Shown here piece by piece: positions 1 through 64,000 of a DNA stretch of 64,000 bases. The notes below the pieces were generated by a model. That model did not search any database. It had not been told where the DNA came from and worked only from the letters and a program-made list of their open reading frames with translations. This DNA comes from Anaerocolumna cellulosilytica. GTDB taxonomy: Bacteria > Bacillota > Clostridia > Lachnospirales > Lachnospiraceae. Made by a program: the position numbers and the translations under genes. Numbering within the stretch: position 1 is the stretch's first letter; each line of letters starts with the position of its first letter. The stretch is from contig NZ_AP023367.1 in NCBI RefSeq assembly GCF_014218335.1, positions 1,179,501-1,243,500 on the forward strand, read 5' to 3'.

Positions 1-51
1 CTGGCAGATAAAGGGCCTGGATTATATCAGATGAGTGATGTAATCAGCTAA
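1..51 (+). CDS. C-terminal end of a gene cut by the window, possibly dihydrodipicolinate reductase
   Basis: Seventeen codons are open from the first base and end at a TAA; a terminator hairpin follows after about 45 bases. The last residues read PGLYQMSDVIS. A tail of the form GLY-x-M-x-D-hydrophobic is typical of the end of DapB (4-hydroxy-tetrahydrodipicolinate reductase, lysine/diaminopimelate pathway). The fragment is too short for a firm assignment; the DapB call is pattern memory only. Confidence 0.4.
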   Translation: MADKGPGLYQMSDVIS

Positions 52-93
52 GTTTTAAGTAAAATAAGAATAATTAATATACAAATATGAAAA

Positions 94-127
94 AAGGAGA
101 TTGGTTATAAAGCCAGTCTCCGTTTTG
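94..127 (+). terminator. Rho-independent terminator of the upstream gene
   Basis: A nine-pair stem GGAGATTGG/CCAGTCTCC (one G-T pair) with a seven-base loop is followed by GTTTTG. It ends the partial gene at the left edge and separates it from the reverse pair that follows. Confidence 0.75.
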
Positions 128-181
128 TATTATAGACAATTTTGATGGACATCCTTAGCACTGAGTATTCGTTTTCATAAG

Positions 182-505
182 TTACAGTCGATTGTCGAAA
201 TATCCTAATGCAAATACTTCTATGGCATTGCGCAAACCGACGAATAATAAGCCATAAGTTAGAACACGATTAAACGTAAAGGTTATTTGAATATCATAAA
301 ATAGCGATACCATGTTTCCGGCAAATAATAATAATAGCAAGATATTGTTTGAATGATTCGCCATATTATTAGCTTTGTTTTGTATCAACTGCCAACGTTC
401 ATCGTTTTTGTATTCTATGCTCTTTTTCGCCTTGCACATATAAAGAAAAAGAGTAATACCGGTAGCAGCAATAAGAAAAAATAAAATAATAGTTTGCTCA
501 TTCAT
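182..505 (-). CDS. Small membrane protein paired with an Xre regulator
   Basis: A protein of about 107 residues with hydrophobic stretches near residues 4-22 (after MNEQT), about 50-65 and 75-95, so two or three membrane spans. I chose the ATG at 505, 20 codons inside the longest frame. It overlaps the end of the upstream HTH gene by 8 bases, the usual coupling for this two-gene arrangement, whereas the longer start would lie well inside that gene. The layout, a YozG/Xre-type repressor followed by a DUF2178-like small membrane protein, is common in Firmicutes. Function is unknown; co-regulation with the repressor is inferred. Confidence 0.7.
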   Translation of the reverse strand: MNEQTIILFFLIAATGITLFLYMCKAKKSIEYKNDERWQLIQNKANNMANHSNNILLLLLFAGNMVSLFYDIQITFTFNRVLTYGLLFVGLRNAIEVFALGYFDNRL

Positions 506-710
506 TGTTTTCGCCCTCCTTGTGTTCAAAAACTTCATTGATTGAAACATTAAAAACTTCTGCAATTTTGAAAGCTAACTCTAATGAGGGAGTATATCTA
601 TACTTCTCAATTGATATAACCGCTTGCCGGGAAATACCTGCCCTATCGGCTAATTCAGCTTGTGTCCAATCACGCTCCGCTCTCAAGACCTTAATTCGAT
701 TCATTATCAA
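498..710 (-). CDS. Xre-family helix-turn-helix transcriptional regulator
   Basis: A 70-residue protein that is essentially one HTH_3 domain: RIKVLRAERDWTQAELAD, then GISRQAVISIE (the recognition helix) and a short acidic tail. It resembles the compact YozG/PlcR-like repressors that pair with small membrane proteins. The start is TTG at 710, seven bases after AAGGAGG; an ATG two codons later is possible. It overlaps the downstream membrane-protein gene. Its promoter lies inside a long palindrome, so negative autoregulation is likely. Confidence 0.9.
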   Translation of the reverse strand: MIMNRIKVLRAERDWTQAELADRAGISRQAVISIEKYRYTPSLELAFKIAEVFNVSINEVFEHKEGENNE

Positions 711-726
711 GGTATCACCTCCTTGT

Positions 727-758
727 CAAAATGTAATCTATTGATTACATTTTGTCAA
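727..758 (-). promoter_or_regulatory. Promoter embedded in a palindromic operator for the Xre gene
   Basis: On the minus strand TTGACA (plus 753-758) and TACATT (plus 730-735) are 17 bases apart. A near-perfect palindrome, CAAAATGTAATC-TATT-GATTACATTTTG (727-754), covers the spacer and the -10. A dimeric HTH protein bound here would block the polymerase; autorepression is inferred from position. Confidence 0.75.
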
Positions 759-1089
759 TAAAGTAGTACTATTTTTTATCCAGTCTGCTTTTTAAATTTT
801 CTGTTAATCGGAATATATACATTCCAATTAAACTGTTTTTTTAAGGTAAAATAGAAACTACATTAAGAAAGCAACTGAAAAAAGAGACTATATGCTATTA
901 GCAATCTACTCTATAAGTAGAAAAAAGACCGTACGAATATAACAAAACCGGAATAATGGTAACAAATGTGAAATATTTGTGAAATTTTTCCCAAATGTGT
1001 ACATTGTTCACAATTTTTTCGCAAACTACATGTAACATATATTTGTTAGGGGCTATTTACGGTCCAATTCTTATAAGGAGGAGAAACGA
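759..1089. other. Intergenic region upstream of the ABC operon
   Basis: About 330 bases with no gene. It is AT-rich with repeated GTGAAAT-like words. TTGTGAA near 976 and TTCACAA near 1008 form a spaced inverted repeat of 7-base arms that could be an operator. TTGTTC near 1005 followed by TAACAT near 1031 is a possible weak promoter. The SD AAGGAGGAG lies just before the TTG start at 1090. Confidence 0.45.
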
Positions 1090-2181
1090 TTGATAGAAGT
1101 TAAAAATCTAACGAAAAAGTATGGGGAGCATCTGGCAGTTGATAATTTAAGCTTTACGGTTGATAAGGGTCAGATTCTGGGTTTTTTGGGGCCGAATGGA
1201 GCTGGGAAATCAACGACTATGAACATTTTAACCGGTTACATATCTGCCACTGACGGAACCGTGCTGATTGATGGGCACGATATCTTTGAAGAACCAGAGG
1301 AGGCAAAAAAAAGTATTGGCTATTTGCCGGAAATACCACCGCTCTATCAGGATATGACGGTCAGAGAGTATTTGAATTTTGTTGCTGATATTAAACAGGT
1401 GAAAAAATCTGAAAAGGCAACTATGTTAACCCAAATCATGGGAATGACAAAAATAGCAGATGTTTCAGAACGCCTGATAAAACAACTCTCAAAAGGCTAT
1501 AAGCAAAGGGTGGGATTAGCACAGTCAATTGTAGGGTTTCCAGATGTTTTAATACTCGATGAGCCAACCGTAGGTCTTGATCCCATGCAAATTATTGAAA
1601 TCAGGGATTTAATCAAAGAATTAAGCAAAAAACATACAATTATTCTAAGTTCCCACATCTTATCGGAAATCAGTGCCATCTGTGACAGGGTAATGATTAT
1701 CAATAAAGGACGACTTCTTGTAAGTGACACTCCAGATAATTTATCAAAGCATATTGGCGGCTCCAATGGCCTGCATCTTAAAGTAAAAGGTGAAAAAGAC
1801 GTTATAAAGAAAGCATTAGGAAATATAGATGATATTGCAAAGATAGATTTTGATAGTTCAGAAGCAGATGGCTTTGTCAAATTTACGGCTTATTCAGCAG
1901 AAGATAAGGATATCAGAGAAAAGGTATTTTATGCTTTAAGTGACGCAAGATGCCCGATTATGGATATGAAATCCACCAGTATGTCTCTGGAGGATATCTT
2001 CCTTGAAGTAACCAAAACAGAACCGGAGGCAAAGACTGCAAAAAATCCAGTATTTAAGAAAAGACAAAAAGTCATAAATCAAAATAACGTAGAACAAAAA
2101 ATGGATAATGAAACTGTTAAAATACCTGTAGTACAGGAAATGGAGCAAAGGGAGGAAAAACAAGATGCTGGCAATTTATAA
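1090..2181 (+). CDS. ABC transporter ATP-binding protein, GldA-like
   Basis: ATPase of an export-type ABC system. Walker A GPNGAGKST is at residues 34-42, the signature LSKGYKQR follows, and Walker B is VLILDEPTVGLDP with a SSH switch downstream. After about residue 220 comes a DUF4162-like C-terminal domain, then a charged tail of about 50 residues beyond the usual family length. The start is TTG with SD AAGGAGGAG. It overlaps the permease gene by 17 bases and opens a four-gene operon. Homologous sets (ATPase, GldF-like permease, GldG-like protein, DUF4340) are widespread; their substrate is unknown. Confidence 0.93.
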   Translation: MIEVKNLTKKYGEHLAVDNLSFTVDKGQILGFLGPNGAGKSTTMNILTGYISATDGTVLIDGHDIFEEPEEAKKSIGYLPEIPPLYQDMTVREYLNFVADIKQVKKSEKATMLTQIMGMTKIADVSERLIKQLSKGYKQRVGLAQSIVGFPDVLILDEPTVGLDPMQIIEIRDLIKELSKKHTIILSSHILSEISAICDRVMIINKGRLLVSDTPDNLSKHIGGSNGLHLKVKGEKDVIKKALGNIDDIAKIDFDSSEADGFVKFTAYSAEDKDIREKVFYALSDARCPIMDMKSTSMSLEDIFLEVTKTEPEAKTAKNPVFKKRQKVINQNNVEQKMDNETVKIPVVQEMEQREEKQDAGNL

Positions 2182-3028
2182 AAAAGAGCTGAAATCCTAT
2201 TTTACTTCGATGATGGGATATGTATTTATTGCATTTTTTCTGGTGATTGTTGGTATTTATTTTGTGGTCTATAACATGTTTAGTTTATATGCCAACTTTG
2301 AATATGTATTATCCAGTGTATCCTTTATATTTATTTTATTAATTCCTATCTTAACTATGCGGCTTATGGCTGAAGAAAAGAAGCAAAAGACAGACCAACT
2401 GTTATTTACAGCACCCTTGCCGGTTGGAAAAATTATTGCCGGTAAATTTTTTGCAGTAGCAACTGTATTTATAGTGGCTATGGGGATTATCAGCTTGTAT
2501 CCGCTTATCTTACTCCAATTTGGAGCAGTACCTTTAAAAGCAGCTTATGCCTCTATACTTGGGTTTACTCTCCTTGGGGGAGCGTATATTGCTATCGGTT
2601 TATTTATATCTGCTTTGACAGAAAGTCAGGTCGTTGCTGCCGTTATATCCTTTGTTGTTATTCTGGTTACAGCCTTAATGGATGGTCTGGTGAATTATCT
2701 GCCTACAGATAACCGTTCTGCTTGGTTAATTTTTTCATGTATTGTATTGCTCCTTGGCTGGGTGCTCCATTCCATGATGCATAACCTTACCATAACAGTA
2801 AGTTGTGTGCTGTTTGCAGAAATAGCACTTACTTTGGTTTATGCTATAAAGCCGGTATTATTTGATGGTTTGGTAACCAGAGTATTTAATTGGTTTTCTG
2901 TTATTGCTAGATTTGATAACTTTAATCAGGGTATCTTGAATCTGTCATCCGTAATTTACTATAGTAGTGTTATGTTTTTATTTTTGTTTCTTACCGTTCA
3001 GGCAATCAAGAAACGCCGATGGAGCTAA
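2165..3028 (+). CDS. ABC transporter permease, GldF-like (ABC-2 family)
   Basis: A 287-residue integral membrane protein with about six hydrophobic helices and no ATPase motif. The N-terminus (YKKELKSYFTSMMGYVF) has the amphipathic start of ABC-2 permeases, followed by the RLMAEEKKQKTDQLLFTAP region characteristic of GldF/NosY-type permeases. It begins inside the ATPase gene, consistent with translational coupling, and presumably forms the channel with that ATPase. Confidence 0.9.
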   Translation: MLAIYKKELKSYFTSMMGYVFIAFFLVIVGIYFVVYNMFSLYANFEYVLSSVSFIFILLIPILTMRLMAEEKKQKTDQLLFTAPLPVGKIIAGKFFAVATVFIVAMGIISLYPLILLQFGAVPLKAAYASILGFTLLGGAYIAIGLFISALTESQVVAAVISFVVILVTALMDGLVNYLPTDNRSAWLIFSCIVLLLGWVLHSMMHNLTITVSCVLFAEIALTLVYAIKPVLFDGLVTRVFNWFSVIARFDNFNQGILNLSSVIYYSSVMFLFLFLTVQAIKKRRWS

Positions 3029-3045
3029 AGGAGGGAGATGAGAAA

Positions 3046-4599
3046 ATGAGTAATCAGCAAAATGAAGATAACAAAAAAGATAAAAATGAAATTATCGAAG
3101 GGCAGTCTTTACTGCAACCAGAGGAGATAAATGCAGAAGCAGAGAACAATAAAAAGAATAGCTCGAAGAATATGATAAGCGGCGTAAAAGCCTCCTTCCG
3201 CTCGAAAAAATTTAAAGGTGGAGCCTATGCTACGGCTGTATCTGCAATTGTGATTGTTATGGTACTTATAGTAAATATAATTGTAACGGAATTAGGGTTT
3301 AAGATTGATGTCAGTGGTGAAGGTATGTATACCTTAACTGATGTAACAAAGGATTATGTATCTAATATAAAAGATGACATAACCATTTATTACATGGCGC
3401 AGTCAGGTGGAGAAGATAGTACATATACAGAAATTATTGAAAAATATCCAACTCTTACTAGCCACATAAAGCTGGAGTATAAAGATCCGGTGTTGTATCC
3501 CAATTTTGCAAAACAGTATGTAGAAGATGAGGTAACAGACAACAGTGTTATAGTTGTAAATAACAGCAACGGCAGAGCCAAGTTTGTAAGCAGCAGTGAC
3601 ATGCTGGTGTCAGAGATTGATTATAATTCGTATCAGTCCTATGTAACCGGGATTGATGTGGAGGGGCAAATTACTTCGGCCATTCAATACGTAACGACCG
3701 AAGATTTACCTATTATGTATACAATTGAAGGACACGGTGAAACACCTATCAGTAGCACCCTAGCTTCTTCACTGGCTAAAATGAATGTAACCACTAAGTC
3801 TCTGGCTACCTTAACAGCAAAAACCATACCTGAGGATTGTTCCATTTTGTTAATTAATGCACCTCAGTCAGATTTTTCTACGGAAGAAGCTACCATGATT
3901 AAAAGTTATCTGGAGGCCGGAGGAAATGCCATGATTTTTGCGAATTACGGAGATTATGGTTTGACCAATTTTAATAGTTTACTTGCCTATTATGGCATTG
4001 GTCTGGTGGAGGGTGTTGTTTTAGAGGGCAGTCAGGGATATTATATGGGGCAATACATTAATAATCTGGTGCCTAACATAGAGACTCATGATATAACCTC
4101 CTCGTTAAATACAGCACAGACTGCGGTTGTAGTTCCGTTAGCAAGCGGAATCCAGGTTCTAAATACAGCTAGAAGCACCATTACCGCAGAGCCTTTGCTT
4201 GTAACATCTGATACTGCATATTCCAAAGTGAATGTACAGTCAGATACTGTAGAAAAAGAAGAGGGGGATATTGACGGACCTTTTCAATTGGGAGTAGCTG
4301 TTAAGGAAACCTACGGTGAGGTGGAAACCAAGCTTGTAGTATATGGTTCTCCCTTATTAATTGACGAGAGTATGGTAACTTATTCTTCAATAGGAAACCT
4401 GGATTTATTTCTAAACTCTGTGAATTATTTATCGAATCAGCAGGATACCTTAGCAGTACGTACCAGAAGTCTTGCACAGGAATATTTAACAATGAATGCA
4501 GCACAGGTTAACTTCTGGGCTGTGTTGGTGGTAATCGTTATTCCTGCATTTGTATTAGGGTTTGGAGGATTTATCTGTATCAGAAGGAGGCGTAAATGA
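3046..4599 (+). CDS. GldG-like ABC transporter auxiliary protein
   Basis: A protein of about 517 residues: a charged cytoplasmic N-terminal segment, one transmembrane helix at about residues 65-90, a large extracellular domain of the ABC_transp_aux/GldG type, and a C-terminal helix (FWAVLVVIVIPAFVLGFGGF) ending in RRRRK. I place the start at ATG 3046 because AAAGGAGGG lies ten bases upstream; an earlier in-frame ATG at 3019 overlaps the permease and has no SD. The extracellular domain probably works with the DUF4340 protein encoded next. Precise role unknown. Confidence 0.88.
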   Translation: MSNQQNEDNKKDKNEIIEGQSLLQPEEINAEAENNKKNSSKNMISGVKASFRSKKFKGGAYATAVSAIVIVMVLIVNIIVTELGFKIDVSGEGMYTLTDVTKDYVSNIKDDITIYYMAQSGGEDSTYTEIIEKYPTLTSHIKLEYKDPVLYPNFAKQYVEDEVTDNSVIVVNNSNGRAKFVSSSDMLVSEIDYNSYQSYVTGIDVEGQITSAIQYVTTEDLPIMYTIEGHGETPISSTLASSLAKMNVTTKSLATLTAKTIPEDCSILLINAPQSDFSTEEATMIKSYLEAGGNAMIFANYGDYGLTNFNSLLAYYGIGLVEGVVLEGSQGYYMGQYINNLVPNIETHDITSSLNTAQTAVVVPLASGIQVLNTARSTITAEPLLVTSDTAYSKVNVQSDTVEKEEGDIDGPFQLGVAVKETYGEVETKLVVYGSPLLIDESMVTYSSIGNLDLFLNSVNYLSNQQDTLAVRTRSLAQEYLTMNAAQVNFWAVLVVIVIPAFVLGFGGFICIRRRRK

Positions 4600-6152
4600 T
4601 GGCAGGCGGTAAGAAGAAAAGCAAAAACCTGCTTCTGCTCTTGATAGGAATGGTGCTACTGATAGGAGTATATCTCTTATTGGTGCAATATAATAAGAAG
4701 GAGCAGTCAGAAGCTGAGATAGCAGATGAATCAACAAACTCAATTCTTACCTTGGAAGCAGATCGGATTGATACGATCTATTTTAAAAACAGCTCAGGTG
4801 AGATGACTATAAAAAAGGGGGCAGATGGAGTCTGGAAATATACAGAAGACGAAACTTTTCCCGTAAGGCAGACCAATGCAGAAAACATGAAAAATGCCCT
4901 GACGAACATTACCTCAAGCAGAACAATAACAGAGGATACAAAAGAGCTTGCAGCCTATGGTCTCAATAGCCCGTCTATACAGATAACCGTTACTACAAAG
5001 GACGGGGAAGCTACAAATATCTCCCTTGGTACAGAAGTACCCATAGCAGGAGGTCATTATGCTAGATTAAATGATGGGAATGAAGTATATATTGTTACTA
5101 CTGCATTTTATAATTATTTTAATTACAACTTAACTCAGATGACAGAGGTTGAAACCATACCCTCTATAACAGCAGAAAATATTACCCATCTGGCAGTGGA
5201 AAGTAAGGATAAGCAGCCATTTGAAGTAGTCTATGACTCTGAAAAATCCTCTGATTTATCGGGCTTTACAAAATGGACGATGGTAAAACCTTACGCTGCC
5301 AAAATACCGGCTGACACAGATGCACTTACTACATTATTCGGTAATTATACTGGACTTTCTTTTCTGGCCTGTGTAGATTACAAAGGGGAAGATTTAAGCA
5401 AATATGGTCTTGATAAGCCTTATGGTATGTTTTCTGTGAATTATTATGATGAGGTTACAGAAGAAGCTTTAGAAGAACCAGACAAGGATGTTCCTAGTAC
5501 TGATGAAAAGTCTGAGAAGAATACCCAGACAGACAATACAAAAGCTGAACAAGAAACGAAAAAGGTGTATTATAGTTATGAATTATGTATCGGGAATCAG
5601 GATGAAGCAGGGAACTATTATGCAAAATCAAAAGATTCTAATGCAGTGCATACAATTAGTGCCGATACGGTAGAGAAGTTATTAGAGATTGATGCTTACA
5701 GTAATAGTTATCATTATATTAACTTAATAAATATAGAGGCAGTAAATCAGGTTACTATTCATACGGGTGGTAATAACTATGTGTTAGCAATAGAAAAAAC
5801 AAAGGAATCAAAAGATGGTACAGAGTCTGAGGTGTTAAAATATTATTATAATGGTAAAGAAGCAGAAGAAACCAGTTTTAAGGAATTATACCAGGCTATA
5901 ATAGCTCCTGTGACCGATCGGGAAATTCCAAGTACCGATGCAGGCAGCAATGCGGATGATAAGACTGCAGTTATGAGTGTAACCTATCAGCTGACTACTA
6001 GAAAAGAACCTTTGGTTATCCAGTATAAACCTTATGATGATAGCTTTTATAGAGTGAATTCTGACGGTGTTGAATACTTCTTAACCGATGCAAGGATAAT
6101 TAATGAATTGGCGGTGAAGTTAAAAGAATTCAAACCCCAGACGCAAAAATAA
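4596..6152 (+). CDS. DUF4340 domain-containing membrane-anchored protein
   Basis: A 518-residue protein with an N-terminal signal anchor (LLLLLIGMVLLIGVYLLLVQY), then repeated beta-rich units typical of DUF4340 (LEADRIDTIYFKNSSGEMTI, YGLNSPSIQITV, then a related YGLDKPYGMFSV unit). An acidic, low-complexity insertion lies at about residues 285-320. The start overlaps the stop of the GldG-like gene (ATGA). It is the last gene of the operon and is followed by a strong terminator. DUF4340 proteins commonly accompany GldG-like ABC sets; biochemical role unknown. Confidence 0.88.
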   Translation: MMAGGKKKSKNLLLLLIGMVLLIGVYLLLVQYNKKEQSEAEIADESTNSILTLEADRIDTIYFKNSSGEMTIKKGADGVWKYTEDETFPVRQTNAENMKNALTNITSSRTITEDTKELAAYGLNSPSIQITVTTKDGEATNISLGTEVPIAGGHYARLNDGNEVYIVTTAFYNYFNYNLTQMTEVETIPSITAENITHLAVESKDKQPFEVVYDSEKSSDLSGFTKWTMVKPYAAKIPADTDALTTLFGNYTGLSFLACVDYKGEDLSKYGLDKPYGMFSVNYYDEVTEEALEEPDKDVPSTDEKSEKNTQTDNTKAEQETKKVYYSYELCIGNQDEAGNYYAKSKDSNAVHTISADTVEKLLEIDAYSNSYHYINLINIEAVNQVTIHTGGNNYVLAIEKTKESKDGTESEVLKYYYNGKEAEETSFKELYQAIIAPVTDREIPSTDAGSNADDKTAVMSVTYQLTTRKEPLVIQYKPYDDSFYRVNSDGVEYFLTDARIINELAVKLKEFKPQTQK

Positions 6153-6184
6153 AACTTTTGGAATAGAAAATACATGAAACTTCT

Positions 6185-6242
6185 AGGGTTTTCCGGTTAT
6201 ACATCAAGATTGATGCAGGAAAACCCTGGAGTTTTTTTTTTT
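6185..6242 (+). terminator. Terminator of the Gld-like ABC operon
   Basis: AGGGTTTTCC and GGAAAACCCT form a ten-pair stem with a loop of about 23 bases, followed by a run of more than ten T. Confidence 0.9.
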
Positions 6243-6319
6243 TATATTGAAAAGGTTTAATGACTGCTTTTGATATATGAAACTTTAGTACTAATTCGTA
6301 AAAAATGCCCTATATTTTG

Positions 6320-6350
6320 TTGACATAATCTTTTTATGACTGTATATAAT
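6320..6350 (+). promoter_or_regulatory. Promoter of the SpoIID-like gene
   Basis: TTGACA at 6320-6325 with TATATA (17-base spacer) or TATAAT (19-base spacer) ending at 6350. Transcription from here would give a leader of about 170 bases that contains the structured element at 6440-6530. Confidence 0.6.
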
Positions 6351-6439
6351 GTAATACAAGCATTATAGCAGAGGTGTAAAGACAGATAGCTTCTGTATGG
6401 ATGTAAAAGGCCTGCTTGTGAGCTCAGAAAAAGTAAGCG

Positions 6440-6530
6440 GGAAAGGGTGCCAGAACAGAATGGCCTGAACAGGCGCTTAATGGCGGTAACACCTTTAAAG
6501 ACAAGTGTGTTACATAAAGGTATTATTATG
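6440..6530 (+). promoter_or_regulatory. Structured leader element, copy A (shared with three other genes)
   Basis: The 5' box GAAAGGG (6441-6447) precedes stem 1, TGCCA (6448-6452) with TGGCG (6481-6485), which holds an inner hairpin GCCT/AGGC. One spacer base separates it from stem 2, TAACAC (6487-6492) with GTGTTA (6507-6512). Stem 2 has a mismatch, three inner pairs TTT/AAG and a six-base loop. The start codon at 6528 lies 15 bases beyond stem 2. Same geometry as the copies at 20.03, 30.91 and 34.45 kb. No match to a riboswitch family I can recall. Confidence 0.7.
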
Positions 6531-8903
6531 AAGAAAAAATTATGGCTGATGGGAATTTGTATCATTATACTATCCCTTATATTCATAGGAAATATATACA
6601 AGCAGATAACGGGAGACGGGAACGGGAAAAGTGATGATTATATCTACCGGGAAGAAACAATGTTAACGGTAGAAGAAGCGGAAGGCTTGCTAAAATATTT
6701 GGGAATTGGCCAGGGAGAATTAAAGTTTGAAAAAGGAGAAGAATATCTGACTTTTTTACAGGGGAAAAAGGGATTAGACCTTCTTGCTAATAAATATAAA
6801 TTCGATGTTGAAGCAGTTAAGAGTAAATTATCCTTTGACTTTTCAACAGTGCCAGAGAATAAGATAATGCTTATAGAAGAATTTATGAATTTATATGAAG
6901 GTGTAATAAAGGCATTGCCTGAGAATGAAAAGGTTGTAGAGCTAAAAGAGCTATATGTATTAGGAATAAATGAGTCAGAACAGGAAGAAAGGCTGCCTCT
7001 GCTAATAACAGACCAGGGAGTGTTTAGCTATTTAACTCTATATGGTGATAAAAAGGTTGCAAAGGATTTTAAATCCTACGTAGATAGTAAGCTAGAGGTC
7101 TTTATAAAAGGGAGTGAAATCCTGTACATAAAAGGAGTACTTAATGAGACAACCACCCTTCATAATGTCTTTATAACCAATGGTTCTGACAGCACTGTAT
7201 CTGTTTTTTTAAACGGGATAGAAAGGGATTTCGAAACAAAATATAAGCTGTCCCAAAACATTGAAGAGGTAGTGGCAGATATTGTAATTCAGGATAAAAG
7301 GATTATCAAGGTTAGTCTGAAACCGGATACCATCGGAGGAAAAGTACTTGTAGCAAATGAAAAGTATATTGAAATAGAAGGTTATGGCAAGGTAAATTTA
7401 GATAACTATTACAGAATCTACAAAGTATATGGTGATTTATCCATGGAAGTAACGAATGGAATACTGGTAGGTTATAAGGCGACTGACTTTGTAGTAGCAG
7501 ATGGAAAGATTGTGGCAGCTTTAATTAAAGAGCCGATAACAGCTGAAAATATCCGGGTTTTAATCAAAACAGATAACTTTAAAAGTCTGTTCCATGAAAA
7601 GGTTCAATTTACATCGGATAAGCCTTTTACCATTACTGCCGGAGATACAACCAAAAGCTACAAGGCAGGAGAAAAAATAACAATCAAGCCAACCAATAAA
7701 CTGTTAAAGAAGGGGCGGCTTCGAATTGAAAGCAGTTCAGAAAATGCAAAATTTCAAGTACTGTCCGTAGCCAGATCCGATAATACACCGGCGTATCGTG
7801 GGGTACTAGAGATTGCACTGGAAGACGAAGGGCTGACATTGATTAATGAATTATCGATTGAAGAGTATCTGTATGCGGTCATTCCAAGCGAGATGCCGAC
7901 TTACTATGGTTTAGAGCCCTTAAAAGTACAGGCAATCTGTGCTAGAAGTTATGCTTATAACCAATTACTGGCCAATAGTTACAGCCGGTATGGTGCCCAT
8001 GTTGATGACAGTGTAAGTTATCAGGTTTACAATAATATACCAGAGAATGAGGACAGTATTTTGGCTGTTAAGGATACCTTTGGTAAAGTCATGCGCTATG
8101 AGAATCAGGTGATAACAGCTTATTATTTTTCCACCTCCTATGGTCACACGGCTTCTATAAAAGAGGTTTGGGGTGGAAGTGGGGATATAAATTATCTTAT
8201 AGGAAAGTTACAGACCGTATACAGCGTGAATCATCAGGACTCTTTTAAAACTTCCGATGATGAAACTATGCCGGTTTCAAATAACACTTCGCAGGAAGTG
8301 GACTTATCCACAGATAAGGCTTTTCGCAACTTTTTGAAAAATGATAAAATAAAAACCTACGACAGCGAATTTGCTTGGTATCGCTGGTCGGTTACCATTG
8401 CAAAAGAGGATTTAAAAAAATCTATAGACAAAAGCCTGGCTTCACGGTATCAGGCAAACCCGGCGCTAATTCAGACCTTAACGGGCGGAAGTGTTGATTC
8501 CAAACCTCAGTACGAGAGTAAACCAGTCAATACCATTGGGAATATTGTGGATATAAAGGTTGGAAAAAGAGAAAAGAGCGGTATTCTTTCTGAACTTATA
8601 TTAATTGGCAGTGATTGCACCATAAAAGTCCAGACAGAGTATAATATTAGAACACTTCTTGCACCCCTTTTTGATGATGTCGTTCGTCAGGATGAGAGTA
8701 CAGCTTCCGGATTATCCATGCTGCCAAGTGCATATTTTGTAATGGATAAGAAAAAAGGCAGTATTGTATTTCAAGGCGGTGGGTATGGACACGGAGTTGG
8801 TATGAGCCAGAATGGAGTAAAGGCAATGGCAGATTCCGGTAAAAGTTATGAGGAAATCTTAAAACATTATTATACTGGGGTAGAAATCAGCATTATTTAC
8901 TAG
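6528..8903 (+). CDS. SpoIID/LytB-domain membrane-anchored cell-wall protein
   Basis: About 791 residues. An N-terminal anchor helix (LWLMGICIIILSLIFIGN) is followed by a long beta-rich region without a family I recognise. The last half carries the SpoIID domain: IEEYLYAVIPSEMP, then LKVQAICARSYAYNQL, and near the end GGGYGHGVGMSQNGVKAMA and YEEILKHYYTGV. SpoIID is a lytic transglycosylase acting on peptidoglycan during engulfment. This protein is more than twice its length and lies outside a sporulation operon, so a vegetative wall role is equally possible. I use ATG 6528; the reading frame stays open upstream, through the leader element. Its 3' end overlaps the converging yihY-like gene by 11 bases. 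Confidence 0.88.
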   Translation: MKKKLWLMGICIIILSLIFIGNIYKQITGDGNGKSDDYIYREETMLTVEEAEGLLKYLGIGQGELKFEKGEEYLTFLQGKKGLDLLANKYKFDVEAVKSKLSFDFSTVPENKIMLIEEFMNLYEGVIKALPENEKVVELKELYVLGINESEQEERLPLLITDQGVFSYLTLYGDKKVAKDFKSYVDSKLEVFIKGSEILYIKGVLNETTTLHNVFITNGSDSTVSVFLNGIERDFETKYKLSQNIEEVVADIVIQDKRIIKVSLKPDTIGGKVLVANEKYIEIEGYGKVNLDNYYRIYKVYGDLSMEVTNGILVGYKATDFVVADGKIVAALIKEPITAENIRVLIKTDNFKSLFHEKVQFTSDKPFTITAGDTTKSYKAGEKITIKPTNKLLKKGRLRIESSSENAKFQVLSVARSDNTPAYRGVLEIALEDEGLTLINELSIEEYLYAVIPSEMPTYYGLEPLKVQAICARSYAYNQLLANSYSRYGAHVDDSVSYQVYNNIPENEDSILAVKDTFGKVMRYENQVITAYYFSTSYGHTASIKEVWGGSGDINYLIGKLQTVYSVNHQDSFKTSDDETMPVSNNTSQEVDLSTDKAFRNFLKNDKIKTYDSEFAWYRWSVTIAKEDLKKSIDKSLASRYQANPALIQTLTGGSVDSKPQYESKPVNTIGNIVDIKVGKREKSGILSELILIGSDCTIKVQTEYNIRTLLAPLFDDVVRQDESTASGLSMLPSAYFVMDKKKGSIVFQGGGYGHGVGMSQNGVKAMADSGKSYEEILKHYYTGVEISIIY

Positions 8904-9825
8904 CTGTTGTATCCTCAGAATCCTGCTTAATAGCAGTGGCACGTATCTTTTGACGTCTCTTGTAATCCTTTCGGTGGCGGAGTAAATATTTTAAATAATA
9001 AACTAAGTCACCGGAGGATAGAACCACATTAATTTCACCGCCGATAAAGAGAATATACATGATAAAGTAAAACCACAACATAAAAAGAACAATGGCAGTC
9101 AGGCTTCCGTAAGTATTGGAATAATTACTCATATTATCAATATAGAAGGAATACAGGTAAGAAAATCCCATCCATCCGGCAGCACAAAGCAGAGCACCGG
9201 GAAGTTCTTTTAAAGCTCTGGTGTTGCGGTTAGGTATAATAGTATAGAGCATTACGAAAAAAACAGTTAAGATTAAAAGCCCAGCAATAGTACGAATACT
9301 AATAATTACAAGAGCTAAGTCACTTAAAATTGGTATTTTGCTTTCAATCCAAATATATAGTTGGTTACCAAATACTAAGATTATCATAGTAATAATCAGC
9401 ATAACGGCGAGTACAAAAGTATATACAGATGATAAAAAGCGGAGTTTGAAGTAGTTGCGGCTCTCTTTTATTCCATAAACAGCATTCAGCCCCTTTATAA
9501 TAGACAGTACGCCTTTAGAAGCTGACCATAATGCAGAGATTGCAGTGACAGATATAATAGTGCCGGAAGCTTTATCAAATATTTCTTTTACAATACCTAT
9601 AATTAATGAATTAACACTGGCGGGAAATATTTGTGTTAGTGTGGTAAGCAGTGTGTTTTCTGTGATAGGAAGGTACTGTACTAAGGTTAGCAGCAGCATA
9701 AAAAACGGAAAGAAAGAGATAATGACAAAAAAAGCCGCATGAGCAGAGAAAGCGGATACATTGTCATCCCGAACCTTTCGGTTAAAAGCTTGTATTATTT
9801 TATAAAGGGATAAAATCAAATTCAT
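8893..9825 (-). CDS. YihY/virulence factor BrkB family membrane protein
   Basis: A 310-residue protein with about six membrane helices and the family hallmarks: an amphipathic start, HAAFFVIISFFPFFMLLL in the first span, ALWSASKGVLSIIKGLNAVYGI in the loop, and YGSLTAIVLFMLWFYFIMYILFIGGEIN near the end. The function of the family (once miscalled RNase BN) is not established. The C-terminal tail is basic. SD AGAGG lies before ATG 9825. It converges on the SpoIID-like gene with overlapping ends, so the two transcripts may interfere. Confidence 0.93.
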   Translation of the reverse strand: MNLILSLYKIIQAFNRKVRDDNVSAFSAHAAFFVIISFFPFFMLLLTLVQYLPITENTLLTTLTQIFPASVNSLIIGIVKEIFDKASGTIISVTAISALWSASKGVLSIIKGLNAVYGIKESRNYFKLRFLSSVYTFVLAVMLIITMIILVFGNQLYIWIESKIPILSDLALVIISIRTIAGLLILTVFFVMLYTIIPNRNTRALKELPGALLCAAGWMGFSYLYSFYIDNMSNYSNTYGSLTAIVLFMLWFYFIMYILFIGGEINVVLSSGDLVYYLKYLLRHRKDYKRRQKIRATAIKQDSEDTTASK

Positions 9826-10282
9826 AAATTGCCTCTTTTATTTTTATTATATGCCTCAGATGCCCTGCTTAGTCCAGCGCAGGGGTGTTCCTTTCTATTA
9901 TACCACGATATGGAATATATGTATACAAACTAGAAGGCATTTCCTAGGTTGCTGCCAATTAGGAAAGCTATTATGCTTATGGAGAACTAGGAATCTGAAG
10001 AAAAAGTGAATGTAAAAAAGTCACAGTAAATCCATATTGACGGAGGCATAAAATTGTGATACTGTTTCTGTGTAATATTCTGTCGAAGCAATGTTATGCC
10101 AAATACGATACTTATAAACGACTATAGGTCCAACGTGTAAATATAAGAACTGAAAGGGCCAGGTAAATAAAATTGAGGGAGGTTTTAGACTGTGGCATAT
10201 TATGTGTTGCAGTTTTTTGTTTACAAGATATCTATTGAATGCTAAGTATTGGAATTCAATCATGGACAAAGGAGAGAAATTT
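9826..10282. other. Intergenic region between divergent yihY-like and chemoreceptor genes
   Basis: About 460 bases with promoters for both directions expected but no clear consensus pair. A T-rich stretch near 10210 and short partial inverted repeats are visible. A segment at about 10151-10200 contains GAAAGGGCCA and TGTGGCA, faintly like the four-copy leader element, but it lacks the second stem and lies too far from the start codon. No convincing gene. Confidence 0.4.
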
Positions 10283-12007
10283 ATGAACATCTTAAGTAAA
10301 CTAAAAATCAGAACCAAACTTACTATCCTTATTGCTACTTTAATGGTTGGTATACTCTGCGTTGGATTAGCAGGATTGTTCTATAACCAGAAATCTAATA
10401 AGGCAATGAAAACGCTTTATGAGGACAACCTTGTTATAGTGCAAATGCTAAGTGACGTAAGAAATTATACCAGAGTTAACTTTGCAAATGTATTAAAATT
10501 AATGACCTCCACAGATGCACAATATCAAAAGAAAACGTTGGAGGATATTTCAGTAAGGGATAAGACCATTACTACAAACCTTGAGGAATATGGTAAGTCA
10601 GAGCTTGATGAATTTGAGCAGGAGCTTTTCAGCAGAGTCATGGGAAAATACATGGACTGGACAACGGTATCCGGAGAAATCTTAAACTATGTGCAGGCTG
10701 GCAATAGTACGGAAGCTTTAAACCTTTTTAAGTCTAAGGGCGAAGTTGTTTTTGAAGATATGCAAAACGACATTAAAGAACTGGCAAATTATAATGTCAA
10801 TCAGTCCTCGGATACTTTTACAACTAGTGAGAATGATGCCAGAGATTCTTTTAACATTCTTTTTATTGTAGTAGCAGCAGTAGCAGTTATAGGGTCATCT
10901 TTAGGATTAGCCATTGCTTACAGTATCACTAAGCCAATCAAACTTTTGGTGGGTGCGATTAATAATACTTCTGAATTGAATTTAAGAAACGATAACACAC
11001 TCGAATCCCTTAAGAAATACAAAGGGGAAATCGGGATTATGGCCGGGTCAGTTATGAAGATGCAGGAAGCACTTCGAAATACCATCATAACATTATCAAA
11101 TATAGCTAACAGTCTTTCCACAAGTGCAGAAGAACTATCATCCTCTACTGAAGAAAATTCAAAGACCGTTCATCAGGTAGTAACGGCAATTAATGAAATA
11201 GCAGAAGGAAATGGAAGTCAGGCGGAAATGGTATCAAGTACCAGTGCTACAATGACAGCGGTTTCAAAGAGTATAGATGAAGTAAACAAAGCAATTCTCA
11301 CGAATTCCGAAAACTCACAGTATTCATTAAAAATTGTTGAGAAGGGACAGAAGGCCGTCGATGTAACCAGTGGCAAGATGAAAGAAAATATTATGGTTAC
11401 CGGTGAAGTTTATGATTCCATACAGGAGCTAACAGAGTATATGTTACAGGTAAGCAACATCACTCAACTAATTAATGAAATAGCCTCTCAGACGAATTTA
11501 TTAGCACTAAATGCAGCCATTGAGGCAGCAAGAGCTGGCGAAGCAGGAAAAGGTTTTTCTGTAGTGGCGGAGGAAATTAGAAAATTGGCGGAACAATCTT
11601 CCGGAGCAGTACAGGAAATTTCAGCTATTATTAATAATACTGTTATAAAAAATAAGACAGCCTCTGAAAAGATAGACCAAGTTAAAGTCATTGTCTCCGA
11701 GCAGGAGAAGGTATTAGATACAACCAGAGTCGTATTCGAACAAATAAAGAAGTCTGTTGAGAATATAGCGGAACAAGCGGAATATTCAGCAGGCCTTTTA
11801 AGTACCATTGACGAAGATTCCAAGAATATAGCTGCTCAGACGCAGGACATGGCAGCAGTTGCTGAGGAATCAGCTGCAAGTTCAGAGGAAATATCAGCTT
11901 CTAGTGAGGAGCAGTTGGCAACTATAGAAATGATTGCCCAGGCATCGGGTGATTTAGCTGAGCTGGCGACACAATTAAAGGGAGAAATCAAACGGTTTAC
12001 ATTGTAA
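10283..12007 (+). CDS. Methyl-accepting chemotaxis protein, transmembrane
   Basis: A 574-residue chemoreceptor. TM1 is at about residues 10-33; an extracellular four-helix-bundle sensor (4HB_MCP-like) follows to about 190; TM2 is at about 195-217; then comes a HAMP segment ([15 protein letters not shown]). The long cytoplasmic coiled coil has the conserved hairpin tip [22 protein letters not shown]. The start is ATG 10283 with SD AAAGGAGA; an earlier ATG in frame would add a non-hydrophobic stretch and lacks an SD. It signals to CheA/CheW, which are not in this window. Ligand unknown. Confidence 0.95.
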
Positions 12008-12036
12008 ATTACATCTATAAAATTGAAAACTTTATC

Positions 12037-12064
12037 TTGACAACAGATAATAGTATGCTACAAT
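12037..12064 (+). promoter_or_regulatory. Promoter of the pheST T-box transcript
   Basis: TTGACA (12037-12042) and TACAAT (12059-12064) are 16 bases apart, just upstream of the T-box leader. Confidence 0.8.
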
Positions 12065-12071
12065 GTAGTTA

Positions 12072-12411
12072 CATATGAAAATAAACAAAGGCTATGAAGG
12101 TGTTATGCTGTGCAGTATATGTTCAGCAGACAGATAATTATTTCCTGTCAGAGAGAGGAAGTCACCGGCTGAAAGCTTCCTTAAGTTCAGATAATTATTG
12201 ATATTCCCACTGGAGCCGCATCTTTGAACCATACAGTAGGAGATGACGTATCTTGCACGTTACGCATGACTTTAAGTGCTTATATAAATCTTATTTTTAT
12301 GATTTGTATAAGAATTAGGGTGGTACCGCGGAATTAACAGTACTTTATAAAGTAACTGTATTATCTTATGATATTTACTCCGTCCCTGTATTTTGCAGGG
12401 ACGGTTTTTTT
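12072..12411 (+). promoter_or_regulatory. T-box leader (tRNA-Phe sensing) with terminator, upstream of pheS
   Basis: The T-box sequence AGGGTGGTACCGCG is at 12317-12330. Stem I distal elements AGAGAGG and CCGGCTGAAAG are at about 12150-12175. TTC at 12186-12188, on the 3' side of stem I, is the likely specifier, matching tRNA-Phe. The terminator stem CCGTCCCTG/CAGGGACGG with a T run ends at 12411. Uncharged tRNA-Phe would stabilise the antiterminator and allow pheST transcription. Confidence 0.92.
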
Positions 12412-12475
12412 GTGCTTAAATGCCTGGTTCCTGCAAATGTATCGTTTTTATTGCACAAAAAGAAAGGAGAATTCC

Positions 12476-13495
12476 ATGAAAGAAAAATTAAAGGCTATAG
12501 TGGATGAAGCGCTTGATAAAATAAAAGCTTCACAGGAGTTGGAAAGCTTATATGATATCAGAGTGCAGTTTTTAGGAAAAAAGGGTGCACTTACGGAAAT
12601 CTTAAAATCTATGAAGGATGTAGCACCGGAGGACAGACCGGCAGTAGGGCAGTTAGTGAATGAAGCCAGAACCACACTGGAAGGTAAACTGGAGGAAATG
12701 AAAGAGCTTTTTGAGAAAAAGCTTAGGGAAGAACAGATTCGTAAGGAAACAATTGATGTTACCTTACCAGCAAAAAAAACAATCGTAGGACACCGCCACC
12801 CAAACAGCATTGCTTTAGAAGAAGTGGAACGAATCTTCGTAGGTATGGGGTATGAAGTAGTGGAGGGTCCTGAAATAGAATATGACTACTACAATTTCGA
12901 AGCGTTAAACATACCGGCGAATCATCCGGCTAAGGATGAACAGGATACTTTTTATATCAATGAGAACATTGTGCTTAGAACTCAGACTTCACCGGTACAG
13001 GTAAGAGTTATGGAACAGGGAAAGTTACCTATCCGTATGATTGCGCCGGGAAGAGTATTCCGTTCCGATGAAGTGGATGCTACACACTCACCAAGCTTTC
13101 ACCAGATAGAAGGTCTCGTAATTGATAAGAATATAACCTTTGCTGATTTAAAAGGTACCCTTGCAGAATTTGCAAAACAGCTCTTTGGAGAAGATGCAAA
13201 AGTAAAATTTAGGCCTCATCATTTCCCCTTCACAGAACCAAGTGCGGAAGTGGATGTAACCTGCTTTAAATGTGGGGGAGAAGGCTGTAGATTTTGTAAA
13301 GGTACCGGTTGGATTGAAATTCTAGGTTGCGGAATGGTTCATCCTAATGTGCTCCGTATGAGTGGAATTGATCCTGAGGAGTATACCGGCTTTGCTTTCG
13401 GTGTAGGTCTGGAACGTATTGCTTTGTTAAAATACGAAATTGACGATATGAGATTATTATATGAGAATGACGTTCGTTTCTTAAAACAATTCTAG
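12476..13495 (+). CDS. pheS: Phenylalanine--tRNA ligase alpha subunit
   Basis: A 339-residue class II aminoacyl-tRNA synthetase alpha chain. The N-terminal coiled coil (about 1-85) is followed by the catalytic core: [14 protein letters not shown], then DTFYI and [10 protein letters not shown] (motif 2 region), the [15 protein letters not shown] motif, and the C-terminal motif 3 [14 protein letters not shown]. Length is typical. ATG 12476 has SD AAAGGAGA; the longer frame upstream runs into the T-box terminator. It forms an alpha2-beta2 enzyme with the next gene's product and is controlled by the T-box. Confidence 0.98.
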
Positions 13496-13588
13496 AGAAA
13501 GTAAGATTTCAGATCGAAATGGATTAACATTAAGAAGCAGGCAGGTAAGCTGTCAGCCGAATAGAAATAAAACAGGAGGTTTCATGGA

Positions 13589-16027
13589 ATGAATACACCA
13601 TTGTCATGGATAAAAGCCTATGTTCCGGAACTGGATGTTACACCACAGGTATATACAGATGGGATGACCTTAAGCGGAACAAAAGTAGAAGGCTATGAAA
13701 AATTAGATGCAGATTTAGATAAAATTGTTGTAGGTAAGATATTAAAGATTGAAAGACATCCCGATGCGGATAAGCTCATTGTATGTCAGGTACAGATAAG
13801 TCAAGAAGGAGATACAGTACAGATTGTAACAGGGGCACCTAATGTCAAAGAAGGAGATGTAGTTCCGGTTGTACTTGACGGAGGAAGAGTAGCCGGCGGT
13901 CATGACGGCAACAAAGCACCCGGTGGGATAAAAATAAAAAAAGGTAAGCTCCGTGGGATTGAATCTTTTGGTATGATGTGTTCCATCGAAGAGTTAGGCT
14001 CTACCAAAGAGATGTATCCGGATGCACCTGAAAATGGAATCTATATTTTTAGTGATAATCCGGAATATGACGGGCTTATCATTGGCTCTAGTGCAGTAAT
14101 GGCATTAGGTTTGAACGATGTAGTGTTTGAATATGAAGTAACTTCTAACCGTGTGGACTGTTTTGGTGTACTGGGAATTGCCAGAGAAGCGGCAGCTACG
14201 TTTGGAAAAAGTTTTGTTCCTCCCGTCGTGAAGAAAACCGGCAATGCTGAGAAAGCGGAGGATTTTATATCGGTAGAAATTGAAGATAGAGATTTATGCA
14301 GCCGTTATGTAGCAAGAGTTGTAAAGAATATTAAGATTGGACCGTCTCCCTTGTGGATGCAGAGAAGACTTGCAGCTTGCGGAATCAGACCTATTAATAA
14401 TCTGGTAGATATTACAAATTATGTTATGGAAGAATATTCTCAGCCTATGCATGCTTATGACCTTGACTTAATTGCAGGTAAAAAAATAATTGTACGCAGA
14501 GGGAAAGACAGCGAGGAATTTCAAACACTGGACGAACAGGTAAGAAAAGTGGATTCTTCCATATTGATGATTTGTGATGGTGAAAAACCTGTTGGCATTG
14601 CAGGTATTATGGGCGGCGAGAATTCTAAGATCACGGAGGATGTAAAAACCGTGTTATTTGAAGCGGCTTGCTTTGATGGTACCAATATTCGTCTATCCGG
14701 TAAAAAACTTGGATTAAGAACGGATGCCTCTGCAAAATTTGAAAAGGGTCTTGATCCTAATACTGCTTTAGAAGCTATGAACCGTGCTTGTCAGTTAATT
14801 GAAGAATTAGGAGCCGGTGAGGTAGTTGGCGGGGCAGTAGATATCTATCCTCAGGTTAGACAATCAAGAAGAGTACCATTTTCAGCGGATAGAACCAATA
14901 AGGTTTTAGGAACTAATTTATCTTTAGAAGCCATGATTGAATACTTTGAAAAGGTAGATTTAAAATATGATTCTAGTACAAAGGAGGTAATTGTACCAAG
15001 CTTTAGACAGGATGTGTTATGTCAGGCTGACTTAGATGAGGAAGTAGCCCGCTTCTTCGGATATGACAATATACCTACCACATTGCCTACCGGAGAAGCC
15101 ACTACTGGTAAAATCCCCTTTAAGCTGCGTATCGAGGGTGTAGCTCGTAATCTGGCAGAGCAATTTGGATTTAATGAAGCTATGAACTATTCCTTTGAAA
15201 GTCCGAAGGTATTTGATAAACTTTTAATACCGGAAGGTGACCAGTTAAGAAATACGGTTGTTATCTCTAATCCACTGGGTGAAGACTATAGTGTTATGAG
15301 GACAGTATCTCTGCATGGTATGTTAAATTCACTCGCTACGAATTTTAAAAGAAGAAACAATAATGTACGTCTGTATGAATTGGGGAATGTATATTTGCCA
15401 AAAGAACTTCCGATAACGGGACTGCCGGAAGAAAGAATGCAGTTTACGTTAGGAATGTACGGTGCCGGAGACTTCTTTGATTTAAAAGGTGTTGTAGAAG
15501 AATTTTTAGAAAAGATAGGAATGAAAAAACTTCCAGCCTATAATCCAAAAGCTGAAAAACCTTATCTTCATCCCGGCAGACAGGCAAATATTATTTATGA
15601 TAATACGGTAATCGGTTATCTGGGTGAGGTCCATCCGGAAGTACTTGATAATTATGAAATCAGGGAAAAAGCATATATAGCCGTACTGGATATGCCTGAA
15701 ATTCTGCCAAAGGCAACCTTTGACGTAAAGTATGAAGGAATTGCAAAGTATCCGGCCGTTACCCGTGACTTAAGCATGCTGGTTAAAAAAGAAATACTTG
15801 CAGGCGAAGTAGAAGGGGTAATCCGTAAAAATAGCGGGCAGATTTTAGAAAGCATAAAACTTTTTGATATCTATGAAGGAACGCAGATTAAAGAAGGTTT
15901 TAAATCTATGGCTTATTCTGTCAGCTTTCGTACTAAAGACAGGACACTAGAGGAAAAAGATATTACGGAAGTAATGAATAAAATATTAAATGGTTTAAGT
16001 AAAATAGGAATTGAACTAAGACAATAA
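13589..16027 (+). CDS. pheT: Phenylalanine--tRNA ligase beta subunit
   Basis: An 812-residue bacterial-type beta chain. Domains in order: EMAP/tRNA-binding fold (about 40-155), B3/B4 editing domain (about 210-390, with the MHAYDLD and GIMGGENSKI stretches), B5 (about 405-475), a catalytic-like core, and a C-terminal FDX-ACB anticodon-binding domain (about 720-812; KYPAVTRDLSMLV). It is 93 bases downstream of pheS in the same transcript. SD ACAGGAGG, ATG 13589. A strong terminator follows. Confidence 0.98.
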   Translation: MNTPLSWIKAYVPELDVTPQVYTDGMTLSGTKVEGYEKLDADLDKIVVGKILKIERHPDADKLIVCQVQISQEGDTVQIVTGAPNVKEGDVVPVVLDGGRVAGGHDGNKAPGGIKIKKGKLRGIESFGMMCSIEELGSTKEMYPDAPENGIYIFSDNPEYDGLIIGSSAVMALGLNDVVFEYEVTSNRVDCFGVLGIAREAAATFGKSFVPPVVKKTGNAEKAEDFISVEIEDRDLCSRYVARVVKNIKIGPSPLWMQRRLAACGIRPINNLVDITNYVMEEYSQPMHAYDLDLIAGKKIIVRRGKDSEEFQTLDEQVRKVDSSILMICDGEKPVGIAGIMGGENSKITEDVKTVLFEAACFDGTNIRLSGKKLGLRTDASAKFEKGLDPNTALEAMNRACQLIEELGAGEVVGGAVDIYPQVRQSRRVPFSADRTNKVLGTNLSLEAMIEYFEKVDLKYDSSTKEVIVPSFRQDVLCQADLDEEVARFFGYDNIPTTLPTGEATTGKIPFKLRIEGVARNLAEQFGFNEAMNYSFESPKVFDKLLIPEGDQLRNTVVISNPLGEDYSVMRTVSLHGMLNSLATNFKRRNNNVRLYELGNVYLPKELPITGLPEERMQFTLGMYGAGDFFDLKGVVEEFLEKIGMKKLPAYNPKAEKPYLHPGRQANIIYDNTVIGYLGEVHPEVLDNYEIREKAYIAVLDMPEILPKATFDVKYEGIAKYPAVTRDLSMLVKKEILAGEVEGVIRKNSGQILESIKLFDIYEGTQIKEGFKSMAYSVSFRTKDRTLEEKDITEVMNKILNGLSKIGIELRQ

Positions 16028-16035
16028 AAAAGAGA

Positions 16036-16075
16036 AACTGCAACCTAAGAAAAAAGACAGGGTTGCAGTTTTTTT
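16036..16075 (+). terminator. Terminator of pheST
   Basis: AACTGCAACC/GGTTGCAGTT, a ten-pair stem, followed by seven T. Confidence 0.92.
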
Positions 16076-16207
16076 ACAGTTAGAGTTAGATGTCTATTAT
16101 AGGCTTCCTATGTACGAACTGATATATGTTATATATAATATGGCAGAACTGGTATTTAATGAAAATGTAATAAATATTTAGCAATTATAGAAGGTTTAGA
16201 CAAATTT

Positions 16208-16237
16208 TTGACAAAACTAAGCTATATGATGTAAAAT
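16208..16237 (+). promoter_or_regulatory. Promoter of the Ig-like surface protein gene
   Basis: TTGACA (16208-16213) and TAAAAT (16232-16237) with an 18-base spacer; about 100 bases of leader before ATG 16344. The rest of the 16076-16343 gap is AT-rich without a gene. Confidence 0.7.
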
Positions 16238-16343
16238 AACTAAGATAAGCGCAAGCTTGCTGTTATTTGGTAAGTCTTGTCAGCACAGATTGTTTTTACC
16301 CTGCAATCTGAAAGAAAGTAATGATAAAACAGGAGGAGATAAC

Positions 16344-18896
16344 ATGAAGAAACGCGTGCTAAAATGTATGGCACTGTTACTTGCCGTTGTTCTGATGCTT
16401 CCGGTTATACCAGCAGGTTTAACCTTGACAGCAAGTGCAGCAGCAGCCCCGTCCCTTTCCTTGAAATCCAAGACTTTGGTGGGAATTGGTTCTACTTTTA
16501 CATTAAACGTAAAGAACCTGAACACGAAGAAAGTAAAATCCGCAGTTTGGACTTCCAGCAACAAAAAAGTTGCTACCGTAGAATCCGATAGAGGATATGT
16601 TACTGCAGAAGGAAAAGGAACAGCAAATATAAAAGTTAAGATTACATATACTGATAAAAAAGTCACAACTTTGACTTGTAAGGTAACGGTTAAAATTCCG
16701 GCAACTGCTATTGAAATAACCAATGCCCAGGATACCGATGCCAACAATAACAGGCATGTTATTGAAGTGGGAGAACAATATGATTTTGATAGTGTTAAAA
16801 CACCCAGCAATGCCAGTGATGTAATAACTTATACCATTGATAAACCAGCGTATGCTACAGTGGATAAAAAGGGTATTGTAAAAGGTATAAAGCCTGGTTT
16901 TGTCAGGCTTACTGCTACCGCCTCCTTAACGAAAGCAGGAGCAGCTACTAGTGTTATCAATGACATCATTAATATAGAAATCGTGGATAAAACAGCGAGA
17001 GTAAAGACGGTTGTTTTAACAGATAACACCACCTTAACCGTTACCTTTGATCGTCCGGTTGACGCTTCAACTGTCATCGGTACAGATAAGAAACTCCTAA
17101 ATAATATTAGTATTACTGCAAAAACCAATAATAAAGGTGTTATAGCCAATGGTCTTGGCAATCTGACCGGCGTATTGTCCGATGATAAAAAGACTTTGAC
17201 TATTACTTCTTCTAAGATATTCAATGGACTTTACAGTGTACATTTTTCATCGAATATCAAATCAACAGATAATGTAGCTTTACTGGATTACTATAAAGAA
17301 GTTGAATTCTATGATACGGTACCACCTACCTTTAAAGACTGGTCAGTGGATGATACCGGCTTAAAGGTAACATTAACTTTCAGTGAACCGGTTGACTTTA
17401 CAAACCTGACAATCAGTGATGTTAAGCTGGTATCAGCAGGAGAGACTGCATTACCACTTACCATTAGCACTTTAAAAACAAAGACAAACTATGTTAAATC
17501 AGAAGATAGTAAATCTTTAACCATTGATTTGACCTCGATACCATCTTACGATTATAATAAGACCTTTGCAGTTGTGATGGCAGGATTAAAAGATACAGCT
17601 GGAAACTATCCAACCGGAGGATTAATTACTGCTTATGTAGCAACAGATACAAGGCCAAAGGCTCAGGCAAGATTAATTAATATTGAACGTACGGGTGTAA
17701 ATACCTTAACCGCAACCTTTACAAGAGGCATTAGAAATGGTGGTACGGTTCAATTAAGCAACGGTGAGTGGATTAACGGTATAGTAGATGAAAAAGACAA
17801 TAAGAAAGTCAATTATACCTTATCTGCAACAGCAGCCCAATTAAGCGGTACGCAGAAAGTTTCAGTAGGATACTGGGATGCTTATAATGTATCTGCAAAT
17901 GATACTTCAGCAAGTATACCTCAGGATCGCTATGTGAACTTTGTAACTGACAAGTCCATACCAGTAATTACAAAATCAGAGTTCACCACAGATACAACCA
18001 ATGGTATTGAGACTCACATACTTACCTTGACATACAATAAAGAGGTAACGCTGGCTTCACAAACCGGAACCTTTACTTCTAAGCTTATAACAATCAATAA
18101 CGACATCTATAGCAACAAGCTCCTTGGTTATACAGCAGTTGCTCAGGGTAAAGTTGTAACTGTTATACTTGACAGTAATATGTTCAATGAAGCAGGTAAT
18201 TATATTATTACCATACCACAGGGATTTGTATATGATACCTATATGAACATGAATGTTGAAAGTACGGTACAGTCTCAAAAAGGCGGAAGTGCCTCCACCG
18301 CTCTTCCGGCACCTAGGGATGTACGACAAGATCCAAAGGATGCCAACACCGTATACGTAGTATTTGCCAATAAATTAGATGAAGCAAGTGCACAGAACGT
18401 TAATAATTATAACATTCTTGGAGCAGTGGTAACAAAAGCTGAATTAACAGATAATACTACCACCGGAGCAACCGTAAAATTAACTTTATTAAGTAATTCG
18501 GTAACGGTTTCAACGATCTATCCGATTATTATCACTGGTGTTGAAGGCTTCCACAACAGTTACACCGTAATGAATCGTTTTGATGCTACCATATTCTTAA
18601 ACGAGAACAGAGGACCGGTCCTTACTAAGACAGAATATTCATATCCGAACACAATTACACTGACCTTTGATGAGAGTTTATCCGGTACTCCAAGCTTCCA
18701 GGCAGTACAGTCCGGAAACAGCGCAGTAAATGTATCTGCGTCTTATATTGATGGCAATAAGGTAGTGATTGTCCTTAGTACACAACCAACACCGAGAGTA
18801 ACGATACAGATAATACCAACTCAGTCAAATAATTTGACAGATGCAGCAGGAAATAAGTCAACCATATCAACGACTGGGGTTACACCTAATTATTGA
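16344..18896 (+). CDS. Large secreted protein with bacterial Ig-like (Big_2) domain
   Basis: An 850-residue exported protein. The signal peptide is MKKRVLKCMALLL to a probable cut near TASA/AAAP (residues 30-35). A Big_2-type domain follows at about 36-115 (WTSSNKKVATVESDRGYVTAEGKGTA), with another Ig-like unit at about 120-210. The rest is a run of beta-sandwich repeats carrying phrases such as LTVTFDRPVD, VTLTFSEPV, LTYNKEV and LTFDESL, as in SbsA/Big_5-like Ig domains where a calculated element precedes TDxxGN. No LPXTG or SLH anchor is visible. ATG 16344 is preceded by AGGAGGAG. Likely a cell-surface or S-layer-like protein; ligand unknown. Confidence 0.88.
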   Translation: MKKRVLKCMALLLAVVLMLPVIPAGLTLTASAAAAPSLSLKSKTLVGIGSTFTLNVKNLNTKKVKSAVWTSSNKKVATVESDRGYVTAEGKGTANIKVKITYTDKKVTTLTCKVTVKIPATAIEITNAQDTDANNNRHVIEVGEQYDFDSVKTPSNASDVITYTIDKPAYATVDKKGIVKGIKPGFVRLTATASLTKAGAATSVINDIINIEIVDKTARVKTVVLTDNTTLTVTFDRPVDASTVIGTDKKLLNNISITAKTNNKGVIANGLGNLTGVLSDDKKTLTITSSKIFNGLYSVHFSSNIKSTDNVALLDYYKEVEFYDTVPPTFKDWSVDDTGLKVTLTFSEPVDFTNLTISDVKLVSAGETALPLTISTLKTKTNYVKSEDSKSLTIDLTSIPSYDYNKTFAVVMAGLKDTAGNYPTGGLITAYVATDTRPKAQARLINIERTGVNTLTATFTRGIRNGGTVQLSNGEWINGIVDEKDNKKVNYTLSATAAQLSGTQKVSVGYWDAYNVSANDTSASIPQDRYVNFVTDKSIPVITKSEFTTDTTNGIETHILTLTYNKEVTLASQTGTFTSKLITINNDIYSNKLLGYTAVAQGKVVTVILDSNMFNEAGNYIITIPQGFVYDTYMNMNVESTVQSQKGGSASTALPAPRDVRQDPKDANTVYVVFANKLDEASAQNVNNYNILGAVVTKAELTDNTTTGATVKLTLLSNSVTVSTIYPIIITGVEGFHNSYTVMNRFDATIFLNENRGPVLTKTEYSYPNTITLTFDESLSGTPSFQAVQSGNSAVNVSASYIDGNKVVIVLSTQPTPRVTIQIIPTQSNNLTDAAGNKSTISTTGVTPNY

Positions 18897-18991
18897 TATG
18901 CTGTAGATTATTAAAAGAATAAATGTACGACTTAAACAGTGCATGAATATATTACGTATAGTAAAATTGGACTATATGTGGAATTTGGAAG

Positions 18992-19028
18992 AAAAAGGAG
19001 TATTGCTATATAGCAATACTCCTTTTTT
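18992..19028. terminator. Bidirectional-looking terminator after the Ig-like protein gene
   Basis: AAAAAGGAGTATTGCTA and TAGCAATACTCCTTTTTT form a long perfect stem with almost no loop and a T run. Confidence 0.92.
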
Positions 19029-19053
19029 GCTGGATTATTACGCAAATTCCCCC

Positions 19054-19082
19054 TTTACGTAAACCATAATTTGTTTTATAAT
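19054..19082 (+). promoter_or_regulatory. Promoter that decides the vanZ-like start
   Basis: TTTACG (19054-19059) and a perfect TATAAT (19077-19082) with a 17-base spacer. The -10 covers the ATG at 19081, so that ATG cannot be the start; TTG 19120 with SD GGAGGG is used instead. Confidence 0.7.
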
Positions 19083-19119
19083 GAGTGAGGTATTGAAAGT
19101 ACATTGGAGGGCAACAACG

Positions 19120-19587
19120 TTGAAACCAATCAGTAAAAGAGTAATTATGTCAGTTTGCCGCATACTATTTGCTCTTTATATAATATTATTGGCATATTTT
19201 TTATTTTTTAGTGAGCACTACGGAAGAACCATAACTTCCGAGGAATATAGATATAACTTAGTCTTGTTTAAAGAAGTAAAACGTTTTATTGAGTACCGTA
19301 AAATATTAGGTATGGAAAGCTTTATCGTTAATATATTCGGAAATATATTGGCATTTGCCCCTTTTGGTTTTGTATTGCCAATTATTAGCCAGAGTAATCG
19401 AAAGTTATTGAATATAACCCTGTTAAGCCTTGAATTTAGTCTAACCGTTGAATTAATACAACTTATATTCCGAGTTGGCATCTTTGATGTAGATGATATT
19501 TTAATGAATACAATTGGAGGTTTTATTGGAGGACTTGGGTTTATCATCTGCCATAGAATACTAAAATCCCTTAAAAAACTAAAATAA
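19120..19587 (+). CDS. VanZ-like family membrane protein
   Basis: About 155 residues with four hydrophobic helices. It carries the VanZ pattern: NIFGNILAFAPFGFVLP, then SLTVELIQLIFRVGIFDVDDILMNTIGGFIGG. VanZ confers low-level teicoplanin resistance in Tn1546, but the family is broad and its chromosomal members are mostly uncharacterised. The TTG start at 19120 follows GGAGGG by eight bases; the -10 box overlaps the upstream ATG. Confidence 0.88.
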   Translation: MKPISKRVIMSVCRILFALYIILLAYFLFFSEHYGRTITSEEYRYNLVLFKEVKRFIEYRKILGMESFIVNIFGNILAFAPFGFVLPIISQSNRKLLNITLLSLEFSLTVELIQLIFRVGIFDVDDILMNTIGGFIGGLGFIICHRILKSLKKLK

Positions 19588-19617
19588 AGGCTTGATCCAT
19601 TGGAATAGGAGAAACCT

Positions 19618-19944
19618 ATGTTGAAACATAAAAAAGAAATATTCAAATTTTCCGGCAGAAGTCATTCAGTAAAAGGAATTGTATCTGTTATACTGGGAAC
19701 TGCATCATTGCTTTTCTTCATACTGTTAGCTGTTATATCAAGTATATCCCATGGTAATGGAGGTATGGCCATAGGCATATTAGGCATTATCTTATTAGTT
19801 GTATCTATTTCTGGGTTTATACTGGGTATAAAGGCCTGTATAGAAAAGGAAATATATTATACAGCTCCTATTATCGGTATGGTTATGAATGGTCTTTTGT
19901 TTTTGGGGCTATTTTTGTTATATATAGTTGGAATCTTTATGTAG
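19618..19944 (+). CDS. Small three-helix membrane protein, DUF6142/DUF4190-like
   Basis: A 108-residue protein: a basic soluble start (KHKKEIFKFSGRSHSVKG) followed by three hydrophobic helices (about 24-45, 53-75, 82-105), with a loop IKACIEKEIYYTAP between the last two. The layout, a K/R-rich SxxS-KG lead-in then LG-rich helices, is that of short Firmicutes DUFs annotated DUF4190 or DUF6142. It lies 30 bases after the vanZ-like gene with SD AGGAGA, probably in the same transcript. Function unknown. Confidence 0.75.
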   Translation: MLKHKKEIFKFSGRSHSVKGIVSVILGTASLLFFILLAVISSISHGNGGMAIGILGIILLVVSISGFILGIKACIEKEIYYTAPIIGMVMNGLLFLGLFLLYIVGIFM

Positions 19945-20021
19945 TGTTCTGAAAATATGCAGAGAACCTACTTTTACTTGTAAGTGTAAATAGCACTAGT
20001 ACACGCAGATGGGAGTAAAAT

Positions 20022-20093
20022 ATGAAAAGAAAGGATGCCGCAGGCGAAATAACTGCCTTGGCAATAATATCTGGCGGAGATGTTATCGGGTGA
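20022..20093 (+). CDS. Possible leader peptide before the M29-like aminopeptidase
   Basis: ATG 20022 sits six bases after GGGAG and opens 23 codons (MKRKDAAGEITALAIISGGD, then VIG) ending at TGA 20091, eight bases before the GTG start of the next gene. The frame runs across the structured element at 20029-20103, so its translation would unfold that element. The other element copies do not keep this frame, so it may be fortuitous. Confidence 0.35.
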   Translation: MKRKDAAGEITALAIISGGDVIG

Positions 20094-20103
20094 GATTAAA
20101 GTG
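20029..20103 (+). promoter_or_regulatory. Structured leader element, copy D (divergent)
   Basis: GAAAGGA (20029-20035), stem 1 TGCC (20036-20039) with GGCA (20060-20063) enclosing AGGC/GCCT, one spacer base, then stem 2 TAATAT-C (20065-20071) with G-ATGTTA (20079-20085) and a seven-base loop. The GTG start is 15 bases beyond stem 2, matching the other copies. Compared with them, the C-G pairs of stem 2 become T-G and T-A, which preserves pairing. Confidence 0.6.
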
Positions 20104-22173
20104 AGATATACAGAACTTTTTAGAGAAGAAAATGAAGCTGTGAAAGAAAGATTTGAACTATCCATGGAACGTATCGGTGAAATAGCAAAAGAAACTGTCT
20201 TAAAAGCTCCGTTTGAAGAGTATTTTAAGCAGGTTGCAGCTTTTATTTTGAAAATAAATTCACTATGGGAACAGGTTGCAGAAGATAAGCTTAAAACCTT
20301 GACCTTAGAAGAATTGCAGAAGTTAAATAGTGAATTGTATGAAGATATTACAGAAGAAAATTATAAGATAAGTTATGCAAATCCTGCTTATGCAGCAAAG
20401 CAGCTTGGTAAAAAATATGGTAAACTTCTGAGCTTTTTATATACAGAAATCAGAGGGATGATTGTATATGCTTATGAAGCCAGAATATTTGAACTTACCA
20501 TTTATCTTGAACTTTTTATTGAAATCTATAATTATTTCGAAGAAGAAGATGAATATACTTATAAAGATGTTAAGCGTGTTCTGTACGATTTTAACAGTGA
20601 TTATTGTCCTGATTTAGTGGAATACCGAACCAGAGAGCTTGTAGATGCAGAGCTTTCCTTTGTAAAAGATATTATTGCAGAATGGGATTTAACGGATTTA
20701 AGATATCTGTATCAATTCGGTGAGTATATAGGTGAGAATGAACTTGAAATCGCCCGATTCTTAAACAGCTTATCAGAAGAAGAAGTAAAAGCCATGGCGT
20801 TTACGTATACAGACGGCTATAAGAGAGGATTTGAAGCAGCAAGAATTGATTTGAATAAGAAAGCCACTGTTAATATCCGTTATAATCTGGGCTTTGAACG
20901 TATGATTAAGTATGCTGTGGAGTTCTTCAAACAGATGGGTCTTGAACCGGTTATATACCGTGCTGCTGTTTCCAGTATTAATAAAAGACAGCATTTAAAG
21001 ATAGGTTATCATTCCACAGGAGTGAACAAACAATACGATTATGACCATAGATTTGATAACGGACTTTATTTAGACAAAGCCTTTAATGAGCGTAAACTCT
21101 CAGGACTTAAGGCAGCCTATGAAAAATATAAGGATAAAGCCTATACCTATGCAGGACCGGCATTAATTGAGGTATTTGGAGAAGAGAATTTCACACCGGA
21201 AACCAAAGCAGAGGCTGTAAAGCTTGACAAACGCCAACAAAAGCTGTCAGTAGCTTATAATCGGGAAGCAAGCATAATTACCAATGAATATATCAGAGGG
21301 GACGAAACAAGCTTTACTATTATAGCATATCCAATACCTGAAATCGGTGATAATTTTAAAGAAATCTTTGCAGAAACCGTGAAAGTCAATACGTTAGATA
21401 ATGATACTTATAAGGTGATTCAGCAGGCAATTATTGATGAACTGGATAAGGGTGAATACGTTAAAATTATTGGCAGCGGAAAAAATCGTACGGATATAAA
21501 GATTATGCTTTATGAATTAACTGACCCGGCTAAAGAGACAAGTTTTGAAAATTGTACTGCAGATGTAAATATACCGGTAGGTGAAGTGTTTACATCACCA
21601 AAACTGACAGGAACAGAAGGAATTCTACATGTTACCCAGGTATATTTGAATGAATTGGAATACAAGGACTTATGTCTTACTTTTAAGAATGGTATGATAG
21701 AAAGTTATACCTGTAAGAACTTTGATAAGGAAGAGAGTAACAAACAGTTTGTTAAGGAGAATCTGCTGTATAATCAGGAAACTCTGCCCATCGGTGAATT
21801 TGCTATTGGTACAAATACGACAGCGTATGTTATGTCAAGAAAATACCAGATAGGGGATAAACTTCCTATTCTAATTGCAGAAAAAACAGGCCCTCATTTT
21901 GCAGTAGGAGATACCTGCTATAAAATGAGTGAAGAACTGACATTGTTTAATCCTGACGGTAAGCAGATTGTTGCTAAGGACAATGAAGTATCCATTCTAC
22001 GAAAAACAGATATAGACAAAGCCTATTATAACTGTCATACAGACATAACCATTCCTTATGATGAATTAGGTGAAATTACTGTATATAAAAAGGATGGAAG
22101 TACCACTACTATTATAAAAGATGGAAGATTTATACTGCCTGGTACTGAAAAGTTAAATGAAGCTTTTCAATAA
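20101..22173 (+). CDS. M29-like leucyl aminopeptidase with N-terminal extension
   Basis: About 690 residues. The C-terminal half looks like a peptidase M29 (PepS/AmpS) fold. IPVGEVFTSP, ETLPIGEFAIGTN, GPHFAVGDTC and NCHTDITI fall in the order of the metal-binding Glu, Glu, His and His-x-Asp positions of that family. The first 300 or so residues are helical and acidic and not part of the usual M29 core of about 400 residues. I prefer GTG 20101, preceded by GGGTGAG; ATG 20080 in frame has no proper SD. A leader element precedes it. Cytoplasmic peptide turnover is the likely role. Confidence 0.72.
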   Translation: MRYTELFREENEAVKERFELSMERIGEIAKETVLKAPFEEYFKQVAAFILKINSLWEQVAEDKLKTLTLEELQKLNSELYEDITEENYKISYANPAYAAKQLGKKYGKLLSFLYTEIRGMIVYAYEARIFELTIYLELFIEIYNYFEEEDEYTYKDVKRVLYDFNSDYCPDLVEYRTRELVDAELSFVKDIIAEWDLTDLRYLYQFGEYIGENELEIARFLNSLSEEEVKAMAFTYTDGYKRGFEAARIDLNKKATVNIRYNLGFERMIKYAVEFFKQMGLEPVIYRAAVSSINKRQHLKIGYHSTGVNKQYDYDHRFDNGLYLDKAFNERKLSGLKAAYEKYKDKAYTYAGPALIEVFGEENFTPETKAEAVKLDKRQQKLSVAYNREASIITNEYIRGDETSFTIIAYPIPEIGDNFKEIFAETVKVNTLDNDTYKVIQQAIIDELDKGEYVKIIGSGKNRTDIKIMLYELTDPAKETSFENCTADVNIPVGEVFTSPKLTGTEGILHVTQVYLNELEYKDLCLTFKNGMIESYTCKNFDKEESNKQFVKENLLYNQETLPIGEFAIGTNTTAYVMSRKYQIGDKLPILIAEKTGPHFAVGDTCYKMSEELTLFNPDGKQIVAKDNEVSILRKTDIDKAYYNCHTDITIPYDELGEITVYKKDGSTTTIIKDGRFILPGTEKLNEAFQ

Positions 22174-22202
22174 ATAAGAATCCATTAATAAGCTACTGAC
22201 CT

Positions 22203-22259
22203 ATGGTGGTTCGTTTAGAAGCTTGACGAAAGTTCTATTTCCCAAGCTGTATAAACCAT
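22203..22259 (+). promoter_or_regulatory. Hairpin in the purE leader
   Basis: Outer stem ATGGT/ACCAT and inner stem AGCTTG (22220-22225)/CAAGCT (22243-22248) lie 30 bases before purE. There is no T run, so it is not a terminator. It does not match the purine or ZTP riboswitch consensus. Confidence 0.4.
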
Positions 22260-22289
22260 GATATAGATAATGAAAGAGAGGATTGCACA

Positions 22290-22805
22290 ATGGCAGCAAA
22301 AGTAGGTATAGTTATGGGAAGTGATTCAGATCTTCCAATCATGAGTAAGGCAGCGGAAGTACTGGATATTTTAAAGGTAGAGTATGATATTACTGTAATA
22401 TCAGCCCACAGAATGCCGGATGTATTCTTTGATTACGCAAAGTCTGCGGAGGAAAAAGGATATAAGGTAATAATTGCAGGAGCAGGTGGTGCTGCTCATT
22501 TACCAGGTATGTCAGCCGCAATATTCCCTATGCCTGTTATCGGAGTACCAATAATGACTAAGTCCCTTGGAGGGGTTGATTCCCTTTATTCCATCGTACA
22601 GATGCCCGGCGGTATTCCAGTTGCTACGGTGGCAATTAATGGTGCATTAAATGCAGGGCTGTTAGCTGCAAAAATACTTGCAACATCAGACAGTGAATTA
22701 TTAGACCGCATTAAAGCTTATGCCGAAGGCTTGAAAGACAATGTAATGGCGAAGGCTGAAAAGTTGGACAAGCTTGGATATGAAGCTTATTTAAAAGAGA
22801 TGTAG
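22290..22805 (+). CDS. purE: N5-carboxyaminoimidazole ribonucleotide mutase
   Basis: A 171-residue class I PurE: VGIVMGSDSDLPIM at the N-terminus binds the substrate phosphate, SAHRMPD carries the catalytic His, and AGAGGAAHLPGM and GVPIMTK follow. It moves the N5-carboxylate to C4 of the imidazole ring to give CAIR in purine synthesis. SD GAGAGG, ATG 22290. A terminator follows directly, so it is transcribed apart from purMND, which lie 2 kb on; purK is not in the window. Confidence 0.97.
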   Translation: MAAKVGIVMGSDSDLPIMSKAAEVLDILKVEYDITVISAHRMPDVFFDYAKSAEEKGYKVIIAGAGGAAHLPGMSAAIFPMPVIGVPIMTKSLGGVDSLYSIVQMPGGIPVATVAINGALNAGLLAAKILATSDSELLDRIKAYAEGLKDNVMAKAEKLDKLGYEAYLKEM

Positions 22806-22809
22806 TAAC

Positions 22810-22846
22810 AAAAGGGCATTGGAAAATAGATTTCCAATGCCCTTTT
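22810..22846. terminator. Bidirectional terminator between purE and the DUF512 gene
   Basis: AAAAGGGCATTGGAAA/TTTCCAATGCCCTTTT; A and T runs flank the stem, so it can serve both converging genes. Confidence 0.92.
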
Positions 22847-22906
22847 GCAGTTATCTGTAATTGCTACAATGGTATAGAGATTTCAAGATGCATTTAACTA
22901 TAACAA

Positions 22907-24322
22907 CTATTCTTCATAAGCTTTGATGTATACAAAATTTTCATTATTCCTATTCATTTTGTAATCTATGTTTAATATGGAATGAAGAAATTCTTGACCA
23001 CCAGATTCTATTGGTACGACTTTAACATTAAGTGCGCTCTCCACATCATCCGCAGTGGTATCATCTAGAAATACCATTTCACCCATTCTTAACATAGTGG
23101 ATGGAATAAGAAGGCTGTCTCCTAAATCTACACCATTATCCTTTAGCTCTTTTAGCTGCTTAATCAAATCCTGACCTGTAATCAACCCTGCTACGGTTAT
23201 GGTTTCACCAAAGAAATCATTCCTTATACACACGACTCGTATCTTTACATTTGGGAATGCACTCATAATCGCTTCAGAAAAAGACACAATAGTTTTATAT
23301 GCAAGCTTACCTGTAGCAATTGTAATATCTCTCTGAACAGATGATTGTAAAGCCTTGTATTCACCCGAACCTGTCATGTGACTTAGTGTTTCCTGGAATT
23401 CGTTGTTAAAAAGCCTCATCATACCCACACCGTTTTCCAATTGGATGTAACCGTCATAACGTTCCTCTTCAGGAAATTCACGTTCAGCCGTAATATAAAA
23501 CTCATCACTTGCATGAATGAAATGAAGTCCGAAATCTTCATAAAATTTTTTTTGATAATGCTCAACTAAATCAATGATACCTGCGGCTTCCTGCTTATTA
23601 AATAACTCAAGTGGATATAAGCCCTTGCGGTATTTTGTAATGCCTGCTGGAACGATAGAAACACTTCTCATAAAGGGGAGGTATTTAGAAAGGTCATTAA
23701 TAGACCTTTCAAGTTCGGGGCCATCATTAACGTTTTTACATAAAACAATTTGACCATTCATTTCAATATGGTTCTCATATAGTTTATCAAGACTTTGTAA
23801 AGCTTGTCCTGCAAAACGGTTATTTAACATTTTGCAGCGCAGGTCGGGATTGGTAGTCTGAACAGATATATTAATTGGTGCAAGATTAAAACGGATTATC
23901 CTGTTGATATCCTTGTCAGACATATTAGTCAAAGTAATGTAGTTACCTTGAAGAAAGGATAGCCTAGAGTCATCATCCTTAAAATATAGTGTTTCACGCA
24001 TCCCTTCCGGCATCTGGTCAATGAAACAAAACATACATTTATTATGACAGGAACGATAATCACTCATAAGCCCATTGTCAAAATCAATTCCTAAATCTTC
24101 ATCCATCTCTTTGTCTATTTCAAGAATCCATTCTTCACCGTTACTTTTTTTAATAAGAATTTCGATGTATTCTTCTTTGATGAGATATTGATAATCAAAT
24201 ACATCATCTATTTTTTCATCATTTACGGCAAGAAGATAATCACCGGGTTCTATACCCATTTCTTCACCGATTGAGTCAGGCATTACCGTTTTTATAAGAT
24301 GCCCTTCGTATTTCTTACTCAT
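22907..24322 (-). CDS. DUF512 family radical SAM protein with N-terminal PDZ-like domain
   Basis: About 471 residues. A PDZ-like domain (HLIKTVMPDSIGEEMGIEPGDYLLAVND) spans about 1-75. A radical-SAM core with CHNKCMFCFIDQMP (CxxxCxxC, about residue 95-105) follows, and the C-terminal DUF512 domain ends with IPSTMLR and GGQEFLHS stretches. The family is conserved in clostridia and cyanobacteria; its reaction is unknown. ATG 24322 follows TTGGAG by seven bases; the in-frame TTG upstream is inside that SD. It is transcribed alone, against the purine genes. Confidence 0.93.
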   Translation of the reverse strand: MSKKYEGHLIKTVMPDSIGEEMGIEPGDYLLAVNDEKIDDVFDYQYLIKEEYIEILIKKSNGEEWILEIDKEMDEDLGIDFDNGLMSDYRSCHNKCMFCFIDQMPEGMRETLYFKDDDSRLSFLQGNYITLTNMSDKDINRIIRFNLAPINISVQTTNPDLRCKMLNNRFAGQALQSLDKLYENHIEMNGQIVLCKNVNDGPELERSINDLSKYLPFMRSVSIVPAGITKYRKGLYPLELFNKQEAAGIIDLVEHYQKKFYEDFGLHFIHASDEFYITAEREFPEEERYDGYIQLENGVGMMRLFNNEFQETLSHMTGSGEYKALQSSVQRDITIATGKLAYKTIVSFSEAIMSAFPNVKIRVVCIRNDFFGETITVAGLITGQDLIKQLKELKDNGVDLGDSLLIPSTMLRMGEMVFLDDTTADDVESALNVKVVPIESGGQEFLHSILNIDYKMNRNNENFVYIKAYEE

Positions 24323-24823
24323 TTTAAACTCCAATCTGTGTGCTTAAGCACACGTATAAATCAAGATGTTGAAAAAAGCTTTTATTTTTCAACCTTACAC
24401 TCATACCTTTCTATTTATAGTATAATTACTCTTATCTTTGTAGTTCTATCATTTATAATCTATTCAATTTATATGATATAGAGTAATTAATACGGGAGTT
24501 ACTAATAATTGCCACATTCAGGAAGCTGTTTCTATCTACTAAATATTTTCTAATAACATGACATATTATACAAATATACTATATAATTGTAAATAATAAA
24601 ATGTAATCTTTTATATTTGCAGTAGTTTTTGGACTATCCTGTATCAATGCCAATTACTTATATAAAAAACTTATAGGTACTAAAGTCTTATTAATCTCCC
24701 TTATAAACACCATAAGAAAATAATAAAACTAAAAATAAGACAAAAGCAAGTGTATTATGATAAAATAAATAGTATATAAATTGCTGATTTTACAAGGTTA
24801 ATTTTAATCAAGGAGGACTTACC
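24323..24823. other. AT-rich intergenic region between divergent DUF512 and purM
   Basis: About 500 bases, very AT-rich, without a credible gene. It must hold both promoters. ACTAATAATT and many TATAAT-like words are present, but no -35/-10 pair stands out. I looked for a purine riboswitch and for PurR boxes before purM and see neither. SD AAGGAGG precedes ATG 24824. Confidence 0.5.
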
Positions 24824-25849
24824 ATGGATTACAAAAAGGCTGGGGTGGACATAGAAGCCGGATACAAAGCAGTGGAGTTGATGAAGGAACATATTAAAGG
24901 TACAATGCGAAGCGAGGTATTATCAGGAATCGGAGGATTTTCTGGTGCTTTTTCCTTAGAAAGCTTTAAACATATGGAAAAGCCTACCTTGGTATCTGGT
25001 ACTGACGGCGTTGGAACCAAATTAAAACTGGCTTTTATTATGGACAAACATGATACCATTGGTATTGATTGTGTTGCCATGTGTGTTAATGATATTGCCT
25101 GTGCCGGCGGTGAGCCTTTATTCTTTTTAGATTATATAGCCTGTGGTAAAAATGAGCCAGAGAAGATAGCAACCATAGTCAGTGGTGTAGCAGAAGGCTG
25201 TAAAATGGCAGGTGCAGCACTAATCGGTGGAGAAACAGCAGAAATGCCTGGTTTTTATCCCGAAGAGGAATATGATTTGGCAGGTTTTGCGGTGGGTATT
25301 GTTGACCAGAAGCACTTGATAGATGGCAGCAGTTTAAAAGCAGGAGATGTGATTATAGGTATTGCCTCCTCTGGTATTCACAGTAACGGCTATTCATTGG
25401 TAAGGAAGGTATTTAAGATGAATACCAGCTTTTTAGGAACTTATTATGAAGCTTTAGGTGCATCGCTTGGAGAAACGTTATTAACCCCAACAAAAATATA
25501 TGTAAATGCACTAAAAGCACTTAAGAATGGAAATATTTCTGTAAAAGCCTGCTCTCATATCACAGGCGGCGGCTTCTATGAAAATATACCCCGGATGTTA
25601 GGAGAAGGGATGCATGCTGTGATTCAAAAAAACAGTTATGTAATACCTCCGATTTTTAATATGCTGGCTACAGATGGCTCCATTGAAGAAAAGGTTATGT
25701 ATAATACCTATAATATGGGAATCGGAATGATGGTTGCAGTAGATAAAGAGCAGGTTGACACAGCTCTAAATCTCCTTTTGTCAGCAGGAGAAACCGCATA
25801 CGTTATAGGAGAAATCAAAGCAGGTGAAAAAGGAGTAACCCTATGCTAA
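24824..25849 (+). CDS. purM: Phosphoribosylformylglycinamidine cyclo-ligase (AIR synthetase)
   Basis: A 341-residue Pur[21 protein letters not shown] at the start, [32 protein letters not shown] (metal and nucleotide site), and [17 protein letters not shown]. It converts FGAM to AIR with ATP. It is the first gene of a compact purMND operon and overlaps purN by seven bases. Confidence 0.98.
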
Positions 25850-26469
25850 AGCTGGGTGTTTTAGTGTCCGGAGGAGGAACTAACTTTCAGGCTATCCTTG
25901 ATAGGCTTTCAGACGGTGCAATTACAAATACAGAGGTTGCTGTGGTAATCAGCAGTAAAAAAGATGTCTATGCAATCGAACGTGCAAAGAAACACAAGAT
26001 TCCATCCGTGGTGCTTACCCCTAAGGATTTTAAGGATAGAAGTGAGTTTCACCAGACACTTTTAAGTACAGTAAATGAATACCAAGTAGACTTAATTGTA
26101 CTTGCAGGTTATCTGGTAATTCTTCCGGAAATTCTTATAAAAGAATACCGGAATCGGATTATTAATATTCACCCCTCCTTAATTCCTGCTTTTTGCGGAG
26201 CCGGCTTTTATGGACTGAAAGTTCATGAAGCTGTACTAAAAAGAGGAGTAAAGCTAACTGGTGCCACGGTACATTTTGTAGACGAAGGTACGGATACCGG
26301 ACCCATACTTTTGCAAAAGGCAGTAGAAGTGAAAGCCGGTGATACACCGGAATTATTGCAGCAGAGGGTAATGGAAGAGGCGGAATGGAGCCTTTTACCA
26401 AAGGCCATAGATTTGATTGCAAATGGTAAGGTTAGAGTTGAAAATAATCGTAGTATCATAGAAGAATAA
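25843..26469 (+). CDS. purN: Phosphoribosylglycinamide formyltransferase
   Basis: A 208-residue GART/Pur[15 protein letters not shown] at the N-terminus, the catalytic [13 protein letters not shown] with Asn and His, and [14 protein letters not shown] carrying the catalytic Asp. It formylates GAR with 10-formyl-THF. It starts inside purM and ends 28 bases before purD. Confidence 0.98.
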
Positions 26470-26497
26470 GTCTGAAGGAAAGGGCAGGGGTATTTGT

Positions 26498-27769
26498 ATG
26501 AGAGTCTTAATCATAGGAGGCGGCGGAAGAGAACATGCTATAGCCGCTAAAGTGGCACAAAGCAGCAGAGTTAAGGAAATCTTTTGTGCACCTGGCAATG
26601 CCGGAATTAATAAATATGCAAATTGTGTAGATATCGGGGTAATGGAATTTCAAAAACTGGCTGAATTTGCAGAAAAGAAGCAGATTGACTTGACCATCGT
26701 AGGACCGGATGACCCATTGGTGGCAGGTATTGTTGATATATTTGAAGCTAAGAATCTCAAAGTATTTGGACCCAGGAAAAAGGCAGCGATATTAGAAGGT
26801 TCCAAAGCTTTTTCAAAAGATATTATGAAAAAATATAATATACCTACGGCTGCCTATGAAACCTTTGACTCACCGGAGGAAGCTGTCGCATATCTTTCTG
26901 AATGTGCCTATCCTATTGTTTTAAAAGCAGATGGATTGGCTCTTGGAAAAGGTGTACTTATATGTAATACCTATGAAGAAGCAAAAGCTGGAGTAAGAAC
27001 TATAATGTTAGACAAACAGTTTGGTTCTGCCGGAGATAAGTTAGTAATTGAGGAATTTATGAGAGGGCGTGAAGTATCCGTATTAGCGTTTTGTGATGGC
27101 ACGGACATAGCTGTGATGACCAGTGCCCAGGACCATAAGCGTGCGAAGGATGGAGATCAGGGATTAAATACAGGTGGTATGGGAACCTTTTCGCCCAGTC
27201 CTTTTTATACAGAAGAAGTACATGCATTTTGTTTGGAGCAGCTATACAAACCAACTATGAAAGCAATGCAGGCAGAAGGAAGAGACTTTACCGGAATATT
27301 ATTTTTTGGATTAATGTTAACCGAAAAAGGCCCCAAGGTTTTAGAATATAATGCGAGATTTGGAGATCCGGAAACACAGGTAGTACTTCCACGAATGAAA
27401 AACGATATTATCGATGTAATGGAAGCTTGTATAGAGGGAAGACTAAAAGAGATAACCCTGGAATTTGAAGATAATGCGGCTGTGTGTGTTATTTTGGCAT
27501 CAGCAGGTTATCCGGAACATTATGAAAAAGGTTATCTTATTAATGGGTTGGATAGGATAAAGACGGAAGATGGCTGCTACGCCTTCCATGCGGGCACGAA
27601 GCAGACAGAGGAAGGAATCGTAACGAATGGAGGCAGAGTTCTTGGAATTACTGCAACCGGCAGTAACCTAAAGGAAGCCAGAAAGAAAGCCTATGAAGCT
27701 GTTTCGTTAATAGATTATAAGAATAAATACATGAGAAATGATATCGGCAAAGCGATAGATGAAGCTTAG
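26498..27769 (+). CDS. purD: Phosphoribosylamine--glycine ligase (GAR synthetase)
   Basis: A 423-residue ATP-grasp ligase. The N-terminal domain begins MRVLIIGGGGREHAIA and includes CAPGNAGI; the ATP-grasp portion contains KADGLALGKGV, VIEEFMRGREVSV, SAQDHKRAKDGDQGLNTGGMG, and the metal-binding EYNARFGDPETQ. It joins glycine to phosphoribosylamine. It is the last gene of purMND, with a strong terminator after it. Confidence 0.98.
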   Translation: MRVLIIGGGGREHAIAAKVAQSSRVKEIFCAPGNAGINKYANCVDIGVMEFQKLAEFAEKKQIDLTIVGPDDPLVAGIVDIFEAKNLKVFGPRKKAAILEGSKAFSKDIMKKYNIPTAAYETFDSPEEAVAYLSECAYPIVLKADGLALGKGVLICNTYEEAKAGVRTIMLDKQFGSAGDKLVIEEFMRGREVSVLAFCDGTDIAVMTSAQDHKRAKDGDQGLNTGGMGTFSPSPFYTEEVHAFCLEQLYKPTMKAMQAEGRDFTGILFFGLMLTEKGPKVLEYNARFGDPETQVVLPRMKNDIIDVMEACIEGRLKEITLEFEDNAAVCVILASAGYPEHYEKGYLINGLDRIKTEDGCYAFHAGTKQTEEGIVTNGGRVLGITATGSNLKEARKKAYEAVSLIDYKNKYMRNDIGKAIDEA

Positions 27770-27792
27770 ACTTCAATAACTTTGGAATATGG

Positions 27793-27840
27793 AAATAAGG
27801 AGTACTTTTGGCAAGGCATGTCCAAAGTACTCCTTATTTT
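27793..27840 (+). terminator. Terminator of purMND
   Basis: AAATAAGGAGTACTTT and AAAGTACTCCTTATTTT form a 16-pair stem around a loop of about 15 bases. Confidence 0.92.
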
Positions 27841-28116
27841 GGAATGAAATCATTATTTATATTACTTAATTACTCCATACAATTCCAATATTAACAATAC
27901 TATCTGATAGACTACTATTTTTAGGGAAAAAATTTCATAAGATACCTCCGATGTCACAGAAGTGCCATATGTATTATGTAGGATTATGTAAAAATACAAA
28001 TATTTTCATGAAGATAAATATTCAGAAACTAAAATAAAGATTCATAAGACCAAGAAAAAAGGCAACAGGATATACTTATACCCACGCGTTGGGTTTCGTT
28101 TAGGAGGAAATACGGA
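27841..28116. other. AT-rich gap with a small hairpin before the SH3/glucosaminidase gene
   Basis: No gene. ACCCA/TGGGT (about 28081-28096) makes a five-pair hairpin just upstream of SD TAGGAGG. AAGGCAAC near 28058 recalls the opening of a c-di-GMP-I riboswitch, but the remaining conserved parts are missing. Confidence 0.4.
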
Positions 28117-30807
28117 ATGAAAAAAAATACATATTATAAGTGGCTTGCAGTCCTATTGTGTATCATGATAGTCTGGCCGCAGGTTTTTAAGTCAGGCATA
28201 ACTACAGTGGATGCTGCTGCCACGGGGACGGTTACAGCTACCAGTTTAAACATACGATCCGGACCTGCCACTACCTATGAAAGGGTACAGGTTAATGGGA
28301 ATTATACCTCACTAAAGAAAGGCGATAAGGTTACTATCGTAAGTGAAAAGAGCGGTTGGTACAAAATATCTTTTACCGTAAATGGTAAAAAAACCGAAGG
28401 CTATGTTATGGCTGATTATATAAAAAAAGCAAGTGTTACCCCCACTCCTACGGCTAAACCGACTGTTAAACCTACAGCGACTCCGACTGTTACTAAAAAG
28501 CCCACATCGTCCTCTACTATCAGTCAGGATGATTTTAAAGAACCGGGGACAGTAAATGCAACCAGTTTAAATGTCAGAAAGACACCCGCTACCACAGGAA
28601 CCAGACTTGGTGCATTAAAGAATAAGCAGAAGGTAACAGTATTAAATGAGGTATTTGTCGGTGGTCAGAAGTGGTATAGAATTTCATTTACCTTGAATAA
28701 AAAGGCCCAGACGGGTTACGTATTAAGTGATTACATAAAGCTAACCATATCCTCCTACATTATGGGTTATGTAAACAGCACTACCAGTATGAAGGTGCAA
28801 ACCGTTGCAGGTTCTAAATCCGCATATGTAAAGACAAAAGCTGGTAAGGTAATAAGTCTACCTAATAAACGTGCTGTAAAAATTACACAAGAAGTTACAG
28901 ATAATAAAGGCGTGAAATGGCTTGGAGTATCTTTTACAATAAGCGGAGTAAAGTATAATGGATATCTCCCGGCAAATAAAGTGCTTATTAAAAAAGTTGT
29001 GGTTACTCCGACACCAACAAAGGCTCCTACTCAAGCAGTGACCCCTAGCTTAACCCCTAGTATTACCCCAACAGCGAGTCCTGCTCCAACAGCAAGTATT
29101 ACTCCAACAGCAAGCCCTGCCCCAACAGCAACTCCACAGGTAACGCCTACAGTAACTCCGGCAGGTTATGTCAGAGAGGTAAATCAGAATACAGAAGCTA
29201 CCATTCAGTATGCATCTAAAATAAACGTGTATTCTGAAGTAGTGAATAACTCGACGATACTCATCGATACCTCATATAATCCGATTTTACTTTCCATGGA
29301 TGAGAAGGTTATTGTTAGTAAAACAATAAGGAATAACCTGGATGCATGGTATTATGTAACCTTTAAAAAAGGCGCCAATACCATAAGTGGTTATGTACAG
29401 ACGCAGTATGTAGTTTTTGGTACTGGTGGTTTTGAAGATACGACAGCGGTTTTCCCTATTGCCAGTGTAACACCTAATCCAACAGGCTCAGTAACACCAT
29501 CGCCAACAACGGTTGGAACAATGAACGATGGACAATTTGAGGCTTATTTAACCAATCAGGGGTTCCCGGAGAGTTATAAGCCTTACCTTCGAAATCTTCA
29601 TAAACAATACCCTGCTTGGATATTTGAAGCATATCAAACAGGTTTGGATTGGAATACAGTAATCGCGAAACAAAATGTTTTAGGAAAGAATTTAATTTCC
29701 AATGGAAAAAGTGTTGAATGGAAATCTCTTGATACAGGAGCCTATAGTTGGACGACTGATTCATTTATTCCTTTTGATGGTTCAACCTGGGTAACTGCTT
29801 CCAAAGAAGCATTAGAATATTACATAGATCCTAGAAATTTCCTTACAGAAAAGTCTATATTTCAATTCGAAATGCTTACCTATAAGGGACAGTATCAGAA
29901 TGGAACAGGTGTAGAAAGTATATTATATAATACTCCTTTATATAATAAATCCTTCACTTATAAAGAGGATACAGGAAAATCAACAACAATATCTTATTCC
30001 CAGTCCTTTGTTGACGCCGCCGTATATTCCGGTGTAAGCCCCTATCATCTAGCTACCAGGGTAAAGCAGGAGGTGGTTACAGGAACCTCCACCTTAAGTT
30101 CCAGTGTTAGCGGAACGGTAGCAGGTCTGGAAGGCTTATATAATTTCTATAATATTGGAGCATATCATAGTACAGCAGCAGGTGGTGCCATTGCAAATGC
30201 TCTGAAATACGCAAGGAATGGAACAACCAGTGCGGAGTTGAATACACTTTACCGAATACCATGGGACAACCCTTATGATTCTATTGTAGGTGGTGCCTAT
30301 ATTATTGGAAGCAATTACATAAAACGTGGGCAGGACACCATTTACCTGCAAAAATTTAATGTTACGCCTGTTTCAACTCATACGCATCAGTATATGGCAA
30401 ATATAGAAGCACCGAATGCAGAAGGGGCAAAAACCTACGCAGCTTATACAGGGATGACAAATGTACCGATTGTTTTTTCTATTCCGGTTTACAGCAATAT
30501 GCCGGCTGTATCAGCACCTATACCGGTGAAAAAATACAATCCGAATAACTGGCTGAAAACTTTAACAATAGACGGCTACAGTTTAACACCGACCTTTGAT
30601 TTATCCAAGGAACAGTTTTATTCCTTAATTGTAGAAAATGCAGTTAGCAGTATTAATGTGAGAGCAACAGCAGTCAGTACAAAAGCTACCGTAGCAGGTG
30701 TGGGGACAATACCATTGCAGGTAGGAAATAATGCAGTTACATTAACTGTAACAGCAGAAAATGGTGATGTTCGTCAATATCAGATAAATGTAGTAAGAGA
30801 AAATTAA
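28117..30807 (+). CDS. Secreted N-acetylglucosaminidase with bacterial SH3 repeats and cadherin-like C-terminus
   Basis: An 896-residue exported wall hydrolase. The signal peptide ends near VDAAA (about residue 35). SH3-like repeats lie at about 36-105 (TATSLNIRSGPATTYERV) and 145-210 (NATSLNVRKTPATTGTRL), and two more divergent ones at about 215-295 and 355-440. They are separated by P/T-rich linkers (for example TPSLTPSITPTASPAPT). A LytD-type glucosaminidase domain (about 480-770) includes YAAVYSGVSPYHLATRVKQE-like sequence and WDNPYDSIVGGAYIIG. The last 100 residues are a cadherin-like beta sandwich (LKTLTIDGYSLTPTFD). SH3 domains probably bind peptidoglycan stems. Likely a cell-separation or wall-turnover autolysin. 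Confidence 0.9.
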   Translation: MKKNTYYKWLAVLLCIMIVWPQVFKSGITTVDAAATGTVTATSLNIRSGPATTYERVQVNGNYTSLKKGDKVTIVSEKSGWYKISFTVNGKKTEGYVMADYIKKASVTPTPTAKPTVKPTATPTVTKKPTSSSTISQDDFKEPGTVNATSLNVRKTPATTGTRLGALKNKQKVTVLNEVFVGGQKWYRISFTLNKKAQTGYVLSDYIKLTISSYIMGYVNSTTSMKVQTVAGSKSAYVKTKAGKVISLPNKRAVKITQEVTDNKGVKWLGVSFTISGVKYNGYLPANKVLIKKVVVTPTPTKAPTQAVTPSLTPSITPTASPAPTASITPTASPAPTATPQVTPTVTPAGYVREVNQNTEATIQYASKINVYSEVVNNSTILIDTSYNPILLSMDEKVIVSKTIRNNLDAWYYVTFKKGANTISGYVQTQYVVFGTGGFEDTTAVFPIASVTPNPTGSVTPSPTTVGTMNDGQFEAYLTNQGFPESYKPYLRNLHKQYPAWIFEAYQTGLDWNTVIAKQNVLGKNLISNGKSVEWKSLDTGAYSWTTDSFIPFDGSTWVTASKEALEYYIDPRNFLTEKSIFQFEMLTYKGQYQNGTGVESILYNTPLYNKSFTYKEDTGKSTTISYSQSFVDAAVYSGVSPYHLATRVKQEVVTGTSTLSSSVSGTVAGLEGLYNFYNIGAYHSTAAGGAIANALKYARNGTTSAELNTLYRIPWDNPYDSIVGGAYIIGSNYIKRGQDTIYLQKFNVTPVSTHTHQYMANIEAPNAEGAKTYAAYTGMTNVPIVFSIPVYSNMPAVSAPIPVKKYNPNNWLKTLTIDGYSLTPTFDLSKEQFYSLIVENAVSSINVRATAVSTKATVAGVGTIPLQVGNNAVTLTVTAENGDVRQYQINVVREN

Positions 30808-30816
30808 AAAGATAGG

Positions 30817-30894
30817 ACCTGGTTAAAACAAATTTCCCGGCATATGGTATGAATATGAAAATGGGTGAGTATTACAGTTTTAATCAGGTTTTTT
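30817..30894 (+). terminator. Terminator of the glucosaminidase gene
   Basis: ACCTGGTTAAAAC and GTTTTAATCAGGT, a 13-pair stem with a long loop, then six T. TTATAT just downstream (about 30898-30904) may be the -10 of the next gene. Confidence 0.8.
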
Positions 30895-30906
30895 AAATTT
30901 TATATA

Positions 30907-30987
30907 GAAAGGAATGCCACACTTAATACTTTTTTGTGGTAGTAACACATTCGTAAGCGGATGTGTTACATTAGGGTAGATTTTATG
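30907..30987 (+). promoter_or_regulatory. Structured leader element, copy B
   Basis: GAAAGGAA (30907-30914); stem 1 TGCCACA (30915-30921) with TGTGGTA (30935-30941); one spacer base; stem 2 TAACAC-A-TTC, six-base loop, GGA-T-GTGTTA (30943-30968). ATG 30985 is 16 bases beyond. The loop bases CTTAAT (30922-30927) can pair with ATTAGG (30970-30975), which contains the SD. A -10-like TTATAT lies just before the element, so it probably begins at or near the transcript 5' end. Confidence 0.72.
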
Positions 30988-32250
30988 AGGATGAATTTAA
31001 AAAAATACAAAAGCTATGCAGCAGCTATTTTATGTATGATTATGGTGTTAATACCGGTTATGGGCAGCCAGGCAGCCAGTGTGACTATAACACTTACCAC
31101 AAAGAATGAAAGACTTAAAGTAGGGGAAGAAATTATTGTAAATCTAAAGTTGTCCTCACAGGAAAAAGTGGGAGACTTTCAGGGCTATGTAACATATAAT
31201 GCTGATATACTAGAATTTGTCAGCGAATTAGATTTTATAGCCGGCGGAGAAGGACTTGTCAAAATAACAGATACGAATGTAGCAGTTGGAGATTCCAGCC
31301 GAAAATATACATTAAAGTTCATTGCTAAAAAACTTGGAACAAGTGAAATTGCATTAAAAGATTTAACTGATATTTTTGAATTTGAATCCGGTGAGACTAT
31401 GTCAGTATCCAGTAACCAACTCACCATTCAAGTAGAAGCAAAAGAAGCTGCATCAAACAATGCGGCGGTTAAAAGTTTAAAAATAAATCCCGGAAAACTC
31501 GAACCGGAATTTAACAAAGATGAATACAACTATACAACGAAAGTAGATAATAATACAAAGCAGTTAATTGTCAGTGCGGAAACGGAAGATGAAAAAGCAA
31601 CTGTTTCAATAACTGGTAATGAAGCATTAAAAGAAGGTAATAATACGATTAAAATCGTTGTTAAATCGGAAGCCGGAAATGAAAAAGTTTATACAATAAC
31701 TGCTTATCGGGAGGAAGATTTTAAGGAAAATGGGGAGAATACAAAAGAAGAAACTCAAGAAACTGAAGAAGAAAGTAATGATACAAAATCTATTAATGAA
31801 ATGACAGCTTCAATAGATAGTCTAAAAGTATATGCAGACGATAAGGAAACCTATATTCAGAATGGTTTTCGCTACCATATCATAGAGGTTGCGGAGGATG
31901 TCACAATACCAGATGGCTATGAAAGGACTACTTTGCAATTGAATGGCATTGCAGTAACTGTGTACACTCTGAAAAATAATTTAGAAAGTGATTTCCTTCT
32001 AATATATGCAGAAAATATAGAGGGTGAAAAAGGTTTCTACCAATATGACCGAAAGGAAGAGACGATACAGAGGTTTATAAAGAGCAAGAGTAATAATACA
32101 GTGGTTATGGATAGTGATTTGATAAAATCAGAAGAATATAAGTCAAGAATTACTACTATGGGAATTGTAACAGCAATCCTTGGGGCTGGCTGTATGATAC
32201 TGTCAGTAGCACTCTTAAGGGTATATTTAGGGAAAAAAGACAAACAGTAA
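30985..32250 (+). CDS. Cohesin-like and cadherin-like membrane-anchored surface protein
   Basis: About 421 residues. A signal sequence (SYAAAILCMIMVLIPVMGSQAAS) precedes a cohesin-like beta sandwich at about 30-145 (LKVGEEIIVNLKLSS, GDFQGYVTYNADILEFVS). A cadherin-like domain at about 160-240 (LKINPGKLEPEFNKDEYNYTTKV) matches the fold at the end of the preceding glucosaminidase. Then come an acidic linker, a further domain, and a C-terminal helix (GIVTAILGAGCMILSVALL) ending in KKDKQ. One cohesin-like unit without other cellulosomal parts suggests an adhesion or scaffold role. I use ATG 30985; ATG 30991 is possible. Confidence 0.8.
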   Translation: MRMNLKKYKSYAAAILCMIMVLIPVMGSQAASVTITLTTKNERLKVGEEIIVNLKLSSQEKVGDFQGYVTYNADILEFVSELDFIAGGEGLVKITDTNVAVGDSSRKYTLKFIAKKLGTSEIALKDLTDIFEFESGETMSVSSNQLTIQVEAKEAASNNAAVKSLKINPGKLEPEFNKDEYNYTTKVDNNTKQLIVSAETEDEKATVSITGNEALKEGNNTIKIVVKSEAGNEKVYTITAYREEDFKENGENTKEETQETEEESNDTKSINEMTASIDSLKVYADDKETYIQNGFRYHIIEVAEDVTIPDGYERTTLQLNGIAVTVYTLKNNLESDFLLIYAENIEGEKGFYQYDRKEETIQRFIKSKSNNTVVMDSDLIKSEEYKSRITTMGIVTAILGAGCMILSVALLRVYLGKKDKQ

Positions 32251-32257
32251 GAAGGAC

Positions 32258-32296
32258 TTGACACATGATAAAAACTGTTATAGTATATATATAACA
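32258..32296 (+). promoter_or_regulatory. Promoter and palindrome upstream of gntR-mcsA-mcsB
   Basis: TTGACA (32258-32263), 17-base spacer, TAGTAT (32281-32286). TGTTATA (32276-32282) and TATAACA (32290-32296) form an inverted repeat over the -10, a likely site for the GntR product. No CtsR heptamer (GGTCAAA) is present here. Confidence 0.7.
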
Positions 32297-32327
32297 AATA
32301 TAACGAACAATTTAGGAGGTGGATGAT

Positions 32328-32711
32328 TTGATTGTAACTATCGATTTTAATAGTGATGAAGCTTTCTATATTCAGCTATGCAACCAGATTATATTTGGAA
32401 TTGCAAATGCGGAATTCAGGGAAGGCGACAATCTTCCTTCTGTTCGGGAATTAGCTGATAATATTGGAATTAACATGCACACAGTAAATAAGGCATATAC
32501 TATCTTAAAGCAGGAAGGTTACGTAAAATTAGACCGTAGAAAGGGTGCGGTAATTGCCATAAATGCTGATAAATATAAAGCCATGGAAACCTTAATGAAT
32601 GAAATGAGAGTAGTATTGGCGAAGGCTGTTTGCAAAAATATAAGTTGTGAGGAAGTTCATGATATTGTAGATGCAATATTCCGTGACTTCTGTACAATGG
32701 AGGATAAATAG
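32328..32711 (+). CDS. GntR-family (YtrA-type) transcriptional regulator
   Basis: About 127 residues: an N-terminal winged helix (YIQLCNQIIFGIANAEFREGDNLPS, VRELADNIGINMHTVNKAYTIL) and a short C-terminal tail of about 50 residues, as in YtrA-like GntR regulators. TTG 32328 is eight bases after AGGAGG; GTG 32319 would overlap that SD. It occupies the slot of ctsR at the head of an mcsA-mcsB-clpC cluster. The palindrome over its own -10 suggests autoregulation; whether it controls heat-shock genes is inference. Confidence 0.9.
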   Translation: MIVTIDFNSDEAFYIQLCNQIIFGIANAEFREGDNLPSVRELADNIGINMHTVNKAYTILKQEGYVKLDRRKGAVIAINADKYKAMETLMNEMRVVLAKAVCKNISCEEVHDIVDAIFRDFCTMEDK

Positions 32712-32746
32712 TAACCGTTGTTATCTTAAACTAGGAGGTAGTTACT

Positions 32747-33292
32747 ATGTTATGTGATAAATGCAAAAAAAACGAAGCTAAGATATACTACACAGAAATA
32801 ATCAATGGGGAAAAGAAGGAACAGCATTTATGCGAAGACTGTGCCATGGAGTATTCTTCCTTTCAAATGGGGACACCGTTTATGAATCAGGAAATAACTC
32901 TAGGCAATTTATTGTCCACAATTCTTGGTAATTATTATAAAGAAAACAGTCATAGTGGAGAACATGCAGAAAAAGAACTCCATTGTAAAGGGTGCGGCAT
33001 GACCTATTCAGAATTTTTAAAAGAGGGCAGATTTGGTTGTGTTAAGTGTTACGATACTTTTAAGAAGGTGCTTGAAAAGAGCATAAAAAGTATTCAGGGC
33101 TCTGATACCCATACCGGTAAGAAACCAAAAGGGTTTGAAACTAAGACAGAAAAACTTGTGAAGGAACTTCCGGAATTAGATAAATTGGCAATAAAATTAC
33201 AGGATGCCATTGAAAAAGAAGAATTTGAAGAAGCGGTTAAGATTAGAGATAGGATACGTGAATTAAAAAAGGAGGAGATGAACAATGCTTAA
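32747..33292 (+). CDS. mcsA: McsA, activator of the McsB arginine kinase (zinc-finger/UVR protein)
   Basis: A 181-residue protein. It opens with MLCDKCKKNEA and LCEDCA, a first zinc-binding CxxC pair; CKGCGMTYSEF and FGCVKCYDTF form a second. The C-terminus is a UVR motif (LQDAIEKEEFEEAVKIRDRIRELK). In Bacillus McsA activates McsB and modulates the ClpC system. It overlaps mcsB by eight bases. Confidence 0.95.
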   Translation: MLCDKCKKNEAKIYYTEIINGEKKEQHLCEDCAMEYSSFQMGTPFMNQEITLGNLLSTILGNYYKENSHSGEHAEKELHCKGCGMTYSEFLKEGRFGCVKCYDTFKKVLEKSIKSIQGSDTHTGKKPKGFETKTEKLVKELPELDKLAIKLQDAIEKEEFEEAVKIRDRIRELKKEEMNNA

Positions 33293-34319
33293 GTGGTATA
33301 AAGAAGCAGGAAACAACAGCGATGTTATTATCTCCAGCCGTGTGAGGCTAGCAAGAAATCTAAAGGCATATCCCTTCTCAGCCAAGCTTTCTGAGAATCA
33401 GGCAAAGGAAATGGTAACGAAAGTAAAAGATGCTGGCTTACATCTTCAGGAAAAGGAAGAAAAGAAATATTATAGCTGTAATGTGGATATGCTTTCAGAT
33501 ACTGAAAAAACCGCAATGATGGAGCGTCATATAATCAGCCCGTTATTGATTGCCAAAGAACAAAGTACCGGTCTTATCTTGTCCGAAGATGAAAAAATAA
33601 GTATTATGATTAATGAAGAGGATCATATACGGATTCAATCTATAGTAGGCGGCATGAATATGACAGAAGCTTTTTATCTAGCTAATACGGCAGATGACAT
33701 TACCAGCGAATTATTTGATTATGCGTTTCATGAAAAATACGGCTATCTTACATCCTGTCCTACTAATTTAGGTACGGGTTTAAGGGCCTCTTATATGATG
33801 TTTTTGCCGGCACTGACAGTAGCGGGAAAAGTAATTAAACTTGCAGAAGAGCTTGGTCAATATGGAATTGCACTAAGAGGAACCTATGGAGAGGCATCTA
33901 AAAGTCTTGGAAGCCTGTATCAAATATCTAACCAAAAAACCCTCGGCAGTACGGAAAAGGAGATTATGGATAGTTTAAACCGTATAGTTGAACAGGTTAT
34001 GAAGCAGGAGCGCAGGCAAAGAGAGTATATCCTTACGAACGGTTATGATGAATTTGAAGATAAAGTATACCGCTCTTATGGTGTATTAAAGTATGCGAAA
34101 CAATTGTCTTCCGGTGATGCCATGACTCTGTTGGCACAACTAAAACTGGGAGCAGACTTAGCACTTTTAAAGTTCAAGGATAATTACAATATTCATGAGC
34201 TGATGATGGAGATTCAACCAGCGAACTTACAATGCCAGCTTGATAAAAACATCGGAAGCGTTCAAAGAGATAAATATAGAGCTGACTATATTCGCAAAAA
34301 ATTACCGGATATTCAATAA
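33285..34319 (+). CDS. mcsB: Protein-arginine kinase McsB
   Basis: A 344-residue ATP:guanido phosphotransferase fold: SSRVRLARNLKAYPF near the N-terminus (nucleotide-binding arginines) and CPTNLGTGLRASYMMFLPAL with the catalytic-loop Cys. It phosphorylates arginines on misfolded proteins or repressors, tagging them for ClpC-ClpP. It starts inside mcsA. Confidence 0.97.
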   Translation: MLKWYKEAGNNSDVIISSRVRLARNLKAYPFSAKLSENQAKEMVTKVKDAGLHLQEKEEKKYYSCNVDMLSDTEKTAMMERHIISPLLIAKEQSTGLILSEDEKISIMINEEDHIRIQSIVGGMNMTEAFYLANTADDITSELFDYAFHEKYGYLTSCPTNLGTGLRASYMMFLPALTVAGKVIKLAEELGQYGIALRGTYGEASKSLGSLYQISNQKTLGSTEKEIMDSLNRIVEQVMKQERRQREYILTNGYDEFEDKVYRSYGVLKYAKQLSSGDAMTLLAQLKLGADLALLKFKDNYNIHELMMEIQPANLQCQLDKNIGSVQRDKYRADYIRKKLPDIQ

Positions 34320-34451
34320 TAATTAGATAAATAGAATTAAAAGCCCAGGTGTATGCTTTCATTATCTGAATAGAATATTAATTTCTATTTGAGCTATATT
34401 GCAGTAAATGTGCATGCAAGGTGATTTAGTGTGAAGGAAAATTATATAAAA

Positions 34452-34541
34452 GAAAGGAATGCCACATTGTGCTTCTTTCACACCTTTATTTGTGGCAGTA
34501 ACACATCTAATAACAGACGTGTTATAAGGGGTAGATATATG
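34452..34541 (+). promoter_or_regulatory. Structured leader element, copy C, directly before clpC
   Basis: GAAAGGAA (34452-34459); stem 1 TGCCACA (34460-34466) with TGTGGCA (34491-34497); one spacer base; stem 2 TAACAC-a-TCT, six-base loop, AGA-c-GTGTTA (34499-34524). ATG 34539 is 14 bases beyond. CCTTTAT in loop 1 (34483-34489) can form seven pairs with ATAAGGG (34524-34530), the SD. TATATAAA before the box may be a -10. The first 130 bases of the mcsB-clpC gap hold nothing else recognisable. Confidence 0.72.
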
Positions 34542-36983
34542 AATGAGAGATATACAGAGGATGCCAAAAGAGCTATAACAAGTGCGACAGAAACAGCATA
34601 CCGTTTGGCTCATAATTATGTGGGTACGGAACATTTGCTGATTGGCTTATTACATGCAGATGGTGTGGCTTCAAAGGTATTGGAGAAAAACGGCGTTGAA
34701 GTTAATAAAGTATTAGAACTGGTTAACCAGCTTATAGCTCCGAATGCAACTATGGAAGCTGTGGAAGTTGATGGTTTTACACCAAGATCAAAAAGAATTC
34801 TAGACCAAAGCTACAAAGAGGCTATTCGTTTAAAAACACAATTGGTAGGAACAGAGCATATTCTAATTGCTTTAATCAAGGAATCAGACTGTATTGCAGT
34901 CAGATTATTAAATACCCTGGGTATTAATGTTCAAAAGTTGTATGTGGATGTATTGACTGCGGTAGGTGCAGATATGAACACTGCCAAGAATGAATATGCA
35001 GCCAATAAAGGAAAAGCAAAAGCAAAATCCAGTACACCTACTCTTGACCAATATAGCAGAGATTTAACGGAATATGCAAGGGAAGGAAAGTTAGACCCGG
35101 TAATTGGAAGAGAATCAGAAATCCAACGTGTTATACAGATATTGAGCAGAAGAACCAAGAATAATCCTTGCTTGGTAGGCGAGCCGGGTGTTGGTAAAAC
35201 AGCTATAGCAGAAGGGCTGGCAAGAAAAATTGTAGAAGGAAATATTCCTGAAATTATTAAAGATAAAAGAGTACTTACCTTGGACTTGTCTGGTATGGTT
35301 GCCGGGTCTAAATACAGGGGTGAATTTGAAGAGAGAATTAAGAAAGTAATCAATGAAGTTATGAATGACGGGAATGTGCTGCTCTTCATTGACGAAATTC
35401 ATACAATCATTGGTGCCGGCGGGGCAGAAGGAGCAATTGACGCTTCGAATATTTTAAAACCTTCTTTAGCCAGAGGAGAACTTCAATTAATTGGAGCAAC
35501 CACAAGAGAAGAGTACCGAAAATACATTGAAAAAGATGCTGCACTGGAACGAAGATTCCAGCCGGTTATTGTAGAAGAACCCTCGGAAGAGGAAGCAATT
35601 TTAATTTTAAAAGGGTTACGGGACAGTTACGAGGCGCATCATAAAGTAAAGATTACAGACGATGCTTTAGAGGCTGCGGTGAAAATGTCGAGTCGTTATA
35701 TCAACGATCGTTATCTACCTGACAAAGCGATTGATTTAATGGATGAAGCTGCTTCAAAGGTAAGACTTAGCACTTTTATAACTTCTCCGGAAGTAAAAGA
35801 ACTGGAAGCAGACATTCTAAGACTGGAAGAAGATAAGGAACAGGCAATTAAGCAGGAAGCTTATGAAAAAGCTGGTGAGATTAAAAAGCAGCAGGAAGAA
35901 ATCACTGCCAAGTTAAACGCCTTGCAGGTAAAAAGTGAAAAGGAAAAACAGGAAACCCTTCTGGTAGTTGGAGAAAATGAAATAGCAGATATTATATCCA
36001 GTTGGACGAAGATTCCTGTTAAAAAGCTGGCAGAAGAAGAGTCAGAACGCCTTAGAAACCTGGAAAATATATTACATGAAAGAGTAATTGGTCAGGAGGA
36101 CGCTGTAACCGCAGTTTCCAAAGCGATTCGCAGAGGCCGTGTCGGTTTAAAGGATCCTAATCGACCAATTGGTTCGTTCTTATTCTTAGGACCTACCGGT
36201 GTCGGTAAGACAGAATTGTCAAAAGCCTTAGCGGAAGCAATGTTTGGCAGTGAAAACGCAATGATTCGTGTAGATATGTCTGAGTACATGGAAAAGCACA
36301 GTGTATCAAAGCTTATCGGATCGCCTCCAGGATATGTAGGTTATGATGAAGGCGGTCAGCTTAGCGAAAAGGTAAGGCAGAATCCATATTCTGTAATTCT
36401 TTTTGATGAAGTAGAAAAAGCCCATCCGGATGTATTCAACATTCTGTTACAGGTATTAGATGATGGCCATATAACGGATGCACAGGGCAGAAGAGTTAGC
36501 TTTAAGAATACTATTATAATTATGACCTCCAATGCAGGAGCTCAAAATATTATATCACCGAAAAAGCTGGGATTTGCTTCTGTAACGGATGATAAAGAGG
36601 ATTATAAGAAAATGAAGGAAGGTGTTATGGAAGAGGTTAAACGAATCTTTAAGCCGGAATTCATTAATCGTATTGATGAAATGATAGTATTCCATTCCTT
36701 AACGAAGGAAAATATCAGAAATATCGTAGAAATTATGTTAAATTCCATTGCCAAGAGATCAAAGCAACAGATGAATATAACGCTTCAAGTTGAAAATGAC
36801 GTAATAGATTATATCGTTGAAAAAGGCTATGATCAGAATTATGGTGCAAGACCTTTACGAAGAGCAATTCAGAGTAATGTCGAAGATAAGCTGGCAGAAG
36901 GAGTACTGGAAGGTAGTATCCATGCTGGGGATGAAGCGATTGTACAGTTAATCGACAAAGAAATAAAAATTTCTAAAAAATAA
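34539..36983 (+). CDS. clpC: ATP-dependent Clp protease ATP-binding subunit ClpC
   Basis: An 814-residue Hsp100 unfoldase. Two N-terminal Clp repeats span about 1-145. AAA-1 has Walker A GEPGVGKT at about residue 215. A UVR-containing middle domain lies near residue 430 (LEEDKEQAIKQEAYEKAGEI). AAA-2 has Walker A GPTGVGKT at about 550, and a C-terminal D2-small domain follows. The UVR insert separates ClpC from ClpA/ClpB. ATG 34539 starts the conserved N-domain (RYTEDAKRAITSATE); the open frame upstream runs through the leader element and is not homologous. It feeds arginine-phosphorylated substrates to ClpP. Confidence 0.97.
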   Translation: MNERYTEDAKRAITSATETAYRLAHNYVGTEHLLIGLLHADGVASKVLEKNGVEVNKVLELVNQLIAPNATMEAVEVDGFTPRSKRILDQSYKEAIRLKTQLVGTEHILIALIKESDCIAVRLLNTLGINVQKLYVDVLTAVGADMNTAKNEYAANKGKAKAKSSTPTLDQYSRDLTEYAREGKLDPVIGRESEIQRVIQILSRRTKNNPCLVGEPGVGKTAIAEGLARKIVEGNIPEIIKDKRVLTLDLSGMVAGSKYRGEFEERIKKVINEVMNDGNVLLFIDEIHTIIGAGGAEGAIDASNILKPSLARGELQLIGATTREEYRKYIEKDAALERRFQPVIVEEPSEEEAILILKGLRDSYEAHHKVKITDDALEAAVKMSSRYINDRYLPDKAIDLMDEAASKVRLSTFITSPEVKELEADILRLEEDKEQAIKQEAYEKAGEIKKQQEEITAKLNALQVKSEKEKQETLLVVGENEIADIISSWTKIPVKKLAEEESERLRNLENILHERVIGQEDAVTAVSKAIRRGRVGLKDPNRPIGSFLFLGPTGVGKTELSKALAEAMFGSENAMIRVDMSEYMEKHSVSKLIGSPPGYVGYDEGGQLSEKVRQNPYSVILFDEVEKAHPDVFNILLQVLDDGHITDAQGRRVSFKNTIIIMTSNAGAQNIISPKKLGFASVTDDKEDYKKMKEGVMEEVKRIFKPEFINRIDEMIVFHSLTKENIRNIVEIMLNSIAKRSKQQMNITLQVENDVIDYIVEKGYDQNYGARPLRRAIQSNVEDKLAEGVLEGSIHAGDEAIVQLIDKEIKISKK

Positions 36984-37080
36984 TTCAAAACTTGCGCATA
37001 TATTTGTAGAAATTGTCATGAAAATATTATATAATAGAGTTAGTTTACAACTCTAGTTAGTATATGTTCCATTTGAAAGC

Positions 37081-37142
37081 GGGGCAGGAAAATTCTTGAG
37101 AGTAAATTGTAAAATGTTTTATCAGGTTATTTTCTCCTGCTC
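37081..37142 (+). promoter_or_regulatory. Long-range hairpin in the leader of the 137-residue protein gene
   Basis: GGGGCAGGA (37081-37089) and TCCTGCTCC (37134-37142) form nine pairs around a 44-base loop. No T run follows, and it lies 60 bases upstream of ATG 37203. Function unknown. Confidence 0.4.
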
Positions 37143-37202
37143 CGTGAATAAAAAAGCGGATTAATGAAAGGAAGTATTTAACCAAATTAGGAGGAATTAA
37201 AA

Positions 37203-37616
37203 ATGTCAGTTATCGAAGAATTAATACGAGAAGAAAGCAATGGGACAATCAGTTTTGGCAATTACAAATTAACAACAAAATCCAAAGTTAATGATTTTGA
37301 ATTCAATGGTGATTTATATAAGGTTAAGACTTTTAAAGAAATAACAAAATTGGAGAAGAACGGAATGTTCGTATACGAATCCGTTCCGGGTACAACGGTT
37401 GAACATTTATGTATAACCGAAAAAGAATTGAAATTCCAAGTAGAAGGTGCAGAAGATGCGCAGATTACGTTGGAATTAGAAGCTGAGAAAGAATATAAGA
37501 TTTATATTGATGATATAAATGTAGGAAAGATGAAGACGAATCTGGGTGGTAAGCTGATGTTTAGCGTTGAATTAGGTGAAAATCACAAATCTTCTGTCCG
37601 TGTTGTAAAGCTTTAA
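37203..37616 (+). CDS. Small conserved beta-rich protein, often labelled endosialidase-like in related genomes
   Basis: A 137-residue soluble protein without signal peptide or membrane segment. Two halves are visible: a first part with GTISFGNYKL and YKVKTFKEITKLEKNGMFVYESVPGT, and a second, jelly-roll-like part (YKIYIDDINVGKMKTNLGGKLMFSVEL). I recall similar Lachnospiraceae proteins annotated as endosialidase, but nothing here supports a sialidase activity. SD TTAGGAGG before ATG. It lies between clpC and radA but has its own leader and terminator. Confidence 0.75.
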   Translation: MSVIEELIREESNGTISFGNYKLTTKSKVNDFEFNGDLYKVKTFKEITKLEKNGMFVYESVPGTTVEHLCITEKELKFQVEGAEDAQITLELEAEKEYKIYIDDINVGKMKTNLGGKLMFSVELGENHKSSVRVVKL

Positions 37617-37634
37617 TCATTACGGAAAGTATAT

Positions 37635-37693
37635 GAGAGCTTTTGCGAAATTATTAAGGTATATAACTTATGAATTTTGCAAGAGCTCTTTTT
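37635..37693 (+). terminator. Terminator after the 137-residue protein gene
   Basis: AGAGCTTTTGCGAAATT and AATTTTGCAAGAGCTCT pair over 17 positions with two mismatches and are followed by TTTT. Confidence 0.8.
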
Positions 37694-37796
37694 ACAATTA
37701 GAATCAATATTATAGTGTGTTTGTAGTTAGATTAGTTATAAAACAGTATTACATGACTTAGGATATTTACCGACAAGACATAAGAAGGGAGTTTAA

Positions 37797-39161
37797 ATGG
37801 CAAAAGCAAAGACCGTATTTTTTTGCAAGGAATGTGGATTCGAGTCGGCTAAATGGATGGGACAGTGTCCTGGTTGTAAAAACTGGGATACCTTTGTATC
37901 TGAACCTGTAATTAAGAAGACATCGGGTATTAGGCTTGCCACAGGACTAACCGCCGAACCTGAATTACTTTCAAAAGTAAGTGCAGAAGAAGAACAGAGG
38001 ATTATAACTGGTATTCAGGAATTAGACAGGGTGTTAGGCGGTGGTATTGTGATTGGGTCGCTGGTATTGGTTGGAGGAGATCCAGGTATCGGAAAGTCTA
38101 CCCTGTTATTGCAGATGTGCAGAGAACTGTCCGGCACAGGAAAAAAAGTTTTATACATATCTGGGGAAGAATCCTTACGACAGATTAAAATGCGTGCTGA
38201 CCGGCTTGGTATTTTTCATGGAGAATTATTTTTACTCAGTGAAACAAATCTTGATCAGATAGAGGATATTATTAAAAAGCAGTCCCCTGAAATAGTGATT
38301 ATTGATTCTATTCAAACCATGTTTAAAGAAGATATTGGTGCGGCACCAGGCAGCGTTAGTCAGGTAAGAGAAACAACTGCTATTTTGATGCGCATTGCAA
38401 AAGGTCTTAATATATCAATCTTCATTGTTGGACATGTTACGAAAGAAGGAGTGGTAGCAGGACCTAGAGTATTGGAGCATATGGTAGATACTGTTCTCTA
38501 TTTTGAGGGAGAGAATATGGCCTCTTACCGGATACTTCGCGCTGTAAAAAATCGTTTTGGTTCAACCAATGAAATTGGCGTATTTGAAATGAGGGACATA
38601 GGGCTGACTGAAGTTAGTAACCCTTCAGAATTTATGTTACAAGGAAAACCGGAGGATGAACCGGGTTCCGTTGTAACAGCATCTATGGAAGGTACTAGAC
38701 CGATTCTTGTGGAGGTTCAGGCGTTGGTATGCCAGACTAACTTTAATATGCCAAGACGAACGGCAGCAGGTACGGATTATAACAGAGTCAACCTTTTAAT
38801 GGCTGTCGTTGAAAAAAGGCTTGGTATACAGATGGCCGGAATGGATGCCTATATTAATGTAGCTGGTGGTATGAAGATTAACGAGCCGGCTCTTGATTTA
38901 GCTATTGTACTTGCCATATTATCCAGCTACAAGAATTTTCCTCTGGATAGTAAGACCATCGTATTTGGTGAAATAGGATTAACAGGTGAAGTAAGAGCAG
39001 TAAATATGATAGAGCAGCGAGTACAGGAAGCCTCTAAGATGGGATTTCATCTTTGTATTCTGCCTCAGGTTAATAAAGAAACGATTAACTTGTCAGCTAT
39101 TCCTGGAATGAAGGTTATAGGCGTTAAAAATATTAGAGAAATACTTAATCTTTTAAGATAA
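37797..39161 (+). CDS. radA: DNA repair protein RadA (Sms)
   Basis: A 454-residue RadA: a C4 zinc finger (C10, C13, C24, C27; CKECG and CPGCK), Walker A GGDPGIGKST at about residue 92, Walker B IVIIDSIQT, the KNRFG motif at about 250, and a C-terminal Lon-protease-like domain (ALDLAIVLAILSS) without a protease active site. It drives branch migration in recombination. SD AAGGGAG, ATG 37797. Its place after clpC is common in Firmicutes. Confidence 0.97.
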   Translation: MAKAKTVFFCKECGFESAKWMGQCPGCKNWDTFVSEPVIKKTSGIRLATGLTAEPELLSKVSAEEEQRIITGIQELDRVLGGGIVIGSLVLVGGDPGIGKSTLLLQMCRELSGTGKKVLYISGEESLRQIKMRADRLGIFHGELFLLSETNLDQIEDIIKKQSPEIVIIDSIQTMFKEDIGAAPGSVSQVRETTAILMRIAKGLNISIFIVGHVTKEGVVAGPRVLEHMVDTVLYFEGENMASYRILRAVKNRFGSTNEIGVFEMRDIGLTEVSNPSEFMLQGKPEDEPGSVVTASMEGTRPILVEVQALVCQTNFNMPRRTAAGTDYNRVNLLMAVVEKRLGIQMAGMDAYINVAGGMKINEPALDLAIVLAILSSYKNFPLDSKTIVFGEIGLTGEVRAVNMIEQRVQEASKMGFHLCILPQVNKETINLSAIPGMKVIGVKNIREILNLLR

Positions 39162-39195
39162 TTTTTACATAAAGAAAAATATAAGAAAATGTGCC

Positions 39196-39277
39196 GCGGC
39201 ATGTTACTTTATAAGATAAATGCCGCCTCAGACAGCTGAATGTGAGGTTGTGTTGAAATTACAATAGCTTTTCAACA
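39196..39277 (+). promoter_or_regulatory. Three consecutive hairpins before the soluble chemoreceptor gene
   Basis: GCGGCAT/ATGCCGC (39196-39226), CTCA/TGAG (39227-39246) and TGTTGAAA/TTTCAACA (39251-39277) follow one another 40 bases before the start codon. None ends in a T run. I do not recognise a known riboswitch. The stretch CGCAGATGGGAGT that follows is also found at about 20004-20016, in the leader of the M29-like gene. Confidence 0.45.
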
Positions 39278-39319
39278 TACTTGATTTTATTCGTGTGCAA
39301 GCGCAGATGGGAGTTTATT

Positions 39320-40045
39320 ATGGATATCAATTGTTCAAAAGATTGCAATGAAATTAAGTCGCTTATGAAACAACAGGAGGATTTTATACGTAATATCAGT
39401 GCTATTGTTGGGAATCTTGATGTATCACAGCTTAAGGTTGAAAAAAATGCCTTTGATGCCATAAACAGCTCGGATACTTCATTAAACCTGGTGAAAGAAG
39501 GGATTACCTATGTGGATGATTTACTTGATAAAATCAAATCCCTCCACGAAACAGTTGAGAATTCTTCTAATAATGTAAATCAGATGAAGAATCTTTCTAA
39601 TATGATAGAAGGTTTTGCCGGAGCCATCGGAAACATTGCCAACCGAACCAACATATTGTCACTAAATGCTTCCATAGAAGCTGCAAGAGCAGGAGAACAG
39701 GGTAAAGGCTTTGCAGTAGTTGCAAAAGAAGTTAGAAATTTGGCAACTCAATCATCTAAATCCTCCAATGAGATAGCGGAAACGATTCAATCCATACAAA
39801 GTTTTGTTGCGGAAACGGTGAATTCTATGAACAAAATATATGAAATTGTGGAAAAGCAAAACGCTATGGTAAGTGATGTGAAGACAGTTTTTCAGAAAAT
39901 ACTGGAAGCTGCGTATGTATCCATTGATGTTTCACACAACGTAGAGCATGAAATAGCTTATCAAAGAGATATTACCGATAGTGCAAAGCATACATTGGAC
40001 GCAATCTATGAAGTGGCCGGAAGAGTCGGACAAACAGAGTGTTAA
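39320..40045 (+). CDS. Soluble methyl-accepting chemotaxis-type protein
   Basis: About 241 residues with no membrane helix. A short N-terminal helical region is followed by a truncated signalling coiled coil with the conserved tip [24 protein letters not shown] and GKGFAVVAKEVRNLATQS. There is no HAMP and no recognisable sensor domain. ATG 39320 has SD GGGAG; the longer frame begins in the leader. It probably joins cytoplasmic receptor arrays or senses an internal signal. Confidence 0.9.
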   Translation: MDINCSKDCNEIKSLMKQQEDFIRNISAIVGNLDVSQLKVEKNAFDAINSSDTSLNLVKEGITYVDDLLDKIKSLHETVENSSNNVNQMKNLSNMIEGFAGAIGNIANRTNILSLNASIEAARAGEQGKGFAVVAKEVRNLATQSSKSSNEIAETIQSIQSFVAETVNSMNKIYEIVEKQNAMVSDVKTVFQKILEAAYVSIDVSHNVEHEIAYQRDITDSAKHTLDAIYEVAGRVGQTEC

Positions 40046-40107
40046 ATGTGAAATAATAGAGAGGTATTTAATAAACCTTGTACGAGATTGTACGCTTCAT
40101 TTATGAT

Positions 40108-40175
40108 AAAAAAACTGCTGCAATGAATGTAGGATTATATAACTTAACCTAAAATTCAATTAGCAGCAGTTTTTT
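40108..40175. terminator. Bidirectional terminator between converging genes
   Basis: AAAAACTGCTGC and GCAGCAGTTTTTT flank a 41-base AT-rich loop, with A and T runs on both sides. Confidence 0.8.
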
Positions 40176-40187
40176 GCGGTGGAAAGA

Positions 40188-40346
40188 TTAACTGGGATTT
40201 TCTTCCCCTTCAGCAACGATTTGTTCCAGGACACGCATAAGGTCGTAAATAGTATTAAGTACTACGTCCCGTTCCAAAATTGCATTCTTTAACTCTACGG
40301 GCAGGGTTTCAAATTTGTCCCTGACAGCTGGTGCAACATGCGACAT
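40188..40346 (-). CDS. Small conserved hypothetical protein
   Basis: A 52-residue soluble protein, MSHVAPAVRDKFETLPVELK followed by a helical ILERDVVLNTIYDLMRVLEQIVAEGEENPS-like end (split here for length). I place the start at ATG 40346 because GAGGTGATATT immediately precedes it; the longer frame from 40394 overlaps the stop of the upstream DinB-like gene as ATGA and could give a coupled, 68-residue form. No known domain. It is the last gene before a terminator. Confidence 0.6.
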   Translation of the reverse strand: MSHVAPAVRDKFETLPVELKNAILERDVVLNTIYDLMRVLEQIVAEGEENPS

Positions 40347-40390
40347 AATATCACCTCGAGAATAGGGTAACCATACACAAATTGTTTCAT

Positions 40391-41080
40391 TCATAAATTG
40401 TAGAATTTACTTTTGATTTTTTGTTTTAATTTTAAACAATCATTTATATGACCCACCTGGTGTCTAGTTACAGGCATTAAAAGAATACCGGCAGTATTTT
40501 TGCGGCCCCAGAAATCCATAAGCCAAATTGAATCGGGATGATTTATTAAGCCGCCTTCAAAGAGAATTCGCTCGACCCGTTCTTTCGGGATTTTTTTATT
40601 TAAGCAGTCTGCCGTCAAGGTTCTTAGATAATCTTGTGTTACTTTACCTACAGTATCTCTGTAATTTTTTAATTCCATTATGTTAATCGTATGGCTTAGA
40701 TTAATTATCTCATCATCTGTCATAGCATTACCAGTGTCTTTTACTAATATATGGAGTCTATCAAGCCACTCTTCTGAAAGCACCTGTGCACTGTCTTTTA
40801 ATAGGATGTTAACAGTCAAATCTTCTATTCTTGTAATATGCCAGATGTTCCAAGCAATCGTTACATCTTTTGGAGTGGGCATAATCATACAGGTCTCGGG
40901 TGAAAGATTTTCCCATACTTCGTCCATCAAGGTAAAAGTAGGACTGGTTGCGGCTGAAGAGTGAAGAAAGCTATGCAACTCCATACAAAGCTGTCTGGCT
41001 TCTTCAAAATGATTTTTATCTTTTAATAATTCCTTTAACCTAGCCTGTTTTGGATTCCACTCAGTACCTGGTTTAAACAT
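40391..41080 (-). CDS. DinB-superfamily-like protein
   Basis: A 229-residue protein predicted as a four-helix bundle. TIAWNIWHITRIEDLTVNILL carries a DinB-like His in the second helix, and LMPVTRHQVGHINDCLKLKQKI a second conserved His near the C-terminus. Members of the DinB/YfiT fold bind a metal through three His and include thiol-dependent transferases; which reaction applies here cannot be told. Two-gene operon with the small protein downstream. Confidence 0.72.
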   Translation of the reverse strand: MFKPGTEWNPKQARLKELLKDKNHFEEARQLCMELHSFLHSSAATSPTFTLMDEVWENLSPETCMIMPTPKDVTIAWNIWHITRIEDLTVNILLKDSAQVLSEEWLDRLHILVKDTGNAMTDDEIINLSHTINIMELKNYRDTVGKVTQDYLRTLTADCLNKKIPKERVERILFEGGLINHPDSIWLMDFWGRKNTAGILLMPVTRHQVGHINDCLKLKQKIKSKFYNL

Positions 41081-41113
41081 ATGAATACCGTTACCTTTCC
41101 ACTATGGTATGAT

Positions 41114-41656
41114 TTATTTATTATTTTTTACTTCAATGTGGCACATCTTCATAGCCTCCAAAGCATTTTGATGACTATTTGGAGTAACACCTGCACAACA
41201 GGAGGCATCCACGGTTATAGGAATCTCTGGTAACATTGTTTTAACCAGCATAGCATTGGATATGACACAAATGTCAGTACAGAGGCCAATAATTTCGATA
41301 GAAGTAGCGGTATCATAAAGACCATTTAGCAAATCTCTTGCAAGTTCAGAGGAACCAAACGTATTCTTTTCATAGATTTTATATTTGCTTAAATCAATGG
41401 AAGTGGTAATGGCATCAGAAATTTGCCAGCCAGGGGTATCCTTTATACAGTGTGTAACCGGCAGTTTTTTCCCTTCAGAAGTGACCGGATAATCATCAGA
41501 ATGTGTATCCATAGTAAAGATAATGGTTCTGCCGGCCATTTCATATTCCGTAATCTTAGCAACGACTTTATGAACAATATGTTCAGCTTCCTGTGTACCC
41601 AAAGTTCCGTCTATGAAATCGTTCTGCATATCTACAACAATCAAAAGCTTATTCAT
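41114..41656 (-). CDS. Isochorismatase-family cysteine hydrolase, nicotinamidase-like
   Basis: About 180 residues. LLIVVDMQNDFIDG holds the catalytic Asp, and EIIGLCTDICVISNAML the nucleophilic Cys. THSDDYPVTSEGKKLPVTHC supplies the metal-binding HxD-type site typical of nicotinamidases (PncA), which deamidate nicotinamide to nicotinate in NAD salvage. ATG 41656 follows TGGAG by six bases; an ATG four codons earlier lacks an SD. Confidence 0.88.
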   Translation of the reverse strand: MNKLLIVVDMQNDFIDGTLGTQEAEHIVHKVVAKITEYEMAGRTIIFTMDTHSDDYPVTSEGKKLPVTHCIKDTPGWQISDAITTSIDLSKYKIYEKNTFGSSELARDLLNGLYDTATSIEIIGLCTDICVISNAMLVKTMLPEIPITVDASCCAGVTPNSHQNALEAMKMCHIEVKNNK

Positions 41657-41843
41657 ATTTTTCTCCATTTCTGCGCGTATTCTTTGTTAACAAGGTATCT
41701 CTATGGATAGATTATAGTATATTAATTTAACAATCACAACCAGAAATTTGCCTAATTATGGTGAAATTCACTTGGTGGGTGAAAAGTAAAAGAGAAATAG
41801 TATATCCGCCTAATTTAGTCAGCAGATGAGGCTATATAAATAT

Positions 41844-41883
41844 AAAAAGCAGTACCGCTGCAACTTAGATTGTCAGCAGTACT
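41844..41883 (-). terminator. Terminator of the CD3324-like gene
   Basis: Read on the minus strand, AGTACTGCTG and CAGCGGTACT pair and are followed by GCTTTTTA. Confidence 0.75.
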
Positions 41884-41919
41884 ACTTATGTAGTAATCGA
41901 TTATATATCTTATTTATTT

Positions 41920-42210
41920 TCAACATATCGTTTCATCACTCTTACGTCTTTCCTGTAAGACAATACGTTGTATACTTTTCTCAGACAGGAAGTACTTTTT
42001 TGCAAGTTCAAAAACTTTTATTCCCATCTTATAATCCTTAAATATTTCAGAGTTTCTTTTTGTTATAACGATTTTAGTATCGGTCTGTTCTCCCCAGCTC
42101 TTTCTGTTACAGTTTTTTCTGGGAATATAAAGATAACCGCCGTCAACATACTCCTGAATTTTTTCTAATAATTCCGGCGGTAAGATATAATCTGCCTTAT
42201 GATAGCTCAT
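41920..42210 (-). CDS. CD3324-family small helix-turn-helix protein
   Basis: A 96-residue protein: YILPPELLEKIQEYVDGGYLYIPRK, then a basic centre, then a C-terminal HTH-like part (VFELAKKYFLSEKSIQRIVLQE). Similar small Firmicutes proteins are annotated CD3324 family and resemble Mor-type activators. ATG 42210 has SD AAGGAGGAG; the longer frame starts in the leader. Target unknown. Confidence 0.82.
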   Translation of the reverse strand: MSYHKADYILPPELLEKIQEYVDGGYLYIPRKNCNRKSWGEQTDTKIVITKRNSEIFKDYKMGIKVFELAKKYFLSEKSIQRIVLQERRKSDETIC

Positions 42211-42242
42211 TGTGCTCCTCCTTGAATAAGTACCAAGAAAAA

Positions 42243-42302
42243 GCAAAGGCTATTGCATTACAGCATTCGTAAGTATTTACTATGTGCAATAGCCTCTGCT
42301 AT
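42243..42302. promoter_or_regulatory. Long inverted repeat between the CD3324-like and rubrerythrin genes
   Basis: AAAGGCTATTGCA and TGCAATAGCCTCT are complementary over about 12 bases with one mismatch, 25 bases apart. On the minus strand the stem is followed by GCTTTTTC, so it could be an attenuator in the leader of the reverse gene. The remaining 42303-42546 region is AT-rich with no gene. Confidence 0.5.
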
Positions 42303-42546
42303 GCACAAATAACTGATTTTTTCCTCAAACGAAGTTCACCATACTTTCTAACATATATTTTATGAAAGGGCTAACCCTTATGTTATTTAAACAATATAGT
42401 TATCATACAATAAAATAGAAAAAATTGCAAATATGAAATTGCTACAGGATAAAATAGCGAATGTTATATGGTCAAAGCAAGCCGTCAACATAAAACAGGA
42501 GTTGTTCACATATGATGTATCAATTAGTAAAGTTACGGGAGGACAT

Positions 42547-43086
42547 ATGGACTTTCAGCAGAGCAGGACATATGTGAACTTACAGGATGCATTTGAAGGT
42601 GAATTGATATCAGGCGGAAAATATCAAATATATGGAATCAGAGCAAGGGAAGAAGGCTACATACAGATAGGGAATGTGTACGATATCATATCCCATTGGG
42701 AGTTGCAGCATGCAATTATCTGGCTAAGGCTACTAAATGGAGGAACTTTGCCTACTACCTTGGAGAATCTGGTATCTTCAGCACAGTCAGAGTCTGTGGA
42801 TGGGAACACGACCTATCGGGAATATGCGAGAGTTGCCAGAGAGGAAGGATTTGATGCAATCGCAGCACTTTTTGACGGGGTTGCAAATATTGAACTAAAT
42901 CATGATTTGATATTTCAGGATTTTGCTGAAGATATTGTTAACAATGAAGTGTTTTGTAAACCCAATGAAGTACTGTGGATTTGTATTAACTGTGGAAATA
43001 TTATGGGAGGACTTTGTGCACCCGAAATATGCCCTATATGCGGATTCCCTCAAGGATATTATCAATTGTATGATACGATGTTTTAA
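42547..43086 (+). CDS. Rubrerythrin-like diiron protein
   Basis: About 179 residues. A ferritin-like diiron domain carries Glu in LQDAFEGEL, EEGY, then HWELQHA and AREEGF plus ANIELNHD. These give the two ExxH pairs and the Glu residues used in rubrerythrin. The C-terminus is rubredoxin-like with CINCG and CPICG pairs. It reduces peroxide in anaerobes. I start at ATG 42547: GGGAGGA precedes it and homology to rubrerythrins begins there. The frame upstream to 42433 has no SD. Some ligand positions between helices 2 and 3 look divergent. Confidence 0.85.
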   Translation: MDFQQSRTYVNLQDAFEGELISGGKYQIYGIRAREEGYIQIGNVYDIISHWELQHAIIWLRLLNGGTLPTTLENLVSSAQSESVDGNTTYREYARVAREEGFDAIAALFDGVANIELNHDLIFQDFAEDIVNNEVFCKPNEVLWICINCGNIMGGLCAPEICPICGFPQGYYQLYDTMF

Positions 43087-43093
43087 ATAAGAT

Positions 43094-43136
43094 AGACTGT
43101 TAAATTATCAGATAGAAGAAATTTAACAGTCTTTTT
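43094..43136 (+). terminator. Terminator of the rubrerythrin gene
   Basis: AGACTGTTAAATT and AATTTAACAGTCT form a 13-pair stem followed by TTTTT. Confidence 0.9.
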
Positions 43137-43198
43137 GTTCCTTAGGATTCGTATAAGGTTCTTTTCCATATGGGCGGCATAGCTACTTTAAGCTTACT

Positions 43199-43243
43199 AT
43201 ATACCTATGCCTGCATATACAAGGAAGCTATAGGTATATTTTA
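43199..43243 (+). promoter_or_regulatory. Perfect ten-pair hairpin with T tail before the MFS gene
   Basis: ATATACCTAT (43199-43208) and ATAGGTATAT (43230-43239) pair perfectly and are followed by TTTT. It may be a second terminator or an attenuator. The remaining bases to 43424 are AT-rich with no gene. Confidence 0.5.
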
Positions 43244-43424
43244 AGTTTATATGTTTAGATAAGTCTAAAATATTATAATAGTATCAATAGAAAGAGGAAT
43301 AACTTTATTTTAAAATAATACAAAATATTTTATATTTCGGCAAGTAATACCATTTACATCTAAGAAGTCGTAAGCTATAATTACATCTTGATGTTTAAAG
43401 TATTTATAAACATTTGGCGGAGGT

Positions 43425-44873
43425 ATGATTAACTGCATGTTTAACAACATTAAGATTGCACACAGGTATTTATTTGCCCAAATACGTAGAATTTATTTTA
43501 TGGCTTTACCAGAGAGTAAGCAGGACTTAAAAAAGAGCAGGGTCAATTTTACTATAGGAGATAGTGCGGCTCAGACAATAGCACAGCTTTCCGGCGGTAC
43601 TTTTATAGCTGCTCTAATGTCATATTGCAGTATATCAGATGCAAATATTGGGATTATTACGTCTTTGCTGAGCCTAGCGGCACTTTCCCAGATATTTTTA
43701 ATCAATTATTTTAAGAAATTAAAAAAATATAAATTTCTTGTATGCTATACGGCTTTGCACAGAGGTTTATTTTCTATTATATACTTTATTCCGTTACTAG
43801 CGATAGGGAATGGACAAAAAGCAATTCTAATCGTAGTTATGTATTTTATTGGACAACTTTTTGTACAGATAGGAACACCGGCTACCCAGGATCTTATTGC
43901 AAGCCTTGTTCCAAGCAGGCTAAGAGGAAAGTATTTTTCTATTAAAGATTCCATTGCGGTATTTGTTGTGTCCAGTGCCATGCTCCTTGCCGGAATGATT
44001 TTAGATTATTTTAAGAAAGAAAATCTGCTTACTGGTTTTGTGATAATCGGGTTGATTGTTCTGGTATTGGTAATTGTTAATGTAGTGGCTTTGTCTAAAA
44101 TGAAGGAACCAAAACTATCCTACACCAATGAAGAGGGGAAGGAATTACATGGAAGACTTGCTAGGAAGGCAAAAGATTTTGAAAAGAATCAAAATTTTGA
44201 GGAACAGAGTGTTGCATCAGAGATTAAAGATGCTTTTCAGGATAGAAAATTCCGCAAGGCATTTATTCTGCAAAGTATTTATGTAACAGGATTATTTATA
44301 TGTAATCCGTTTAATGCAAGTTATCAGATAAACCAGTTAGCACTGCCATATACATTTATCATGCTCATTGGTTTTATCGCAAATCTCTATCGTATCTACA
44401 TTGCTCCAAAGCTTGGAAGACTTGCCGATAAATATGGTATGGCAAAGGTTTTAAAATATGCACTATTCGCCTTAGGACTTAATTTATTAACCATGGCATT
44501 TACGGTACCGGGTAATGCATATCCAATGCATGTATTAGGCTCCTTTCTTTCTTCAACGGCCTGGGCTTTTGTCGGAATCGGTTTATTTGGGATACAGCTT
44601 GATTTTTTCCGCCCGGAAAAACGTATGATTTGGCTTACAATACTTTCTGCTTTATCGGGATTTATGGGATTTGTAGTGTCTATTATTGGTGGAAATATTT
44701 TAGATTACCTGCAAAGTAAAGATTTGAGCCTTTTTGGAAGTAGTATTTATCCACAGCAGGTTTTAAATGTAATCGGTTTTACAATTATGGTATTTGCTGT
44801 ATTATACATTAAATTCTTTATAGAAACGGAAAAAGTAGATGTTAACCACAAGGATGGGAGAGTTGAACTTTAA
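43425..44873 (+). CDS. Major facilitator superfamily transporter
   Basis: A 482-residue protein with 12 hydrophobic helices, a loop motif VPSRLRGKYFSIKDS in the N-half and GRLADKYGMAKVLKY (the MFS A-like loop) in the C-half. The charged central loop (about 225-270) separates two six-helix bundles. SD GGCGGAGG is very close to ATG 43425; a start at ATG 43437 is possible. Substrate cannot be predicted. It stands alone. Confidence 0.9.
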   Translation: MINCMFNNIKIAHRYLFAQIRRIYFMALPESKQDLKKSRVNFTIGDSAAQTIAQLSGGTFIAALMSYCSISDANIGIITSLLSLAALSQIFLINYFKKLKKYKFLVCYTALHRGLFSIIYFIPLLAIGNGQKAILIVVMYFIGQLFVQIGTPATQDLIASLVPSRLRGKYFSIKDSIAVFVVSSAMLLAGMILDYFKKENLLTGFVIIGLIVLVLVIVNVVALSKMKEPKLSYTNEEGKELHGRLARKAKDFEKNQNFEEQSVASEIKDAFQDRKFRKAFILQSIYVTGLFICNPFNASYQINQLALPYTFIMLIGFIANLYRIYIAPKLGRLADKYGMAKVLKYALFALGLNLLTMAFTVPGNAYPMHVLGSFLSSTAWAFVGIGLFGIQLDFFRPEKRMIWLTILSALSGFMGFVVSIIGGNILDYLQSKDLSLFGSSIYPQQVLNVIGFTIMVFAVLYIKFFIETEKVDVNHKDGRVEL

Positions 44874-44932
44874 TGGTTTATAAAACCTGTTTTTAGATTT
44901 TGTCCAATTCCATCACAAAAAAAGAAAAGCTT

Positions 44933-44983
44933 GAGGATAGTTTATGGCTGATGCAGCAAGGACATCAATCATAGACTATCCTC
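44933..44983 (+). terminator. Stem-loop after the MFS gene, possible terminator
   Basis: GAGGATAGT and ACTATCCTC with additional TATG/CATA pairs. The T tail is poor, so terminator activity is uncertain. Confidence 0.5.
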
Positions 44984-45077
44984 TTGTACTAATTAGTAAA
45001 GAATATGGAGTTTTGGAATATATTAATATGGATACAAAATGCGACAACTTGGGATAAAGCAGAAAGGGGCGGTTATT

Positions 45078-45350
45078 TTGGATTTCTTATCTCAATATGT
45101 AGTAGTTATAGTACTCGGAATATGCTTTTGCCTGGGGTATGTCATAAAACACAGCGTTACCTTTATTCCTAACAAGTTTATTCCTTTGATTATGGCAGTA
45201 GCAGGGACAGTTTTAAACTCATGGATTAATAATTGGAACTTTACACCGGAGATATTACTAGGGGGCCTAGTCAGTGGTCTAGCAAGTACCGGTGCTTTTG
45301 AAATGGTAAAAAATATCAGGTGTAAGAATATAGATACGACACAGAAGTAG
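45078..45350 (+). CDS. Holin-like small membrane protein
   Basis: About 90 residues with two to three hydrophobic stretches: FLSQYVVVIVLGICFCLGYVIK, then FIPLIMAVAGTVLNSWI and LLGGLVSGLASTGAFEMVKNI. The pattern fits phage holins of the Hol44/Phage_holin type. No endolysin, portal or tail gene is nearby. The TTG at 45078 follows GGGGCGG by five bases; an upstream ATG at 45039 has no SD. It could be a phage remnant or a domesticated holin that exports a wall hydrolase. Confidence 0.65.
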   Translation: MDFLSQYVVVIVLGICFCLGYVIKHSVTFIPNKFIPLIMAVAGTVLNSWINNWNFTPEILLGGLVSGLASTGAFEMVKNIRCKNIDTTQK

Positions 45351-45382
45351 AAACAAGTTACGAATATTAAGTAAAGAAAGTG

Positions 45383-45439
45383 CCAGTTGTATATGCAAAT
45401 AACATACATCATTTGTAGGGGTATTACATATACAGCTGG
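45383..45439 (+). promoter_or_regulatory. Strong 13-pair stem-loop downstream of the holin-like gene
   Basis: CCAGTTGTATATG and CATATACAGCTGG pair fully (one G-T) around a 31-base loop in which CAAAT/ATTTG can form a second stem. No T run follows directly. It could be a small structured RNA, a 3' processing signal or a weak terminator. Confidence 0.45.
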
Positions 45440-45524
45440 TAAAATATACAGCTCCAACCTTTATTGATAGGTTAGACTTTACATTATGTCGAAATAGAGA
45501 TAAAATAATAGGAATGTAGGAAAA

Positions 45525-45583
45525 AGAGTGAAAATACAGAATAGGAAAGGCACTCACAATAGGTGACTTCACTCTTGTTTTTT
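45525..45583 (+). terminator. Terminator-like stem before the repeat protein gene
   Basis: AGAGTGAA and TTCACTCT flank a 35-base loop and are followed by TGTTTTTT. Confidence 0.6.
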
Positions 45584-45687
45584 GCAGTATTGCAGACAAG
45601 TCTGCGATATGTAATGGGTGGAAAGTTGAATAAAATATTCAATTCCTTGATTTTAATGCGACCAAAGGTCGAAGATAGGAGCGAAAG

Positions 45688-47877
45688 ATGAAATTAAAAA
45701 GATGGAAACTGCTTGTCATGACACTGACCTTGGCAGTGGGGATAATAAGTTCCCTAAAACCGATGGAAGCAGCTTCCAAAAAAGACGTAACCTGGTCTAA
45801 GGTTACGAAAGAAATACAGAGTAATGATTTATATGACGTGACTTATAATAAGTCAAAGGTCTACGTAGCAGTGGGAGACGATGGACAAGTAATCCGCTCT
45901 GTTGATACAAAAAGCTGGAAAAATATACCACTAAAGACAAGTAAAAATCTGAGAGCAATTGCTACTAACGGCTCAAAATTTGTTGCGGTAGGAGAAGACG
46001 GGACAATAATTCGGTCTGCTGACGGGACATCCTGGTCGAAATCAAGTTTTTCTGTGAATTATACTTATGAACAGCTTGCAGGAAAAGCGAAAAGTTATCT
46101 TTCGGATGAATATAAGGTTAGTTGGAAGACAAAAGTGAAGCAGTCTCAGTTTCAATTCAGTGATATTATTTGGGATGGAAAAAAATATGTAGCTATTGCC
46201 TACTGTGATGTTGAGACAGGAAGTTTAAAATTGAGAGATTATTATGACAGTACACAAAAACTCAGACTTGGCGGCAGTTTTGTTTTGTATTCCAAAGACG
46301 GAGTTAAATGGACCGTTAAATATATGGATGAAATAAAGTTTGAAAAAATTGTATTTACTGGTAAACAATATACAGTAATATCAGAAAGAGGAGTGGGAAA
46401 TTCAAAAGATTTGGTTAGCTGGAAAATATCAAAGCCTAGCATCAGAGGGGTTTTGACTGATATTATATATGAAAATGGAACGTATATGGCAACTGCCTGG
46501 GACGGCTATTATCTCGCCAGAACGGGAGGCGTTTATACCTCCACCGATGGAGTGAAATGGAAAGCAATATATAATAAGAAGGTAATTGGTTCCGGTGTGG
46601 GAGAGGATGATAATACATATGGCAAGCCAAACGGCTTCTCGGATTTAATGATGTTCAGTGTTCTCTGGGATGGTAAACAATACGTAATTTCGGGCTATAC
46701 TGGTATGATACTTACATCTGCAAAAGGAACCAATTGGGAAATGGTCAATACGAAATGGGATGTTACTTATAAAATGTTTGACTATAATAACTATTCTGGC
46801 AAAGAAGCAAATCTCAGGCAGAGTATATACGATGGAGGGCAGTATATATCAGTAGGAGACAATGGAACCATCCTGGTGACTAAGGATTTAAAAACCGGTG
46901 TGGTAGCACGTACCCGAATCCCGGTTGATTTTACAAATATTGAGTATGATGGTAAAAATAGGTATATTGCATATGGCAGCGAGGGAACCTTGTGGGAATC
47001 TTCAACAGGATATAACTGGACATCAGTCGAATTATCAATCAAAGTAGGAAATCCGTCTTGGGATAGTGTTGCCGTACATAACGGAAGAGCCATAGCAGCT
47101 TATAGTCCTAATTGGGGAATAAGCTATGGAGACTCCTCTTACTTTTATTCTGATAAAGCAGGGGAGTGGAAAGAGATGGAATTTCCTGATACTGTGAGTA
47201 ATGTCTATGGTGTGGATTACTTAAACGGCAAATTCCGTGTTTATACAAACAATGGGATTCTGGTATCAGAGGACGGGCTTACCTTTAGCAAATTTAGTTC
47301 AACGAAAATACCTCTTAAACATGCAATCTATAATAATAAAATCTATATCGCTCAGAATGGCAGTAATGCGAATGGAAATAAAGAAAATGTATTATATAGC
47401 TCTAAAGATGGGAAAAAGTGGTCAAAAATCGCAGTTAAAAAAGGTGGAAAGAAATGTTACCTGACTGCTGCCAGTGTAGTTTGGAATGGAAAACAGTTTG
47501 TCACTATAGGAGGAAATGTATACGAATGGGATGATCAATACCATGGAGAAAATACGGTAGCTTTTTCTAATGATGGCATTAATTGGACACTTAAAAAGGC
47601 AGATGATAATACTTACATAGCAGGAACCTATGCGGATAAGACTTACATAGCCATAGATGATTATGGTAAATTCTATTCCTCTGCCAATGGAATTGACTAT
47701 AAAGCTTCTGCCAGGGTAACCAGTCACATAATGGAAGATGTTCTTTGGGATGGAACGAAATTTCTCTCAGTAGGTGATAGTGGGGTTATATTAGCAGCCC
47801 TTAGGAATAAAGACGAGAAATTGCCGTCTGAGAATAGATGGATAGAAAGTTATAGTACCTATACACTAAGGGATTAG
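45688..47877 (+). CDS. Secreted repeat protein, beta-propeller-like
   Basis: A 729-residue exported protein with signal peptide (LLVMTLTLAVGIISS, cut near MEAAS). At least nine repeats of the form [WY]-DGK-x-YVAVG-x-x-G-x-I-x-x-S-x-DG-x-x-W follow, for example WDGKQYVISGYTGMILTSAK, YDGGQYISVGDNGTILVTKD and WDGTKFLSVGDSGVILA. The pattern resembles BNR/YCF48-type propeller blades with Asp-box-like S-x-DG-x-x-W. No anchor motif is visible. SD ATAGGAG. Probably a surface or carbohydrate-binding protein; ligand unknown. Confidence 0.82.
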   Translation: MKLKRWKLLVMTLTLAVGIISSLKPMEAASKKDVTWSKVTKEIQSNDLYDVTYNKSKVYVAVGDDGQVIRSVDTKSWKNIPLKTSKNLRAIATNGSKFVAVGEDGTIIRSADGTSWSKSSFSVNYTYEQLAGKAKSYLSDEYKVSWKTKVKQSQFQFSDIIWDGKKYVAIAYCDVETGSLKLRDYYDSTQKLRLGGSFVLYSKDGVKWTVKYMDEIKFEKIVFTGKQYTVISERGVGNSKDLVSWKISKPSIRGVLTDIIYENGTYMATAWDGYYLARTGGVYTSTDGVKWKAIYNKKVIGSGVGEDDNTYGKPNGFSDLMMFSVLWDGKQYVISGYTGMILTSAKGTNWEMVNTKWDVTYKMFDYNNYSGKEANLRQSIYDGGQYISVGDNGTILVTKDLKTGVVARTRIPVDFTNIEYDGKNRYIAYGSEGTLWESSTGYNWTSVELSIKVGNPSWDSVAVHNGRAIAAYSPNWGISYGDSSYFYSDKAGEWKEMEFPDTVSNVYGVDYLNGKFRVYTNNGILVSEDGLTFSKFSSTKIPLKHAIYNNKIYIAQNGSNANGNKENVLYSSKDGKKWSKIAVKKGGKKCYLTAASVVWNGKQFVTIGGNVYEWDDQYHGENTVAFSNDGINWTLKKADDNTYIAGTYADKTYIAIDDYGKFYSSANGIDYKASARVTSHIMEDVLWDGTKFLSVGDSGVILAALRNKDEKLPSENRWIESYSTYTLRD

Positions 47878-47902
47878 GGTAGAAAATCAACCAATTTGTA
47901 CT

Positions 47903-47944
47903 AAAAATAAGACCTTTTGATACACTAGAAAAGGTCTTATTTTT
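47903..47944. terminator. Bidirectional terminator after the repeat protein gene
   Basis: AAAAATAAGACCTTTT/AAAAGGTCTTATTTTT, a 16-pair stem with a ten-base loop. Confidence 0.92.
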
Positions 47945-47958
47945 AGTGGAATGCATAT

Positions 47959-47986
47959 AAAAAAGACGCTACAAAAAGTAGCGTCT
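47959..47986 (-). terminator. Terminator of tRNA-Trp
   Basis: On the minus strand AGACGCTAC/GTAGCGTCT with a TTTTT loop, then TTTTTT; it starts six bases beyond the tRNA 3' end. Confidence 0.9.
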
Positions 47987-47991
47987 AAATA

Positions 47992-48062
47992 CAGGGGATG
48001 AGAGAATCGAACTCCCGCTAAAGGTTTTGGAGACCCTTGTCATACCATTTGACCAATCCCCT
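47992..48062 (-). tRNA. tRNA-Trp (anticodon CCA)
   Basis: Folds as a full cloverleaf of 71 bases: acceptor AGGGGAT/ATCCCCT, D stem GTCA/TGAC, anticodon stem AGGGT/ACCTT with loop CTCCAAA (anticodon CCA), T arm GGGAG-TTCGATT-CTCTC, discriminator G. The CCA end is not encoded. It stands alone with its own terminator. Confidence 0.95.
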
Positions 48063-48162
48063 TTATAGCAGTGCTTGTTCATCAACACTGCTTTTATATA
48101 ATACAATAAATTGTTTTAAATGTCAAGAAAATTTTTAATATATTATTGACAATCGACACGAA

Positions 48163-49512
48163 TTATCTGACGTGGTGTAGCAGGCTTTTTACTCTTTGAA
48201 GGTCTTCTTTTGTGCAGGCTTCTTTACCATACCTGGCCTTTTCATAATAATAGGTCAACTGCTTTTGAGGAGACTCACCTTTCGCATAATTTGTCAGGGA
48301 TTCAACTCCATTAGGATAAGATATTTTTTTCTGCCCCTGGTTTTTATTGGTAAAAAGTGTATATTCTTTTTGAGCGCCAAGTGCAATTTTTGACAATTCC
48401 TTTGGTGTCATAGAATTCTTAATCTCCTCGTAGGCTGTACTTGAAGATACTGCTTTAAAGAACAATTTTCGAATTCTCTCCCTAGGTGCAGAACCGTAGG
48501 CAGGACGGAATCTTTCAAGGAAAGTCTTAATAGTAGGAAAGCCCAGACTTTCCTTTTGGTCAAAGGGAGATATAAATTCTGTTTTATCTGTTAGAAACGT
48601 ATATTTCCTTTCATAAAATAATCTATATAGTTTATAAAGGCTAAAAATAACCAATCCAATGACGAAAGCAAAAACACTAAAAGTAATGAATCCTGTAATG
48701 ATTTTTTGAAAAAATTCCCAAAATGGTGATGGAACCTGTTCTTTATCAATGAAAACACTAAAATCTATCGGTGCATCATTGCTGTTTTGCTCTGGTATAG
48801 TTTCGGCGCCTTCAAATTGCTTAAGAAAGGATAGAATTGATTTTATGATGGACAAAACGATTTCTTTTAATAGAATGATAAGCTTATTAAGGGGAATGTA
48901 TTGAAATAAAACCATAACGCCAAGGCTTAAGGAAGCAAAGAACAGTACCAAGGTATGATTGGTACTTTTTATTTTTTGTATGGGTACATTGGAAAGGCCT
49001 GCGTGGGTTCGGAAAAACTTTTCAAAATTAATCAGATACATATTAATATAATAAAGGAGTACATAGATAATTAACCAACAAAACAAGTAGCTGGTAATCT
49101 CCGGTAACTTAAAATATTTTGCGGCAAAATAAAGTAAAATAAATATTGAAACCAGATAAAGGGAGGCGTTGGCAGCAGGCCTTTCCTCCTCCAGCAGTCT
49201 GGTTTTAAAACCCGAAATCAGCAGCGCAAACATATAGGGAAGATATAAGAGTATATGAATAGGAGAAGGGGCAAGAAAAGCATAGCCTCCAATCATAAGT
49301 ACGTGTAGCAGAAAAAAACTCCATATATGTCTGGTACGCTTTTGAATGGCTAAGGAAACATAGGCGGCAGGCAAAAGCAAGAAGAAATGAAGGAGTACAT
49401 TCGTTTTCCTATCAAGCAATTTAAGCCCGATACAAAGGATGGCGAAATATAATATATAGTGTAAAAATGCTTTTATAATTTCTATATATAGCAGGTATTT
49501 TCGGTTATTCAT
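48163..49512 (-). CDS. Membrane protein with C-terminal DUF4129-like domain
   Basis: A 449-residue protein with about seven hydrophobic helices in the first 310 residues and a soluble C-terminal part of about 120 residues (ERIRKLFFKAVSSSTAYEEIKNSMTPKELSKIAL), which resembles DUF4129. In related clusters this domain is usually fused to or next to a transglutaminase-like domain, which I do not find here. SD AGGAGA. It is third in the reverse moxR-DUF58 operon. Confidence 0.78.
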   Translation of the reverse strand: MNNRKYLLYIEIIKAFLHYILYFAILCIGLKLLDRKTNVLLHFFLLLPAAYVSLAIQKRTRHIWSFFLLHVLMIGGYAFLAPSPIHILLYLPYMFALLISGFKTRLLEEERPAANASLYLVSIFILLYFAAKYFKLPEITSYLFCWLIIYVLLYYINMYLINFEKFFRTHAGLSNVPIQKIKSTNHTLVLFFASLSLGVMVLFQYIPLNKLIILLKEIVLSIIKSILSFLKQFEGAETIPEQNSNDAPIDFSVFIDKEQVPSPFWEFFQKIITGFITFSVFAFVIGLVIFSLYKLYRLFYERKYTFLTDKTEFISPFDQKESLGFPTIKTFLERFRPAYGSAPRERIRKLFFKAVSSSTAYEEIKNSMTPKELSKIALGAQKEYTLFTNKNQGQKKISYPNGVESLTNYAKGESPQKQLTYYYEKARYGKEACTKEDLQRVKSLLHHVR

Positions 49513-49536
49513 AGCAGTCTCCTGTAAAATAAATAT

Positions 49537-50640
49537 TTATAATTTCCATTCAACAATAGCAGGTTGCAGAGTTTCACGCGCAGTGACTTTAAGTTCCTGA
49601 TTAGTAGGGATAATCCAGGTGAAATCTATTTTTTTTCTTTGTAAAGACAGCAGCAGTTCTTGTAAATCCTCTTTTTGATAATAGGATATAATAATCAGGT
49701 AATCCACAGGAGTATCCTCCCAGACGGTATGGACAAAAGACCCCTTAGGTAGGCTGGTATCAATACGGGATAGAGCCTCATATAAGCCATTTAGATGGCT
49801 GGAACCAGAACCGGCAGGAAGAACTACAGTCTCCTTCGTGACCAAATCTTTGCCGTTGGTTGCAATAGATATGGGTATACCCTGCTCCATAAAAGAGGAG
49901 GCTAAAGAAGCTGTAAGCCGGATGCTTTCTTCTTCCAAGTCTTCATAACGCCATATGGATTCCTGTTCAAGGTTTAATAATATTTTAACCTCTTGAGAAG
50001 CTGTATAGTCTTTCACATTCACCATATAGGAGCCGGTTTTGGCAGAGGCCTTCCAGTTGATGGATTTTAGCGTATCATAGAATTGATATTCCCTGATACT
50101 GCGAAACTCAAAAGGGTCTTCATATAAGTAACGCTTTGTTAAGAGTGTTCCAAGGATTTTTTGAAAGGGGGGAGTAAGCTTATTTGCATCTACCGATTTT
50201 GGATATACATAAAGAGAAGTATTTGCAGGTTTGGTTAACACCCCTTCAAAGGATATAAATATATCAGAACAAACCAGTTCTATAGAAGATATATTGTAAT
50301 ATCCTCGGTGACTGCATACAAAAGGAAGAGTCCTTGTCAATTTTTGATACATCATTATAGGCAGCAGGTCATTTCTATAGTAATTGTCAGTAACAGTAGA
50401 ATTAGTACCATCCATAAATTCCAAATCTTTTGATGTCATGAACTTAACCTTAAGTAGTGGCAACGGCAGCAGTTTTTTGTTGATAACGGTTTCTATCAAC
50501 TGGTTTTCATCACCTTCCACAGCGATAGATTTAGAAAAATGAATGGTTGTGGATAGATTTTTCGCCCAGTATTTCCGATACAAACGCCCCTGTAAGAAAT
50601 AAAGCGAAAAAACACCAAGAAGTGCAGCAATCAATACCAT
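49537..50640 (-). CDS. DUF58 domain-containing protein
   Basis: A 367-residue protein: an N-terminal membrane helix (LIAALLGVFSLYFLQG), a beta-rich part, then the DUF58 signature PFEFRSIREYQFYDTLKSINWKASAKTG at about 190-220 and a vWA-like C-terminal half. DUF58 proteins work with MoxR ATPases in assembling or modifying envelope complexes. It starts four bases after the moxR stop, with the SD TAGGAGG inside the end of moxR. Confidence 0.92.
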   Translation of the reverse strand: MVLIAALLGVFSLYFLQGRLYRKYWAKNLSTTIHFSKSIAVEGDENQLIETVINKKLLPLPLLKVKFMTSKDLEFMDGTNSTVTDNYYRNDLLPIMMYQKLTRTLPFVCSHRGYYNISSIELVCSDIFISFEGVLTKPANTSLYVYPKSVDANKLTPPFQKILGTLLTKRYLYEDPFEFRSIREYQFYDTLKSINWKASAKTGSYMVNVKDYTASQEVKILLNLEQESIWRYEDLEEESIRLTASLASSFMEQGIPISIATNGKDLVTKETVVLPAGSGSSHLNGLYEALSRIDTSLPKGSFVHTVWEDTPVDYLIIISYYQKEDLQELLLSLQRKKIDFTWIIPTNQELKVTARETLQPAIVEWKL

Positions 50641-50643
50641 AAA

Positions 50644-51600
50644 CTACCTCCTAGAAAAATCCTCAGTGGGAACAGCTACTTCTGTCAGGATGCCTTTTAA
50701 CAATTCATTGGTGGCGGACTCTTTTAATGGTGTAGCTTTTAGTACAAGGCGATGACCGAGACAAAGTGGTGCCATATACTGTATGATTTCAGGAGTTACA
50801 AAGTTATAACCCTTAATGGCTGCATATGCTTGGGAACTTCGAAGCAAGCCAAGGCTTCCTCTGGGACTTACGCCAAGACTGATGGCATTGTGATTCCTTG
50901 TCTTTTGTACAATCTTTATCATATATTCCATAAGAGCAGGATGAATATATACGGATTTAACCACTTCCTGCATAATCAGCAACTCTTCTTTTTCGCATAC
51001 CGGTATAATATCTTCTAAAGGATTCGCCAGTAAGAAACGGTTTAAAATGGCTACCTCGTCTTCAAAGGGGGGAAAACCCATATGTATTTTTAGTAAAAAT
51101 CGGTCTAGCTGTGCTTCAGGAAGGGGAAAGGTTCCGGCTGTCTCGACTGGATTTTGGGTTGCAATAACAAGGAAAGGTTTACTTAAAAGCCTGGTTTCCC
51201 CATCTATAGTAATCTGTTTTTCCTCCATACACTCTAAAAGACTGGACTGGGTTCTAGGAGTGGCACGATTGATTTCGTCAGCTAGCAGTATATTTGTAAA
51301 GACAGGCCCTTCTCTGAATAAAAATTCTCCCTGCTTCTGGTTATAATAATTCAGACCGGTTATATCCGAGGGCAGCAAGTCAGGTGTAAATTGGATACGC
51401 TTAAAATGAGCAGCTAAAGACTTAGAAAGAGCCTTTGCTAACATGGTTTTGCCAGTACCCGGAACATCTTCTAATAAAACATGCCCATTTGCTAAAAGGG
51501 AGGTTAATAGTAAGTCGATAACCTCCACCTTTCCAACGATAACTTTATTCACATTTTCTTTAATGGATTCCATTTTTTTTTGTATCGTATTTATATCCAT
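50644..51600 (-). CDS. MoxR-family AAA+ ATPase
   Basis: A 318-residue AAA_3 ATPase: Walker A DVPGTGKTMLAKAL at about residue 38-52, Walker B LLADEINRATPRTQSSLLECMEE, and sensor 1 FLVIATQNPVETAGTFPLPEAQLDRFL. MoxR proteins are chaperone-like ATPases for neighbouring vWA/DUF58 proteins. First gene of the operon. The substrate is unknown. Confidence 0.96.
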   Translation of the reverse strand: MDINTIQKKMESIKENVNKVIVGKVEVIDLLLTSLLANGHVLLEDVPGTGKTMLAKALSKSLAAHFKRIQFTPDLLPSDITGLNYYNQKQGEFLFREGPVFTNILLADEINRATPRTQSSLLECMEEKQITIDGETRLLSKPFLVIATQNPVETAGTFPLPEAQLDRFLLKIHMGFPPFEDEVAILNRFLLANPLEDIIPVCEKEELLIMQEVVKSVYIHPALMEYMIKIVQKTRNHNAISLGVSPRGSLGLLRSSQAYAAIKGYNFVTPEIIQYMAPLCLGHRLVLKATPLKESATNELLKGILTEVAVPTEDFSRR

Positions 51601-52229
51601 TATAATACCTATTACATACTACAAAAGGCTTGTAGTAGTCCTCTCTGTTATAGATTTCTTTATACAATTGCGAAACTATTTGTTTAGAATAAGGAAGCAG
51701 GCTAAATTACCAAAATAAGGTGACTTACCAATAATTGCTACCTGTTTTCGGTGATTCCCCTAGTTCTACATATAATATGACAGTTTCACAATGGACTAAA
51801 AGATTTTCTGTCAGATATCCGCCATGTTATGCTTTTTATACCTTTAAATCAGATTCTCATAAACAAAAGACAGATGTCCTTAGGTTGTTCACTTCCATTA
51901 TAATACAAGTCTCATAAAAATTCCTATAGTAAATTACCACATTGAAATTACTGTAATATTGTGAAAATTATACAGAAACAGGGAAGTGAAGACATATTAT
52001 ATTTATTTACATATGTGACAAATTGTTATCTACAATTATTCAAAGTTTATCTGATAAAATGTAATTATAAAACAAAAAATGGAATAATCTAAATATGACT
52101 TTATAAATACTTAACAAGTTAATTGAAAATTTAGTTGAAAATGGTTACCAATAAAGGTATACTTGTAACATTAGGTTATTTAAGCTCCTTGAAATAAGGT
52201 TTTGCGGGAGCTAGAACGGAGAAAGATTT
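51601..52229. other. Long intergenic region between divergent moxR and tgt
   Basis: About 630 AT-rich bases. The short frames seen have no SD and no domain. AGCTCC (52183-52188) and GGAGCT (52207-52212) form a hairpin directly before the SD of tgt. I looked for a preQ1 riboswitch before tgt and see no match. Promoter-like TTGTTC with TATAAT occurs near 51885-51905. Confidence 0.5.
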
Positions 52230-53363
52230 ATGTACAGGTTAATAGGCAGAGACGGCAATGCCAAGCGGGGAGAGTTTCATACTGTTCATGGTACGATTCA
52301 GACACCTGTTTTTATGAATGTCGGCACCGCTGCGGCTATTAAAGGCGCAGTGTCCACTATGGACTTACAGGGAATGAAGACACAGGTAGAATTATCTAAT
52401 ACCTATCATTTACATGTAAGACCTGGTGATAAGGTTATAAAGAAGCTTGGGGGACTCCACAAGTTCATGGTATGGGACAAACCCATTTTAACAGATTCGG
52501 GTGGGTTTCAGGTGTTTTCCCTTGCTGGTCTTAGAAAAATAAAAGAAGAGGGAGTTTACTTTAATTCCCATGTGGATGGAAGAAAGATATTTATGGGCCC
52601 GGAAGAAAGTATGCAGATACAGTCTAATTTGGCTTCTACAATAGCTATGGCTTTTGATGAATGTCCTCCCCATCCTGCAACAAGAGAATATATGCAAAAT
52701 TCTGTAGACCGTACCACTAGATGGCTGTTACGTTGTAAAGAAGAGATGACAAGGTTAAATTCTTTAGAAGATACAATTAACAAGTGTCAGATGTTGTTTG
52801 GTATCAATCAAGGGGGGACCTTTGAGGATATCCGTATCGAACATGCCAAGAGAATATCCGAACTGGATTTGGATGGTTACGCACTGGGGGGACTGGCAGT
52901 TGGGGAATCCCATTCAGAAATGTATCGTATCTTAGAGGAAACCGTTCCTTATCTTCCGTTGGAAAAGCCCACTTATTTAATGGGAGTAGGGACGCCTGAG
53001 AATATATTAGAGGCTGTTGAGCGTGGTGTGGACTTTTTTGACTGTGTGTATCCTGCCAGAAATGGTCGTCATGGACATGCCTACACCAATCATGGCAAGA
53101 TGAATCTAATGAATGCAAAGTATGAATTAGACAGCCGACCCATTGAAGAAAGGTGCGGATGCCCGGCTTGCTCTCACTACAGCAGAGCCTATATCAGGCA
53201 TTTGCTAAAAGCAAAGGAAATGCTGGGATTGCGTCTATTGGTTACTCATAATCTCTATTTTTATAATAGTATGATGGAAGAAATCAGAAATGCTATTGAA
53301 GCAAACCAGTATCAAAGCTATAAAAAATCTAAGTTAGAAGGCTTTGCCCAAGGTGAAGCATGA
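52230..53363 (+). CDS. tgt: Queuine/preQ1 tRNA-ribosyltransferase
   Basis: A 377-residue TIM-barrel transglycosylase: LTDSGGFQVFSL with the catalytic Asp at about residue 90, FGINQGGTFEDIR, ALGGLAVGE, DFFDCVYPARNGRHG with the second Asp, and the zinc site CGCPAC plus His in RLLVTHNLYFYN. It swaps guanine 34 for preQ1 in tRNAs. SD ACGGAGAAAG. It is followed closely by yajC, the usual order in Firmicutes. Confidence 0.98.
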   Translation: MYRLIGRDGNAKRGEFHTVHGTIQTPVFMNVGTAAAIKGAVSTMDLQGMKTQVELSNTYHLHVRPGDKVIKKLGGLHKFMVWDKPILTDSGGFQVFSLAGLRKIKEEGVYFNSHVDGRKIFMGPEESMQIQSNLASTIAMAFDECPPHPATREYMQNSVDRTTRWLLRCKEEMTRLNSLEDTINKCQMLFGINQGGTFEDIRIEHAKRISELDLDGYALGGLAVGESHSEMYRILEETVPYLPLEKPTYLMGVGTPENILEAVERGVDFFDCVYPARNGRHGHAYTNHGKMNLMNAKYELDSRPIEERCGCPACSHYSRAYIRHLLKAKEMLGLRLLVTHNLYFYNSMMEEIRNAIEANQYQSYKKSKLEGFAQGEA

Positions 53364-53390
53364 TTATATTAATTCATTCAGGAGGAATTT

Positions 53391-53735
53391 ATGAATAACC
53401 TTATTTTTTTAACAACTGGTGCAGACGCAACCGGAGCAGGTTACAGCTTACCAATGATGATTATCTGGATAGTATTAATGGGTGCTGTATTTTATTTTAT
53501 GGCGATTCGTCCCCAGAAGAAACAGCAAAGGGCATTAGAGGCTTTAATCTCAACCTTAGAACCAGGTGACAGCGTTTTGACTACCGGTGGATTTTACGGA
53601 GTTATCATTGATGTTATGGAAGAAGTTATTATTGTTGAATTCGGTAACAATAAAAACTGCCGTATACCAATGAAAAAGACAGCTGTTGTTGAGGTCGAAA
53701 AACCAGGTGCAGCACAGACTGAAAGCAGCAAATAA
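53391..53735 (+). CDS. yajC: Preprotein translocase subunit YajC
   Basis: A 114-residue protein: one transmembrane helix (MMIIWIVLMGAVFYFMAIRPQKKQQ) and a cytoplasmic SH3-like part (LEPGDSVLTTGGFYGVIIDVMEE). It binds SecDF in the Sec holotranslocon; secDF is 3.7 kb downstream. SD AGGAGG. Confidence 0.96.
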   Translation: MNNLIFLTTGADATGAGYSLPMMIIWIVLMGAVFYFMAIRPQKKQQRALEALISTLEPGDSVLTTGGFYGVIIDVMEEVIIVEFGNNKNCRIPMKKTAVVEVEKPGAAQTESSK

Positions 53736-53760
53736 TTAACAATAATAAATGTGCTTACTT

Positions 53761-53805
53761 AAAAAGCTGGAGAACCTTATATAAGAAAAAGGTCTCCGGC
53801 TTTTT
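53761..53805 (+). terminator. Terminator of tgt-yajC
   Basis: AAAAAGCTGGAGA and TCTCCGGCTTTTT pair (one G-T), with T run. Confidence 0.88.
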
Positions 53806-53844
53806 ATTAGCCCAGAACTATTTATTCCAGCAAGCTTTGCTAAT

Positions 53845-54699
53845 TTATAATCTGGCTCTAAGCTTTTCTAAGATTTCATAGGGAACCTTTAGATTGCCTC
53901 TGCCGGTACCAATCTGAATGTCCGGCTTATTTTTACCATGAAAATCAGAGCCACCGGTCATAGCCAAATCATATTTGTTGGCAATTCTGCGTATATGACC
54001 TTCATCAAAGCCTGTATTAGCCGAGTAGATTGTTTCCACACCATCAAGCCCATAATCTTTCAGATAAGCCACCATAGCTTCCACTTCCGGCAATGTGAAT
54101 TTATAGAGCAGAGGATGGGCTATAACAGCTAGCCCCCCTGCGGAGTGAATGAGTGATATAGCTTCCTCGGGAGACAGATATTCTCTGGGAACATAATAAG
54201 GAGAGTCATCATGTAAGTACTTTGTAAATGCATCCTGATTGGTTTTAACATAACCGTGTTCCACCATATACTTGGCAAAATGAGCCCTGGTTAAAACAGC
54301 ATCACCTTCAGCCTCTTTTAATTTGTCAACAGTAATATCTATACCAGCAGTTCTTAGATTGGCAGTCATTTTATGATTTCTTTCTTCTCTGCGTATTCTT
54401 GCCTGTTCAAGAGAATCGTATAGTTGTCCGCTGTTAGTATCTACGAATAAACCTAAAATATGGATATCTTTTTTGCGATAGGAAACTGAGATTTCTGTTC
54501 CGGGAATAATTTGTATAAAAGTACCTTCCTCTTTTAAGATATCTGATTCTTTATTTGCCTCTGGTATACCTGCCAATGTATCGTGATCAGTCAAGGCGAT
54601 AGCAGCTAGTTGTTTTTCAGATGCAAGTCTTACCACTTTGGCGGGAGACAGGGTACCATCTGAAGCACTGGAATGAACATGTAAATCAATATATTTCAT
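53845..54699 (-). CDS. PHP-domain phosphoesterase (RNase AM/TrpH-like)
   Basis: A 284-residue PHP protein: YIDLHVHSSASDGTLSP (metal-binding HxH), IALTDHDTLAG, the EISV stretch, VIAHPLLY and GGSDFHGKNKP. The family includes 3',5'-nucleotide phosphatases and the 5'-3' RNase AM (TrpH/YciV). Either activity is possible. It is transcribed alone against tgt-yajC. SD AAAGGAAA. Confidence 0.94.
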   Translation of the reverse strand: MKYIDLHVHSSASDGTLSPAKVVRLASEKQLAAIALTDHDTLAGIPEANKESDILKEEGTFIQIIPGTEISVSYRKKDIHILGLFVDTNSGQLYDSLEQARIRREERNHKMTANLRTAGIDITVDKLKEAEGDAVLTRAHFAKYMVEHGYVKTNQDAFTKYLHDDSPYYVPREYLSPEEAISLIHSAGGLAVIAHPLLYKFTLPEVEAMVAYLKDYGLDGVETIYSANTGFDEGHIRRIANKYDLAMTGGSDFHGKNKPDIQIGTGRGNLKVPYEILEKLRARL

Positions 54700-54951
54700 A
54701 GATTAATTTCCTTTCAGAATGATATTAAATAATAGGTTTAGGCTTTTGACACCCAAATCATATCAATTAAAAGCTCGTGCCGTTAACCCAATATTTCATT
54801 GAATTAAATCAATTCACTTAAGTTTGGTATATTATATCATAAAGTACATAAAAACCAAAATCCTAAATAGAAATAGTGTATTCTTTCATAATCAAGAATA
54901 TTAAAGATTCTGTCTTAATATATTACTATATAAATAAAGCGGAGGATTCAA
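54700..54951. other. Promoter region between the PHP gene and the SCIFF cluster
   Basis: 252 AT-rich bases. TATATTACTATATAAAT just before the SD GCGGAGGA holds -10-like words; no clear -35. No gene. Confidence 0.35.
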
Positions 54952-55326
54952 ATGGACAAAGTAATACACCGTGACTCTAAGGTTATGACAATTTTAAAAG
55001 ATTTATTGATTGCTTATATTGTAACCGGATTAATGCTTTTAATAGTAGCGTTTTTCATGTTAAAGCTGGATATATCGGGTGGCATTTTAAGTGGTCTGGT
55101 TATAGCAACCTATGTCTTGTCAGCCTTTGTAGGTGGTTTTCTATTAGGCAAAAATGCAGAGCAGAAGCGATTTATGTGGGGATTATTTATGGGTGCACTG
55201 TACTTTATTGTTCTAATATTAATCTCCATTCTTATGGATTCTTTTATGGGCTTAGAAGCGTCAAGAGCAATTAATGTATTCGTTATTTGTTTATTTAGCG
55301 GAATGCTTGGAGGAATGGTAAGTTAG
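54952..55326 (+). CDS. TIGR04086 family membrane protein
   Basis: A 124-residue protein with four hydrophobic helices; LLIAYIVTGLMLLIVAFFML and YVLSAFVGGFLLGKNAEQKRFMWGLFMGALYF are the family's characteristic parts. TIGR04086 proteins stand beside SCIFF genes in many clostridia. A part in peptide export or membrane anchoring is possible but unproven. First gene of the cluster; the SCIFF gene follows after about 100 bases. Confidence 0.88.
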   Translation: MDKVIHRDSKVMTILKDLLIAYIVTGLMLLIVAFFMLKLDISGGILSGLVIATYVLSAFVGGFLLGKNAEQKRFMWGLFMGALYFIVLILISILMDSFMGLEASRAINVFVICLFSGMLGGMVS

Positions 55327-55429
55327 GGAGAGGGGATGAGGATAAAAAAACTCTTTTCATATGATTTAATCTATGATATAATGACAGGTGACGTAAAAAG
55401 AGTATTAAGGAATAGAAGGAGGCAACCTC

Positions 55430-55570
55430 ATGAAACGTATCAAGACTTTAAATACAAGAAATTTAAAAGATACTATGAAAAAAGGCGGATGTGGCGAATG
55501 CCAGACTTCCTGCCAGTCAGCATGTAAAACATCCTGTACCGTAGGAAATCAGAGCTGCGAAAACCAATAG
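55430..55570 (+). CDS. scfA: Six-cysteine SCIFF peptide precursor
   Basis: A 46-residue peptide: leader MKRIKTLNTRNLKDTMKKGG, then a core with six cysteines at 21, 24, 28, 32, 36 and 43 (CGECQTSCQSACKTSC and SC near the end). This matches the family of six cysteines in forty-five residues (SCIFF), a ribosomally made peptide almost universal in clostridia. Its maturase forms Cys-to-Thr thioether bonds. ATG 55430 follows AGGAGG by seven bases. The mature product's function is unknown. Confidence 0.96.
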   Translation: MKRIKTLNTRNLKDTMKKGGCGECQTSCQSACKTSCTVGNQSCENQ

Positions 55571-55647
55571 TTTTAAAAGGTATACATAATGTCCTGGTAA
55601 CAGGTAATGTTAGAAACAAGCTACAATAGAGTTTGAAGAGTTTTATA

Positions 55648-55670
55648 AGCAGCGTCTTAAGGCCGCTGCT
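55648..55670 (+). promoter_or_regulatory. Hairpin between scfA and its maturase
   Basis: AGCAGCG and CGCTGCT form seven pairs around a nine-base loop; only a short T-rich tail follows. A partial terminator or processing stem here would give more peptide than maturase message. Confidence 0.5.
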
Positions 55671-55750
55671 TATTCATTGTGCAGGTTTTTTAAGAAAAAA
55701 GGCAGAGATTGCAATAACCTGATTTTCTTATAGATAGAAGGGAGATTACA

Positions 55751-57241
55751 TTGATTCACCAATATAAAAATAACGGTTTTAACATTGTACTGGATGTAAA
55801 CAGCGGAATGGTACATGTTGTAGATGAACTGGTTTATGATATGATAGCTTTGTATGATGCAGCAGATAAGGATAAAGCTATGGATTTAGAGTCCGCCAAA
55901 GCGGATATTAGGCATAAAAATGAAAATCATTTTATTTCAGAAGCTAAAAAAGAGGAAATTAAAAAGGAAATACTGAAACGTTATAGTCAGTCCTGCTACA
56001 AGGAGCTCTTTAGCGAAAAGGCAAATGAAGCAGATGTACTGGAAGCTATTAATGACGGGTTTTCTGATATAGAGGAATTAATCGGTGACGGGTCTTTGTT
56101 TACAGAGGACATTTACGAAACATATATAAAGGATTTTAAAGCCCGCAGTACAGTAGTAAAGGCTTTGTGTCTGCATATTGCCCACGACTGTAATCTGGCA
56201 TGTCGTTATTGTTTTGCTGAAGAGGGAGAGTATCACGGAAGAAGAGCACTTATGAGCTATGACATTGGAAAACAGGCTCTGGATTTCCTGATACAAAATT
56301 CAGGTAATCGCAGAAATCTAGAGGTGGATTTCTTTGGTGGTGAGCCTTTAATGAACTTTGACGTTGTAAAACAATTAGTGGCTTACGGAAGAGAACAGGA
56401 AAAGATTTATAATAAGAATTTTCGTTTTACCTTGACTACAAATGGCATTTGGTTAACAGATGAGATTATGGAGTTTGCCAATAAGGAAATGAGCAATGTC
56501 GTGTTAAGCATTGACGGACGTAAAGAAGTCAATGACTTGATGAGACCTTCCCGAAATGGAAAAGGCAGCTATGATGTAATTGTGCCTAAGTTTATTAAGT
56601 TTGCAGAAAGCAGGAAGCAGACAAATTATTATGTAAGAGGTACTTTTACTCATAATAATCTGGATTTTTCTGAAGATGTTAAACATCTGGCAGAACTGGG
56701 ATTCAAGCAGATTTCTGTTGAACCGGTAGTTGCCGCAGATGGTGAAAGCTATGCAATCCGGGAAGAGGATATTGAAAAGATATATGAAGAATACGATAAA
56801 TTAGCGCGTTATATGATTGAGAGTAAAAAAGAAGGAAAAGATTTTAACTTCTTCCACTTTATGATAGATTTATCGGGAGGACCATGCGTTGCAAAACGTT
56901 TGTCCGGCTGTGGTTCGGGCACGGAATATCTGGCTGTAACCCCTTGGGGAGATTTGTACCCTTGTCATCAATTTGTCGGGGAAGATGAGTTTCTATTGGG
57001 AAATGTGTACGATGGAGTGAAACAAACAGCTTTAAGAGAAGAATTTAAGTGCTGTAATGTGTATTCGAAGGATAAATGCAGGGAATGTTATGCTAAGTTC
57101 TACTGCAGCGGAGGTTGTGCAGCTAACTCCTTTAAATTCCATGGAAGTATTAATGATGCCTATGACATAGGTTGTCAATTACAAAGAAAAAGAGTGGAAT
57201 GCGCAATAATGCTAAAAGCGGCAGAAGCTGCGGAGGAATAA
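55751..57241 (+). CDS. scfB: SCIFF radical SAM maturase (thioether-forming)
   Basis: A 496-residue radical-SAM/SPASM enzyme. The N-terminal about 95 residues form a RiPP-recognition-like region. CNLACRYC (CxxxCxxC) at about 147-154 binds the SAM cluster. The SPASM part has CGSGTEYLAVTPWGDLYPCHQ and CCNVYSKDKCRECYAKFYCSGGC with many cluster ligands. It installs thioether links in the SCIFF peptide. Start is TTG 55751 after GGGAG. It lies 180 bases downstream of the peptide gene. Confidence 0.95.
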   Translation: MIHQYKNNGFNIVLDVNSGMVHVVDELVYDMIALYDAADKDKAMDLESAKADIRHKNENHFISEAKKEEIKKEILKRYSQSCYKELFSEKANEADVLEAINDGFSDIEELIGDGSLFTEDIYETYIKDFKARSTVVKALCLHIAHDCNLACRYCFAEEGEYHGRRALMSYDIGKQALDFLIQNSGNRRNLEVDFFGGEPLMNFDVVKQLVAYGREQEKIYNKNFRFTLTTNGIWLTDEIMEFANKEMSNVVLSIDGRKEVNDLMRPSRNGKGSYDVIVPKFIKFAESRKQTNYYVRGTFTHNNLDFSEDVKHLAELGFKQISVEPVVAADGESYAIREEDIEKIYEEYDKLARYMIESKKEGKDFNFFHFMIDLSGGPCVAKRLSGCGSGTEYLAVTPWGDLYPCHQFVGEDEFLLGNVYDGVKQTALREEFKCCNVYSKDKCRECYAKFYCSGGCAANSFKFHGSINDAYDIGCQLQRKRVECAIMLKAAEAAEE

Positions 57242-57451
57242 AAATAAAGAATCAATAAACAATAATAAGATGAGTAAGTACTGGTGTAATTGTCAGTCAA
57301 GAACAATTACTAATAGGACACAAGTTGAATGAAATCCTTACCAGCCGGCATGGATTATTTAGGCAGAGGCACACAGTGTTTCTATTAATAACAAAGTTTT
57401 AGATGATTGCAAAACAATTATTTAAATAACAATGTTTAGAAGAAAGGAGAA

Positions 57452-57480
57452 TATGATGTATTTTTGATTAATACATCATA
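57452..57480 (+). promoter_or_regulatory. Hairpin enclosing the secDF start codon, with a four-residue upstream ORF
   Basis: TATGATGTAT (57452-57461) and ATACATCATA (57471-57480) form ten perfect pairs; the nine-base loop contains TTG 57464, the secDF start. SD AAAGGAG (57443-57449) serves the ATG pair at 57453/57456, which opens a tiny frame (MMYF, or MYF) whose TGA overlaps the TTG (TTGA). Terminating ribosomes could re-initiate on secDF. Confidence 0.55.
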
Positions 57481-59641
57481 CAAGATTATCATGAAGGATA
57501 AAAGTCAAGGATTCATAAAACTACTGTTATCACTTATCATAGTCGCAGCATTGGGAGTAGTTGCCTTTGTCGGTATCGGTTCTAATAATACCGGCAGTTT
57601 AAAAGATATTAAATTAGGACTTGATTTAGCAGGTGGCGTCAGTATTACTTACGAGGCAGTGAAAGAAAATCCCACCAAAGAGGAAATGGCTGATACGGTT
57701 TACAAATTGCAAAAACGTGTGGACAATTATAGTACGGAATCAGCCGTATACCAAGAGGGAGGAAATCGTATTAATGTTGATATTCCGGGTGTAACCGATG
57801 CCAATGAAATTCTCTCACAGCTAGGCAAGGCGGGGGCACTGGAATTTAAGGATGAGGCTGGCAAAGTTTTATTAAATGGAGCAGACATTAAAACTGCTGA
57901 GGCTGGCGTTTATCAAAAGCAATCTATGGGAAATGAATATGTGGTACAGCTTACCCTGACACAAGAGGGAGCTGATAAGTTCAATAAGGCGACAACTGCA
58001 AATGTGGGTAAGAAGATTTCAATTTACTATGACAAAGAATTAATCAGTGCACCAAATGTTAAAGAGGCTATAGCCGGCGGAAAGGCCTCCATAAGCGGAC
58101 AAGCATCCTTTGAAGAAGCACAGGAGCTGGCTTCTATAATTCGAATCGGCGCACTTCCGCTAGAATTAAAGGAAATTCGTTCCAATATTGTTGGTGCTAA
58201 ATTAGGCGCGGAGGCAATTCATACCAGCCTTTTAGCAGGTGTAATCGGTATTATAATGGTCATATCGTTTTTAATCATTGTTTATCGAATACCTGGGCTT
58301 GCTTCTAGCATAGCATTGCTTTTTTATGTTACAATCGTGCTCATTTTACTGAATGTACTTGATGTAACTTTAACGCTTCCGGGAGTTGCGGGTATTGTAC
58401 TATCCATTGGTATGGCAGTCGATGCCAATGTTATTATCTTTACTCGTATAAAAGAAGAGATTGCAACTGGAAAGACTGTAAAGTCTTCGATAAAGATCGG
58501 TTTTCATAAAGCGTTATCAGCAATCATAGATGGTAATGTAACCACTCTTATAGCAGCAGCAGTCCTTTGGTTAATGGGCTCTGGAACTGTCAAAGGCTTT
58601 GCACAAACACTGGCAATTGGTATCATTGTTTCCATGTTTACCGCATTGACGGTAACCAGATTTATTTTAAATGCACTCTTTGCGATAGGACTTAATAAAG
58701 AGGGGATGTATGGAACTGCAAAAAATATAAAAACAATTTCTTTTATACGAGGTCGAATCGGGTTTTTTGCTTTTTCTATAATACTAATTTTAGTTGGAAT
58801 CGGAGCTTTAGTTGTAAATAAAAGAGCAACTGGTGAGATTTTAGCGTATGGTCTTGATTTTAGGGGTGGTACTTCAACAACGGTTACTTTTAATGAAGCT
58901 TTGCCGGAAGGCATTAATACGGAGCTAACAGAGTTGGTTACTGGTGTTATTCGTGATCCGGGTGTTGAAATATCACAAGTGAAAGATTCTAATGCAGTTA
59001 TTATTAAAACGAAAGAATTAACCTTAGATGAGAGAACAGAAATTTCTGATAAGCTGGTGAAAGAGTATAAGGTTGATAAAGACCTCATTACAACGGAAAG
59101 CATCAGTGGTACGGTCAGTGATGATATGAAGAAGGATGCCATAATGGCAGTCGCAGTGTCTACCTTATGTATGCTGTTGTATATCTGGATACGCTTTAAA
59201 GACATTCATTTTGCCACCAGTGCGGTACTTGCTCTTTTACACGATGTGCTTGTTGTTTTGATGGTATATGCCGTTTCCCGAATAACGGTTAACTCTACCT
59301 TTATCGCCTGTATGCTGACAATTGTTGGTTATTCCATCAATGCAACTATTATCATATTTGACCGCATCCGTGAGAATATGAAAGAAAAATCGTCGAAGGT
59401 CACCATAGAGGAAGTAGTAAACAATAGTATAACCCAGACCTTGACCAGATGTATCAACACATCCTTGACCACCTTCATTATGGTGTTCGTACTGTTTTTA
59501 TTTGGTGTGGAATCTATTAAGGAATTCGCTATACCGCTGATGGCGGGTATTGTATGTGGTGCTTATTCTTCTATCTGTATTACAGGAATACTATGGGCTA
59601 CTACTAAGAATAGATTGTCTAAAAGAGCAGTAGTTGATTAA
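57464..59641 (+). CDS. secDF: Fused protein translocase subunit SecDF
   Basis: A 725-residue fusion of SecD and SecF. TM1 is at about 20-40, then the SecD extracytoplasmic P1 domain, with LGLDLAGGVSITYE near residue 50. Five helices follow (250-400; VAGIVLSIGMAVDANVIIFTRIKEE). The SecF half (from about 430) has LDFRGGTSTTVTF and VGYSINATIIIFDRIREN with the conserved Asp. It uses the proton motive force to complete export. TTG 57464 is the first codon; ATG 57491 in frame has no SD. Confidence 0.95.
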   Translation: MINTSYKIIMKDKSQGFIKLLLSLIIVAALGVVAFVGIGSNNTGSLKDIKLGLDLAGGVSITYEAVKENPTKEEMADTVYKLQKRVDNYSTESAVYQEGGNRINVDIPGVTDANEILSQLGKAGALEFKDEAGKVLLNGADIKTAEAGVYQKQSMGNEYVVQLTLTQEGADKFNKATTANVGKKISIYYDKELISAPNVKEAIAGGKASISGQASFEEAQELASIIRIGALPLELKEIRSNIVGAKLGAEAIHTSLLAGVIGIIMVISFLIIVYRIPGLASSIALLFYVTIVLILLNVLDVTLTLPGVAGIVLSIGMAVDANVIIFTRIKEEIATGKTVKSSIKIGFHKALSAIIDGNVTTLIAAAVLWLMGSGTVKGFAQTLAIGIIVSMFTALTVTRFILNALFAIGLNKEGMYGTAKNIKTISFIRGRIGFFAFSIILILVGIGALVVNKRATGEILAYGLDFRGGTSTTVTFNEALPEGINTELTELVTGVIRDPGVEISQVKDSNAVIIKTKELTLDERTEISDKLVKEYKVDKDLITTESISGTVSDDMKKDAIMAVAVSTLCMLLYIWIRFKDIHFATSAVLALLHDVLVVLMVYAVSRITVNSTFIACMLTIVGYSINATIIIFDRIRENMKEKSSKVTIEEVVNNSITQTLTRCINTSLTTFIMVFVLFLFGVESIKEFAIPLMAGIVCGAYSSICITGILWATTKNRLSKRAVVD

Positions 59642-59740
59642 TTGAGAGTATGTATGCCTACTTATGCCTGGCAGCAATGCCTTGTGTGGGTAGGTATTTA
59701 CTTTTATGAGGATAAATTGTTTTAGAAAGGTCATAAAGTA

Positions 59741-61570
59741 ATGGAAAAATGGGTACTAAAGAATTACAAAGAAGATTTTAATTCCATTATGGAGAGACAT
59801 AATGTAAGTGAAGTAATTGCCAGGCTAGTAACAAACAGAAAACATACCGGTGAAGACAGAATTAAACAATACTTAAACCCAATGCTTGACAACTTACATA
59901 ATCCCATGGATATGAAAGATATGGAAAAAGCCAAAAATCTTTTGGTGCAGAAACTAAAAGAAAAGAAGAAAATCCGCATTGTAGGAGACTATGATGTAGA
60001 TGGAGTTACTTCCACTTATATTCTATACCAGGCTCTTCTTCGCTGTGGTGCCGTTGTGGATTATGAAATACCTGACCGTATCAAAGACGGTTATGGTATT
60101 AATATAAATATTATACAAGCGGCCTATGACGAGGGGATTGATACTCTGTTAACCTGTGATAATGGTATAGCGGCTTTAGACCAGGTGGCAAAAGCCAAGG
60201 AGCTTGGCATGACGGTAATTGTAACGGATCACCATGATCTTCCCTACCAGGAGTGTTCAGTAGAAGACGGTAGTCTGTCGGATCCTATGGTTACTGTCTG
60301 TGATGAGGAGTTAAAGATTTACCGAAGGCATATTGTGCCGCCTGCCGATGCAGTAGTCAATCCCAAACGGCCGGATTGCTCCTATCCTTTTAAAGGGTTA
60401 TGCGGTGCCGCAGTGGCATTTAAACTGATACAGGTTCTCTATGAAGCGTTCGGCATTGAGAAAGAGGAGACCTTTTCTTTCCTTGAAATTGTTGCTATAG
60501 CGACTGTGTGTGATGTAATGGATTTGGTTGGTGAGAACAGGGTCTTTGTAAAACACGGACTAAAACAACTAAAGAAGACGAAAAATTACGGTCTTTGCGC
60601 ATTAATGGAAAAGAATAATATCCATCTCTTAAGTTTGTCCGCATACCACCTAGGCTTTATTATAGGGCCTTGTCTTAATGCTTCCGGAAGACTTAGTACA
60701 GCCAAAAAGGGGCTAGAGTTGTTATTAGCCACAGACTCTGGTAAGGCAGAGGCATTAGCAATCGAGTTAAAGAAACTGAATGATTTGCGAAAAGAAATGA
60801 CAGCTAAAGGTGTGGAGCAGGCAATTGAACAGGTAGAAATTGCAGGTATGTCTAAGGATAAGGTATTAGTCGTTTACTTAAAAGAATGCCATGAAAGCCT
60901 TGCCGGAATCATTGCTGGCAGATTAAAGGAACGATATAACAAGCCTGTCATTATACTCACAGCCTCTGAGGAAGGGGTAAAAGGTTCCTGCCGCTCCATT
61001 GAAGCTTATAATATCTTTGAAGAGTTGTCAAAATGCAGGGAGCTCCTGACTAAATTCGGAGGGCATCCAATGGCGGCAGGACTTTCATTAAAGGAGGAGA
61101 ATGTTGATATACTAAGAACCTCTTTAAATAGTAATACGATACTTACCGAAGAGGATTTGATTCCTAAAGTGTCCATTGATATTGTATTGCCTTTTGGTTA
61201 TCTTAATGAGAAGTTAATGGAAGAGCTTGAGATTTTAGAGCCTTTTGGTAAAGGTAACAGTAAGCCTGTATTTGCAGAGAAAAATGTAATTATTAGAAAA
61301 GCCGCAATCCTTGGTAAGAATAGTAATGTACTAAAATTTTCACTTGTTAATACATACGGAAGATCCATGGAGGCATTATATTTTGGAGATGTATCGGGAT
61401 TTCAGGAAGAAATAATTAAGAATTATGGGAAAGAAGAGCTTGATAAGATGTTCCAAAATCGGGAAACCAGTGTAAGAATGTCTATAACCTATTATCCTGG
61501 TATTAATGAATACGGCGGAAATCGCACGATGCAGGTCATCATTCAAAACTATATGTTGTCAAAAAGATAA
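59741..61570 (+). CDS. recJ: Single-stranded-DNA-specific exonuclease RecJ
   Basis: A 609-residue DHH-superfamily nuclease: DYDVDGVTSTYIL at about residue 81 (metal ligands), LTCDNGIAA, VTDHHDLP at about 160, NPKRPDCSYPFKGLCGAAVAFKL, and in the DHHA1 part GGHPMAAGLSL. The C-terminal OB-like domain follows. It degrades 5' single strands in recombination and mismatch repair. SD GAAAGGT, ATG 59741. Confidence 0.96.
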   Translation: MEKWVLKNYKEDFNSIMERHNVSEVIARLVTNRKHTGEDRIKQYLNPMLDNLHNPMDMKDMEKAKNLLVQKLKEKKKIRIVGDYDVDGVTSTYILYQALLRCGAVVDYEIPDRIKDGYGININIIQAAYDEGIDTLLTCDNGIAALDQVAKAKELGMTVIVTDHHDLPYQECSVEDGSLSDPMVTVCDEELKIYRRHIVPPADAVVNPKRPDCSYPFKGLCGAAVAFKLIQVLYEAFGIEKEETFSFLEIVAIATVCDVMDLVGENRVFVKHGLKQLKKTKNYGLCALMEKNNIHLLSLSAYHLGFIIGPCLNASGRLSTAKKGLELLLATDSGKAEALAIELKKLNDLRKEMTAKGVEQAIEQVEIAGMSKDKVLVVYLKECHESLAGIIAGRLKERYNKPVIILTASEEGVKGSCRSIEAYNIFEELSKCRELLTKFGGHPMAAGLSLKEENVDILRTSLNSNTILTEEDLIPKVSIDIVLPFGYLNEKLMEELEILEPFGKGNSKPVFAEKNVIIRKAAILGKNSNVLKFSLVNTYGRSMEALYFGDVSGFQEEIIKNYGKEELDKMFQNRETSVRMSITYYPGINEYGGNRTMQVIIQNYMLSKR

Positions 61571-61583
61571 GTCTCATGTTACC

Positions 61584-61659
61584 TTTTCCACAGGTGGTTT
61601 GGATAAAAGTCCTGCAAAATGTGGATAGGACAACCTAAAAAATTACGATGTGTGGATAA
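61584..61659. promoter_or_regulatory. Cluster of three DnaA boxes
   Basis: TTTTCCACA (61584-61592), TGTGGATAG (61620-61628) and TGTGGATAA (61651-61659) match the TTWTNCACA box, or its complement, at 9, 8 and 9 positions, spaced about 30-36 bases apart just after recJ. The flanking sequence is AT-rich. Such clusters titrate DnaA in Bacillus. Confidence 0.6.
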
Positions 61660-61803
61660 ATTTTCTTTTTTATGTATTAGGAACTGGTCTTAAGAATGTA
61701 GTTTTTCGTCATTCACTCATTATATATTTTGATTGAGGAGATAATTGTGCGGGTTTTCATATAAATTTTTCATGTATTTACCAGAAATTTGATTTAAAAA
61801 TAT

Positions 61804-61832
61804 TTGAATTTTACTATCATAAATGATATAAT
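61804..61832 (+). promoter_or_regulatory. Promoter of apt
   Basis: TTGAAT (61804-61809), 17-base spacer, TATAAT (61827-61832). The message would carry a leader of about 270 bases. Confidence 0.75.
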
Positions 61833-61886
61833 ATAGTTTGGCGTAGAATTTATATATCGTAAGAGATAGTTTGAAAGTAGAAGCAA

Positions 61887-61981
61887 TTTCACATGCCTAA
61901 TGAGGCGTGAAAGCTAGTATAATCATAAATAAATGAAGGCAGAATTTGTGTGAAACAAAGAGGTTCACACCCCGTGTGTAA
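61887..61981 (+). promoter_or_regulatory. Structured apt leader with alternative hairpins
   Basis: A first hairpin TTTCAC-at-GCCT/AGGC-GTGAAA (61887-61912). Then GTGTGAA (61948-61954) can pair with TTCACAC (61964-61970), while CACAC of the latter can instead pair with GTGTG (61974-61978). The two pairings exclude each other. No known riboswitch matched. The rest of the leader to the SD TGGAGGA holds an open frame joined to apt but without an SD. Confidence 0.5.
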
Positions 61982-62110
61982 TTAATGCTGTGATGGATTA
62001 TCGTTATGCAGGGGGCCAAAGCTTGTGCCCATATATTAGGTACAGACTGCAAATGCACATGGTATCGCAAGGCGAACTATTTAACATGTGCAAGAATGGA
62101 GGAATATAAT

Positions 62111-62635
62111 ATGAAAAAGTTAGAAGAATATGTAAGAAGTATACCTGATTTCCCTGAGGAAGGCATTGTATTTAGAGATGTGACCAGCGTATTACAGGAT
62201 AAAGACAGCTTAAAGATGTCAATTGACCAGATGCAGTCACTTTTAGATGATGTTGACATAGATGTAGTGGTAGGACCTGAGTCCAGAGGCTTTATCTTTG
62301 GTGTTCCGATTGCATATAACTTAAATAAAGCATTTGTACCGGTTCGTAAGAAAGGTAAACTTCCTTGTGAGACAATTGAGATGGAGTATGCTTTGGAATA
62401 TGGCACCGCTACGATAGAGATGCACAAGGATGCCATTAAGCCAGGTCAAAGGGTTGCAATTATAGATGACCTGATAGCAACAGGGGGAACGATTGAAGCG
62501 ATTACAAAACTAATTGAGAGTTTAGGAGGAATCGTAGTTAAGATTATTTTCTTAATGGAACTGGAAGGGCTTCATGGACGTGATAAATTAAAGGGCTATG
62601 ATGTGGAAGCTGTAATTAAGTATGAAGGTAAATAA
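62111..62635 (+). CDS. apt: Adenine phosphoribosyltransferase
   Basis: A 174-residue PRTase: LEEYVRSIPDFPEEGIVFRDV at the N-terminus (split in families as IPDFPxxGI), VVGPESRGFIFG, and the PRPP loop VAIIDDLIATGGTIEA. It salvages adenine to AMP. ATG 62111 follows TGGAGGA by eight bases; the longer frame from 62006 adds a Cys-rich, non-homologous segment. It lies upstream of relA, the common clostridial recJ-apt-relA order. Confidence 0.97.
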   Translation: MKKLEEYVRSIPDFPEEGIVFRDVTSVLQDKDSLKMSIDQMQSLLDDVDIDVVVGPESRGFIFGVPIAYNLNKAFVPVRKKGKLPCETIEMEYALEYGTATIEMHKDAIKPGQRVAIIDDLIATGGTIEAITKLIESLGGIVVKIIFLMELEGLHGRDKLKGYDVEAVIKYEGK

Positions 62636-62695
62636 TTCAGATTTTTAATTAAAAAACATAAATCTGTAATAACAGAAACTTTACTGTGATAGAAC

Positions 62696-62750
62696 ATGCC
62701 GAAGGATGATGGTTTATAATAAACTGTCAGACCTCCGGCATTTGCTTTAG
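62696..62750 (+). terminator. Probable terminator of apt
   Basis: ATGCCG-a-AGG and CCT-c-CGGCAT pair with one mismatch around a 26-base loop and are followed by TTTGCTTT. Confidence 0.6.
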
Positions 62751-62911
62751 GAAATTATAAACATATGATGACAGGGGAATACTAAGAAGATAAACAGAGA
62801 TAATTATGACAAAACTCAGCAAGAAGTGCCAGAATTCAATAAATCAATTGATTTTTTTTAATAGATTGTTTATAATTAAAGGATAAACTTATAGATTTAG
62901 GTGGTGATTTC

Positions 62912-64000
62912 ATGGAAGATAAGGCAAACAGCATTGGAAATGTAAAAGATAATGATGTTAAAAATAGTAAAAAAACAATCCCCTCTGATTATACAAGTCC
63001 GGAGGAACTATACCTAAGACTGGTTAAAATTGTGGAAAGTTACCATCCTTCTGCTGATATTTCCATGATTGAAAAGGCGTATCGTGTTGCCGACCTTGCA
63101 CATAAAGAACAATTTCGAAAGTCCGGGGAACCTTATATTATACATCCCTTGTGTGTAGCCATAATATTGGCAGAACTTGAATTAGACAAGGAGACCATTG
63201 TGGCAGGCCTGCTTCATGATGTGGTAGAAGATACTGTCTGTACGGTAGAAGAAATCTCGAAAGACTTCAATGATGAAATAGCTCTGTTAGTTGATGGGGT
63301 AACAAAGCTGACCCAGTTAAACTATTCGAAAGATAAAGTGGAAATCCAGGCAGAAAATTTAAGAAAGATGTTTCTTGCTATGGCTAAGGATATTCGGGTA
63401 ATACTGATTAAATTAGCTGACCGGTTACACAACATGCGGACACTTCAGTTCCAGACACCTATAAAACAAAAAGAAAAAGCAAGGGAAACCATGGACATCT
63501 ATGCACCGATTGCGCAGAGGTTAGGTATTTCCAAAATTAAAATTGAACTGGATGATTTGTCCTTAAAGTATCTTGAGCCGGAAGTGTATAAAGACTTAAC
63601 GGAAAAGATTAACTCCAGAAAAGGAGAACGGGAAGAAATCATTAACGGAATTGTGAAGGAAGTGCGTTACCATGTCATAGCCGCAGATATTGAAGCGAAG
63701 ATAGACGGAAGGGTAAAGCATTTCTTTAGTATATATAAAAAGATGGTAAACCAGAATAAAACGCTAGATCAGATATTTGATTTATTTGCTGTCCGTATTA
63801 TTGTGGAATCTGTAAAAGACTGTTATGCGGCACTAGGTGTGATTCATGAAATGTATAAACCTATCCCCGGTCGGTTTAAAGATTATATTGCCATGCCAAA
63901 ACCCAATATGTATCAATCGCTTCACACTACTTTAATTGGTCCCGGCGGGCAGCCTTTTGAAATACAAATCAGAACTTATGAGATGCACCGTACTGCTGAA
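62912..64000 (+). CDS. relA: Bifunctional (p)ppGpp synthetase/hydrolase, 5' part
   Basis: The first 363 residues are inside the window and the frame is open at its edge. An HD hydrolase domain includes HKEQFRKSGEPYIIHPL and LLHDVVEDT at about residue 102, with KLADRLHNMRTL. The synthetase domain begins near 240 (RVKHFFSIYKKM, DLFAVRIIV, and YQSLHTTLIGPGG at about 333). Both halves keep their key residues, so it should make and degrade (p)ppGpp. ATG 62912 with SD GGTGGTGA. The TGS and ACT regulatory domains lie beyond the window. Confidence 0.96.
   Translation, partial: MEDKANSIGNVKDNDVKNSKKTIPSDYTSPEELYLRLVKIVESYHPSADISMIEKAYRVADLAHKEQFRKSGEPYIIHPLCVAIILAELELDKETIVAGLLHDVVEDTVCTVEEISKDFNDEIALLVDGVTKLTQLNYSKDKVEIQAENLRKMFLAMAKDIRVILIKLADRLHNMRTLQFQTPIKQKEKARETMDIYAPIAQRLGISKIKIELDDLSLKYLEPEVYKDLTEKINSRKGEREEIINGIVKEVRYHVIAADIEAKIDGRVKHFFSIYKKMVNQNKTLDQIFDLFAVRIIVESVKDCYAALGVIHEMYKPIPGRFKDYIAMPKPNMYQSLHTTLIGPGGQPFEIQIRTYEMHRTAE

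Follow-up and report, generated by a model that had tools for sequence, protein, structure and literature searches.

A folded, dispersed repeat directly upstream of start codons in Anaerocolumna: a probable mobile element addressed to the gap between Shine-Dalgarno sequence and AUG

Structured repeats in the 64-kb window

The window, i.e., the whole 64,000-nucleotide stretch of Anaerocolumna cellulosilytica DNA analysed here, carries four sequences (A to D) that an earlier note had described as four copies of one structured leader element. All four were located where the note had put them, and the 26 bases that it gives for stem 2 of A, B, and C match the sequence (Table 1). Three of the four (A, B, and C) are genuine members of a repeat that we call family I, whereas D is doubtful. 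Model R1, run on the A. cellulosilytica genome, returned C (E 6.0e-17), B (1.0e-8), and A (1.2e-6), and copy D was absent from its 147 matches. Model R2, applied unfiltered to the window, gave 9.5e-14 for C, 4.8e-7 for B, 1.6e-4 for A, and only 0.031 for D. As A, B, and C are in the seeds of both models, their scores are partly high by construction, and the case for the family is carried by covariation and the other copies. The motif GAAAGGN0-3TGCC occurs five times in the window versus 0.47 times expected, one occurrence (6987) lying inside a gene.

The gene after copy C matches the profiles Clp_N, AAA_2, and ClpB_D2-small, and we read the AAGGTGA to the left of this copy as the displaced native Shine-Dalgarno (SD) sequence of the clpC-like gene. 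Both stems and a GGGTGAGATTAAA-GTG tail are present in copy D, but no third helix (P0) was seen there. It lies in a 24-codon ORF (20022-20093, by eye), and the gene behind it (Peptidase_M29, 8.4e-14) starts at GTG 20101 or ATG 20080. In copy A, P0 is possibly TAAGCG/CGCTTA (by eye). Single-fold z-scores (C -1.2, B -4.1, A -1.5, D -1.8) are weak evidence. The earlier note had overlooked P0 as well as one more family I copy, the fifth (45515-45619), and three tail matches of a second family (20004, 39302, and 45670). Three such matches compare with 0.88 expected, and 5 of 100 shuffles reach three, so that they are not significant in the window alone.

Table 1. Positions of family I and family II features in the window.
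Feature	Position	Strand	Remarks
Copy A, family I	6421..6527	+	SpoIID-domain gene (7.7e-23) follows, ATG 6528
Family II tail match	20004..20019	+	directly upstream of D
Copy D, doubtful degenerate family I	20001..20095	+	R2 E 0.031; M29-peptidase gene follows
Copy B, family I	30887..30984	+	Cadherin-like-domain gene (6.9e-11) follows, ATG 30985; P0 not evident
SD-like word AAGGTGA	34418..34424	+	left of copy C; spacing 7 when flanks are joined
Copy C, family I	34429..34538	+	best copy in the window; Clp ATPase (clpC-like) gene follows, ATG 34539
Copy C, P0	34429-34439/34473-34483	+
Copy C, P1	34460-34465/34492-34497	+
Copy C, P2	34499-34524	+
Copy C, tail	34525-34538	+
Probable family II copy	39255..39317	+	tail with 2 mismatches; MCP-signal-domain gene follows, ATG 39320
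Fifth family I copy	45522..45619	+	R1 E 2.6e-5, R2 E 7.8e-8; family II copy directly after
Family II copy	45622..45685	+	between fifth family I copy and start codon 45688; tail with 2 mismatches

Copy number, fold, and covariation

Family I is dispersed, with discrete, sharp-ended units of about 106-112 bp in Anaerocolumna. R1, which was seeded from copies at gene starts, matched at least 147 places (E≤1) across the 5.43 Mb of the genome. All 14 same-genus genomes searched had matches, and at least 13 of 397 Lachnospiraceae genomes were positive; searches over more than 40 genomes used stricter filters and scored few candidates each (61 in the same-genus search, 9 elsewhere), so these counts are lower bounds too. 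Family I shares with MITEs and other small interspersed repeats its many dispersed, non-coding copies per genome. We found no description of it in the open-access literature searched. Besides 32 hand-picked copies (A1), we used two sets over 100 sources: 108 distinct copies from 122 matches in A. cellulosilytica, i.e., not all 147 places, and 75 distinct copies from 84 matches in other genomes. The latter were picked through an exact consensus pattern or by best score and are therefore biased toward intact copies; some of their left flanks are the tail of another copy.

The helix P0 crosses stem 1 (P1) as a pseudoknot. Its covariation was 0.266 compared to 0.06-0.10 in slid controls, although the alignment had been fitted to P1 and stem 2 (P2) only, which indicates that the family I fold is real. 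Across the 108 own-genome copies, pairing holds in 86.6% of cells versus 36-46% when slid, and covariation reaches 0.308 versus 0.05-0.08, which supports the proposal of a folded nucleic acid over that of a DNA-binding site. In the own genome, A-C mismatches (83 versus 179 shuffled) are more strongly depleted than G-T (206 versus 273), the pattern that folding of the sense strand should leave. Furthermore, the P2 differences between the orthologous copies L091 and L121 are compensated. The short relatives consist of little more than two hairpins and keep the word GGTGGCAG without its P1 partner, so that P1 alone does not explain the conservation of this word.

With Rfam 15 at the gathering threshold, the whole window yielded only a tRNA, and at E≤10 copy C gave only two minus-strand matches (E 1.3 and 8.6), neither relevant, which supports the note's impression that the shape belongs to no known riboswitch family. 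Where the note had staked its element on further copies, covariation beyond the four, and novelty to Rfam, further copies and further covariation were found and an Rfam match was absent.

Two other readings of the element were considered and rejected. Single folds of L118 and of one family II copy, in which the tail pairs upstream, suggested SD sequestration; partition functions against shuffled upstream sequence, covering nested folds only, gave no excess tail burial (p 0.12 in other genomes, 0.06 in the opposite direction in the own genome, 0.92 for family II). The word GAAAGGATG resembles an SD-ATG of a small leader-peptide ORF, but the ATG is missing from some copies (A has GGGTG and L006 has GGACTG) and the frames differ (by eye).

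Position at start codons, empty alleles, and arrays

A script found an ORF start downstream of 98 of the 108 own-genome copies (at most 11 nt from the model end in 93) and of 69 of the 75 copies from other genomes (65 within 11 nt). On the antisense side the criterion held for 8 of 108 (2 within 11 nt) and 3 (1 within 11 nt), respectively; it is lax, since 999 of 2160 random places also passed (359 within 11 nt). The 10 own-genome misses, read by eye, comprised 5 copies with an ATG just downstream, 2 with an ATG inside the modelled end, and 3 separated from an ATG by a family II copy. None of the 108 copies read lies away from a start codon, with 5 of the 98 scripted starts 17-57 nt off, and all family I copies read are in sense orientation.

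In other genomes, an SD word of at least 4 nt occurred within 22 nt to the left of the element in 52 of 75 copies, compared to 21-37 of 72-75 in six control windows, and one of at least 5 nt in 24 copies compared to 3-15. The highest control value for the 4-nt word was 37/75. When the flanks were joined, the SD-to-ATG spacing was 5-9 nt in 34 of 45 copies. The own-genome copies, which are more diverged, showed no excess of words of at least 4 nt (39/108 versus 25-38), a weak excess of words of at least 5 nt (20 versus 6-11), and a spacing of 5-9 nt in only 11 of 34. This weaker signal may reflect the age of the copies; alternatively, many of them may have landed elsewhere than at an SD. The family I element itself ends in a tail resembling a ribosome-binding site (RBS), GCAATGGGTGTAAA in Anaerocolumna and GCAGGAGGTATAA in the short relatives.

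In the orthologue search behind the ptsI comparison and part of the gltX comparison, matches with an apparent element, matches starting after residue 6, and those above 97% identity were skipped; many rows among the matches listed are paralogues, and only named pairs were used. The ptsI gene lacks the element in genome G003 and is filled in G005, the two alleles sharing 22 nt before it and 15 nt from the ATG, and the left flank of the filled allele is without the SD (AGAGG) of the empty one. Similarly, ptsH is without the element in G006 and G008 but filled in G010, and gltX is filled in G000, the element being absent, among the matches listed, from 10 of 11 relatives read.

In G010, 8 of 25 exact 5' halves are identical and one more differs by a single base. 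Head-to-tail arrays of 2-5 units also exist, in which a unit starts at GGTTGAAAG, or a variant of it, and ends at GTAA(A) or GTTA, with no inverted match at unit ends (by eye). By eye, the tail is the same throughout G010 whereas left flanks differ, which would still be compatible with an A-rich target duplication of 2-3 nt. Among the 25 exact 5' and 21 exact 3' halves of G010, inspection by eye picked out no pair at a distance of 0.3-3 kb, and this search linked no transposase, reverse transcriptase, or ORF-carrying version to the element. Half-element patterns miss variants, so this does not count as a negative.

Family II, of about 63 bp, uses the same site. Its tail, AGATGGGAGCTAA, has 92 matches in the own genome compared to 0 in a reversed control, and these overlap in part with the 147 family I places. 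The family II loci analysed are the best 30 of the 92 matches, and 10 of these 30 had no clear left part and were left out of alignment A4.

Origin of the repeats

With its fold, its position before start codons, the SD excess to its left in copies of other genomes, its presence and absence among orthologues, its identical copies, its arrays, and a second family at the same site, family I is probably a short non-autonomous mobile element that inserts, sense strand, between SD and start codon. The element would then be able to move, although units might also be copied by gene conversion or recombination. Its machinery may recognise an SD plus its spacer; the tail of each insertion (GCAATGGGTGTAAA, GCAGGAGGTATAA, or AGATGGGAGCTAA) would then act as the new RBS, so that expression survives, and would rebuild a fresh target beside the ATG, which would explain the arrays. 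The bypassed SD may subsequently decay. The fold could be required for mobility, to keep the new leader functional, or for both purposes.

The IS200/IS605 and REP/REPIN-RAYT systems have subterminal hairpins and no inverted terminal repeats, and the IS200/IS605 group targets a fixed tetranucleotide. A single-strand-DNA element of this sort, cut and joined by a Y1 transposase, is a possible though doubtful source of the repeats. Both families have a left hairpin, a right hairpin, and then a short tail, and reading by eye showed neither long terminal inverted repeats nor an obvious target duplication; P1 could represent left-right pairing in single-stranded DNA, and the short relatives, with little beyond their two hairpins, also fit. 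However, the left hairpin begins at the very terminus, the target resembles an SD with its spacer rather than a tetranucleotide, and the copies read all lie in sense.

That the element is a cis-regulatory RNA, whose pseudoknot binds a ligand or protein and controls translation of the next gene, appears unlikely. As in riboswitches and Rfam leaders, a covarying structure adjoins the RBS, and both the mismatch pattern, which fits sense-strand folding, and the compensated P2 changes are in its favour. Yet family I has no Rfam match, and the approximately 98 downstream genes, named by reading, have no evident common theme. They include genes for tRNA synthetase, PTS, Clp ATPase, amino-acid synthesis, transport, and regulators (by eye, without an enrichment test; ptsI, gltX, and six window genes were checked against profiles). 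Moreover, some orthologues lack the element, one genome holds identical copies, and nested folds gave no excess tail occlusion. Together with the arrays and the SD-start position, this speaks against ligand or protein control as the reason for the architecture, and the constant spacing, taken earlier as a sign of translation control, follows from the insertion site. Ligand control of family I leaders is unsupported; regulation by them is conceivable. The T4 gene 38 leader also has a hairpin in the gap between SD and AUG, with the upstream SD in use; family I likewise places a structure there, but its tail appears to replace the upstream SD.

Untargeted insertion followed by selection, in which only RBS-supplying copies at start codons are kept, is improbable: the RBS-like tail would make copies beside start codons tolerable, and the own genome keeps units where the SD excess is gone, but harmless sites (between convergent genes, antisense, or upstream of an SD) should fill too, as happens with the pneumococcal BOX, RUP, and SPRITE repeats (PMC3049150), and not one own-genome copy was read as away from a start codon.

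Like BOX, RUP, and SPRITE repeats and MITEs, family I is short, non-coding, base-paired, present in many copies per genome, and presumably moved in trans. PMC3049150 describes the pneumococcal repeats as over-represented between convergent genes, and MITEs as having terminal inverted repeats and target duplications; family I, in contrast, lies in sense just before start codons and has a pseudoknot and its own RBS-like tail.

We offer as a speculation, which we consider rather improbable, a superfamily of RNA-structured mobile elements whose insertion machinery would recognise an SD set at a constant spacing to the AUG. It might do so on mRNA bound to the 30S subunit, with reverse transcription to follow, or by means of an anti-SD-like guide. 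As every insertion would rebuild both RBS and target, well over a hundred genes of a genome would acquire exchangeable translation leaders. If the insertion reading is true, landing in the SD-AUG gap with an RBS-like tail of its own would be a new way for a mobile element to spare its host. With 147 family I places and 92 family II tail matches in one genome, the repeats therefore matter for the annotation of start sites in Lachnospiraceae, and for leader evolution and translation control there.

Distribution of the repeat and its copies in the window

A gapped pattern for family I, a folded repeat of ~106–112 bp, matched 13 places in the A. cellulosilytica genome, and its reversed control matched none. 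Using R1, a covariance model made from 32 copies, we obtained at least 147 matches at E ≤ 1 across the 5.43 Mb (150 candidates scored), so that further copies do exist beyond the four leaders from which the earlier note started. Among 60 relatives, R1 matched 14 of 14 same-genus genomes and 1 of the 46 others, with at least 2 to 61 matches per same-genus genome (61 candidates scored at most). A scan of named genomes with the exact pattern returned 40 stretches, from Anaerocolumna species, Clostridium sp. KNHs205, and two Clostridiales MAGs. Considering the best 9 candidates per genome, the second covariance model, R2, matched at least 13 of 397 genomes of the bacterial family, 3 in the genus (own genome counted) and 10 in other genera; across 391 genomes of the class, likewise with the best 9 candidates per genome, the own genome was the sole match. 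An IMG/VR contig carries one copy and a weaker adjoining one (E 0.0023), thus phage or prophage DNA can also harbor units.

The earlier note described four window leaders built alike: a GAAAGG box and two stems, at a constant distance from the start codon. The sequence itself bears this out for copies A, B, and C, located before the SpoIID-domain, Cadherin-like, and clpC-like genes, whereas copy D, before the M29-peptidase gene, is doubtful as a genuine family I copy: both stems are there, but it reaches only E = 0.031 (R2, unfiltered) and no third helix was seen in it. A 24-codon ORF spans copy D and stops just before the M29-peptidase start, and the stems of this copy may partly be coding sequence. 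No Rfam family matched the leaders: the window gave only a tRNA, and copy C alone gave two chance-level matches on the opposite strand.

Locations of individual features
Feature	Location	Remark
Family II unit	window 39255-39317 (probable copy)	same SD-AUG site as family I
Family II unit	window 45622-45685	same SD-AUG site as family I
Family II triple	C1:3153797-3153937	array, 62-63 bp spacing
Family I copies at neighboring ptsH and ptsI, own genome	L170:277-385 and 676-789	one copy each
Copies on IMG/VR contig	L262:289-493	
24-codon ORF over copy D	window 20022-20093	

Fold and divergent relatives

Besides the two stems already described, now P1 (TGCCAC/GTGGCA) and P2, the element contains a helix absent from the earlier note, P0 (GGTTGAAAGAA/TTCTTTCAACC), which starts at its 5' end. 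The P0 3' strand lies in the P1 loop and the two helices thus form an H-type pseudoknot, with hairpin P2 on its 3' side. In the 108 distinct copies of the own genome, pairing reaches 86.6% of cells compared to 36–46% in slid controls, both sides change in 26 of 28 pairs, and covariation amounts to 0.308 versus 0.05–0.08, which extends the covariation claimed for the first four copies. P0 alone, in an alignment fitted to P1 and P2 only, is 84.5% paired (slid 41–53%) with covariation 0.266 (slid 0.06–0.10). The 75 distinct copies from other genomes are 94.8% paired (slid 38–48%) with covariation 0.250 (slid 0.04–0.06), and RNAalifold, a tool that cannot show pseudoknots, predicted P1 and P2 from them. 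In own-genome stems, A-C mismatches are rarer relative to expectation than G-T, as would follow from folding of the sense strand. Folds of single sequences are weak (z -1.2 for copy C). In the orthologous pair L091/L121, P2 differences are compensated, suggesting from these two sequences that the fold is kept up at one site; in L121, however, another unit lies upstream, and this copy may stem from an insertion of its own rather than be the orthologous copy. In some copies (L171, L165, L172, and L185), additional sequence is inserted between the P0 and P1 3' strands, an insert-tolerant site.

Among distant relatives, the same plan appears in other letters at L126 (GTTAGAAGAA/TTCTTCTAAC), and by eye P1 is shifted in G168 (TGCCCA/TGGGCA). 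Short forms of 77–79 nt in four genomes (G144, G301, G079, and G188) lack TGCCAC, and their left hairpin is a plain one. They retain the GGTGGCAG word although its P1 partner is absent, which counts against P1 pairing as its sole role. Short relatives of this length with an SD-like tail occur in other Lachnospiraceae genera (L268, L269, L276, L277, L283, L270, L278, L284, and L271), in tandem in L268 and L269. L191 and L192 (ptsH leader) show a miniature GAAAGG-stem-stem-start arrangement, AGAAAGGCCGC..GCGGGCATAGT..ACTATG, without P0.

Unit ends, gene starts, and presence or absence

Tandem arrays of three (L141), five (L142, first unit degenerate), and two units (L143 and L144) delimit the element: each unit opens with GGTTGAAAG or a variant of it, closes with GTAA(A) or GTTA, and abuts the next, and base composition to the left of the unit approaches background within some 5 nt. 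By script, an ORF start was found for 98 of the 108 own-genome copies (≤11 nt in 93), compared to 8 on their antisense side (≤11 nt in 2) and 999 of 2160 random places (≤11 nt in 359); inspected by eye, the 10 misses lead to gene starts, or to a family II copy and then a gene start. In other genomes, the counts were 69 of 75 sense and 3 antisense.

Directly left of the unit, an SD word of ≥4 nt lies within 22 nt in 52 of 75 other-genome copies (21–37 in six control windows of 72–75) and one of ≥5 nt in 24 (controls 3–15); joining the flanks gives an SD-ATG spacing of 5–9 nt in 34 of 45. The own genome shows no excess at ≥4 nt (39/108; controls 25–38), a weak one at ≥5 nt (20/108; controls 6–11), and this spacing in only 11 of 34. 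Its copies are more diverged than those of other genomes, and we read the missing SD excess as probable decay of a bypassed signal. Left of the clpC copy, AAGGTGA is still present.

Homologous genes were found with and without the unit. The ptsI genes of G005 (with) and G003 (without) encode proteins 81% identical over 150 residues, and the two alleles share 22 nt to the left and 15 nt from ATG; the G003 SD, AGAGG, has no intact counterpart in G005. The ptsH of G010, a gene named from its GIHARPAG-type motif, reads GAGGAGATTAA-unit-ATG, compared to the empty AAGGAGATTGGAAAAATG in G008 and AAGGAGAATAAAAAATG in G006. For gltX, G000 has the unit, and 10 of the 11 relatives whose start was read are without it; in the eleventh, G009, a degenerate match lies ~50 nt upstream. 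NCBIfam confirmed the own-genome ptsI and gltX protein names. Of 25 exact 51-base 5' halves in G010, 8 are identical and one more is 1 base off; the 8 occupy 7 separate places, two adjoining in an array. By eye, the predominant P2 sequence tends to be species-specific.

A second family and the proposed mechanism

Four family I copies (L067, L071, L174, and window 45515) precede not a gene but another unit of ~63 bp, then ATG. This family II unit is consensus-like GGTTGAATAAAAGATATTCAACCCCTTGATTTGTACGCGACCAAAGGTCGCAGATGGGAGCTAA; its tail, with ≤2 mismatches, occurs at 92 own-genome places (reversed control 0), and in 30 loci read ATG follows within 4 nt in 27, within 10 nt in 2, and not in L314. 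A tail GCCGC..GCGGCATGTCTGAAA or similar, seen as left flank only before other units (L091, L300, L302, and L115), possibly represents a third family.

To the repeat, fold, site, presence or absence, and arrays observed here we add a reading in which family I is a non-autonomous mobile element landing between SD and AUG. The element would move by means of machinery recognizing the SD plus spacer, and its RBS-like tail would take over as RBS and recreate the target. A nested fold hiding the tail RBS showed no excess over shuffled upstream sequence.

IS200/IS605-type elements carry end hairpins, a feature that our element shares. Copy number and non-coding nature are MITE-like, but no terminal inverted repeats were seen and the insertion address differs. 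Pneumococcal repeats are described as over-represented between convergent genes (PMC3049150). Searches of an open-access library brought up no description of the element. On these grounds, we place it among small interspersed repeats as a variant of its own, outside any named family.
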